A stretch of DNA of 34,317 nt from the IMG/VR virus record IMGVR_UViG_3300032334_000880, positions 1-34,317 of that record; one strand, written 5' to 3'. The notes below the pieces were generated by a model that saw nothing but the letters and a program-made list of their open reading frames with translations, searched no databases and was not told the origin of the DNA. Numbering within the stretch: the stretch's first letter is position 1; each line of letters opens with the position of its first letter. A program made the translations under genes and the position numbers. This document shows positions 1 through 34,317 of the stretch, piece by piece. Source of the stretch: a virus.

Positions 1-45
1 CCTCCGCGCGTTTTTCAGCCAAATAACCGAGGGTTTTAGACCACC

Positions 46-513
46 ATGGGACGCCGCGGACGCCTTCCGAACCCCCAAAGCCGCCGGGCGCTCGCCGGAA
101 AGTACGGCCCCGTCCGCGTCCCGACCCCCGGACCGGTCGAGCCTCCCGAGTCGGTGACCTCGAGGCCGGCTGCGATCCGGTTCTGGTCGATCCACGCCGA
201 CACGCTCGTCACGCTCAACCGTCTCCGCCCCGAGCTGGTCGAGTCCTTCGCGCTCCTCTGCAACTACGCCGCCGACATCGAGCAGCTCGCCCAGGTCGTG
301 GCCGCCGAGGGGTGGGTGACCGCACAAGGGAACGGCCAAGCGGTAAGCCCGGTCGCGAAGCTGCTCCGTGACTCGCGCCGGGACTTCGTCACACTCTCGA
401 AGGAGTTCGGGCTCACCGCCGCATCGGCGGCCCGACTGCCGCAGGAGGTGGCGGATGGCAAAGAAGAAGCGGTCGAAGCGAACCCGCTCCGCGCGTTCGG
501 GATCACCGGGTAG
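46..513 (+). CDS. terS: Terminase small subunit (P27 family)
   Basis: A 155-residue protein read as the small packaging subunit, which recognises the phage DNA end and hands it to the large subunit. It starts with a basic, proline-rich segment (MGRRGRLPNPQSRRALAGK). A helical core follows (residues about 55-135), including a 'LCNYAADIEQLAQ' helix and a 'VSPVAKLLRDSRRDF' helix, the pattern of P27-type small terminases. Its 3' end overlaps the large-subunit gene by 59 bases. The start ATG has only a weak purine stretch (CGAGGG) upstream. It is the first gene of the contig. If the genome circularises, the HNH gene at 33985-34266 lies just upstream, the usual HK97-type order. Confidence 0.85.
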   Translation: MGRRGRLPNPQSRRALAGKYGPVRVPTPGPVEPPESVTSRPAAIRFWSIHADTLVTLNRLRPELVESFALLCNYAADIEQLAQVVAAEGWVTAQGNGQAVSPVAKLLRDSRRDFVTLSKEFGLTAASAARLPQEVADGKEEAVEANPLRAFGITG

Positions 514-2077
514 ACCCGAGGCGGTCCCCGGCTACACGTTCGACCAATCGCGAGCGGACCGCGTCTGCGGTTTCCTCGAGTCGGTCGTGACCATGACCGA
601 GGGACGATGGGCCGGCAAGCCGATGCAGCTCATGCCGTGGCAGCGGGAGTTCATCGAGAGCGTCTACGGATGGGTCGACTCCACCGGGAACCGCCGCTAC
701 CGCCGGGCGGCGCTCTGGGTGAGTAAGAAGAATGGGAAGAGCCAGACCATGGCGGGTCTGGCGCTGTATCACCTCCTGGCCGACAACGAGCCCGGCGCGT
801 TCGTGGCGGTGGCGGCGTGTGACCGCATCCAGGCGGGGATCATCTTCCGGGCGATCGCCGCCAGCGTCCGCGCCTCGCCGTTCCTCTCCGAGATCCTCGA
901 GGTGGTCGACTCCCGCTCGACGATCGTCCACAAGGCGAGCGGCTCACGGATCGTCTCGATGTCGGCCGACGCCCACCGGGCGGAAGGTATCAACGCCTCG
1001 GCCGTGATCGTGGACGAGCTCCACGCCCACCGAAAGCCGGACCTCGTCCGGGCCTTGATCTACTCGGGAGCCGCGCGGACTCAGCCGCTCGTGGTGGCGA
1101 TCTCCACCGCCGGCGCCGACCGGAACGGAATCGGGTACGAGTGGTGGAAGGACTCCGAGCTCGTCGACCAGGACCGCGGCGACCCGTCCACGAACCCGAC
1201 CTTCTACGCGAGGATCTACGCGGCCGACCCCGACGATCCCCGCGGCCTCGCGGACCCGGAGGTGTGGCGGGAGGCGAACCCGTCCCTCGGCCTCACGATC
1301 GACGAGAAGGCGTTCGCGGCGGACTACGCCGACTCGCTCACGATCGCGACGAAGAGATCGGCCTTCCTCCGCTACCGGCTCGGGATCTGGGTCGAGCACG
1401 ATGGCCGCTGGTTCGACTCGGACAAGTGGGCCGCGTGTGGTGCCGACCCGGTCGAGCCACTCGAGGGCCGAGCGTGTTGGGTCGGCGTCGACATCGCGGA
1501 CAACACCGACATGACGGCGGCGGCGTTCCTCTTCCGGTCGGAGGACGGGACCTACGACGTGGCGATGCGGTACTGGGTGCCGGAGGACACGGTCGGCGAG
1601 GCGGAGCGGCGGCGGAACCTCCCCTACTCAGCGTGGATCCGTGAGGGCCTCGTGATCCCCACGCCCGGCGCCCGGCTCGACCACGAGGCGGTCGCCCGCG
1701 ACATCGTCGCCTTCGGCCAGACCCACCGCATCCTCGGGATCGCGTCCGACCCGTGGAACGTCGGGCCGCTCGCGACCTTCCTCCAGAAGGAAGGGTTCGC
1801 GGTGACATCGGTGCCGCAGAACACGCGGACGCTCAACGTCCCGTCGAAGATGCTCGAAGGTCTCGTCGTGGAGCGGAAGCTCCGCCACGCCGGCCACGCC
1901 GTTCTCGCCTTCAACGCCAACAACGTCTGCTGCTACTCCGACGCCACGGGCTGTATCAAGCCCGAGAAGAAGGGGAAGGACGAGAAGATCGACGGGATCG
2001 CGGCCATGGTCAACGCCCTGGCCCTGGCCTCCGTGGCGTCGAATGAGGCCGAATCGTGGGACCTCGTGGAGCTCTGA
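455..2077 (+). CDS. terL: Terminase large subunit
   Basis: A 540-residue packaging motor ATPase and nuclease. A Walker A-like segment 'WVSKKNGKS' (about residues 88-96) and a Walker B 'SAVIVDEL' (D187/E188) mark the N-terminal ATPase. The C-terminal RNase H-like nuclease begins at 'CWVGVDIADNTD', with a candidate metal-binding Asp at 346. The length fits the HK97/Terminase_1 family. I chose ATG 455 because AGGAGG lies 7 bases upstream; the open frame extends to 368 but only over terS in another frame. The N-terminus (MAKKKRSKRTRSARSG) is strongly basic. It is translationally coupled to the small subunit. Confidence 0.95.
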   Translation: MAKKKRSKRTRSARSGSPGRPEAVPGYTFDQSRADRVCGFLESVVTMTEGRWAGKPMQLMPWQREFIESVYGWVDSTGNRRYRRAALWVSKKNGKSQTMAGLALYHLLADNEPGAFVAVAACDRIQAGIIFRAIAASVRASPFLSEILEVVDSRSTIVHKASGSRIVSMSADAHRAEGINASAVIVDELHAHRKPDLVRALIYSGAARTQPLVVAISTAGADRNGIGYEWWKDSELVDQDRGDPSTNPTFYARIYAADPDDPRGLADPEVWREANPSLGLTIDEKAFAADYADSLTIATKRSAFLRYRLGIWVEHDGRWFDSDKWAACGADPVEPLEGRACWVGVDIADNTDMTAAAFLFRSEDGTYDVAMRYWVPEDTVGEAERRRNLPYSAWIREGLVIPTPGARLDHEAVARDIVAFGQTHRILGIASDPWNVGPLATFLQKEGFAVTSVPQNTRTLNVPSKMLEGLVVERKLRHAGHAVLAFNANNVCCYSDATGCIKPEKKGKDEKIDGIAAMVNALALASVASNEAESWDLVEL

Positions 2078-2081
2078 CAAC

Positions 2082-2111
2082 TTCAACGGCTCCGGCGGCC
2101 ACCCGTAGCGT
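2082..2111 (+). promoter_or_regulatory. Putative late promoter P1 (16-base repeat family)
   Basis: The 57-base gap between terL and portal holds TTCAAC (2082-2087), 18 bases, then TAGCGT (2106-2111), which would start RNA near 2118. The -35 box lies in the exact repeat ACTTCAACGGCTCCGG, also found at 6939, 10023 and 26748. Seen: the repeat and spacing. Inferred: promoter function. Confidence 0.5.
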
Positions 2112-2134
2112 GACGGCTCCCGAGGGACCGCCGC

Positions 2135-3661
2135 GTGATCTCACAAGCCACCGAACAAGAACCGTGGGAGATGCGTCAGATCGACCTGCCCGGGTGGCAG
2201 TCGAGCCTGACGAACCTCCCGCTCGTCCAGTGGATCGACGGCTGTTCCGTCAACGGGTCGAACGGCGACGTGGTCCAGGAGCTCTACGTCACCGCGATCC
2301 TCGCGTGCGTGCGGTTCCTCGCCGAGTCGATCGCGTCGATGCCGATGCAGCTCTACCGCTCCGTCCAGGACGGCGGCCGGGTGAAGGCGTCGAACCTCCC
2401 GCTCTACGAGGTCCTCCACGGCCAGCCGAACCACTGGCAGAGTTACTTCGAATGGATGGAGCAGCTCGTCGCACACACGGCGTTATGGGGTAACTCCTAC
2501 AACCTCATCGTGGCCGGCGATCGCGGATTCTGCTCCGAGCTGTGGCCGCTCCACCCTTCGCGTATGACCGTCTGGCGCCTCGCCGACGGGAGCCTCGAAT
2601 ACCGCTACTACCAGAAGGACGGGACCACCGCCGTCTACCGGCAGGATCAGATCCTCCACGTCCGATGGATGTCGAACGATGGGATCATGGGCATGGTCCC
2701 GAGCCAGCTCTGTCGCACGTCGGTGGAGCTCGCCCGCAAGCTGGACGAGGCGGCGTCCTCCTACTGGGAGAACGCGGCCCGTCCGTCGGTGGTGCTGGAG
2801 ACGAGCCAGCCGGTCCCCGAGTCCGCAATGGAGAAGCTCCGCCAAGCGTGGAAGCGATTCTACGGCGGGACACGAAACAGCGGATCCACCGCGGTGCTCC
2901 CGACCGGCGTTACTGCCCGGGTGCTCGAGGCCGCGAGCATGGAGCAGAACCAGTACGCGGAACTCCGGAAGGAGATCACGATCGAGATCGCACGCGCCTA
3001 CCGCGTGAGCCCGGTCATGATTGGCGACTTATCCAGGGCAACATACTCGAACGTCGAGGGCGAGCAGCTCGGGGCGCTGGTGTGGAGCCTCACCCCGTGG
3101 CAGAGGCGGATCGAGGGTGCGATCCGGCGGTCGATCCTCTCGACCTACGGCCCTGACCTCTATTGCCAGATCGACTCCCGCGGCCTCCTCCGCGGCGACT
3201 CGGCGGCGCGGTCCTCCTACTACTCGTCGCTCTTTAACCTCGGGGCGATCTCGCCGAACGACATCCGCCGGCTGGAGGACATGGACCCGATCGCCGACCC
3301 GGCGGCCGACGAGTACTACGTCCAGCTCGCGATGGCCCCGCTGGCGAAGGCGGCCGACATGGGCGAGACGCCGGCCGGGGCCGCGGCCGAAGGCGACCCC
3401 ATGGCACCCGCTCCGACGGCCGTCGTGCCGGCGGTGGTGGATCCAGCCGCTCCGGTCCTCGCGGATAGCGCCCTCAACGGGGCGCAGGTGACCGGCCTCC
3501 TCGATGTGCTGGCGGCCGTGTCCGCCGGCACGCTCGACGAGAGCGCCGCCGCGGAGCTGATCGCCGTCGCATACCCGACCGTACCAGCCGCCTCGGCGAA
3601 GGTGATCGTCGCCGGAGCCAACAAGCTAAAGGGAGCCGCCGATGCCGTCGCCACAAGTTGA
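2135..3661 (+). CDS. Portal protein (HK97 gp3-like)
   Basis: A 508-residue portal, the dodecameric ring at the capsid vertex through which DNA passes. The body matches Phage_portal (HK97-type) proteins: 'CVRFLAESIASMPMQLYR' near the start, the 'HTALWGNSYNLI' stretch, 'ARAYRVSPVMIGDLSRATYSN' and 'GAISPNDIRRLEDMDPI' near the end of the fold. The C-terminal ~110 residues are Ala/Pro-rich and low complexity. The GTG start at 2135 has GAGGGA 7 bases upstream; ATG 2171 is the alternative. It overlaps the protease gene by 20 bases. Confidence 0.93.
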   Translation: MISQATEQEPWEMRQIDLPGWQSSLTNLPLVQWIDGCSVNGSNGDVVQELYVTAILACVRFLAESIASMPMQLYRSVQDGGRVKASNLPLYEVLHGQPNHWQSYFEWMEQLVAHTALWGNSYNLIVAGDRGFCSELWPLHPSRMTVWRLADGSLEYRYYQKDGTTAVYRQDQILHVRWMSNDGIMGMVPSQLCRTSVELARKLDEAASSYWENAARPSVVLETSQPVPESAMEKLRQAWKRFYGGTRNSGSTAVLPTGVTARVLEAASMEQNQYAELRKEITIEIARAYRVSPVMIGDLSRATYSNVEGEQLGALVWSLTPWQRRIEGAIRRSILSTYGPDLYCQIDSRGLLRGDSAARSSYYSSLFNLGAISPNDIRRLEDMDPIADPAADEYYVQLAMAPLAKAADMGETPAGAAAEGDPMAPAPTAVVPAVVDPAAPVLADSALNGAQVTGLLDVLAAVSAGTLDESAAAELIAVAYPTVPAASAKVIVAGANKLKGAADAVATS

Positions 3662-4304
3662 ACGTCGATTCCTCCTCGCCGACGACCCGACCTGCGCGAT
3701 CGGCCTCGAGGAGCGCGACGGCGAGCCGGTGAAGATCCGCGGGACGGCGGCGGTCTACAACCGCGAGAGCCACAAGCTCGGGGACTTCCGCGAGGTGATC
3801 CTCCCCGGCGCGTTCACCGAGGCGCTCACGTCCCGGAAGAACGACGTGGTCGCGCTCTGGAATCATTCGAACGACGCGATCCTCGGCCGGCTGTCGAGCG
3901 GGACCTTGAAGCTCTCGACCGACGAGCGTGGTCTCCACTACGAGATCGACCCGCCGGACACGCAGCTCGGCCGCGACCTCATGACGCTGATCCGGCGCCG
4001 CGACATCGTCGGCTCGTCGTTCGCGTTCACGGTCGACCCCGAGCATGAGAGCTACGCGACCGACTCCAACGGCGAGACGATCCGCACGATCTCGAAGGTC
4101 TCGGGCCTCTACGACGTGTCCGTCGTGGCCCACGCCGCCTACCCGCAGACAAGCGTAGCCGTCCGGTCCTTCGAGGAGTGGCTCGCTCAGCAGCAAGCCG
4201 CCCCGAAGGAGCCGGCGGTCAAGACGGTCTCCATGAGGTCCCGCGCGGTGCGGGCTCTCGCGGGGATCACCGCGAAGAGGTTGTCCCTCTATGTCCCCCG
4301 CTGA
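3642..4304 (+). CDS. HK97-family prohead maturation protease
   Basis: A 220-residue U35/S78 serine protease that removes the capsid scaffold (delta) domain during head maturation. Key segments: 'KIRGTAAVYNRESHKLGDFRE', 'ILPGAFTEAL', the catalytic His in 'ALWNHSNDAILGR' (H75) and the catalytic Ser in 'DIVGSSFAFTV' (S125/S126), then 'SGLYDVSVVAHAAYPQT'. The order portal-protease-capsid is standard, but here about 2.7 kb of accessory genes separate protease and capsid. The Arg-rich C-terminus (MRSRAVRALAGITAKR) is probably dispensable to the fold. Confidence 0.93.
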   Translation: MPSPQVERRFLLADDPTCAIGLEERDGEPVKIRGTAAVYNRESHKLGDFREVILPGAFTEALTSRKNDVVALWNHSNDAILGRLSSGTLKLSTDERGLHYEIDPPDTQLGRDLMTLIRRRDIVGSSFAFTVDPEHESYATDSNGETIRTISKVSGLYDVSVVAHAAYPQTSVAVRSFEEWLAQQQAAPKEPAVKTVSMRSRAVRALAGITAKRLSLYVPR

Positions 4305-4455
4305 GTGCAAGCGTTGCGGATGCCGGATGAAGGTCGAATCCTCCCGGCCCGCCGGCCCGAACAGCCAGCTCCAGTATTGCCGTTGTCCGTCGTGCCAGTG
4401 TCGTCGCTCCCGCGTCGTGGACGCGACGACCATCTGGCGAAGAAGCAAAAGGTGA
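4291..4455 (+). CDS. Cys-rich zinc-ribbon-like miniprotein
   Basis: A 54-residue open frame (ATG 4291, TGA 4453) overlapping the protease gene end by 14 bases. It carries two cysteine clusters, 'CKRCGC' near the N-terminus and 'CRCPSCQC' about 24 residues later. This C-x2-C ... C-x2-C layout suggests a small treble-clef or zinc ribbon. The tail is basic. A purine-rich GAAGAGG lies about 11 bases before the start. The next gene starts 5 bases after its stop, so it sits well in the operon. The cysteine spacing and tight packing argue for a real gene. Function unknown; nucleic-acid or protein binding through zinc is an inference. Confidence 0.6.
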   Translation: MSPAECKRCGCRMKVESSRPAGPNSQLQYCRCPSCQCRRSRVVDATTIWRRSKR

Positions 4456-4459
4456 ACCC

Positions 4460-4705
4460 GTGCCGGAACTCAACCAGCAGACCATCGCCCTCGCCGTCGT
4501 GGCGCTCCTGATCGTCGGACCTCACGCGAAGCGCTGGGTCTACCACACGCTCTGGCCGAACTCGGAGAAGGCCGACTTCCAGAAGACCACGGTCTCGAAG
4601 CTGATCGACCTCCGGGACGACCTCGAGGCCAGCGGCTCGGCCGCCTCGGCGAAGCTCACCCGCGACCTGATCGTGTCCCTCGTGAACGGTGAACAACGTC
4701 CGTGA
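4460..4705 (+). CDS. Small single-pass membrane protein, unknown
   Basis: An 81-residue protein starting at GTG 4460 with AAAAGG about 7 bases upstream. One hydrophobic segment, 'TIALAVVALLIVG' (residues about 8-20), is followed by a charged, helical C-terminal part (KLIDLRDDLEASGSAASAKL). Its 3' end overlaps the CAP-domain gene (GTG 4702) by 4 bases. N-terminal anchor plus soluble helix could suit a spanin-, holin- or adaptor-like role, but no family is recognised. It is the first of a run of membrane or exported products. Confidence 0.7.
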   Translation: MPELNQQTIALAVVALLIVGPHAKRWVYHTLWPNSEKADFQKTTVSKLIDLRDDLEASGSAASAKLTRDLIVSLVNGEQRP

Positions 4706-5157
4706 TCCGCGTCGCCTTCATCATCTTCGTTCTCTTGGTGGCCGCAGCCATCTTCCCCGCAAAGCGGGAGGAGGCCGTGGCCGCGCCCCCGCGCATCCTC
4801 GCGCCGGTGCTCGCGCCGGTGCGGAAGGTGATCGGCAACACCTACGAGCGGGCCGTGGTGGACCTCGTGAACCGCGAGCGGACGCGGCGCGGTCTCCGGC
4901 CGCTGAAGGTCAACGAGAAGATGATGGCCGACGCTCGCGGGTGGAGCTCAACCCAAGCCAGCCGGCGGCGGATGTTCCATTCCCGCATGGGCTACGGGGA
5001 GAACGTGGCGGTCGGCCAGCCGACGCCCGAGGCGGTGATGGTCGCGTGGATGAACTCCCCCGGCCACCGGCGGAACATCCTCAATCCGAACTACTCGACG
5101 ATCGGTGTCGGTCAGGTGGGCAACGGATCGCCCTACTGGACCCAGGTGTTTAAGTGA
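4702..5157 (+). CDS. Secreted CAP-domain (SCP/PR-1-like) protein
   Basis: A 151-residue protein with an N-terminal signal or anchor (MIRVAFIIFVLLVAAAIFPA) and a CAP domain over about residues 48-150. The family motifs are clear: 'LVNRERTRRGLRPLKVN' at the start, 'MFHSRMGYGENVAVG' carrying the His and Glu of the conserved cavity, and 'VAWMNSPGHRRNILNPNY' followed by 'STIGVGQV'. Bacterial CAP proteins act outside the cytoplasm in sporulation, surface or host-interaction roles, mostly undefined. It overlaps the preceding membrane-protein gene by 4 bases. A CAP protein inside a phage head operon is unusual. Domain identity is strong; a role in lysis or host-surface modification is inference. Confidence 0.88.
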   Translation: MIRVAFIIFVLLVAAAIFPAKREEAVAAPPRILAPVLAPVRKVIGNTYERAVVDLVNRERTRRGLRPLKVNEKMMADARGWSSTQASRRRMFHSRMGYGENVAVGQPTPEAVMVAWMNSPGHRRNILNPNYSTIGVGQVGNGSPYWTQVFK

Positions 5158-5177
5158 TCCGTCGTAAGGAGGTGATC

Positions 5178-5537
5178 ATGAAGCGGTTCTGTGTGTTCTC
5201 GGTGTCGTTCGCTCTCGGCTGTGTTTGCGCCTTCGGCGTCCACGCGGCCGACTGCCACGGCAAGAAGCCGGCCGTCGTGAAGGCGGTCGAGGTCGACGTG
5301 GTCGAGGTCGATGTCGTCGGCACCGCCTCCGATCCGGTGGTGGTGGTCGAGGAGGGTGTCGTGGTCGAGGGGAAGACGGACCTTCTCGCCAACCGTCGGA
5401 AGGCGAAGAAGGAGTTCCGGGCTACCACGGCCGCGGCCCGAGCCGGCAACAAGCTGGAGCGGAAGACGGCGAAGGCGGTCAAGGCCGCCGACAAGGTGGC
5501 GGAGACGCGGGCTCTCGAAGAGATCTATTCCAACTGA
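5178..5537 (+). CDS. Exported Lys/Val-rich protein, unknown
   Basis: A 119-residue protein starting at ATG 5178. It is preceded by an unusually complete Shine-Dalgarno match (AAGGAGGTGATC, 5166-5177), suggesting strong translation; the open frame extends upstream to 5154. The signal peptide is MKRFCVFSVSFALGC..., with likely cleavage after 'FGVHA'. The mature part has a Val/Asp/Glu repeat region (EVDVVEVDVVG...VVVVEEGVVVEG) and a Lys/Ala-rich helical C-terminus (AAARAGNKLERKTAKAVKAA). Composition suggests a periplasmic or surface helix. No family recognised. Confidence 0.75.
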   Translation: MKRFCVFSVSFALGCVCAFGVHAADCHGKKPAVVKAVEVDVVEVDVVGTASDPVVVVEEGVVVEGKTDLLANRRKAKKEFRATTAAARAGNKLERKTAKAVKAADKVAETRALEEIYSN

Positions 5538-5550
5538 GTGAGGCCGGGCG

Positions 5551-6318
5551 ATGCGAAGGATCGTTATCGCCCTGGTCGGGCTCTTGATCCTCCGGGGCGG
5601 TTTGGCGAAGAAGCCAGCCGCCCCGGAGGCGGTGGCCCCGGTGGCCGACCGCCCTCTCGATCCGAACCTCTACCGGATCAACACGCGGCCCACGCCACGG
5701 GTCCGCGAGGTGAAGGAGTCGATCTTCGTGGAGGGTGTGGCCCCGGCGGTGCGGGCCGCGCCACCCGGCTACATCCCGGTCCTCCGCGACGCCTTCTCGC
5801 GGCTCCCGGACGCGGAGCGGTTCCGGTGTCCGATCGAGCCGGGGGACTTCATCACATGGACCCACGAGGCGTGGCACGGCGTGACGGCCGCGGTCAGTCC
5901 GCCGGGCGGGTACGGGATCTACTGCGGCGAGGGGAAGGCGGTGGTCTTCCGGAGCCACCCGAAGGTGACGATCGGCGAGGTGGCGGCGTCGATCCCGAAG
6001 GCGGACCGCGGGACGATCTTCCCGCTCTACCTCGTGGAGCAGCGGCGGTACTGGGACAAGCAGCCGCTCTACCTCGTGGACGAGTTCAACAGCTACGTCG
6101 TCGGCGCCCTCGCCCGCCAGCAGCTCGGGTGGAGCCGCCGTCAGGAGACGGAGCGCCACGCGGTGGAGATGGGCCGGTATTGCCGGGCGATGGTGAAGCT
6201 CGCAAAGAAGAACGACCCGTCCTGGCCGGAGATGCGGAAGCTCGAGCGGCTCCTCGACTGGCAGGACGCGAGGCTCGCGGAGGTGATGGGCGACGGCCCG
6301 AAGCTGGCGGCGGACTGA
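5551..6318 (+). CDS. Exported HExxH metallopeptidase-like protein
   Basis: A 255-residue protein with a signal-like N-terminus (MRRIVIALVGLLILRGGLA) and a Pro-rich linker. It carries a zinc-peptidase motif 'WTHEAWHGVTA' (H105, E106, H109) and a candidate third ligand in 'LVDEFNSYVVGAL' (E178), about 70 residues later. This is the zincin pattern of two His, a catalytic Glu and a distal Glu. The C-terminal third is helical and charged. I do not recognise a named family. As an exported peptidase in a phage with no visible endolysin it could cut cell wall or surface protein; that is inference. Its stop lies 10 bases from the stop of the converging - strand gene. Confidence 0.75.
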   Translation: MRRIVIALVGLLILRGGLAKKPAAPEAVAPVADRPLDPNLYRINTRPTPRVREVKESIFVEGVAPAVRAAPPGYIPVLRDAFSRLPDAERFRCPIEPGDFITWTHEAWHGVTAAVSPPGGYGIYCGEGKAVVFRSHPKVTIGEVAASIPKADRGTIFPLYLVEQRRYWDKQPLYLVDEFNSYVVGALARQQLGWSRRQETERHAVEMGRYCRAMVKLAKKNDPSWPEMRKLERLLDWQDARLAEVMGDGPKLAAD

Positions 6319-6328
6319 CCGCGGCCGG

Positions 6329-6808
6329 CTACTTGTTGAGCTCGTGCCACGCCTCGACCTGATTCTTCACGACGTAGAGCTGGAGCGAGTAGTCGCCGGG
6401 ATGCTCTCCGACCGCGTCCGCGATGATCTTCTTCACGACCTTCTCCGGCACACCTTCGGCGGTGAAATCCCGGAGCTTCTTGAAAGCGTCGAGCTCACCG
6501 CGGCAGACGTAGAGCTGGAGGGAGTAGTCGGTCGGGTGCTCCTTCACGGCGGCGGCCTTGATCGCCTTGAAGGTGACCGTGGGAACTTCGTCGTCTGAAA
6601 GAGCCTCGAGGTCGAGGTACGCCTCGGTCTCGGTCTTCACGACGTAGAGCTGGAGGGAGAAATCGTCCGGATGCTCGGCCGCCGCTCGGGCCTTGATCTC
6701 GGCGACGATCGCCTTCGGCACCTCGGCCACCGCTGGCCCGTCCGCCCAGGCCGAGGATCCCGACACAACAACCGCCACGAACGCCACCGACAGCACCCCT
6801 CCGCGCAT
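6329..6808 (-). CDS. Exported protein of three 45-residue repeats (moron-like)
   Basis: A 159-residue protein on the opposite strand to the head operon. The signal peptide is MRGGVLSVAFVAVVVSGSSAWA. The rest is three tandem repeats at residues 31-75, 76-120 and 121-159, each beginning with Pro and carrying 'EHPxD(Y/F)SLQLYV' and a following Glu/Ala helix. At DNA level the 'gacgtagagctggag' block recurs at 6371, 6506 and 6641, exactly 135 bases apart. The start has GAGGGG 6 bases upstream, and there is a promoter candidate of its own. This independent-cassette layout is typical of morons expressed from a prophage. I recognise no family. Confidence 0.8.
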   Translation of the reverse strand: MRGGVLSVAFVAVVVSGSSAWADGPAVAEVPKAIVAEIKARAAAEHPDDFSLQLYVVKTETEAYLDLEALSDDEVPTVTFKAIKAAAVKEHPTDYSLQLYVCRGELDAFKKLRDFTAEGVPEKVVKKIIADAVGEHPGDYSLQLYVVKNQVEAWHELNK

Positions 6809-6865
6809 CGTCTACCCCTCGTTTCTTGATGTGGTTGATCGGCCGGCGGGTCGCCGGCACGACCA

Positions 6866-6895
6866 ATACTACGCGGACCCCCTCCTTTGGTTCAC
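6866..6895 (-). promoter_or_regulatory. Candidate promoter for the - strand repeat-protein gene
   Basis: Read on the - strand, GTGAAC (6890-6895) is followed after 18 bases by TAGTAT (6866-6871), giving a leader of about 50 bases before the ATG at 6808. The boxes and spacing resemble the late family (TTCAAC-N18-TAGAAC), but without the conserved GGCTCCGG block. Weak to moderate support. Confidence 0.35.
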
Positions 6896-6940
6896 GCTCC
6901 TGGTCGGTCGGCCTCCGTTCTCCCTTAGTACCGCGGCAAC

Positions 6941-6970
6941 TTCAACGGCTCCGGGGCCGTTCCCCAGAAT
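6941..6970 (+). promoter_or_regulatory. Putative late promoter P2, before the capsid gene
   Basis: TTCAAC (6941-6946), 18 bases, CAGAAT (6965-6970), inside a copy of ACTTCAACGGCTCCGG, and 33 bases before the capsid start codon. It would give an extra RNA start for the most abundant virion protein and bypass the accessory island. The repeat is seen directly; promoter function is inferred. Confidence 0.55.
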
Positions 6971-7002
6971 CCACGCTCCCCAAGCCAAAGGAGCTTTTTC
7001 GA

Positions 7003-8256
7003 ATGGAATCGACCATCCGCCGCAAGGCACAGGACGAGATCGCCACCATCACCGCCCGTCTCGAAGAGCTCCGCTCCGTCGAGGTCGTGGAAGGCTCCGA
7101 CGAGCAGGCCGCGGCCCAGCTCGAGATCGAGTCCCTGGTCCAGCGCGGCGACAAGGCGACCTCCACGATCGACGCCCAGGACAAGCTCGACGCCAAGATC
7201 GTCGCCATGCGTTCCGCTCTGGCTGGCGTTGCCAGCCCCGAGCCCCGCGCCGTGGAGGCCCCGGCCGTCCACACGAGTCGGAGCGTGATCGGCCGCTCGT
7301 CGCTCCAGATGTGGGAGCGGTCCGGCGTGTCGGCTGACCGTGTCGCCAACATCGGCGAGCACTTCCGGGCCATGGCTCGCGGCGAAGTCCGCGGCGCGTT
7401 CACCACGGCCACCGAGGCCGCGAACAGCATGGGCGGCAAAAAGCCGACCTACAACACGAAGGGCGCCGAGCTCGTCTACGAGGACGTGTATCGTGGCGTG
7501 ATGGGCATCCTCGAGGAGACCTCGGTCGGCCTCCAGGTCGCCAACGTCATGGGATGCAGCTCGAACCAGCTCACGCTCCCGCGGTCCGACGACGCGATCG
7601 ACGCGAACTGGTACCTCGAGAACACGGAGATCGCTCCGGTTCTCATCAAGACCTCCCAGACGATCATCCCGATCAACAAGCTGGGCGCTCGCGTCCAGGT
7701 GTCGAACGAGCTGATCGAGGACTCGGTCTACTCGGTCGCCACGCTCGTCGCCCAGAAGGTGGCGTTCGCGTTCGCGGTCGAGATCGACCAAGCGTGGATC
7801 GACGGCAACGTCGGCGCCGGTATCACCGGCCTGACGACCGCCGTCACCCAGTCGGTGACGATCGGAGCCGGTGGCCTCACGCCGGCCGACGTGGCGAAGG
7901 TCCACGCCGCGATCAACCCCTACGCCGTGAACCCCGTGTGGGTGCTGTCGCCGGAAGGCGTCGGCCTCCTCAAGGCCGCGGCGGCCGGTGCGATCGGGAC
8001 CGACATCACCGCTCCCTCGCGGCTGTCGATCTTCGGGATCCCGGTCTACATCTGCAAGCAGTTCACCGGGAAGAACATCGGCATCTTCGCCGACTTCAAG
8101 CAGCTCTCGACGGTGGCTGTCCGGTCGAACGGTCTCACCATCGCGGCCAGCCGCGAGCGTGCGATCGAGTACGACCAGACGGTCTTCGTCGCGACCCAGC
8201 GGCTCGGCATCGGCATGACCGGCGCCTCCTACGGTGTGCTCCTCAAGAAGCCGTAA
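7003..8256 (+). CDS. Major capsid protein (HK97 fold)
   Basis: A 417-residue HK97-type major capsid protein. Residues about 1-75 form a charged coiled-coil (MESTIRRKAQDEIATITARL...) corresponding to the delta/scaffold domain cut off by the protease at 3642-4304. The shell domain carries typical stretches: 'STVAVRSNGLTIAASRERA', 'NKLGARVQVSNELIEDS', 'AFAVEIDQAWIDGN' and 'VWVLSPEGVGLLKAA'. ATG 7003 was chosen because AAAGGAGC lies about 8 bases upstream; the frame is open back to 6826 but crosses the promoter region. It has its own promoter candidate and is followed by a strong hairpin terminator, so it may be a separate high-level transcript. Confidence 0.95.
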   Translation: MESTIRRKAQDEIATITARLEELRSVEVVEGSDEQAAAQLEIESLVQRGDKATSTIDAQDKLDAKIVAMRSALAGVASPEPRAVEAPAVHTSRSVIGRSSLQMWERSGVSADRVANIGEHFRAMARGEVRGAFTTATEAANSMGGKKPTYNTKGAELVYEDVYRGVMGILEETSVGLQVANVMGCSSNQLTLPRSDDAIDANWYLENTEIAPVLIKTSQTIIPINKLGARVQVSNELIEDSVYSVATLVAQKVAFAFAVEIDQAWIDGNVGAGITGLTTAVTQSVTIGAGGLTPADVAKVHAAINPYAVNPVWVLSPEGVGLLKAAAAGAIGTDITAPSRLSIFGIPVYICKQFTGKNIGIFADFKQLSTVAVRSNGLTIAASRERAIEYDQTVFVATQRLGIGMTGASYGVLLKKP

Positions 8257-8279
8257 GCCGCTCCCTGATCCCCTCCGTC

Positions 8280-8319
8280 GGGCCGGGAGTCGCCTCGGTG
8301 GCTCCCGGCCCGTTCTCTT
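8280..8319 (+). terminator. Hairpin terminator after the capsid gene
   Basis: GGGCCGGGAG (8280-8289) and CTCCCGGCCC (8302-8311) form a perfect 10-bp stem with a 12-base loop, followed by GTTCTCTT. It begins 24 bases after the capsid stop. The T-tract is interrupted, so read-through into the neck genes is likely; this would set a high capsid-to-neck ratio. Confidence 0.75.
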
Positions 8320-8332
8320 GAATAGGTGATCC

Positions 8333-8929
8333 GTGAAGCTGGTCTCGAACGTGATGCTCGCCCCGCCCCGCGTGGAGCCCGTGTCGCTCACGGAGCTGAA
8401 GGAGCACCTCCGCATCCTGCCGGAGAACGCGGAGGACGACCTCCAGCTCCAGACGTTCATCGCCACGGCCCGCGCCGTGGTCGAGTCCCGCCTCGGGTAC
8501 GCCCTCTACGCGACCCCGTACCGGGCCACGTTCGAACTGCGACCCGGCGCCCAGCGGTGTATCTGCGGCGGGTGTACGAGCGGACCTCCGGGGTATGACC
8601 TCCCGACGAAGCCGGTCCTCCACTCCGACGAGTACCCGGTGACGCTCACGCTCGACGGCGACCCGATGGCGCTCGACGCCTTCGCGGTCGACGTGGACAC
8701 GGGGACGGTCCAGCCGGTCCCGATGTCGGCGGCCCGGGCCGTCGTGACCTACTGGGCCGGCGTGGCACCGGGGACCTACGTCGCCCCGCAGGCGAAGGTG
8801 GCGATCCTCATGTTGGCCTCCCATTGGTACGAGCACCGGACGGCGGTGGTCTCGGAGACGGGGGCGCAGGTGTTGCCGATGGCGGTCGAGATGCTCCTCG
8901 CGTCGATCTCCATGACCGGGAGGTACTGA
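8333..8929 (+). CDS. Head-tail connector (gp6-like adaptor)
   Basis: A 198-residue protein starting at GTG 8333 after AATAGGTG. The N-terminal part, 'PPRVEPVSLTELKEHLRI' then a helix 'LQTFIATARAVVESRLGYAL', is the hallmark of phage gp6/QLRG-type connectors, which form the ring below the portal. The C-terminal helix 'VAILMLASHWYEHRTAVV' is also typical. A Cys-containing insertion (QRCICGGCTSG, mid-protein) is less usual and may bind metal. The stop overlaps the next start (TGATG). Confidence 0.88.
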   Translation: MKLVSNVMLAPPRVEPVSLTELKEHLRILPENAEDDLQLQTFIATARAVVESRLGYALYATPYRATFELRPGAQRCICGGCTSGPPGYDLPTKPVLHSDEYPVTLTLDGDPMALDAFAVDVDTGTVQPVPMSAARAVVTYWAGVAPGTYVAPQAKVAILMLASHWYEHRTAVVSETGAQVLPMAVEMLLASISMTGRY

Positions 8930-9261
8930 TGGCCCTCCCGGCCGGTCTCCTCCGCGAGCTGGTGGTGATCGAGTACCCGCTCGAAACGCGGAACTCGCTC
9001 GGGGAGGCGATCCAGACGTGGCACGAGTACGCCCGCCGGCGGTGCCACGTCGAGGCGGTGGGGTACATCGAGCAGACCCGCCGGCAACAGATCGGCGGGA
9101 GCGTGTCGCACGTCGTGCGGATGCGGTACTGCGACGGCCTCACGGGCCAGATGAGGCTCCGGTGGGTGACCCGTGGCGGCCGGATCCTCCAGATCACCGG
9201 CGTGGTCGAGCGGAACAACCGCGAGGAGCACGAGGTCCAGGCGGAGGAGCGGGCCACATGA
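8929..9261 (+). CDS. Head-tail joining / closure protein
   Basis: A 110-residue protein read as the head-closure (stopper) protein of the neck. The pattern 'LGEAIQTWHEYARRRCHVE' and '...RWVTRGGRILQITGVVERNNREE' is that of the Phage_H_T_join / SPP1 gp16-like family, small beta-barrels that plug the connector. It overlaps the preceding stop by one base and the next gene by 4 bases, so it is translationally coupled inside the neck operon. Confidence 0.82.
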   Translation: MALPAGLLRELVVIEYPLETRNSLGEAIQTWHEYARRRCHVEAVGYIEQTRRQQIGGSVSHVVRMRYCDGLTGQMRLRWVTRGGRILQITGVVERNNREEHEVQAEERAT

Positions 9262-9776
9262 TCAGCCTCAACCACGCCGAGGTCCGCGGCGACATCGGCG
9301 CGATCGTCCGGCGATTCGACGCGCTCCCGAAGCACATCTCGCGGAAGCACCTCGGGGCCGCGATGAAGCTGGCGATCAAGCAGTCCCGCGGCGTCCAGGT
9401 GTTGAAGTCCATGACGCCGAAGAAGAAGGGCAAGTACAAGGCCGCGTGGGTCGGCGACAAGCGAACGGCCGGCGGCCTCCGGCGGAGCGCTACGGTGAAG
9501 ACCGTCGGCGTCCGGTCCGGTGGCTCGGCGTTCGCGGTGCTGGGCTACAAGTACGGGTGGGAGAGCCGGAAGGGTATCTGGCAGGAGTTCGGGACCAAGG
9601 CCGGGTGTAAGCCGCAGCGAATGGCGGAGAAGGCGTTCCGGCAGATCGCCGGACCGGTGAAGGCGATCCTCGGGGCGAAGCTGATCAACGCCCTGGAGAA
9701 GGCGGTGAACGAGCTAGCCGGCGGGAAGAATCCGACCCGCGTCTATTCGGCCGGCGGAACATGGAGGCCGGGCTGA
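9258..9776 (+). CDS. Tail completion / neck protein (HK97 gp10-like)
   Basis: A 172-residue basic protein. The layout, an N-terminal helix 'IVRRFDALPKHISRKHLGAAMKL', a 'MTPKKKGKYKAAW' basic patch, 'SAFAVLGYKYGWESRKGIWQEFGT' and a C-terminal helix, fits HK97 gp10-like proteins that join head and tail. 'W-EFGT' is the family's usual signature. The start overlaps the previous stop (ATGATC) and the stop overlaps the next start (TGATG). Confidence 0.85.
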   Translation: MISLNHAEVRGDIGAIVRRFDALPKHISRKHLGAAMKLAIKQSRGVQVLKSMTPKKKGKYKAAWVGDKRTAGGLRRSATVKTVGVRSGGSAFAVLGYKYGWESRKGIWQEFGTKAGCKPQRMAEKAFRQIAGPVKAILGAKLINALEKAVNELAGGKNPTRVYSAGGTWRPG

Positions 9777-10171
9777 TGCCATACCCTGAGACGTGGCTCC
9801 GCGGTGCGATCGAGGCGGCGGCCGGATGCCCGGCGTGGCCGATGGCGGTCCCCGAGGGCGCCCCGACACCGTTCCTCGTCTACCGCCGGACCGGCACGCT
9901 CCGCGAGCGGACGCTCGCGTTCCAGACCGCCACGCCGGTCGCCACGTTCCAGGTGTGGATCGTGGCCGACTCCTACCTCGCGGCGAAGGACCTCGGGGAG
10001 AAGGTCCGCCTCGGGGTCGACAACTTCAACGGCTCCGGCGCCGGTCTCACAATCGACCACGCCTTCCTCACGGACGAGTCCGACGGAGAGGTCGACTACG
10101 ACGAGGGGCAGGATAAGCCCACCTACACGATCCAGCAGATCTACGAGATCCGCTACTGCGAGACGCGGTAG
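9776..10171 (+). CDS. Tail terminator (DUF3168-like)
   Basis: A 131-residue protein, read as the ring that caps the finished tail tube. The order 'GCPAWPMAVPEGAPTPFLVYRRTGT', 'VATFQVWIVADSYLAAKDLGEKVR' and 'YTIQQIYEIRYCE' matches the DUF3168 fold and its map position. ATG 9776 overlaps the previous stop and has GGAGG about 8 bases upstream. The stretch coding DNFNGSG (10019-10039) contains a copy of the late-promoter repeat, so coding and control may overlap. Confidence 0.78.
   Translation: MPYPETWLRGAIEAAAGCPAWPMAVPEGAPTPFLVYRRTGTLRERTLAFQTATPVATFQVWIVADSYLAAKDLGEKVRLGVDNFNGSGAGLTIDHAFLTDESDGEVDYDEGQDKPTYTIQQIYEIRYCETR
10021..10053 (+). promoter_or_regulatory. Possible intragenic late promoter P3
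   Basis: The exact CAACTTCAACGGCTCCGG (10021-10038) shared with the 2079 and 6937 copies lies inside the tail terminator gene. TTCAAC (10025-10030) is followed after 17 bases by CACAAT (10048-10053). RNA from here would begin about 130 bases before the tail-tube genes. It could be only a coding coincidence (FNGSG), hence lower confidence. Confidence 0.4.
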
Positions 10172-10189
10172 CACCACCAGGAGCCACAC

Positions 10190-10585
10190 ATGGCGATCGC
10201 CGACTCCCAGGGAACGACATTCACCTTCAACGCGATTGCGTTCCTCGCCACGAACGTGAAGGTGATGTCGAGCGTCAACGAGATCGACGCCTCGACGCTG
10301 GACCTCGCGAGCGGCTCGATGCGGGCATACCAGCCGGCTCCGCTGAAGGACGGCGACACGGTCTCCTGCCAATACTTCGGGACCCAGCGCCCGGCGATGG
10401 ACAAGAACTACGCCATCGCATGTGCGAAGCTCGGGATCTCCGGTAACGCGCTCTGCACGAAGTGGGAGAACGAGGCGAAGGTCGGCGAGCTGCTCACCGG
10501 CTCGGCGGAGTTCCGGCTCTCCGGCGGCACCACGCGGGACGATGGCACCGACGCCACCGACGGGACCGACACCACCACGCCGTGA
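10190..10585 (+). CDS. Putative major tail (tube) protein 1
   Basis: A 131-residue protein, SD CAGGAG 6 bases before ATG. The order (after the tail terminator, before the chaperones) and the opening 'QGTTFTFNAIAFLATNVKVMSS', 'EIDASTLDLASGSMR', 'DTVSCQYFG' suggest a tail-tube-type beta-barrel. The C-terminus is an Asp/Thr/Gly low-complexity tail (DDGTDATDGTDTTTP), perhaps surface-exposed. The next gene looks like a distant second copy of the fold. The assignment rests on position and pattern. Confidence 0.6.
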   Translation: MAIADSQGTTFTFNAIAFLATNVKVMSSVNEIDASTLDLASGSMRAYQPAPLKDGDTVSCQYFGTQRPAMDKNYAIACAKLGISGNALCTKWENEAKVGELLTGSAEFRLSGGTTRDDGTDATDGTDTTTP

Positions 10586-10594
10586 GGTCGGCCG

Positions 10595-10993
10595 ATGCCC
10601 ACGACCCCGATCCCGAACGCCCAGGGCTCGACCCTGGCATTCGGTGGCGTGACGTTCCCGAAGCTCACCGGGTGGAAGGTCCAGGCCGGCGGCGTGACGC
10701 TGTTCGACCGGACCCACATGGGGAGCAGCACCTACGGCAGCGGAACGAACGTCCGCGTCGTGAAGCAGTTCGACGTGTCGGCGGTCGAGCCCGACTCGGT
10801 CGAGGCCACGGCCCTCGGGCCTTCCTCCTTCGGTCCGGATGACAAGGGCCGCGCGGCCGCGCTCACGCTCACCTTCCCCGATGGGACTTCCTTGTTTGGG
10901 ACCGCGGCCCTGGTGAACTACACGGTCGAGGGCCAGGTCGGCGACCTCGTGAAGACCTCGATGTCGTTCAAGTACCTCGGTTACGAAGTCTAA
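10595..10993 (+). CDS. Putative major tail (tube) protein 2
   Basis: A 132-residue protein starting 9 bases after the preceding stop. It opens with 'NAQGSTLAFGGVTFPKLTGW', close in pattern to the previous gene's QGTTFTFNAIAF, then beta-rich segments (KTSMSFKYLGYEV at the end). Two adjacent tube-like proteins suggest a duplication in which one forms the tube and the other a decoration or tip-proximal ring. Which is the main tube protein cannot be told from sequence. Confidence 0.6.
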   Translation: MPTTPIPNAQGSTLAFGGVTFPKLTGWKVQAGGVTLFDRTHMGSSTYGSGTNVRVVKQFDVSAVEPDSVEATALGPSSFGPDDKGRAAALTLTFPDGTSLFGTAALVNYTVEGQVGDLVKTSMSFKYLGYEV

Positions 10994-11003
10994 GGAGCAT
11001 TCC

Positions 11004-11351
11004 ATGGCATTCACGCGGGATAGTTTGCTGGCCGGCGCCGGTCACAAGAACGTGGCGGCCGTCGAGGTGGACGGGGTGGGCGAGGTGTTCCTCCGCTCGC
11101 CGACGTTCGCGGAGTGGTATCCGCTGATCCTCGACCAAGCGAAGCACGACGGCGGCCCGGTGCCGGACTCCGTGGTCGCGTCCACGATCGTCGCTCTCCT
11201 CTGCAACGAGGACGGCGAGCGGCTCCTCGAGGACGGCGACGCGGCGGCGGTGTTGTCGAATCCGCCGGCGGTGGTGATGGCCCTCTACAACGCTTGCAAG
11301 CTCCACCTCGCGAAGGCCGCAGAAGCCCGTGAGGAGGTGTCGGGAAACTGA
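11004..11351 (+). CDS. Tail assembly chaperone (gpG-like)
   Basis: A 115-residue protein, ATG after AAGGAGCATTCC. It lies just before the tape measure, where Siphoviruses encode two overlapping chaperones that coat the tape measure before tube polymerisation. 'VFLRSPTFAEWYPLI' and a helical C-terminal half (AVVMALYNACKLHLAKAAEA) fit. Its last sense codons lie on the slippery sequence GGGAAAC, directly before TGA, so some ribosomes shift to frame -1 and make a longer gpGT-like product. Confidence 0.82.
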   Translation: MAFTRDSLLAGAGHKNVAAVEVDGVGEVFLRSPTFAEWYPLILDQAKHDGGPVPDSVVASTIVALLCNEDGERLLEDGDAAAVLSNPPAVVMALYNACKLHLAKAAEAREEVSGN

Positions 11352-11389
11352 GAAGCCAGCCGGAGCTCCTGATGCTCTTCCGGCTGGCT
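11342..11389 (+). promoter_or_regulatory. Programmed -1 frameshift signal of the tail chaperones
   Basis: The heptamer GGGAAAC (11342-11348) is read as G GGA AAC in the zero frame, with the TGA stop immediately after. After a 5-base spacer, AGCCAGCCGG (11354-11363) pairs perfectly with CCGGCTGGCT (11380-11389), extended by one A-T and one G-U pair. Slippery site, spacer and stem match the canonical -1 frameshift arrangement. A purine-rich AGGAGG 4 bases upstream may also influence pausing. Confidence 0.88.
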
Positions 11390-11692
11390 CTTGCAATGAA
11401 CGAGCCCGACGTGGACGCCTTCGCGTCGCGGCTCACGATGCGGTCGCTCGCGATGTGGCAGGGGTTCTATGACGTGGAGCCATTCGGCGACGAGTGGCGG
11501 CAGTCGATGCGGTTGGCAAACATGATCCGGGCCATGGCCGGGGCCGATGTAAAGGTCGATGACGAGGACAAGCTGATGCCGAACTACCGCCCACCAGTTC
11601 AAACCGAGGCCGAGATGATCGCCGAGCTCGCGAAGATCCCGGCGTTTGCGGAGCAGCTCCGGGCCGCGGGAAAGATCGGCGGTGAGGCATGA
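11348..11692 (+). CDS. Tail assembly chaperone, frameshifted extension (T domain)
   Basis: The -1 frame after the slippery site encodes 114 residues (LRSQPELLMLFRLALAMNEP...) and ends at 11692. Joined to the upstream frame it gives a fusion of about 229 residues, the gpGT equivalent. Features such as 'RSLAMWQGFYDVEPFGDEW' and 'MRLANMIRAMAG' are typical of the T part of Siphovirus chaperones. An ATG at 11372 exists but has no convincing ribosome site, and lies inside the frameshift hairpin. The stop overlaps the tape-measure start (ATGA). Confidence 0.82.
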   Translation: MRSQPELLMLFRLALAMNEPDVDAFASRLTMRSLAMWQGFYDVEPFGDEWRQSMRLANMIRAMAGADVKVDDEDKLMPNYRPPVQTEAEMIAELAKIPAFAEQLRAAGKIGGEA

Positions 11693-13071
11693 GCGCGACG
11701 ATCGGCAAGGTCGCGGCGGTTTTCACGGCGTCCACGACCGGCCTCACCAGCGGCGTGAACGCGGCGAAGGCGTCCTTGAACGGGATGTCTGGCACCGTGG
11801 AGAAGATCCACGGCAAGCTCACGATGTTGACGGCGATCGAGGGGGCGAAGCTCTTCGGGTCGATCGCGTCGGCCGCCACCGACACGGCGCGGTCTATGAT
11901 CCAGATGGGCGACGCCACGGCCCAGATGATCGACGAGCAAAGCAAGGCGGCGGCGAAGCTCGGGGTCTCGCTGAACTCGTTCGTCGCGCTCTCCCAGGCG
12001 GCCGAGCTCGCCGGGATCTCTCAGGGGAAGGTGACCGGGGCCGTCCAGAAGATGGGCCTCGCCCTGGTCGCGGCCGAGGGTGGCTCCAAGAAGGCCCAGG
12101 AGGCGTTCTCGGCGCTCGGCCTCTCTGCCTCCGAGCTCTCCAAGATGTCGCCGGAGAAGGCGTTCCAGGTGATCGCGGAGCAGATCGCGAAGCTCCCGAC
12201 CCCGGCGGAGCGGACGGCGGCGGCGATCAAGATCTTCGGCAAGGCCGGCAAGGACCTTGGTCCGCTCTTCGAGGGCGGGGCCGCGGCGATCCGCCAAGCC
12301 ACCGAGGAGGCCGATCTCTTCGGGACGGCTCTCGACACCCTAAGCGGCAAGCAGGTCGAGGAGATGAACGACGCCTTCACACGACTCGGGAAGGCGTTCG
12401 AAGGGTTCAAGGTCCAGGTGGTGGCGGCGTTCGCTCCGGCGGTGACGGCCGGCGTCGAGAACGTGATCGCGAAGCTGAAGGACGCCGGCGGGATGCGGGA
12501 GGTGGCTCTCGACTTCGCCGAGACGGTGGGCTTCGCGGTGGTCACGCTCGTCGAAGGTGCCGGCCATTTCGCCGAGATCATCAAGGACGCCCTGAACGCG
12601 GTGAAGTCCGCCTTCGACGGGATCAAGAACTTCCGCGCCTTCCTGATGGATATCCAAGGGGCCGGGACGGAGGTCGTGTCCGACTTCGCGTTCTTCCTCA
12701 ACCGATCGAAAGAGACGGACGAGACCCTCCAGATGCGCAGGGACGGCCGCAAGATGCGGGAGGAGGCGACGAAGCTCTGGCGGGAGTCGATGGGGCTGGC
12801 CCCGATCGGCGCCGACGGCCAGCCGAAGACCGAATCCGACATCCGGAAGGCCCTCCGCGAGAACCTCGAACGGATGCGAGCCTTGCAGAAACCGCCGGCC
12901 ACGGCGGCGGCGCCACCGGCCCCGATGCTCGAGCGGAGCGACGAGGCTCGGCCGATGTCCGAGGCGACCGGCCTCAAACAGGTGACGCTCCTCCAGAAGA
13001 TCGCGAAGTCCCTCGGACTGCCGGAGCCCGAGGCGGTGTTCGTTCTGGCCGGCGCGGCGGGAGGTAACTGA
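11689..13071 (+). CDS. Tape measure protein
   Basis: A 460-residue helical protein that sets tail length and is expelled during DNA entry. It is Ala/Lys-rich throughout, with 'AAVFTASTTGLTSGVNAAK' at the start (common in tape measures), long amphipathic helices, and a hydrophobic stretch 'VALDFAETVGFAVVTLVEG' (about residues 270-290) that may be the membrane-interacting part. It is short for the family; at about 1.5 A per residue the tail would be near 70 nm. The start overlaps the chaperone stop; the stop overlaps the next start. Confidence 0.88.
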   Translation: MSATIGKVAAVFTASTTGLTSGVNAAKASLNGMSGTVEKIHGKLTMLTAIEGAKLFGSIASAATDTARSMIQMGDATAQMIDEQSKAAAKLGVSLNSFVALSQAAELAGISQGKVTGAVQKMGLALVAAEGGSKKAQEAFSALGLSASELSKMSPEKAFQVIAEQIAKLPTPAERTAAAIKIFGKAGKDLGPLFEGGAAAIRQATEEADLFGTALDTLSGKQVEEMNDAFTRLGKAFEGFKVQVVAAFAPAVTAGVENVIAKLKDAGGMREVALDFAETVGFAVVTLVEGAGHFAEIIKDALNAVKSAFDGIKNFRAFLMDIQGAGTEVVSDFAFFLNRSKETDETLQMRRDGRKMREEATKLWRESMGLAPIGADGQPKTESDIRKALRENLERMRALQKPPATAAAPPAPMLERSDEARPMSEATGLKQVTLLQKIAKSLGLPEPEAVFVLAGAAGGN

Positions 13072-13934
13072 TGGCCGTCGTGAACACCGTCGAGGTCGTG
13101 GCGGATCGCTCGTGGAGCGGAAGGTACCGCCAGCCCTACAACTACTCGCGCTCCTTCCTCGTGAAGACGGACGACCCGCAGACCTCGATCGTGGAGGTAG
13201 CGCAAGCTCCCGGCATTCGGTATCTGAACGCCCACCCGGACGACCCCGAATGCCTCATGCAGGACTTCTCCTGCCAAGCGGTGGACGAGTCGGGCCTCTA
13301 CTACCGGGTCGTCTTCAAGTACGAGCCGCTCCCTCCAAACGAGGACAGCAATCAGTCCGGCGGTGGCGGCATCGTGATGCCGGTCGACGCATGGAGCGCG
13401 TCGGGGTCGATCACCTCGGGGCCGGCGACCGTCGACAAGGACGACAAGCCGATTGTGAACTCAGCCGGGGATCCGATCTCCGAGATCGAGAAGGACCACG
13501 CCGAGTTTCGGATCGTCCTCACGCGATGCGTGATGGATCTCTCGTGGACCTCCGTCGCGATGGACTACACCAACGCGGTGAACTCCGGATCGTGGAACGG
13601 GTCGGACGCAAGGACGTGGAAGTGTCACTTCCAGAACGCCGCGAAGCGGCAGGAGTCGAGCGACTCAGGCGTCCTTGAATACTGGGAGACGACGTGGGAG
13701 TTCGTCTACCGTCCGGAGACGTGGGATCTCAAGCCGCTCAACGTCGGCCTCCAGGAGAAGAAGGGCGGGAAGAAGGTCGGCATCAAGCTGGAAGGCGAGC
13801 CGGTGATCTCGCCGGTGGCGCTCGACAACAACGGCAAGGCTACGCCGGACGCCGATCCCGACGTGATCAACGGCGGGAAGGGTGTCCGCGTCTACCCCGA
13901 GAAGGACTTCAGCATCTTCGGGACGCCGTCATGA
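13071..13934 (+). CDS. Tail tip / distal tail protein, unassigned
   Basis: A 287-residue protein directly after the tape measure, where distal tail or baseplate-hub proteins are found. It is beta-rich with many aromatic residues (SGRYRQPYNYSRSFLVK, LEYWETTWEFVYRPETWDLKPLN), consistent with a virion protein. No catalytic motif is visible and I do not recognise a named family. TGATG coupling to the tape measure and ATGA coupling to the next gene tie it to tail assembly. Confidence 0.65.
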   Translation: MAVVNTVEVVADRSWSGRYRQPYNYSRSFLVKTDDPQTSIVEVAQAPGIRYLNAHPDDPECLMQDFSCQAVDESGLYYRVVFKYEPLPPNEDSNQSGGGGIVMPVDAWSASGSITSGPATVDKDDKPIVNSAGDPISEIEKDHAEFRIVLTRCVMDLSWTSVAMDYTNAVNSGSWNGSDARTWKCHFQNAAKRQESSDSGVLEYWETTWEFVYRPETWDLKPLNVGLQEKKGGKKVGIKLEGEPVISPVALDNNGKATPDADPDVINGGKGVRVYPEKDFSIFGTPS

Positions 13935-14284
13935 GAGCCGATAAGACCGGCAAGTTCACGAAGCGGGACGCCCAGCGCATCGCGAACTGTGTCGCGTCGT
14001 TCGAGCGCGGCACTCGCAAGCAGAAGGCGATCAAGTACGAGCGGAACTACGCCGGCGGGTCGCCGATCCGCCTCGGGAAAACCACCGCCGCGTGGTCGAA
14101 GGGGACGCTCGCGACGATCACGCTCTACGAGGAGGGGACGCCACCGAATGAGACCGCGACCTCGCCGGAGGAGACGCTGGAGGATTGTGTGAACAAGTTC
14201 GCGGACGTTAAGTCTGGCAAATGGGTCGCCGTGGCGAAGGGTGGAAATGGGTCGTGGTACTTGATCGCGGCGGAGTGTGAGTAA
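13931..14284 (+). CDS. Small tail-module protein, unknown
   Basis: A 117-residue protein starting at ATG 13931 (ATGA overlap) and ending in TAATG shared with the next gene. The N-terminal half is basic (DKTGKFTKRDAQRIANC, RGTRKQKAIKYERNY). The C-terminal half is a predicted beta-sheet ending 'SGKWVAVAKGGNGSWYLIAAECE'. The pattern suggests an adaptor or accessory tip protein. No family recognised. Confidence 0.65.
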   Translation: MRADKTGKFTKRDAQRIANCVASFERGTRKQKAIKYERNYAGGSPIRLGKTTAAWSKGTLATITLYEEGTPPNETATSPEETLEDCVNKFADVKSGKWVAVAKGGNGSWYLIAAECE

Positions 14285-15540
14285 TGGTCCTTCTCCCATG
14301 TTCGAAGTGCTGCGGTAAATGCACTTGCACGGGGTGCCTACAACTCTACGCCAGCGGGTCGACTGCCGACCAAAAAGACCCATGCTTCGCATTTAACTAC
14401 GAAGCGAGGAAGCGACCGTTCGTCGGCAGTTACGTCGGCGACCTGGAGCTCGACGGCGAGCGGTACGAGTGTGCCTATCGGTTCGGGATCTCTTACGACG
14501 AGATCAGCGGGGCGGACGTCACGGTAGGGTTTGCCTACCTCGTCCTCCCGAAGGACGTGAAGCCACCGAACCCAAGCGGCCCGAGCCAGCCGCCGAACGG
14601 GAAGGCGCTGTTCTTCGTGCGGACATCGCTCGGGTGGACCGCCGACTACGAGATCGACAACGTCAAGGAGTGTCCGCGGTATGTCGCGCCGGGTGAGCCA
14701 GGCGCTACCGTCGACCCGAACGCGGACGAGGGCTACTCGATCACGTTCACGAAGGCCGACATGGTGGCCTCGACCGGCAACCCCGACGAGTGCGGGGAGC
14801 TTACGTTCACGGTCACGGAGTGCCACGACCCGCCACCGCCACCGAAGCGGTACACATGCAGGCAGAGGAGTTGCGAAAACCCTCTTGACTGTCCATTTGA
14901 CTGCGTGGAAGACCCTAACGGCGAGTACGACGAGCCGACGTGTGGTGGAAACTGCGAGCCGAAGCCCAACCCGTGCTCCGTCCTTGTCGACGGCAAGCGG
15001 GTGCCAGTGTCCTCGTTCGACCCCTACGAGGTGATCACGGCGAAGTGGCGCGGCTTCCAGGCTTCCGGTCGCCAGAAGGTCTTCGTGAATGGCGTGCTCG
15101 ACAGTGACATACCGTCACTCGGCTCGGACTCCGTGTTGAAAGTAACGTCCGGAGGATGCGACGCCGGCGGCCAGACGAACGACTTTGAAGGCGTGTTCAT
15201 CGCCACCGGCGGAGTCGGTGTCATAAACGCATGTCTTACTGCCGAGGCGTCCACCAACTACCAGACGCTAGTATGCGAGGGAATCGACGAGACGAAGGCT
15301 CGGCTGTATGGCGGTGTCGGCACCGTGAAGATCTACTCCCCGTGCCTAATCGCCGGCAACCCGTCGGGGGATAGCATCCAGGAGGAGGACTGGTGGTTGT
15401 GGGAATGTCTCCTCGTGGACGGTGTTCCGGGGAAGGTCAAGGTAACGCCGAGCGTCGGGGCGCGGTACTTCAATAGCAACCCCGTATTGTGCGAAGTGAC
15501 CCACGAGGCTCCGGAGGTCACGCTGGACTTCGTCCCATGA
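14284..15540 (+). CDS. Large Cys-rich tail-module protein
   Basis: A 418-residue protein with an unusual cysteine content. The N-terminus is CSKCCGKCTCTGC (residues 6-18), a dense metal-knuckle-like cluster. A second set (YTCRQRSC, LDCPFDC, TCGGNCEP) follows a polyproline linker (HDPPPPPKR) in the middle. The rest looks beta-rich, as in fibre or tip proteins. It is coupled by TAATG to the preceding gene and by ATGA to the next. Synonymous codons look somewhat less GC-biased than in the neighbours. The position suggests a tail-tip or receptor-contact protein held by metal or disulfides; that is inference. Confidence 0.68.
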   Translation: MVLLPCSKCCGKCTCTGCLQLYASGSTADQKDPCFAFNYEARKRPFVGSYVGDLELDGERYECAYRFGISYDEISGADVTVGFAYLVLPKDVKPPNPSGPSQPPNGKALFFVRTSLGWTADYEIDNVKECPRYVAPGEPGATVDPNADEGYSITFTKADMVASTGNPDECGELTFTVTECHDPPPPPKRYTCRQRSCENPLDCPFDCVEDPNGEYDEPTCGGNCEPKPNPCSVLVDGKRVPVSSFDPYEVITAKWRGFQASGRQKVFVNGVLDSDIPSLGSDSVLKVTSGGCDAGGQTNDFEGVFIATGGVGVINACLTAEASTNYQTLVCEGIDETKARLYGGVGTVKIYSPCLIAGNPSGDSIQEEDWWLWECLLVDGVPGKVKVTPSVGARYFNSNPVLCEVTHEAPEVTLDFVP

Positions 15541-15824
15541 GAATCCTCGCGAGCAAGTTCCGGAGCGTGGTCGAGTCGCGAGGCGCTGGCGAGAAGGCGA
15601 ACGAGGCGATCGTCCGCGACTACGGTGACGGGTGGCTCGAGGTAGACACGCTCCACCCCTCCTACCCGCGACGCTCGCCCGGCCTCGGCGACATGGTCTC
15701 CTCCGCGCTCTCCGCGGTCGGGATCACGAAGGAGCTGGTCTCCGCCGCCATCGGCCGGGACTGCGGCTGTAAGGGCCGCCAGGAGGCCCTAAACGCGATC
15801 GGACGGCGGATCGGGATCGGTTGA
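15537..15824 (+). CDS. Small tail-module protein with C-terminal CGCKGRQEALN motif
   Basis: A 95-residue protein overlapping the previous stop. The N-terminal part includes 'YGDGWLEVDTLHPSYPRRSPG'. The C-terminus has 'AIGRDCGCKGRQEALNAIG', a C-x-C-x2-R-x2-ALN motif I associate with short phage proteins of unknown role. It closes the tail operon; its stop codon lies inside the -35 box of the following promoter candidate. Confidence 0.68.
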   Translation: MRILASKFRSVVESRGAGEKANEAIVRDYGDGWLEVDTLHPSYPRRSPGLGDMVSSALSAVGITKELVSAAIGRDCGCKGRQEALNAIGRRIGIG

Positions 15825-15848
15825 TTCGCTCCGCCCACCGGCTACGGT
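15821..15848 (+). promoter_or_regulatory. Putative promoter before the metallophosphoesterase gene
   Basis: TTGATT (15821-15826), 16 bases, TACGGT (15843-15848), with an expected RNA start near 15855 and an SD (GGAGGAGG) before ATG 15881. The 12 bases TTGATTCGCTCC recur at 25662 with the same 16-base spacing to a TA-box. Confidence 0.5.
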
Positions 15849-15880
15849 GTACGTCCTGCCACCACACGGAGGAGGTGACC

Positions 15881-16870
15881 ATGGCCGGCGATCCGATCAC
15901 CGAGATGGCGCGGCGACTCTGCCGACGCTGGCCCGACGCCACGGCCCGGGCGCTCTCGCGGCGGCTCATCAAGGAGGCGAACGGCGCGATCACGATGGAG
16001 CAGGCGAGGTGTCGGATCCGCTACCAGCTCGGGGCCGCCGGCGAGGCCCACCGCAGGAAGGCCCCGGCCGCGGCTCGCGGACCGCGGAAGTCCGCGGAGG
16101 GTGCCCCGATGCCGAAGAGTATGGCCGAACCGTGGACGCCTCACGTCCTCGGAGTGACCGGTCGCGTCGGCATCCTCTCCGACTGCCACGTCCCGTACCA
16201 CGACGAGCGGGCCGTGGCCGCGGCGGTCGACCACCTCGATGGGATCGACGCGCTGGTCCTCAATGGCGACATCGCGGACTTCTACGCGATTAGTAGGTGG
16301 GTGAAGGACCCGAGCCAGCGGGACTTCAAGGGCGAGCTCCAGGCGGTGCGCGACTTCATCGCGTGGCTCCGCGGCCGGTTCCCGAGGATCCCGATCGTCT
16401 ACAAGGCCGGCAACCACGAGGAGCGGTGGACTCACTGGCTCTGGCAACACGCTCCCGAGATCTCCGACGAGCCGATGATGTCGCTCTCGGCGTGGCTGAA
16501 GCTCGACGCCCACGACGTGCAGCTCGTCGAGGACCAGCGTCCGATCATGGTCGGCCGACTCCCGGTGTTCCACGGCCACGAGCTACCGAAGGGTATGGCC
16601 TCGCCGGTGAACCCGGCGCGTGGCGCCTACATGCGGCTCAAGCACACCGGCCTCGTCGGCCACTCCCACCGTAGCAGCGGCCACGCGGAGAGCGACTGGA
16701 AGCACCGCGAGACCTTCAACTGGTCCACCGGTTGCCTCTGCGATCTCACCCCGGAGTACGCGCGCATTAACGGCTGGAATCATGGCGGCGCTGTGGTCAC
16801 GGTCCACGACGACGGCGAGTTCGACGTGGAGAACTTCCGCATCTCGGCCGGGAAGGTGAGGCGGTCATGA
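15881..16870 (+). CDS. Calcineurin-like metallophosphoesterase
   Basis: A 329-residue protein with all metal-binding motifs of the family in order: 'SDCHVPYHD' (D101, H103), 'NGDIADF' (D130, D133), 'GNHEER' (N178, H179), 'HGHE' (H231, H233) and 'GHSHRS' (H261, H263). The N-terminal ~60 residues form a separate helical, basic module (ARRLCRRWPDATARALSRRL) that may bind nucleic acid. ATG 15881 has GGAGGAGG upstream; the frame is open to 15821 but would cover the promoter. Such enzymes are common in phages, with phosphodiester substrates mostly unknown. The 3' end overlaps the mini-metallopeptidase gene. Confidence 0.92.
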   Translation: MAGDPITEMARRLCRRWPDATARALSRRLIKEANGAITMEQARCRIRYQLGAAGEAHRRKAPAAARGPRKSAEGAPMPKSMAEPWTPHVLGVTGRVGILSDCHVPYHDERAVAAAVDHLDGIDALVLNGDIADFYAISRWVKDPSQRDFKGELQAVRDFIAWLRGRFPRIPIVYKAGNHEERWTHWLWQHAPEISDEPMMSLSAWLKLDAHDVQLVEDQRPIMVGRLPVFHGHELPKGMASPVNPARGAYMRLKHTGLVGHSHRSSGHAESDWKHRETFNWSTGCLCDLTPEYARINGWNHGGAVVTVHDDGEFDVENFRISAGKVRRS

Positions 16871-17151
16871 TCGACCACTGGTTCACCGTTCGTGGTCGCC
16901 GTGTCCTCTGGCGGTACGCCCGCCTCCGGGGCCGGGCCGCCGGCTGGTCGATCACGCCGGACGAGCGGCGGCCGGACCTCACGCGGAAGGTGTTGATCGA
17001 CGACCGCCTCCGCGGCCGGATGCGGCTGGAGACCGAGATCCACGAGGGTCTCCACCAGCTATTCCCCGACCTATGCGAGGAGACGGTGACGGCGAGCGCG
17101 AGGGATATGGCCCGGATTTTATGGGCGCTCGGCTACCGGCGAGACCCGTAG
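16867..17151 (+). CDS. Small HExxH metallopeptidase-like protein
   Basis: A 94-residue protein with 'RLETEIHEGLHQLFPDLCEETV' around the HEGLH motif (H59, E60, H63) and Glu 71/72 as possible third ligand. The compact size recalls stripped-down ImmA/SprT-type zincins. The N-terminus is very Arg-rich. It overlaps the metallophosphoesterase stop (ATGA) and so is probably co-translated. Substrate unknown; regulator cleavage is one possibility known for ImmA-like enzymes, but nothing here proves it. Confidence 0.75.
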   Translation: MIDHWFTVRGRRVLWRYARLRGRAAGWSITPDERRPDLTRKVLIDDRLRGRMRLETEIHEGLHQLFPDLCEETVTASARDMARILWALGYRRDP

Positions 17152-17166
17152 GTGGCGGCGAGCGTT

Positions 17167-17195
17167 TTTACGAGTACATGGAATAGGGATACCCT
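17167..17195 (+). promoter_or_regulatory. Weak promoter candidate before the DUF6378-like gene
   Basis: TTTACG (17167-17172), 17 bases, TACCCT (17190-17195), in a 58-base AT-richer gap. The expected start (about 17202) lies within the SD region of ATG 17210, so the leader would be very short. The same TACCCT box occurs at 25684. An AGGGATACCCT palindrome overlaps the -10. Confidence 0.35.
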
Positions 17196-17209
17196 CAACG
17201 GAGAACCAC

Positions 17210-17500
17210 ATGGAATCGGACATCCCGCCGGCGGAGCGACTACTCGCGACGGCGCAGGCCACGATCCGCCAGCGTCGCGGAACCTACGGACCACCGCGCG
17301 AGCACTTCGCGAAGACCGTGGCGGCCGTGAACGCGATCTTCGGACACAAGCTCCTCGAGCCGCTGACCGAGGCGGACTGGGCGCAGATCATGATCCTCGA
17401 CAAGTTGGCGCGGCACCAGGGTACGCGGAGGTCCGCGGACACTCCGGTAGACTTAGCCGGCTACGCGGCTTGTCTCCATGAATGCGAGGTGGACGAATGA
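17210..17500 (+). CDS. DUF6378-like phage protein
   Basis: A 96-residue protein starting at ATG 17210 after GGAGAA. The pattern 'RQRRGTYGPPREHFAKTVAAV', 'LTEADWAQIMILDKLAR' and 'DTPVDLAGYAACLHECE' fits the small phage domain known as DUF6378, which has conserved YG..HF and D..DLAGYA segments. Function is undefined; nucleotide-related roles have been suggested for similar helical bundles. The stop overlaps the start of the next small gene. Confidence 0.75.
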   Translation: MESDIPPAERLLATAQATIRQRRGTYGPPREHFAKTVAAVNAIFGHKLLEPLTEADWAQIMILDKLARHQGTRRSADTPVDLAGYAACLHECEVDE

Positions 17501-17649
17501 GCGAGGACCGGCAGACGTGCGACCGGCTGGTGGTCGCTGGGATGGTGGTGGTGCTCGGGCCGTTCGTGGTAGCGATGGCGCTCCTCGGTGTGTCGATGGC
17601 CGTCGGAGCGTGGCGGCTCATGGTCCAGGTGCTCACGGGTGTTGCGTGA
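17497..17649 (+). CDS. 50-residue hydrophobic membrane protein
   Basis: ATG 17497 overlaps the previous stop (ATGA) and TGA is at 17647. After a charged start (MSEDRQTCDR) comes a long hydrophobic run, 'LVVAGMVVVLGPFVVAMALL' continuing to 'GVSMAVGAWRLMVQVL', enough for one long or two short membrane helices. Such a protein could be a holin, but no lysis partner is visible next to it. Coupling on both sides supports reality. Confidence 0.6.
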   Translation: MSEDRQTCDRLVVAGMVVVLGPFVVAMALLGVSMAVGAWRLMVQVLTGVA

Positions 17650-17819
17650 CGGAGCCGCTACCAGACGCCCGCGGCGTCCTCATCGCGGAGCAGGAGAAGG
17701 AGATCGAGCGGCTGCGGCTCACCGACGAGGAGCGGCGTGCGATCAAGGAGGCGGGCGATTTCTTCGTAGGAACGCGGACGGGAGCGACACTGGTCGGGCT
17801 GCTGAAACGGATCGGATGA
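17646..17819 (+). CDS. Small charged helical protein, unknown
   Basis: A 57-residue protein starting at GTG 17646, overlapping the membrane-protein stop. It contains an amphipathic helix 'IAEQEKEIERLRLTDEERRA' and ends 'GATLVGLLKRIG'. Short coiled-coil proteins of this kind are common in phage operons. No function can be assigned. Confidence 0.6.
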   Translation: MTEPLPDARGVLIAEQEKEIERLRLTDEERRAIKEAGDFFVGTRTGATLVGLLKRIG

Positions 17820-17831
17820 GAACACCAGAAC

Positions 17832-17954
17832 ATGACACACGCCGCAGACTGCCTGGCGAGCGCCCTACTCGCCTATGGCCGGCGTCTGCGGTGGCCTCCA
17901 GGCGTAACGCAGCCCGACAACGGCCTGGCGACGATGGGACGGGGGCATTTTTGA
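17832..17954 (+). other. Folded segment with a possible 40-residue ORF
   Basis: The segment contains nested inverted repeats: CCGCAGAC (17842-17849) with GTCTGCGG (17884-17891) outside, and GGCGAG with CTCGCC inside, predicting a stable two-part hairpin. An ORF (MTHAADCLASALLAYGRRLR..., ATG 17832, TGA 17952) spans it but has no recognisable ribosome site. It could be a structured RNA, a small protein, or the end of the preceding transcript. Confidence 0.35.
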
Positions 17955-17978
17955 TTTAGTGAGAGAACCAATGATTAT
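17951..17978 (+). promoter_or_regulatory. Promoter candidate upstream of gene 18154
   Basis: TTGATT (17951-17956), 16 bases, GATTAT (17973-17978), the same -35 and spacing as the 15821 and 25662 sites. RNA would begin near 17985 and have a leader of about 170 bases before ATG 18154. Confidence 0.38.
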
Positions 17979-18153
17979 GCAGACCCGCATAGCAGCGGCC
18001 TTGCTGCATATCACGCCGCCGATTCGCGACGCACGGCCGCTAGACGCTCATCGCCGCCGCTATCACGTTCCGCATAACACGCCGAAGTGTCACGTTTCGC
18101 GACACGAAAACTTGACGTATCCCAAAAGCCACGGAAAGGCGACAGGTTCACAT
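17979..18153 (+). other. Non-coding stretch with inverted repeats; possible leader or attP region
   Basis: No convincing gene is seen here, although a frame is open from GTG 17959. The base composition is lower in GC than the flanks. Features: GCAGC/GCTGC hairpin near 17995, related CACGTTCCGC and CACGTTTCGC motifs, and an imperfect palindrome GTGTCACG-TTT-CGCGACAC near 18088-18106. It lies about 230 bases from the 3' end of the integrase gene, so arm-type integrase sites or attP are possible, but there is no direct proof. Confidence 0.3.
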
Positions 18154-18360
18154 ATGACCGGGGACATCGTCGACCGCCTCCGCGCGTGGGTCTACACGGA
18201 CTCACTCTACGCCACGGCCCGCGAAGCCGCCGCGGAGATCGAGCGCCTCCGCGCCGAGCTGCGGTACGAGCGGGCGCGGGCCGACCTCCACGACCACGCC
18301 GAGGAGCTGGTCGACCTACGCAGGCTGATTGCCGGCCTCCGCGAGATCGACGCCGAGTAG
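18154..18360 (+). CDS. Small coiled-coil protein, unknown
   Basis: A 68-residue protein, 'MTGDIVDRLRAWVYTDSLY' followed by 'AREAAAEIERLRAELRYERA'. The 'DIVDRLRAW...AAAEIERLRAEL' layout is a widespread short phage protein of unknown role. I prefer ATG 18154 to the upstream GTG 17959 because the intervening part looks non-coding. AAAGG lies about 13 bases upstream, a rather long spacing. Its last codons form the 5' arm of the terminator. Confidence 0.65.
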   Translation: MTGDIVDRLRAWVYTDSLYATAREAAAEIERLRAELRYERARADLHDHAEELVDLRRLIAGLREIDAE

Positions 18361-18385
18361 GTGTAAGGAACTCGCGCGTCTTTTT
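18349..18385 (+). terminator. Rho-independent terminator between late operon and integrase
   Basis: GACGCCGAGT (18349-18358) pairs with ACTCG-c-GCGTC (18370-18380), a 10-bp stem with one bulged C and an 11-base loop, followed by TTTTT (18381-18385). It works only in the + direction, and stops rightward transcription before it runs antisense through the integrase gene. Confidence 0.75.
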
Positions 18386-18386
18386 C

Positions 18387-19256
18387 TTACGCCGCCTCCT
18401 CGCCCAGGTCGAGCGGCGGGAGGTCGTCGAGGCTACTCCGCGGCGGTGCGATCGACGGGTCGACGTATGAGTCCCGCGTGATCCTCGGATCGGAGTGGTC
18501 GAGGAGACCGGTCGCGTCCCCGCCGGCCTTCGCGACGTAGCTGGCGGCGGTCTTCCGGAGAGCGTGGAACCCGCGATGCGGGACGCCCGCGGCCTTCGTG
18601 ACCTTCCGGAGGTCGTACCAAAGCGACTCGCGATGTCGCACCCACGGCCAGACGAGCTCTCCCGGGCCGCGTTGAATCAACCGCAACCACGACGCGAGCC
18701 CCGGCGAGATCGCCCGCTGGATGTCGCGGGTCGCTCCCTTCCTCGTCTCCGCGACGTACACGATGTGTCCGGCCTCGAGGTCCACGTCTCGCCACCGGAG
18801 CTGGAGCATCGCCCCGACCCGCTCGGCGGTCTCGAAGCCGGATCTTAGAATGGTGCTCCACCACACCCCGGCCGGGAGGCCCGAGACCTCCCCGGGCCAC
18901 GCCCTCGCGGTGCGGATGAGCTGCGAGACCTGCGCGATCGTGTACGCCCTCGGGATCCGGCCCGGCGCCTTCATCGGCGGGAGGGTCGGGAACTTCTCCA
19001 CGAGCCTCTCCCGGGCCGCGTACCCCCAAAGTGCCACGAGGTGGGTCCGGTCCTTGACGACCGTGGCCGTCGAGACCTGGAGCTTCCGGGCCGCGAGAAA
19101 CCGCTGGACGGAGATCGGCGTCAGGTCGGCCAGGGTCGGCTCACGGAGGAGGTGTTCCGAATACCGCTCGATGGTCAGGCGGTACTGGAGGAGGGCCTTC
19201 GGGGCGAGGCCCCGGAGCGGGGCGTATTGGTCGTCGAGCAGGTGGCGTAGGTTCAT
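18387..19256 (-). CDS. int: Tyrosine-family site-specific integrase
   Basis: A 289-residue tyrosine recombinase that integrates and excises the phage. An N-terminal SAM-like/core-binding domain (residues about 15-95) precedes the catalytic domain. Catalytic residues are visible: R146 in 'FETAERVGAML', K173 in 'TRKGATRD', H231/R234 in 'GFHALRKTAASY', H254 in 'LLDHSDPRIT' and the nucleophile Y264 in 'RDSYVD'. The set is complete, so it should be active. AGGAG lies 7 bases before the start (on the - strand). Its presence makes the phage temperate or recently so. Confidence 0.95.
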   Translation of the reverse strand: MNLRHLLDDQYAPLRGLAPKALLQYRLTIERYSEHLLREPTLADLTPISVQRFLAARKLQVSTATVVKDRTHLVALWGYAARERLVEKFPTLPPMKAPGRIPRAYTIAQVSQLIRTARAWPGEVSGLPAGVWWSTILRSGFETAERVGAMLQLRWRDVDLEAGHIVYVAETRKGATRDIQRAISPGLASWLRLIQRGPGELVWPWVRHRESLWYDLRKVTKAAGVPHRGFHALRKTAASYVAKAGGDATGLLDHSDPRITRDSYVDPSIAPPRSSLDDLPPLDLGEEAA

Positions 19257-19263
19257 CGTTCGG

Positions 19264-19347
19264 CTCCTGAAATCCTGTGGTGTTTAATACCGGAACTATA
19301 CACATGTTCATCCCCTCCGTCTCCATTAACACCCCCACGTTAATACC
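19264..19347 (-). promoter_or_regulatory. Integrase promoter zone with TTAA-type operator sites
   Basis: On the - strand a TATAGT box (19295-19300) precedes int, with a poor -35 (GAGACG) 17 bases before it. ATTAAC (19325-19330) and GTTAAT (19339-19344) form an exact inverted repeat, centres 14 bases apart. A related GTTTAATACC (19282-19291) overlaps the expected int RNA start; compare GTTAATACC at 19339-19347. These look like binding sites shared by int and the divergent gene. Confidence 0.45.
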
Positions 19348-19390
19348 CCGCCAGTGGTGGCGTCCACCGCGGGTGTGATTTTGTTGGAGG

Positions 19391-19418
19391 TTGATCCGCG
19401 CAAGCCGCGGCGTATTGT
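19391..19418 (+). promoter_or_regulatory. Promoter of the divergent HTH gene, probably leaderless
   Basis: TTGATC (19391-19396), 16 bases, TATTGT (19413-19418). The expected RNA start (about 19425) coincides with ATG 19426, so the message would have essentially no leader. The -35 and spacing match the TTGATT family. Confidence 0.5.
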
Positions 19419-19425
19419 TCGAGGT

Positions 19426-19713
19426 ATGGACGCAACGATGGAAAGCCCAGACGGGGAATGGATCACGATCGCGGAGGCGTCGCGGCTCGCGGGCTGTGCC
19501 GGCTCCTACATCCGGAAGATCATCCTCGCGAACTACAACCCAAGGACCGGCCGCTCGCAGGGTGGCACGATCGGCGGGTGGAGGGTGAACGCGAGGCTGT
19601 GGCTCGTCTCGAAGGCCGACGCGCTCGCGATGTCGAAGACGCTCTCCTGGAAGGCGGGCCGACCCCGCACGGCGAAGAAGCCAGCCGAGAAGCCGAAGCG
19701 GAAATCACGCTGA
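19426..19713 (+). CDS. Small helix-turn-helix DNA-binding protein (excisionase/regulator-like)
   Basis: A 95-residue protein. 'EWITIAEASRLAGCAGSYIR' is a MerR/excisionase-type HTH start (a two-residue variant of 'T..EAA..LGVS..YIRK'), followed by a wing-like 'GGWRVNARLWLVSKADAL' and a very basic tail (GRPRTAKKPAEKPKRKSR). Located divergent from int, it is the natural candidate for an excisionase or a control protein of the lysogeny switch. ATG 19426 is preferred to 19354 because the promoter overlaps the upstream part. No CI-like repressor is seen elsewhere. Confidence 0.72.
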   Translation: MDATMESPDGEWITIAEASRLAGCAGSYIRKIILANYNPRTGRSQGGTIGGWRVNARLWLVSKADALAMSKTLSWKAGRPRTAKKPAEKPKRKSR

Positions 19714-19731
19714 TTTCCCGCTGACTCCCAC

Positions 19732-19751
19732 GGTCAAAAATATTTTTGACC
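19732..19751. promoter_or_regulatory. Perfect 20-bp palindrome, operator candidate
   Basis: GGTCAAAAATATTTTTGACC reads the same on both strands over 20 bases and lies 18 bases after the HTH gene stop and just upstream of the early promoter. No T-run follows, so a terminator is unlikely. An AT core with G/C ends is typical of a dimeric repressor site. Confidence 0.6.
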
Positions 19752-19757
19752 AGCTCC

Positions 19758-19787
19758 TTGACGCAGTAGCAACGTCGACTCTATAGT
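19758..19787 (+). promoter_or_regulatory. Early operon promoter
   Basis: TTGACG (19758-19763), 18 bases, TATAGT (19782-19787): the best sigma70-like match in the window, with an expected start near 19794. It heads the replication operon. The 20-bp palindrome sits just upstream, and a 13-base direct repeat overlaps it. Confidence 0.7.
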
Positions 19788-19815
19788 TCGCCCGTCGGCG
19801 TTGCAGTAGCAACGT
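19763..19815 (+). repeat. Direct repeat GCAGTAGCAACGT (two copies) on the early promoter
   Basis: Exact 13-base copies at 19763-19775 (overlapping the -35 and spacer) and 19803-19815 (just after the expected start), 40 bases apart, close to four helical turns. The second lies in the palindrome CGTTGC-AGTA-GCAACG (19799-19814). Together they look like two operators, one able to block RNA polymerase binding and one its escape. Confidence 0.6.
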
Positions 19816-19851
19816 GGCGACTGAGGGATTTTGGTGGAGAAGATTTCGTTT

Positions 19852-19898
19852 GCCGGCCAACGGATGGCCGGTAAGTTCACGGACTGAACGCACGTTCA
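19852..19898 (+). promoter_or_regulatory. Structured early leader with alternative hairpins
   Basis: In the ~120-base leader before ATG 19915, GCCGGCC (19852-19858) pairs with GGCCGGT (19866-19872). Then TGAAC (19885-19889) can pair either with GTTCA 19875-19879 or with GTTCA 19894-19898, but not both. No T-run follows, so translation control, protein binding or antitermination are equally possible. Confidence 0.4.
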
Positions 19899-19914
19899 CC
19901 ACACGGAGGAAAGC

Positions 19915-20136
19915 ATGGATGCCCACGCGAACGATTACCTCGGCGCTGTCGCCGGGATGGCCGAGACCTACGGACTCCCACTGCCGACCGTCGGCGAGGA
20001 GATCGCCGGCGTGACTGCCGGCCGCTTCTGGCGTGGCACCGTGGAATGGGTGAAGGACCACGAGGTCTGTGTGGACGTTGGCGGGTGCTGGGTCTACGTC
20101 CCGCTCGCTGACATCACGGACCGGAACCCCTTCTGA
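19915..20136 (+). CDS. First early gene, small protein of unknown function
   Basis: A 73-residue acidic protein with GGAGGA 4 bases before ATG. The C-terminal half, 'RFWRGTVEWVKDHEVCVDVG' then 'GCWVYVPLADITD', looks like a small beta-barrel (SH3/KOW-like), with the pattern of a domain that binds protein or nucleic acid. Being first after a strongly controlled promoter it could be an early host-takeover or regulator protein; inference only. Confidence 0.7.
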   Translation: MDAHANDYLGAVAGMAETYGLPLPTVGEEIAGVTAGRFWRGTVEWVKDHEVCVDVGGCWVYVPLADITDRNPF

Positions 20137-20149
20137 AGGAGCGGCACGG

Positions 20150-20383
20150 ATGCCCACCGGACACCGAGCGATCTGGCGAACCGACACGGTCAAGCGGAAC
20201 CGCGTCCTCGACACCAACCGCGTCTACGCGGCGGCCGAGGCGTTGCTCGCGCTGGTCGAGGACTGGGAGCGCGTCGGTAAGGGGACCTATCGGATCACGC
20301 CGGCGGTCGCCCTCGCGGCGATCACGGCGGCGATCCAGGCGAACGACTCACTCGAACGCCTCCGCCAGGAGGTGGACAAGTGA
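20150..20383 (+). CDS. Small helical early protein, unknown
   Basis: A 77-residue protein starting at ATG 20150 with AAGGAG 8 bases upstream. Mostly helical: 'NRVYAAAEALLALVEDWERV' and 'ITPAVALAAITAAIQANDSL'. The frame is open further upstream to 20069, but over the preceding gene. Its stop overlaps the GTG of the next small gene. Confidence 0.65.
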   Translation: MPTGHRAIWRTDTVKRNRVLDTNRVYAAAEALLALVEDWERVGKGTYRITPAVALAAITAAIQANDSLERLRQEVDK

Positions 20384-20484
20384 CGTTGGCGATTCTCTGG
20401 CTCGGCGCGCTCGTCGCGTGGTCGAGCCTCTGGACGGATCGCCGCTGGCGCGTTGCCGGCGGCCGGAAGAAGCGGAGGAAATAG
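20380..20484 (+). CDS. 34-residue membrane peptide with basic tail
   Basis: GTG 20380 overlaps the previous stop; TAG at 20482. 'MTLAILWLGALVAWSSLW' forms a single membrane helix, followed by a strongly basic tail (TDRRWRVAGGRKKRRK). A good SD (AGGAGG) sits about 7 bases upstream and the next gene begins 2 bases after the stop. Positive-inside topology predicted. Function unknown; small early membrane peptides can affect host processes. Confidence 0.5.
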   Translation: MTLAILWLGALVAWSSLWTDRRWRVAGGRKKRRK

Positions 20485-20486
20485 CG

Positions 20487-21407
20487 ATGGCAGTTCAAAT
20501 CAGAAAAGCCCGCCGCAGTGCTACGAAACTGCGGCTCCTACTGACCGGCCCGAGCGGCAGCGGAAAGACCTACGGCGGCCTCCTCATTTCGAAGGGGCTC
20601 GGGGCGAAGCGGGTGATCGTGATCGACACGGAGCAGGGGTCGAGCGACCTCTACGACCGGCTCCTCCCGTTCGACGTGATCGACCTCCAGCCGCCGTTCA
20701 CCCCGGAGGCGTACATCGAGGCGATCGACGCGGCCGAGAAGGCCGGGGCCGACGTGATCGTGATCGACTCGATCTCGCACGAGTGGAACGGCAAGGGCGG
20801 GTGCCTCGAACTGGTCGACGAGCTGGCCCGGGCCAAGTACCGGGGCAACACATGGTCGGCGTGGTCGGAACTCACGCCGCGACATCGGGCCTTCATCGAC
20901 CGGATGCTCCGCTCGTCGGCGCACATCATCGCGACCGGGAGGTCGAAGACGGAGACGGCCCAGGTCGAGGAGGGCGGTCGGAAGAAGGTCGTGAAGCTCG
21001 GGATGAAGCTCGAGAGCCGCGACGGTGCGGAGTACGAGTTCACGACGGTACTCGACATCGTCCACGACGGTCACTTCGCGGTCGCGTCGAAGGACCGGAC
21101 CGGACTCTTCGGCGGTGACCCGAAGCCGATCACGGCGTCGACCGGCGCCGCGTTCGCGGAGTGGCTGTCCGGTGCGGAGTCGGCTCCGGCCGCCGTCACC
21201 GAGAAGGTGAAGCCCGTGAACGACGGCATCGTGGCGAAGGCGATCGTCCAGATCGCTCGGGCCACGACCCGCGACGACCTCGAGGTGATCCGGTCCCGCG
21301 TCGACGCGCGGCTCCAGGACGGCTCGATCTCAAACGACGAAGCGGAGGCCGTTCTCCGCGAGGTGGATCAGAAGGAATCGGAACTCATTGAAAGCGAGGT
21401 GGCTTGA
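20487..21407 (+). CDS. RecA-like ATPase (Sak4-type recombination protein)
   Basis: A 306-residue P-loop ATPase. Walker A is 'LLLTGPSGSGKTYG' (G21-T28) and Walker B 'DVIVIDSISHEW' (about residues 89-100), and there is an 'IDTEQGSSDLYDRL' strand-helix between them. The overall layout matches phage Sak4/AAA_24 proteins that anneal or exchange single strands in phage recombination. The C-terminal ~70 residues form a separate helical part (DDLEVIRSRVDARLQDG). The start at ATG 20487 follows AGCGGAGGAAATAG. The next gene, an SSB-like protein, is the expected partner and is coupled by TGATG. Confidence 0.85.
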   Translation: MAVQIRKARRSATKLRLLLTGPSGSGKTYGGLLISKGLGAKRVIVIDTEQGSSDLYDRLLPFDVIDLQPPFTPEAYIEAIDAAEKAGADVIVIDSISHEWNGKGGCLELVDELARAKYRGNTWSAWSELTPRHRAFIDRMLRSSAHIIATGRSKTETAQVEEGGRKKVVKLGMKLESRDGAEYEFTTVLDIVHDGHFAVASKDRTGLFGGDPKPITASTGAAFAEWLSGAESAPAAVTEKVKPVNDGIVAKAIVQIARATTRDDLEVIRSRVDARLQDGSISNDEAEAVLREVDQKESELIESEVA

Positions 21408-21886
21408 TGGATTGGGCAGTCAACGACGAGATCACGAACACGCCGGACCGCCACGCGGGCGGCTTGTGTCCGGAGGGTGAGCACACCTTCCGGATTCACA
21501 AGGCCACGCAAGGCGGCCACCGGTTCAAGGAAGGGCAGTTCCTCATGCTCCAGCTCGCCGACGAGGCGAAGGAGTACAGCCTCGTCTTCTGCGACATCGC
21601 CGCCGGGAGCGGCGGCGCCCCGATGGCGACCTCGTTGGCGCAAGCCATCAGCGGGGCCGCGTTCGGCGGGAAGGTGTCGCTCGATCCCGAGGAGCTTGTC
21701 GGCCAGCGGGTGAAGGCGGAGATCTACCAGTTCATCGCCAACAAGTCCGGAAGGACCTACGCGGCGGTGCGGAAGTTCCTCCCGGCGGACCCGGTGGTCG
21801 AGACCGCCGAGGCCACCGCGAAGGCTCCGGCGAAGCGGACGGCGGACCAGAAGATCGCCGGCGACCGGGAAGACATCCCCTTCTGA
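21407..21886 (+). CDS. SSB-like / DUF669-type single-strand DNA protein
   Basis: A 159-residue protein with an OB-like beta-rich core (LCPEGEHTFRIHKATQGGHR, FLMLQLADEAKEYSLVFCDI, QRVKAEIYQFIANKSGRTYA) and a flexible acidic tail ending 'DREDIPF'. That C-terminal tip closely resembles the DDDIPF tail of bacterial SSB that recruits repair and replication partners. Together with the preceding Sak4-like ATPase this is a recombination pair. DUF669-type phage proteins occupy the same position elsewhere. Coupled to the previous gene by TGATG. Confidence 0.75.
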   Translation: MDWAVNDEITNTPDRHAGGLCPEGEHTFRIHKATQGGHRFKEGQFLMLQLADEAKEYSLVFCDIAAGSGGAPMATSLAQAISGAAFGGKVSLDPEELVGQRVKAEIYQFIANKSGRTYAAVRKFLPADPVVETAEATAKAPAKRTADQKIAGDREDIPF

Positions 21887-21896
21887 GGAGGCCGGC

Positions 21897-22076
21897 ATGT
21901 CGGACGAAAGCCATGGACGGCTCCCGTGGGATCCCACCCCCGCCGAGATCGCCCGCCGTTGTGCGGAGATCAGGCGGGGGTGGCCCCACGGGGAAGCGGC
22001 CACAAGGAAGGGTGGCGGGCTGGTCCCGCGCACCAGGGAGAAGCGGAAGGCACGGCAACGGAGGCGGTTCTCGTGA
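21897..22076 (+). CDS. Small basic protein with DPTPxEIAxRCAEI motif
   Basis: A 59-residue protein starting at ATG 21897 after GAGGAGG. Its N-terminal half, 'LPWDPTPAEIARRCAEIRRG', is nearly the same as 'YVDPTPEEIAARCAEIQREW' in the protein at 26353-26748. The C-terminus is Arg/Lys-rich (TREKRKARQRRRFS). A shared short motif next to basic or HTH parts suggests a common binding partner in this phage. Overlaps the next GTG. Confidence 0.62.
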   Translation: MSDESHGRLPWDPTPAEIARRCAEIRRGWPHGEAATRKGGGLVPRTREKRKARQRRRFS

Positions 22077-22321
22077 AGCTGTATCGGGTCTCATTGTTTT
22101 CGACGGACAGCAACATCTACCCGCAGATGGAGTCGGGCGACTCGTTCGACCGCGATGGTGTCGAGATGGTCGCTCGGCCTTCGGCAGGACTCGTGGAGCG
22201 GGATCGCCGCTGGTGCGAGACGGAGGCCGAGGCCATCCGCGTCGCGATCCCGGTGGTGGCCCAGCTCCACGCGGAGATCGAGAGCCTCCTCGGCCGCATG
22301 TACGAGGGGGTGATCCGATGA
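22073..22321 (+). CDS. Small protein, unknown
   Basis: An 82-residue protein from GTG 22073, with GGAGG about 10 bases upstream. Begins 'MKLYRVSLFSTDSNIYPQME', then a helical C-terminus 'TEAEAIRVAIPVVAQLHAEI'. No family recognised. Overlaps neighbours on both sides (GTGA at the start, ATGA at the stop), which supports expression. Confidence 0.62.
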   Translation: MKLYRVSLFSTDSNIYPQMESGDSFDRDGVEMVARPSAGLVERDRRWCETEAEAIRVAIPVVAQLHAEIESLLGRMYEGVIR

Positions 22322-22701
22322 GCTGGGTCGCGCCTTCCTTCTCCGTGATGCGAGGCGACGCAGGCCGGACGTGGCTCCGTCGCTCCGACATCCTCGCGGC
22401 CCTCGCGGCCGAGAGCCTCCCGATGTCGTGGTACGAGGCGAAGCAGATCCTCGCCACGATGCCGAAGCCGGCGAAGCACCACGGCCACTACCAGTTCACG
22501 GTCGAGCACCGGGACGCGGTGCTGGCCGCGGCACGGATGACGTACAGCGCCCGCCCCGGGGCCAAGCCGCTGGCAGCGGTCGGGGAGCGTAGCGGCGGAT
22601 CGCTTTGTAATCGCCGCAGCGGAGACGGCTCGACATCCTACGACGCCGAGACTCCGCCGGATGCCCCACGAGACGGGGCAAAATCAAGGAGGGGACCATG
22701 A
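22318..22701 (+). CDS. Early operon protein, unknown
   Basis: A 127-residue protein. The first ~85 residues look folded (WLRRSDILAALAAESLPMSW, YEAKQILATMPKPAKHHGHY, TVEHRDAVLAAAR), with a possible helix-turn-helix shape. The last 40 residues are Gly/Ser/Asp-rich and probably disordered (SGDGSTSYDAETPPDAPRDG). ATGA overlap with the next gene. No function assigned. Confidence 0.62.
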   Translation: MSWVAPSFSVMRGDAGRTWLRRSDILAALAAESLPMSWYEAKQILATMPKPAKHHGHYQFTVEHRDAVLAAARMTYSARPGAKPLAAVGERSGGSLCNRRSGDGSTSYDAETPPDAPRDGAKSRRGP

Positions 22702-23000
22702 TACCGAAGACGACCATCGACGCGATCTACGAGCTCCCGATCTTCGCGGCGGCTCGTCGCACCGACCCGGCACCGTCGAAGGCGGCGGCCCAGCGGGCGC
22801 CGGTGCGCGGCCACTGCCTCCTGGTGCTCGAGGCCCTGTCCTCGGGGCCGGCGGGCCAGACGGAGATCGCGAAGCGGGCCGGGCTCACGGTGGCGGCTGT
22901 GTCGAAGCGGTTGCCGGACCTTCGGCGGAATGGGTTGATCGAGAGGACCGGCCGCGAGGTAGCGGACGGTGAGGGGGAGTACAGGAGGGTGCAGGGATGA
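22698..23000 (+). CDS. Winged-helix DNA-binding protein
   Basis: A 100-residue protein. The central segment, 'HCLLVLEALSSGPAGQTEIA' then 'KRAGLTVAAVSKRLPDLRRN' and 'GLIERTGREV', is a classical MarR/ArsR-type winged helix, with recognition helix around 'TVAAVSKRLPDL'. The SD is AAGGAGGGG 5 bases before ATG. It may regulate the early operon or assist replication. The stop overlaps the next start (ATGA). Confidence 0.78.
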   Translation: MIPKTTIDAIYELPIFAAARRTDPAPSKAAAQRAPVRGHCLLVLEALSSGPAGQTEIAKRAGLTVAAVSKRLPDLRRNGLIERTGREVADGEGEYRRVQG

Positions 23001-23806
23001 GCGGCGACGTAATCACAGGCACTGTGATTGGAGTTGGCGCTCCTAACAGGACAGCGGACGGACGCGCCGTTCAGTGCGGAATCGTTCTCGGAGACGACCA
23101 TGGACTCTGTCGTATATACGCCGACTTCGGCGGCGTAATGGACCGCGTGAGCTTATGGGATCGAGTTCGCTGTCGCGTCCATGTTCACGGCGGCGACAAC
23201 AGGGTCGAGAGCTGGAAGCTCGACGACGCCGCCGTTGTAGGGAAGGTGGAATCATCGGCCGAGAAACGCTCCATCCTCGATTCGTGCGTATTGGAGTGTG
23301 GCAATGAGGACCCTATCGACTTCATGAATCGTGAGCGGCGAAGCGTTGGCCTCGTTCGCCAGTCCGTGACCGGCATCGGGTACGCAATGGAGGTTCGGGA
23401 GTTCGATGAGTCTCCGGACTGGGTGATGACGCAGAGAGAAACGCCGCAGCGACCTTACATCAGATGGAGAAGCACCGCCGGGAAATCGCACGACCAGCAG
23501 CTATGCGCGCACGAGGCTTACGAGTGGCTTCGCAGGAATCCGTCGAACACCTCGCAGTTGTGGTCGAACCTTCGCATTGAGGACATCGACTACACGAAAT
23601 GGCTGCTCCTTGGAAACACCAAAGACAAGAGGAACGTCTGGGTTGTCGTACACGTTCATCGTCTAAAAAAAACGACTCATCAACCTACGCTCGCAAGCTG
23701 CTCGATCAGCGATGGAAGTCCAAGCGGGTGGCCTTATTTGCCGCTCGCGGATCTTCGTGCGAGGCGTGTGGCCTCAACGGGTCAGCAACTGTTGTTCACC
23801 ACCTGA
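22997..23806 (+). CDS. Unknown protein, probably continuing into an HNH domain by frameshift
   Basis: A 269-residue open frame. Residues 1-75 look like an OB-type barrel (VITGTVIGVGAPNRTADGRA, RVSLWDRVRCRVHVHGG). Residues about 85-222 are a separate domain (HDQQLCAHEAYEWLRRNPSN, DYTKWLLLGNTKDKRNVWVV). At residue ~223 the gene hits eight A (23665-23672). After it this frame becomes low-quality (QPTLASCSISDGSPSGWP), while frame -1 encodes a complete HNH motif. So the true product is probably a fusion made by -1 slippage on A AAA AAA, or the gene is broken or mis-sequenced. GC is lower than in the neighbours, suggesting recent acquisition. Confidence 0.6.
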   Translation: MSGDVITGTVIGVGAPNRTADGRAVQCGIVLGDDHGLCRIYADFGGVMDRVSLWDRVRCRVHVHGGDNRVESWKLDDAAVVGKVESSAEKRSILDSCVLECGNEDPIDFMNRERRSVGLVRQSVTGIGYAMEVREFDESPDWVMTQRETPQRPYIRWRSTAGKSHDQQLCAHEAYEWLRRNPSNTSQLWSNLRIEDIDYTKWLLLGNTKDKRNVWVVVHVHRLKKTTHQPTLASCSISDGSPSGWPYLPLADLRARRVASTGQQLLFTT

Positions 23807-23898
23807 GATACGACGCCGATCTTGAGCCTTGGGAGTACCAGGACTCCGACTACCTGCTCGTTTGCCGAGCCTGTCACGAAAGGATTCACGGACGATGA
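23599..23898 (+). CDS. HNH nuclease domain in frame -1
   Basis: In frame -1 to the previous gene, residues after the A-run read 'STYARKLLDQRWKSKRVALF', 'CEACGLNGSATVVHHLRYDA' and 'PWEYQDSDYLLVCRACHERI'. These give C-x2-C, HH and C-x2-CH zinc/HNH signatures. The first ~24 residues from ATG 23599 are an out-of-frame reading of the other gene, so an independent start there is doubtful; no better start is seen. The stop overlaps ATG 23895 of the next gene, so ribosomes must reach this frame for normal coupling. That supports frameshifting or a fused ancestral gene. Confidence 0.6.
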   Translation: MAAPWKHQRQEERLGCRTRSSSKKNDSSTYARKLLDQRWKSKRVALFAARGSSCEACGLNGSATVVHHLRYDADLEPWEYQDSDYLLVCRACHERIHGR

Positions 23899-24782
23899 AG
23901 AACCATCCGATCGCAGATGTCTGGCCGATGATGGACGAAGCCAAGCTGGCCGAGCTGGCCGACGACATCCGCAAGAACGGCCAGCTTGTTCCGGTCTGGC
24001 TGTATGAGGGAAAGATCCTCGACGGACGGAACCGATGGGCTGCCTGCAAGATCGCAGGCGTTGAGCCGAAGACCAAGGAATACACGGGCGAGGAGCCTAC
24101 CGCTTTTGCTGTGTCGCTGAATGATCGGCGGCGGCACATGAACAAAGGCGCGCTCGCGGCGGTCGCGGCGGAGCTGGAGCCGTTCTTTTCCGCTGACGCG
24201 AAGCGGCGTCAGATCCGGAAGCCGAAGGCGGAATCTGTTGTGGAAAAAGTTCCACAACAAACGCCAAGGAAGTCTCGGGAAGAGGCCGCTGCGTCAGTTG
24301 GCGTGAACGACCGCTACGTTTCCGACGCCAAGAAGGTAAAGGCTGAAGCTCCGGAAGTCTTTGCGCGGCTCAAGGCCGGGAAGATCACGCTACAGGATGC
24401 GAAGCGTGAGGTAGCCAAGAAGCCGACCGACGACTGGAGGCAGGACGAGCGCGACCGCCAGGCCAAGGTGAACGACGGGATCACCGTTGTCGCCAATGCG
24501 TCGTCGGACAGGAACCTGATCTGCTGGGCTGAGCGCGAAGGGCTTGCCGTCAGGATTGACCGAGGCACGAGGTACGGGAACCCGTTCATCCTTGATGAAG
24601 ACGGAGATAGGGACGAAGTGTGCGACTCATACGAGCGTCACTACATCACTCGGAAGCCATCCATAACGGACCGCATCGATTCGGGCGATCTGACCGGGAA
24701 GGTGCTCGTATGCCACTGCTATCCGAAGCGATGCCACGGCGACTGTCTCGCGTCCGAGGCCAACTCGGTATCAATCAAGTAG
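23895..24782 (+). CDS. ParB-like domain fused to DUF4326
   Basis: A 295-residue two-part protein. The N-terminus (1-80) has the ParB/Srx fold: 'MMDEAKLAELADDIRKNGQL', then 'VWLYEGKILDGRNRWAACKI'. Residues about 125-170 carry a KorB/HTH-like helix set (SREEAAASVGVNDRYVSDAK, LKAGKITLQDAKREVA). Residues about 200-286 are DUF4326: 'GTRYGNPFILDEDGDRDEVC', 'YERHYI', 'GKVLVCHCYPKRCHGDCLA'. ParB-like phage proteins can be nucleases, CTPases or regulators; DUF4326 is uncharacterised. It starts on the HNH stop (ATGA) and shares the lower-GC island. Confidence 0.82.
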   Translation: MKNHPIADVWPMMDEAKLAELADDIRKNGQLVPVWLYEGKILDGRNRWAACKIAGVEPKTKEYTGEEPTAFAVSLNDRRRHMNKGALAAVAAELEPFFSADAKRRQIRKPKAESVVEKVPQQTPRKSREEAAASVGVNDRYVSDAKKVKAEAPEVFARLKAGKITLQDAKREVAKKPTDDWRQDERDRQAKVNDGITVVANASSDRNLICWAEREGLAVRIDRGTRYGNPFILDEDGDRDEVCDSYERHYITRKPSITDRIDSGDLTGKVLVCHCYPKRCHGDCLASEANSVSIK

Positions 24783-24792
24783 GGAGCAAACG

Positions 24793-25665
24793 ATGGCCGG
24801 TGAATGGATTCAGGTCGACTGCTGCATCGCCCAAAAGCCCGAGGTCCTCCGCCTCCAGGCCGCCACCGGCCTCGAGGCTGATCAGGTGATCGGCCGGCTG
24901 GTCATGCTCTGGTCGTGGGCCTCCCTCAACGCCTCGGACGGTACGGCGGCGCTCCCGGTCGGGTTGCTCTGCCGGGTGTGCGGTGGCGACGAGGCGTTCT
25001 GGCGGGCGGTCGAGGCGGTGGGGTGGCTCCAGATCGACGCGGAAGGCGGGACCGTGGGTGTCTCCGGATGGGACGCTCGGTTCTCAAAAGCCGCTAAATC
25101 CCGGGCCATGGAGGCGATCCGGAACAAGGTCGCCAACTCCAAGAAAGACCCTGTTACGCGCGCGGCGCGTAACGGTACGCGCGCGGCGCGTGCGCACCAC
25201 GCGCCCGGCGCGTCAGAGAGAAGAGATAGAAATTCTTCTTCATCCTCCCCCGTGGAGGATGCGCAAGGGGAACCGGAGCCGGAGCCGGCGGACTGGGAGA
25301 CGCTCCGCAAGGCGTGGAAGGCCGGGAAGGGTCGGCCGTGGAACCTCCCGGACCCGCCGGACAAGGTCGCCGACCGGCTGGACGAGCCCGGCTGGTTCCC
25401 CAAGGCCCTCGCGGCGATCGAGGCCCTCCCGCGGTGCCGGTACTTCCGCGACCCCGTGACGCTGACGCAGCTCGTGGCGCCGGGGTTCGTGGACAAGATC
25501 CTCGGAGGTCAGTTCGACAACGACCGCGATCCGGCGCCGTCCCGTGGTGGACCACGCCGGCCAGACGAACGTCCCCCGCCGCAGGCATTCGCGGGTGCCG
25601 ACGCGGAGGCGTTCGAGCGGACGAAGCGCGCCATGGCCGAGAAGCTCCGCTCCTCCGGCTCTTGA
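24793..25665 (+). CDS. Replication initiator / replisome organiser-like protein
   Basis: A 290-residue protein. The N-terminal ~95 residues match phage initiator winged-helix domains (EWIQVDCCIAQKPEVLRLQA, VIGRLVMLWSWASLNASDGT, FWRAVEAVGWLQI), which bind the origin. A low-complexity linker (TRAARNGTRAARAHHAPG, residues about 125-150, then SSSSS) contains the palindromic iterons. A C-terminal domain (GWFPKALAAIEALPRCRYFR) probably recruits helicase or loader. Having the origin inside the initiator gene, between two domains, is the lambda O arrangement. SD (GGGAGC) before ATG 24793. Confidence 0.75.
   Translation: MAGEWIQVDCCIAQKPEVLRLQAATGLEADQVIGRLVMLWSWASLNASDGTAALPVGLLCRVCGGDEAFWRAVEAVGWLQIDAEGGTVGVSGWDARFSKAAKSRAMEAIRNKVANSKKDPVTRAARNGTRAARAHHAPGASERRDRNSSSSSPVEDAQGEPEPEPADWETLRKAWKAGKGRPWNLPDPPDKVADRLDEPGWFPKALAAIEALPRCRYFRDPVTLTQLVAPGFVDKILGGQFDNDRDPAPSRGGPRRPDERPPPQAFAGADAEAFERTKRAMAEKLRSSGS
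25153..25245. other. Putative replication origin: three palindromic iterons plus AT-rich flank
   Basis: Three sites of ACGCGC-N3-GCGCGT: 25156-25170 and 25177-25191 (spacer GCG) and 25199-25213 (spacer CCG). Centres are 21 and 22 bases apart, two helical turns, so all face the same side. The first is extended to GTTACGCGC/GCGCGTAAC. Right after them comes the most AT-rich, strand-biased stretch nearby (about 25214-25245, purines then TTCTTCTTC). Iterons next to an AT-rich unwinding region inside the initiator gene parallels ori-lambda. Confidence 0.65.
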
Positions 25666-25689
25666 TTCGCTCCTGGACGCCCGTACCCT
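25662..25689 (+). promoter_or_regulatory. Putative promoter before gene 25717
   Basis: TTGATT (25662-25667), 16 bases, TACCCT (25684-25689). The 12 bases TTGATTCGCTCC match the 15821 site. RNA would start near 25696, about 20 bases before the GTG start, which has AGAGGAG upstream. Confidence 0.5.
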
Positions 25690-25716
25690 ACGGCCAACAC
25701 CCCAGAGGAGCCGCCC

Positions 25717-26049
25717 GTGACCCTCCCGAACGAACGCTACCGCGCCGTGATCAAGACCCGCGAGTTCCTCGTCTCGCTGATCACCCCGAGCGAGACCCCT
25801 CGTATACCGTCCCACGTTCGCTCTGTGGCCCGTTTGCTCCTCCGGCACTATCCGAACACCCTCGACATGGAAAGCGCCGCCTACGAGGCTCCTAGCGTGT
25901 TTGAGGGGGAATCGGCCCGGAGGCGTGAGGAACAGACGTTCATGGTGGACGTGGCGGAGCGGCTGACGCCGCCACGGCGGACGTGGCGGGAGTTCCTGTG
26001 TGGGTCACGGAGGACCGACGATGTCGCGAATGAGCCGGGAGAAGGGTAA
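25717..26049 (+). CDS. BPSL0761-like small protein
   Basis: A 110-residue protein from GTG 25717 (SD AGAGGAG). 'NERYRAVIKTREFLVSLITP', 'IPSHVRSVARLLLRHYPNTL' fit the BPSL0761-type family, short proteins found in prophages and proteobacterial genomes with no known function. The C-terminal ~40 residues (ERLTPPRRTWREFLCG) are not part of the conserved core. Overlaps the nuclease gene by 29 bases. Confidence 0.68.
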   Translation: MTLPNERYRAVIKTREFLVSLITPSETPRIPSHVRSVARLLLRHYPNTLDMESAAYEAPSVFEGESARRREEQTFMVDVAERLTPPRRTWREFLCGSRRTDDVANEPGEG

Positions 26050-26371
26050 GCGGGGCGAGCGGGAGGCCGCGGCGGAGCTCGGCGAGCTGCTCGGCGTGGA
26101 CGCCCGGCGTGGCGTCCAGTTCCAGGGTGGCCCCGACTCCCCGGACGTGGTCCTCGAGGACGTTCCGATCCACGTCGAGTGCAAGCGGGTCGAGGCGTTG
26201 AATCTCTACGCCGCGATGGAGCAGGCGAAGGCGGACGCCGGCGAGAAGGTGCCGGTGGTGTGGCATCGTCGCAACAACCAGCCGAGCGTGGTGATCGTGA
26301 GGACGAGCCGGCTGGTGGAGCTGGCCCGGGCCATCGTGGAGGCGGCGGACCGATGCAAGCCAAACGAATGA
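26021..26371 (+). CDS. Hjc-like Holliday junction resolvase / PD-(D/E)xK nuclease
   Basis: A 116-residue protein. 'REKGKRGEREAAAELGELLG' with an early Glu, 'GGPDSPDVVLEDVPIHVECK' with D and E-x-K, and '...EKVPVVWHRRNNQPSVVIVR' follow the order of PD-(D/E)xK endonucleases, especially small Hjc/phage resolvases. Such an enzyme would resolve branched DNA before packaging. ATG 26021 has GGAGG 7 bases upstream; ATG 26030 is an alternative. Overlaps the next gene. Confidence 0.78.
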   Translation: MSRMSREKGKRGEREAAAELGELLGVDARRGVQFQGGPDSPDVVLEDVPIHVECKRVEALNLYAAMEQAKADAGEKVPVVWHRRNNQPSVVIVRTSRLVELARAIVEAADRCKPNE

Positions 26372-26748
26372 GCACGATCCGGGCCTACGCCCGCCAGACG
26401 TGGTCGCGGAACCTCCGGCGTGGCTCGGTGGCGAGGGTGAAGCTCACCGAGGCCCAAGTCGCCATGGCTCGCCGACTCTGGAGCGAAGGCGTCCACCGGG
26501 ACGAGGTCGCCCGCCGGATCGGCGTGTCGGTGACCACGTTCATCGCCCGGCGCGGCGACCAGCTCGCGGACCTCGAGCGTCGGGCGCAGGGAGTGGGGAG
26601 CAAGAAGCCTGGAGGCTACGTCGACCCGACTCCCGAGGAGATCGCGGCTCGGTGTGCGGAGATACAGCGGGAGTGGACGGCCGAGGAGCGGCTCCAGCGG
26701 CTGGCCGGGCGCGGGAACATCCTTCGCGTGATCAACCTCCGGCGCTGA
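26353..26748 (+). CDS. HTH protein with DPTPxEIAxRCAEI motif
   Basis: A 131-residue protein. 'KLTEAQVAMARRLWSEGVHR' plus 'DEVARRIGVSVTTFIARRGD' is a resolvase/sigma-like helix-turn-helix (residues about 26-65). The C-terminus holds the motif 'DPTPEEIAARCAEIQREWTA' also found at 21897-22076, then 'ERLQRLAGRG'. ATG 26353 has GGAGG about 9 bases upstream; ATG 26368 is the alternative, on the previous stop. As the last early gene directly before a late-type promoter it is a candidate late regulator; this is inference. Confidence 0.68.
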   Translation: MQAKRMSTIRAYARQTWSRNLRRGSVARVKLTEAQVAMARRLWSEGVHRDEVARRIGVSVTTFIARRGDQLADLERRAQGVGSKKPGGYVDPTPEEIAARCAEIQREWTAEERLQRLAGRGNILRVINLRR

Positions 26749-26749
26749 C

Positions 26750-26779
26750 TTCAACGGCTCCGGTGAGCGTCCGTAGAAC
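26750..26779 (+). promoter_or_regulatory. Putative late promoter P4, before the fibre module
   Basis: TTCAAC (26750-26755), 18 bases, TAGAAC (26774-26779), within the exact repeat ACTTCAACGGCTCCGG (26748-26763) that begins right at the HTH gene stop. Expected start near 26786. It would drive fibres, HNH and, after circularisation, the terminase genes. Confidence 0.58.
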
Positions 26780-26803
26780 GGCACCACACCCCCGGTGCCG
26801 CCA

Positions 26804-27157
26804 ATGTCTGCCGTCTACACGCTCGACTCCGTGGCCGCCTCGTTGACGCTGCGAGTCAATCGTGGGGACGAGTGGAACGTCGGCGTCCGGTTCACCCGGC
26901 GCGGGTACGAGCAACCGATCAACGTCGAGGGGTATCGGCTGGTGTGCGAGGTCCGCCTCCACGGCGACCGCTACCTCGTGGTCACGCCGGACGTGGAGAT
27001 TGTGGACCCCGAGAACGGCGTGGTCCGACTCTCGCTCACGGAGGCCCAGACGTTCGAGCTGGACGCGGGCTCCTACCGGTACTCGCTGCGGTGGGTGGCG
27101 CCCGGCGAGGTCGAGCGGACGATCCTCCGCGGCATCATGGAGGTGGTCGAACGATGA
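26804..27157 (+). CDS. Tail/baseplate-type small structural protein
   Basis: A 117-residue beta-rich protein (120 if GTG 26795 is used; neither start has a clear SD). 'LTLRVNRGDEWNVGVRFTRR', 'NGVVRLSLTEAQTFELDAGS' and 'YRYSLRWVAPGEVERTILRG' form the pattern common to N-terminal domains of phage fibre, baseplate-upper and neck proteins. Its place at the head of the fibre module supports an adaptor role. Its stop overlaps the PEP-CTERM-like gene. Confidence 0.68.
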   Translation: MSAVYTLDSVAASLTLRVNRGDEWNVGVRFTRRGYEQPINVEGYRLVCEVRLHGDRYLVVTPDVEIVDPENGVVRLSLTEAQTFELDAGSYRYSLRWVAPGEVERTILRGIMEVVER

Positions 27158-27855
27158 AGTACATCCTCGCTCTCCTGGTCCTTGTCCTCGGTTCGCGAAT
27201 CGCGAACGCCGGCACGATCACCGGCACATCCGAGGTGTTCAATCCGGACATCCGCCAGCGGCTGAACGTCTACGAGGACTTCGCCGTGTGGAACACGGAC
27301 TCCCTCCAGGCGAACGTCACGAGCGGCGCCGGGTGGATCAACTACTCGCTAGTCGCGACCCCCTACACCTCGCCGGCGACACCGCTCTCGGTGAACTCAC
27401 CGGCGGCGATCTTCTACACCGGCGCCGGGTACTACACGGGTGGCCTCTCCTACAACACGTCGAACGTGGACGGGAAGGGGTTCACGCTGACCGTCCCGGC
27501 CCAGTACGCGAACGACCGCCGGCTCGACCTCTGGTTCATGACGAACGGCCCGGTCGCGGCCGACGTGACGGCGTCGTCGTTTGATGGGTCGACCTCGACG
27601 GTCCACCTGGCTCCCTACAACACCTACGTCGTCTCGTTCCAGGCGTCCGGCCTCACCGAGGACCTCACGGTCGCGATGGTCGGGAGCGGGTCCTTCAGCT
27701 CCGCGCAAGGCGGGATGTCGTTCGGGGCCGCGGCTCTCACGCCGGTGGTGGTCCCCGAGCCTAACCTCAACTGCCTTTTCTCGATCGTGGCCCTGGTCTC
27801 CGCGATCTACCTGATGTCGCTCACGAACTGCTTCCTCCCGCCGCCCCCAAAATGA
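27154..27855 (+). CDS. Exported PEP-CTERM-like surface protein
   Basis: A 233-residue protein. The signal peptide is MKYILALLVLVLGSRIANA. The mature part is Ser/Thr/Asn/Tyr-rich and beta-like (TYVVSFQASGLTEDLTVAMV). The C-terminus 'PVVVPEPNLNCLFSIVALVS' followed by AIYLMSL has a VPEP motif (201-203) and a hydrophobic helix, as in PEP-CTERM proteins sorted by exosortase. The usual Arg cluster after the helix is replaced by TNCFLPPPPK, so sorting may be altered. If processed it would sit on the host cell surface. It lies inside the fibre operon, ATGA-coupled both sides. A purely virion role cannot be excluded. Confidence 0.72.
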   Translation: MKYILALLVLVLGSRIANAGTITGTSEVFNPDIRQRLNVYEDFAVWNTDSLQANVTSGAGWINYSLVATPYTSPATPLSVNSPAAIFYTGAGYYTGGLSYNTSNVDGKGFTLTVPAQYANDRRLDLWFMTNGPVAADVTASSFDGSTSTVHLAPYNTYVVSFQASGLTEDLTVAMVGSGSFSSAQGGMSFGAAALTPVVVPEPNLNCLFSIVALVSAIYLMSLTNCFLPPPPK

Positions 27856-28988
27856 TCCGAGCCACCGCCACGCTGGCCGGTCTTCCGGCCGCACCGCCGC
27901 CGACTGTTTCGGTGCCGAATGCGGCCCCGGAGACGATCGTCGTCTCGATCTGGGGTGGACCTCCCGGCCCCGCCGGTGAGCCCGGCGCCGGCGTGTCGCT
28001 GCAAGGAGTGGCCTCGACGTGGCCGCCTTCCGACACGCCGGCCGTCGGCGACCTCTACGTCGTGGCCGATCCCGTCCCGGCTGGAACGCCGGCCGACATC
28101 GAGGCCGGCGACGGCGTGGTGTGGTCGGGGACGGAGTGGGTGAGCACGGGACCGATCCGCGGGCCAGCCGGTGCGACGGGGCCGGAAGGTCCCGAGGGTC
28201 CGGTCGGTCCAGGCTCGGCGGTGTTCGAGGGTCCCGACGAGCCGGTGACGGCGATCGAGGGCGATCTCTGGCTCAAGCCGGAGACCGACCCCGACGGGAA
28301 TCCGGTGCTGCAGCTCAACGTCTACACGGGGACCGATTGGCGTCCCGTGGCTGGCGGTGCTGGTGCGGTCACGGTCGATACGGTTGGCTCCGGCGATCTC
28401 GTCGGGATCACGTCCTCGCCAAACCTCCCGCTCCAGCAGTGGTCGGAGGAGATGGCGCTGAAGGCGGCGTTCCAGAGCACGCCGGTCCTTTTCACGCGAG
28501 TCGACGTTCAAGGCTCCGGCGACCTCAGTGACTTCGTCGGCGCGTCGGGGTGGATCAGCTCGCCGTCCGCGGCCTTCGGGAACCTCTACTACGGGAACCT
28601 CATCGGCCGAGCTGACGCTCCCGGCTACGAGCTCCCGACGCCGACCCAGCAGGGCTACCTCCGCGCTGACCTGGACCCGGCCTCCGGCTGGTACTTCGCC
28701 GAGCCGGTGATCGTGAGCGACACGGCACCACCGACGCCTCCCGGAGACCCGGCGCTCCCGACCATCTGGATCGACCCGACCGGCCCCGGCGTCCCGGACA
28801 CGTCGGACGGTCCGCTCTCCGAGACGAACCCGCTGAAGTACGCGAGCCCTTTGGTGATGTCGCAGACGGACGGGACGCCGATCGGCATCTCGGCCGACGG
28901 CCTCACGTTCCATCAGCCGGTCATCCACGGGGCGATCCCGATCCTGATCGACGGGAAGCGCTACCTCCTCCCGGTGATCGAGGAATAG
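27852..28988 (+). CDS. Collagen-like tail fibre protein
   Basis: A 378-residue fibre protein. Two short collagen-like Gly-x-y stretches (GPPGPAGEPGAG near residue 36; GPAGATGPEGPEGPVGPG near 104) suggest a trimeric stem. Beta-rich regions follow with 'GDLWLKPETDPDGNP' and 'TGTDWRPV' segments. The C-terminus, 'GTPIGISADGLTFHQPVI' then 'GAIPILIDGKRYLLPVIE', is a cassette repeated in the next genes. Probably a receptor-binding component. Confidence 0.8.
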   Translation: MIRATATLAGLPAAPPPTVSVPNAAPETIVVSIWGGPPGPAGEPGAGVSLQGVASTWPPSDTPAVGDLYVVADPVPAGTPADIEAGDGVVWSGTEWVSTGPIRGPAGATGPEGPEGPVGPGSAVFEGPDEPVTAIEGDLWLKPETDPDGNPVLQLNVYTGTDWRPVAGGAGAVTVDTVGSGDLVGITSSPNLPLQQWSEEMALKAAFQSTPVLFTRVDVQGSGDLSDFVGASGWISSPSAAFGNLYYGNLIGRADAPGYELPTPTQQGYLRADLDPASGWYFAEPVIVSDTAPPTPPGDPALPTIWIDPTGPGVPDTSDGPLSETNPLKYASPLVMSQTDGTPIGISADGLTFHQPVIHGAIPILIDGKRYLLPVIEE

Positions 28989-28991
28989 GAA

Positions 28992-29258
28992 ATGCCAGTA
29001 CCAGCATCCGACAAGTGGAAGCGGGGGATCGGCCTCTCGAACGTCTACTACGACATCGAGGTGGACGAGCTCATCGGCAACGCCTCCGCGGGGATCCCGC
29101 CGGTCGGGTTCACCGACGCGGCCCCGCTGAAGCACGCGGACGCGGCGACGACCACGTCGGCCGGCGAGCCGATCGCGGAGATCGTCCCCGAGATCGTGGC
29201 CGGGATCCCGGTGATCGTGAACGGTGTTCGGTACCTCATCGCCCTGATGCCGGAGTAG
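28992..29258 (+). CDS. Small fibre-associated protein with shared C-terminal cassette
   Basis: An 88-residue protein starting 3 bases after the previous stop region. It has an N-terminal 'SNVYYDIEVDELIGNAS' (related to the YYT..E.D.L motif of later fibre genes) and a C-terminal 'IPVIVNGVRYLIALMPE', a shortened form of the cassette in the neighbouring genes. It looks like a trimmed duplicate. Likely a virion protein; role unknown. Confidence 0.68.
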   Translation: MPVPASDKWKRGIGLSNVYYDIEVDELIGNASAGIPPVGFTDAAPLKHADAATTTSAGEPIAEIVPEIVAGIPVIVNGVRYLIALMPE

Positions 29259-29263
29259 CCACG

Positions 29264-29761
29264 ATGCCGGCACCAGCTCGCGACCCAAACAAGCAGCGGT
29301 TCACGACCTCCGTGGAGATACCGAAGGGTCTCTGGGGCTACTACACCGATACGGAAATCGACCAGCTCCTCGCGGACCTTCCGACGGGTGGCGGCTCGAC
29401 CACGTTCGACAACACGAACCCGCCGGTCTACGCGAGTCCCGCGGTCACCGAGCAACCCAACGGCCTCCCGATCGGCCTCACGGCCGACGGCCTCGAGATA
29501 CACCAGCCCTACATGGTCGGCGGAGTCCCGGTGAAGGTCGACGGGAAGACGTTCCTCCTCCCGCTGATCGAGGCTCCGGCCTCGGCCGCCTCCGCCGTCC
29601 CGCTGTTTGAGTTCACCGACGCTCCGACGACCCAGCAGCTCGACGGGACGTGGATCGGCCTCACACCGGACGGCCAGTTCATCTACCAGCCGCGGATGGT
29701 CGGCGGGATCCCGGTGGTCGTGAACGGCAAGAAGTACCTCTTCCCAATCGTGGAGCAGTAA
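29264..29761 (+). CDS. Fibre-module protein with two C-terminal cassettes
   Basis: A 165-residue protein. N-terminal 'IPKGLWGYYTDTEIDQLLAD', then two copies of the cassette: 'GLPIGLTADGLEIHQPYMVG' with GVPVKVDGKTFLLPLIE, and 'GTWIGLTPDGQFIYQPRMVG' with GIPVVVNGKKYLFPIVE. The internal duplication and the likeness to neighbours show that this module grew by tandem copying. Start ATG 29264; the stop TAA immediately precedes the next ATG (TAAATG). Confidence 0.75.
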   Translation: MPAPARDPNKQRFTTSVEIPKGLWGYYTDTEIDQLLADLPTGGGSTTFDNTNPPVYASPAVTEQPNGLPIGLTADGLEIHQPYMVGGVPVKVDGKTFLLPLIEAPASAASAVPLFEFTDAPTTQQLDGTWIGLTPDGQFIYQPRMVGGIPVVVNGKKYLFPIVEQ

Positions 29762-30910
29762 ATGCCAGCGCCCGACCGCAATACACCGTTCCGGACCGAG
29801 GCCTTCTCACTCAAGGTCCCGAACGGCCTTTGGGGGTACTACACGGCGGAGGAGACCGACGCCCTGGTCGCCGGCCTCACGGCCGGTGGCGGGACCGTCG
29901 ACCTCTCGGCCTACGCCACGACGGCCTACGTTGACGGCCAGCTCGCCACGGTCTACTCGAAGGCGGAGGTCGACGCGCTGATCGGCCTCGCCGCCGCCAC
30001 GCTCACCGAAGCGATCGAGGACATCGAGTCCGGCGCCGTGGTCGCCCACGAAGGCGCCCCGCCGCAACCGACCGCGCCGACCCCGGCCGCGGTCGAGGAG
30101 GCGTTCAAGGACCTCCCCGACGGCCTCCACTACTTCAAGGGTGCCGGGGCGCTCGTCTCGGTCACGCGGCAACCGTTCCAGACGACCGTCGTGGTGAACG
30201 GCGCCGTCCGCTCGGTGGCTCGGATCGTCAAGAGCGAAGCCGGTCTCCCCACGCCGCAGAACCCGTCCACGCTGGTCCAGTTTGAGGCCGACGGGAAGGC
30301 GATGAAGCTCACCTCCGAGGAGGTGAACACCGCCTTCGGTCCGCCGGCGATGGTCGACCTCTTCAACCTACCGGCCGGGGCCGGTGGCGATCGGCCGGAG
30401 GTGTACGAGAGCAACACCGCCCCCGCCGGCGACCTCAAGGACGGCGACCTGTGGCTCTCACCGGCGACCACGTCGGTCACGGCCCGCCAGCTCTCGACGC
30501 TCGACCTCTCGGATCCCGCGTGTGCGGAGTTCAGGAAAAGCGTGATGGACGAGGTGCGGAAGATGATGGCCGGCGGCAAGGCGGTGCCGGCGGACCTCGA
30601 CTGGACTCCATGTACGCGCGTCGTCGGCTCCGGCAGCGTGGACGCTCGCGTTCTCAACGGGATGATCCAGCTCCGCGGAGAGCTCACCTACACGATGAGC
30701 TCCGTCGGGACGTTCACGAACGTCCTACGGCTCCCGGCGAACTTCCCGAAGCCGCCGCAGGACCAGATCGTGGTCGGCTTCGGCATCGAGCAAGGCGTGA
30801 CCTACCGCCGCGTGTTCATTCGATTCAACGCGGACGGGTCCATCGCGATCGTCGGCGACGGCAAGATCACTGGCACCACATTCACGGGAGCTACGGCTTA
30901 CGCCTACTAA
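29762..30910 (+). CDS. Tail fibre protein
   Basis: A 382-residue fibre. The N-terminal 'VPNGLWGYYTAEETDALVAG' matches the neighbouring genes, followed by a trimeric-stem segment 'YVDGQLATVYSKAEVDALIG'. The middle carries 'GDLKDGDLWLSPATTSVTAR'. The C-terminal ~95 residues (VLNGMIQLRGELTYTMSSVG ... GVTYRRVFIRFNADGSIAIV) form a beta domain of the kind found at the tips of fibres, the likely receptor-binding part. Confidence 0.8.
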   Translation: MPAPDRNTPFRTEAFSLKVPNGLWGYYTAEETDALVAGLTAGGGTVDLSAYATTAYVDGQLATVYSKAEVDALIGLAAATLTEAIEDIESGAVVAHEGAPPQPTAPTPAAVEEAFKDLPDGLHYFKGAGALVSVTRQPFQTTVVVNGAVRSVARIVKSEAGLPTPQNPSTLVQFEADGKAMKLTSEEVNTAFGPPAMVDLFNLPAGAGGDRPEVYESNTAPAGDLKDGDLWLSPATTSVTARQLSTLDLSDPACAEFRKSVMDEVRKMMAGGKAVPADLDWTPCTRVVGSGSVDARVLNGMIQLRGELTYTMSSVGTFTNVLRLPANFPKPPQDQIVVGFGIEQGVTYRRVFIRFNADGSIAIVGDGKITGTTFTGATAYAY

Positions 30911-30913
30911 ACA

Positions 30914-32158
30914 ATGAAGACTCTCCACGTCCACAAGAACGGCCAGTGGCAGGAAGTGGTCGGGGCTCCCTCCGACCTTCAAGGCTACTACACGAGCGCC
31001 CAAACCGACGCGGCGATCCTCGTCTCACGGAACGAGTCGGCGGCCGACCTCGACGCCGTGCAGACTCAGGTGATCTTCGCGATCGAGGAGACCGGCAAGC
31101 AGACGCAGGCGAAGATCGACCTTAAGGCCGACAAGGCCGAGACCTACACGAAGACCGAGGTCGACGGTAAGTTCGCCCCGATCACGACCACGACGCTGAT
31201 CACGACGCAGCTCCAGGCCGTCTTCGACTCGATCTACACGAGGCCCGAGTCCGACGACCGCTACGCCCGCAAGCAGGACAACCAGCAACCGCTCCTGGCG
31301 AAGACCGTCACGGCCTCGGCCTACGGTTTCGGCGACACGCTCCTTCCCGCGGTCGGCATCGGGTACGTGGACACGGGCGAGGGATACGGGAACCGTCTCG
31401 TCCTCAACATAGGAATGGAGAACGAGTACCTCGTCTACAAGTCCGACCTCGAGGTCCTCAACGCTCTCCTCCCGCGGATCGAGGCGATCGAGAGCAAGGG
31501 AGCCGCGGCCGTGAGCCTCGCCCCATACGTCACGCTCGAAACCGCCGACGCCGTCTACGGCCGGAAGGACGCTCTCGACCTTCTCCGCAATCAAGTCCAG
31601 ACGATCTTCGACGGCGTCTACACGCGGGTCGAGGCGGACGCGAGATACGCCGCGAAGGCCACGACCTACACGAAGACCGAGGCCGACACGAAGTTCCTGA
31701 CGCTCGTGGACGTGAACCTCTACGCGAGACAGGCCGACGTGACGGCCTCGTTCAACGCTTTCGAGACGAACATCCTCAAGCCGAACTACGCCTTGAAGAG
31801 CGAGGTCCCGGGCGCTGGCGTGTGGAAGGCCATTCCGCTCCGGGCCGGTTTCACGACCACCGCGGCGCGACCGGCCCAGTACCGGATCCAGTTCGGGTAC
31901 ATCGAGCTGCGTGGCGAGGTGAACCGGACGGGCGACTACGCCGTGGACACGGAGTACACGCTCGGCGACATCCCCGCCGCCGACCGTCCAGCTCAGTGGA
32001 CCTACGGGAACGCCGCCTCCTACACGGGCGGCAACCCCGGCCTCCCCGGCGTCGTCCACATCGGCATCAAGTCCACCGGCGAAGTGATCGCCGTCCCGCT
32101 GATCCGAGCGTGCATCCGGCTCTACCTCGACAACGTCCGCGTTTCGACCTTCAAGTGA
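30914..32158 (+). CDS. Tail fibre protein with YTKxExD repeats
   Basis: A 414-residue fibre. The N-terminal 'SDLQGYYTSAQTDAAI' echoes the two preceding genes. Repeats of the stem motif follow: 'YTKTEVDGKFAP', 'YTRPESDDRYARK', 'YTRVEADARYAAK', 'YTKTEADTKFLT', typical of triple-beta or coiled stems. The C-terminal domain (IQFGYIELRGEVNRTGDYAV) is related in pattern to the end of the previous gene. ATG 30914 is 3 bases after the previous stop. Confidence 0.8.
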   Translation: MKTLHVHKNGQWQEVVGAPSDLQGYYTSAQTDAAILVSRNESAADLDAVQTQVIFAIEETGKQTQAKIDLKADKAETYTKTEVDGKFAPITTTTLITTQLQAVFDSIYTRPESDDRYARKQDNQQPLLAKTVTASAYGFGDTLLPAVGIGYVDTGEGYGNRLVLNIGMENEYLVYKSDLEVLNALLPRIEAIESKGAAAVSLAPYVTLETADAVYGRKDALDLLRNQVQTIFDGVYTRVEADARYAAKATTYTKTEADTKFLTLVDVNLYARQADVTASFNAFETNILKPNYALKSEVPGAGVWKAIPLRAGFTTTAARPAQYRIQFGYIELRGEVNRTGDYAVDTEYTLGDIPAADRPAQWTYGNAASYTGGNPGLPGVVHIGIKSTGEVIAVPLIRACIRLYLDNVRVSTFK

Positions 32159-32200
32159 CCATCCGGCTTACGAGTGACCATTAACCAAGGGAGACGATAG

Positions 32201-33481
32201 ATGTCCGCGATCAACTACTGGGACGGCACGAAGTGGGTGCTTCTCAACACGACCGGCGCGACCGGCGCGCAAGGCCCGCGCGGCGACAAGGGTGACGCCG
32301 GTGCTCCCGGTGCCGACGGTGCTCCGGGCCAAGACGGTCAGGCTGGTGCTGACGGGGCTCCGGGTGCGAGCGGAACGGTCTCGATCTTCGTCAACGACAA
32401 CGCCGCCACGCCGCAGATTGACGGGCAGCTCTACATCGAGTCGGCTGGAACGCAGACCAACGTCAGCGGGCCAGACGGGGCTGTTCGTCCTTTGTTGGTC
32501 GAGCGGGCACTGATCTCCAAAGACGGCGGCTGGTACGACCTGACTCCGGGCAATGGCCCCGCAGGTGCTGACGGTGCAGAAGGCCCGCGTGGGCCGAACT
32601 GCTACGTCCAGATCACCGAGCCGGTCGGCGGTGGCGTGGGCGAGTTGTGGATCGACCCCGACGCGGTGGTCGCGGACGCGGAGCCGTGCCTCCCGCTGAA
32701 GGGCGGCACGCTGTCGGGGAGTGTCGTGTTCGACACCACGCGGCAAACCGCTGGCGACACAAAGGAAATCGTGTGTCGTGGCGGTGGCGTGGTCGGCTCG
32801 CCGTCCTCGTATCTCGGGCTCGAAGTGAACCCCGACGACAACACGGGGATCACCTACTGTGTCGGCGTGCAGATCGGCAAGAAGACGAGCAACGAGGCGG
32901 CTGGCCTGTCTGGATACGGCATCGTCTCCGACATCGACGGGCCGTCTTCGTATGCGATCTGGGCTCGCGGCACGGCCCCGAGCCGGTTCGTCGGGAACGT
33001 GCAGATGGCGGGAGACCTGACCGTCGTGGGAAACGTCACCGTCTCTAAGGGCGGAATCAGCGGCGATGCGGTTGGATTCCCTGCGGTCAATCAGGTTTTG
33101 GACGCGGACTACACGCTGTCTTACTCACCGACAGCGAGCGGCAGAAGGGATCGGCGGCTTGAGTGCGTGGCGGGGCAGTTCAACGCAACAGCCGCAGGGC
33201 TCAAGATCAACATTCCAACGAACGCGGCAGCGGCGTTTCCGATTGGCTGGGAAGTCACGATTATGAACTCGACCCCAGTGCTCCCCGCGTACCCACAGAA
33301 GAACCGTGTGGAGATTACAGCCGACGCTGGCGTAAATGTTGCATATGGCACGGACGACGATGGTTACCACGAACTGCCTGCGGATCGGTTGCGTGTCCGA
33401 AACAACTACGGCCTCGTCCGTCTGCTCAAGGTCAACGCCAACGTATGGCGGGCGTATGGTGATTGCGTCAAGGTTGTTTGA
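32201..33481 (+). CDS. Collagen-like fibre / receptor-binding protein
   Basis: A 426-residue protein. The N-terminal 'MSAINYWDGTKWVLLNTTG' is an anchor motif, followed by a collagen-like stem (GAQGPRGDKGDAGAPGADGA and on to about residue 58) and a second short one (GPAGADGAEGPRGP). The body from about 190 resembles peptidase-S74-free fibre tips (GNVQMAGDLTVVGNVTVSKG). SD AGGGAGA before ATG. The 3' half is visibly less GC-rich than the rest, suggesting a recently exchanged receptor domain. Confidence 0.8.
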   Translation: MSAINYWDGTKWVLLNTTGATGAQGPRGDKGDAGAPGADGAPGQDGQAGADGAPGASGTVSIFVNDNAATPQIDGQLYIESAGTQTNVSGPDGAVRPLLVERALISKDGGWYDLTPGNGPAGADGAEGPRGPNCYVQITEPVGGGVGELWIDPDAVVADAEPCLPLKGGTLSGSVVFDTTRQTAGDTKEIVCRGGGVVGSPSSYLGLEVNPDDNTGITYCVGVQIGKKTSNEAAGLSGYGIVSDIDGPSSYAIWARGTAPSRFVGNVQMAGDLTVVGNVTVSKGGISGDAVGFPAVNQVLDADYTLSYSPTASGRRDRRLECVAGQFNATAAGLKINIPTNAAAAFPIGWEVTIMNSTPVLPAYPQKNRVEITADAGVNVAYGTDDDGYHELPADRLRVRNNYGLVRLLKVNANVWRAYGDCVKVV

Positions 33482-33505
33482 CAAACAAAAGAAAGGCGGT
33501 GAGCG

Positions 33506-33631
33506 ATGGCCGATATGGAACTACAGAAGGAAGCGGAACGGCTCGACGCGGAACTGGCGGCGAAGTTGGCGGAGGCCGCACGCGGCACCCACCGCGACAA
33601 CGCCGTCCCGACTGAAGCACCAAAGGAGTAG
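33506..33631 (+). CDS. 41-residue coiled-coil protein
   Basis: ATG 33506 (AAAGG about 8 bases upstream) to TAG 33629. 'MADMELQKEAERLDAELAAK' continues as a single amphipathic helix, then a short polar tail (NAVPTEAPKE). It sits between the last fibre and another coiled-coil protein. Possibly a fibre chaperone or accessory; unknown. Confidence 0.55.
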   Translation: MADMELQKEAERLDAELAAKLAEAARGTHRDNAVPTEAPKE

Positions 33632-33634
33632 CCG

Positions 33635-33988
33635 ATGGCTCTCCTCAAGTACTTCGACGGCTCGGCGTGGAAGGGCCTCGACGGTGTGGCTGTAGCTGCA
33701 TCGTCGAGGTCCGCCGAAGCGCCGGTGTCGATCGTGGTGGCGGAACTCCAGCGGGAGGTCGAGGCCTTGAAGGCCGACCTCGCGTCGCTCCGTGCGCTCC
33801 CGTCCTCGCCGGTCGTTGTGGCCGAGCGAGTGACGGCGGCGGAGCAGCGGGCAGACGCGAACGCGCTCTCGATGGGTCGCATGGTGATGGACACGAAGAA
33901 CGAGCTGACGCTCCAGGCCAGCGGCCTCCAGGCCCAGATCAACGGCCTCGCCTCCCAGGTCGCGGCCCTCATGGTCAAGGTGGGATGA
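33635..33988 (+). CDS. Fibre-associated coiled-coil protein
   Basis: A 117-residue protein with AAAGGAG 6 bases before ATG. The N-terminus 'LLKYFDGSAWKGLDGVA' is the same anchor type as in the 32201 fibre (NYWDGTKW), followed by long heptad-like helices (VVAELQREVEALKADLASLR; GLQAQINGLASQVAALM). It could attach to the same site as the fibre or act as a trimerising accessory. The stop overlaps the HNH start. Confidence 0.68.
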   Translation: MALLKYFDGSAWKGLDGVAVAASSRSAEAPVSIVVAELQREVEALKADLASLRALPSSPVVVAERVTAAEQRADANALSMGRMVMDTKNELTLQASGLQAQINGLASQVAALMVKVG

Positions 33989-34266
33989 TGCCCGACGCTC
34001 TCCCGCTCTACCGGCCGCCACGCCTCAAGCCGCCACGGAAGGCGAACGCCTCGCACTACGCGAGCGCCTCCTTCCGTGCGGCGAGGACGGCGGTCCTGGT
34101 GCGGGATTGCTTCACGTGTCGGTCGTGCGGTCGCGTGGTGACGCAGCTCCCGCAGGTGGACCACATCGTCCCGATCCGTCACGGCGGCACGGACGACCTC
34201 ACGAACCTACAGACGCTGTGTCTCAGGTGCCATGGGCGCAAAAGCCGGACGGAGATGGACGGATAG
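33985..34266 (+). CDS. HNH endonuclease (terminase-associated type)
   Basis: A 93-residue HNH nuclease. 'ASFRAARTAVLVRDCFTCRS' with CRSCG, 'PQVDHIVPIRHGGTDDLTNL' with the DH of the active site, and 'QTLCLRCHGRKS' give the complete CxxC-DH-N-CxxCH motif. HK97-type phages place such a nuclease next to terS, where it helps DNA packaging and cos cleavage. Here it is last on the contig, and terS is first, consistent with end-joining. ATG 33985 or 33988. Confidence 0.88.
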   Translation: MMPDALPLYRPPRLKPPRKANASHYASASFRAARTAVLVRDCFTCRSCGRVVTQLPQVDHIVPIRHGGTDDLTNLQTLCLRCHGRKSRTEMDG

Positions 34267-34307
34267 GTGGGGGTGGGTCCCCGGACAACCCGCCGGACCT
34301 ACGAGAC
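34267..34307. other. Right genome end, possible cos-flanking sequence
   Basis: After the HNH stop come 41 bases with no gene: GGGGGTGGGTCCCC (short hairpin) and GGACAACCCGCC, then ACCTACGAGAC. With the 45 bases at the left end (CCTCCGCGCG TTTTT ...) it would make the HNH-terS intergenic region, where cos sites of such phages usually lie. Confidence 0.4.
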
Positions 34308-34317
34308 AGATCGGAAG
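34308..34317 (+). other. Illumina-adapter-like bases (probable artefact)
   Basis: The final 10 bases AGATCGGAAG are identical to the start of the common Illumina adapter. Exactly at the contig end this is best explained as untrimmed adapter, so the phage sequence would stop at 34307. Confidence 0.75.

Follow-up and report, generated by a model that had tools for sequence, protein, structure and literature searches.

Four exact copies of a 16-base element, ACTTCAACGGCTCCGG, occur in the window (the whole stretch of 34,317 bases that was analysed), and these sites are very probably late promoters of a phage, read by the host polymerase with an HTH protein as the likely activator at a -35-like element. 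Judged from sequence, the set appears to form a phage late regulon in which both factor and element are new and one promoter lies, unusually, within a gene. The features on which this reading is built are as follows.

2080..2111, plus strand: predicted late promoter 1, with the 16-mer, the -35-like core TTCAAC at 2082-2087 and the -10 hexamer TAGCGT at 2106-2111; predicted to drive the portal gene (GTG 2135); counterparts in L044, L040, L045, L047, L050, L051, L055, L057, L073, L083 and G013-G016
6939..6970, plus strand: predicted late promoter 2, core 6941-6946, -10 CAGAAT 6965-6970; predicted to drive the major capsid gene (ATG 7003); same site in nearly all relatives
10023..10053, plus strand: predicted late promoter 3, within the tail-terminator gene, core 10025-10030, -10 CACAAT 10048-10053; 5' of the putative tail-tube gene at 10190
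26748..26779, plus strand: predicted late promoter 4, core 26750-26755, -10 TAGAAC 26774-26779; predicted to drive the baseplate/fibre module
2135..3661, plus strand: portal protein (PHROG 12)
7003..8256, plus strand: major capsid protein (PHROG 10)
9761..10171, plus strand: tail terminator, the gene that contains predicted promoter 3 (PHROG 347/123)
10190..10585, plus strand: putative tail-tube protein; the name comes from gene order, and no family matched
18387..19256, minus strand: tyrosine integrase (PF00589 and PHROG 1), its strand kept in relatives
26021..26371, plus strand: Holliday-junction-resolvase-like gene (PHROG 244, E 2.4e-18), neighbour of the HTH gene where the early cluster ends
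26428..26748, plus strand: HTH protein, candidate late activator, 106 aa from GTG 26428 (ATG 26353 is possible), recognition-helix residue T36
26804..27157, plus strand: 117-aa gene, first of the fibre module, with weak similarity to the Pam3 gp18 baseplate plug

Genome setting

The window is a virus contig with terminase, portal, protease, capsid, connector, tail chaperone and tape measure genes. The structural genes are followed by the minus-strand integrase, early genes, the resolvase-like gene, the HTH gene and the fibre module. If circular permutation is allowed, the order reads integrase, early genes, resolvase, HTH gene, site 26748, fibres, terminase, site 2080, portal, site 6939, capsid, site 10023 and tail. 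The integrase marks the phage as temperate and separates late from early genes. Among 50,697 named phage records, no near DNA match to the window was found, and the best portal and terminase identity was only about 37%. In a search for the host, the terminase gave only matches of about 30% in genomes, and the integrase had no match in plasmids.

Several neighbouring regions are unusual in their own right. A secreted-type CAP-domain protein (4702-5157; PF00188, E 1.6e-15) lies amid the head genes and is kept in several relatives; it is an unusual cargo for a structural operon. On the minus strand, between late genes and just 5' of the capsid promoter, a 159-aa ORF (6329-6808) has a likely signal peptide and three direct repeats of about 135 bp. 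This gene is missing in the relative L044, yet both phages keep the site adjoining the capsid gene. Between window positions 10172-15540 and L044 positions 9631-15166 the tail genes have been exchanged, with identity dropping from 74% to about 35%, and the border of this tail module falls directly after the tail terminator, the gene that holds promoter 3. Finally, several fibre-like genes follow one another at 29762-33481; they contain repeats and a collagen-like stretch (PF01391) and may form a variable set for receptor binding.

The repeated element

The copies of ACTTCAACGGCTCCGG lie at 2080-2095, 6939-6954, 10023-10038 and 26748-26763, all on the plus strand, and the minus strand of the window has no exact copy. 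Dinucleotide shuffles gave an expectation of 0.56 matches even with three mismatches allowed, and across 100 order-3 Markov versions of the window the maximum copy number of any 16-mer was two. The conserved block around the 16-mer in the window itself spans 16-18 bp. Two near matches at 30132 and 33651, each with three mismatches and within ORFs, were set aside, as a scan for the core plus the -10 hexamer did not support them. Exact 16-mers in other viral contigs, except L007, which is the same as L044, look like unrelated chance matches.

The first-pass annotation, which had proposed a late-promoter family, was right in essence. Its four positions were found again, far above chance. So were the three copies in short gaps 5' of the portal gene (2135), the major capsid gene (7003) and the fibre-module gene at 26804, and its reading of their geometry, TTCAAC followed after 18 bases by TAGCGT, CAGAAT or TAGAAC, was correct. 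The copy at 26748 overlaps the TGA of the preceding gene by one base. The gene that it had described only as preceding the tail-tube genes, and as holding the fourth copy, is the tail-terminator gene (9761-10171). What it had overlooked is the -10-like hexamer of this in-gene copy, CACAAT at 10048-10053, which lies one base closer to the core.

Conservation across related phages

The first-pass annotation had pointed to close relatives, and to a lack of the repeat before the same genes, as the place to look for a refutation. L044, which shares 82-97% protein identity with the window over most head genes, carries the exact 16-mer at both corresponding gaps, 5' of the portal and of the capsid gene, despite changed flanking bases. 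Further lineages were gathered through portal and capsid protein alignments, and most of them proved to have a related element in the corresponding gaps. In all, a matching element occurs at the same loci in about 20 lineages of related, uncultivated phages, with protein identity down to roughly 30-50%. These loci lie 5' of the portal gene, 5' of the major capsid gene, in the tail terminator about 165 bp 5' of the putative tail-tube gene, and 5' of the baseplate/fibre module. The late-promoter reading is thus supported by lineage-specific elements at matching loci, each with a -10 hexamer at a fixed spacing.

The element differs in spelling among these lineages. ACGTTCAAGG together with TAGNNT was found in L040, L045, L047, L051 and L055. 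Both sites read TTAAAGGG in L050, TTCACGGG in L073 and in G013, and GTTCGGGGGG in L057; L084, L086, L091 and L092 carry TTCAGCGG. A scan with a strict pattern gave 30 matches in 29 loci, where 1.65 would be expected; almost all were on the plus strand and 5' of late genes. Scans of long contigs recovered sites 5' of the portal gene, the capsid gene and the fibre module, as well as inside the tail terminator. The number of sites per genome is four in the window and two to five in relatives; the pre-portal site is missing in L084, L088, L091 and G017.

Two further groups of sites were noted. In a subgroup in which the portal gene overlaps the terminase gene, a promoter-like site lies in the 3' part of the terminase gene (G005 4289, G007 9975, L059 1941), as if relocated. 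G001, G006 and G009 have a further site in their CAP-domain gene, which was set aside; a conserved Val-Gln-Ala coding stretch explains it, and the window and L044 lack it.

The promoter signature

For the signature, 62 sites from 20 genomes were aligned by hand on their TTC core. At a spacing of 18 or 19 bases after TTCAA, the A at -11 and the T at -7 of the -10 hexamer, a hallmark of promoters of the sigma70 type, were present together in 43 of the 44 non-coding sites and in 17 of the 18 coding ones, a few of the 62 sites having been located with patterns that already included the -10; at other spacings the pair occurred in only 0-2 sites. These are the two bases of the -10 hexamer that sigma region 2 reads most strictly. 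The consensus of the hexamer is tAgnnT, and the pair at its fixed spacing would separate promoters from plain operators or linkers. The canonical -35 hexamer TTGACA is absent, its place being taken by TTCAAC in the window and by other cores elsewhere. Among lineages the core reads TTCAAC, TTCAAG, TTAAAG, TTCAGC, TTCACG, TTCGGG or TTCCAG, and its spelling is mostly uniform across the sites of one genome. L059 is an exception, with CAAG in its fibre and terL-internal cores and CCAG in its capsid and in-gene cores.

This signature bears on whether the sites could be operators of a repressor that silences the late genes in the prophage, comparable to the stoperators of mycobacteriophages. Like stoperators and start-associated sequences, the sites are short asymmetric repeats in gaps, all oriented along transcription, in a phage that has an integrase, and a phage HTH protein covaries with them. 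However, stoperators and start-associated sequences come in many more copies and are not known to have a -10 partner at a fixed distance. Here there are only about four copies, every one at a late locus, and pure operators would give no reason for a -10-like hexamer at a fixed distance. We therefore consider the operator reading very improbable.

A predicted promoter inside the tail-terminator gene

In the tail terminator of most relatives, the pair of residues encoded at the site follows the core of the genome. It is FN in the window, FK with TTCAAG, LN with TTAAAG, FS with TTCAGC, FT with TTCACG or TTCACC, FG with TTCGGG, and FQ with TTCCAG at the capsid site. Compared with the non-coding cores of the same genome, the in-gene cores had on average 0.43 mismatches in 6 positions, against 1.61 when permuted, and none of 20,000 permutations was as good. 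The same held for eight representative variants (0.46 against 1.91 mismatches, 0 of 20,000). That unrelated loci change to the same letters is not explained by shared descent alone, so the in-gene copy is very likely functional. Its ACAAT also encodes a conserved Thr-Ile and is thus not independent evidence for a -10 hexamer. The in-gene site is missing in L055, L056 and L072.

Copies within genes, together with the constant -10 spacing and the lineage-specific co-variation, also speak against the repeats being recombination linkers, footprints of mobile elements or RNA signals. Three copies do lie at gene borders, and the window and L044 have exchanged their tail genes after the tail terminator, as linkers might lead one to expect. 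The element, though, folds as RNA no more strongly than shuffled sequence. This reading is already disfavoured, and we give it hardly any weight.

A candidate activator

The first-pass annotation had suspected a phage activator, and this gained support from a conserved HTH gene. In each of the nine long genomes examined first, and at nearly every HTH locus added later, this gene lies directly 5' of the fibre-module site or overlaps it; its 3' end contains the predicted promoter in some lineages. The HTH fold was modelled confidently (pLDDT about 90), and two C-terminal helices with lower confidence. All matches of the protein were weak, namely to resolvase-type HTH, KorA, NarL, GcrA and sigma region 4. 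The protein of the window (106 aa) has a pI of 10.9, and part sequences from relatives have pI values of 5.5, 5.9 and 9.6.

At every CAAG locus, residue 36 of the recognition helix is D, and at all other loci it is T, S, H or A (21 of 21 loci). Because this residue was picked after inspection and the tree allows only about four changes, the correlation is a lead that is statistically not decisive, and its tracking of the core is suggestive only. Taken together, the HTH protein is the probable trans factor. A coding repeat, PTPxEIAxRCAEIxxxW, is common to its C-terminal part (26623-26687) and another early protein (21930-21994), and may be a motif with which both bind polymerase or a partner.

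Other candidates for the trans factor were rejected. For a phage sigma factor, Sigma70 region 2 was found in none of 11 genomes, and sigma region 4 appeared weakly, below the cut-off, in three genomes, with two of the four matches falling on the HTH gene itself. A conserved minus-strand gene is the tyrosine integrase and no regulator, and a winged-helix protein (22698-23000) is present in only one relative.

The lack of region 2 in those 11 genomes and the sigma70-like -10 hexamer would also fit direct reading of the sites by a host sigma factor whose -35 preference is unusual, without a phage factor, the lineage differences then reflecting different hosts. Yet nearly every position of the core differs among related phages, and the core agrees within a genome, whereas the -35 preferences of housekeeping sigma factors are very conserved. 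Moreover, the conserved block of the window is 16-18 bp long, and the HTH gene stands at the same place throughout. Direct reading by a host sigma factor is therefore unlikely, if less so than the operator reading.

We favour late promoters with the HTH protein as likely activator. The host RNA polymerase, with a housekeeping-type sigma factor, would read the late promoters of a temperate tailed phage, in which the -10 hexamer is ordinary and the -35 region appears to be replaced by a phage-specific element, here ACTTCAACGGCTCCGG. The HTH protein, whose gene (26428-26748) closes the early cluster, would most likely bind this element and recruit or stabilise the polymerase. It would first fire the 26748 promoter just 3' of its own gene, for the baseplate/fibre module, and also those 5' of the portal, capsid and tail-tube genes, the last from inside the tail terminator. 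That the sites start transcription, and that the HTH protein binds the element and activates, we infer from the evidence above. A more far-reaching version, in which the protein takes the -35 role and the host sigma factor reads the -10, element and protein co-evolve throughout a diverse family of phages, and the embedded promoter dictates amino acids of the terminator, a protein of virion assembly, is put forward tentatively, as possible and somewhat short of probable.

Comparison with known systems

In T7-like phages a whole RNA polymerase is the trans factor of a promoter set. As in those sets, all promoters of one genome appear to change along with the trans factor, but here this is probably a small HTH protein acting with the host polymerase.

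The late regulators RinA and Ltr of Gram-positive phages offer a closer likeness. They are described as small basic proteins (about 130 aa) and late transcription as one long transcript from one promoter (PMC13123087). In the window and its relatives, similarly, an HTH gene stands at the end of the early cluster, directly 5' of a promoter. In contrast, at least four dispersed sites occur here, one of them intragenic, and these promoters are predicted from sequence. No match of the HTH protein to the RinA/ArpU/Ltr family was found in NCBIfam, Pfam or PHROGs. The protein may work like the RinA/Ltr regulators, but it matches no known family.

GcrA is described as a sigma70 cofactor of Alphaproteobacteria that acts at m6A-methylated sites (PMC7403470). 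Like GcrA, the phage protein would have an N-terminal HTH of about 45 residues and, connected through a linker, a helical C-terminal part. The similarity in HTH sequence and fold is weak: Foldseek gave a probability of 0.99 and a TM of 0.72 over 45 residues, but an E of 0.25, and Pfam GcrA matched one member of the HTH family weakly (E 0.013). Unlike GcrA sites, the 16-mer has no GANTC, and no similarity was detected between the C-terminal part, in which helices are predicted, and the sigma2-interacting domain of GcrA. GcrA would be a functional parallel only.

Meaning

These findings would provide a readable code of late-gene control for an uncultivated phage family for which the search of named phages gave no close relative. 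The candidate activator and its putative DNA sites, present in many versions, form a natural data set for the joint change of a regulator and all of its targets. The tail terminator would be a clear case in which an intragenic promoter appears to force protein changes, and matched activator-promoter pairs could serve as orthogonal parts.
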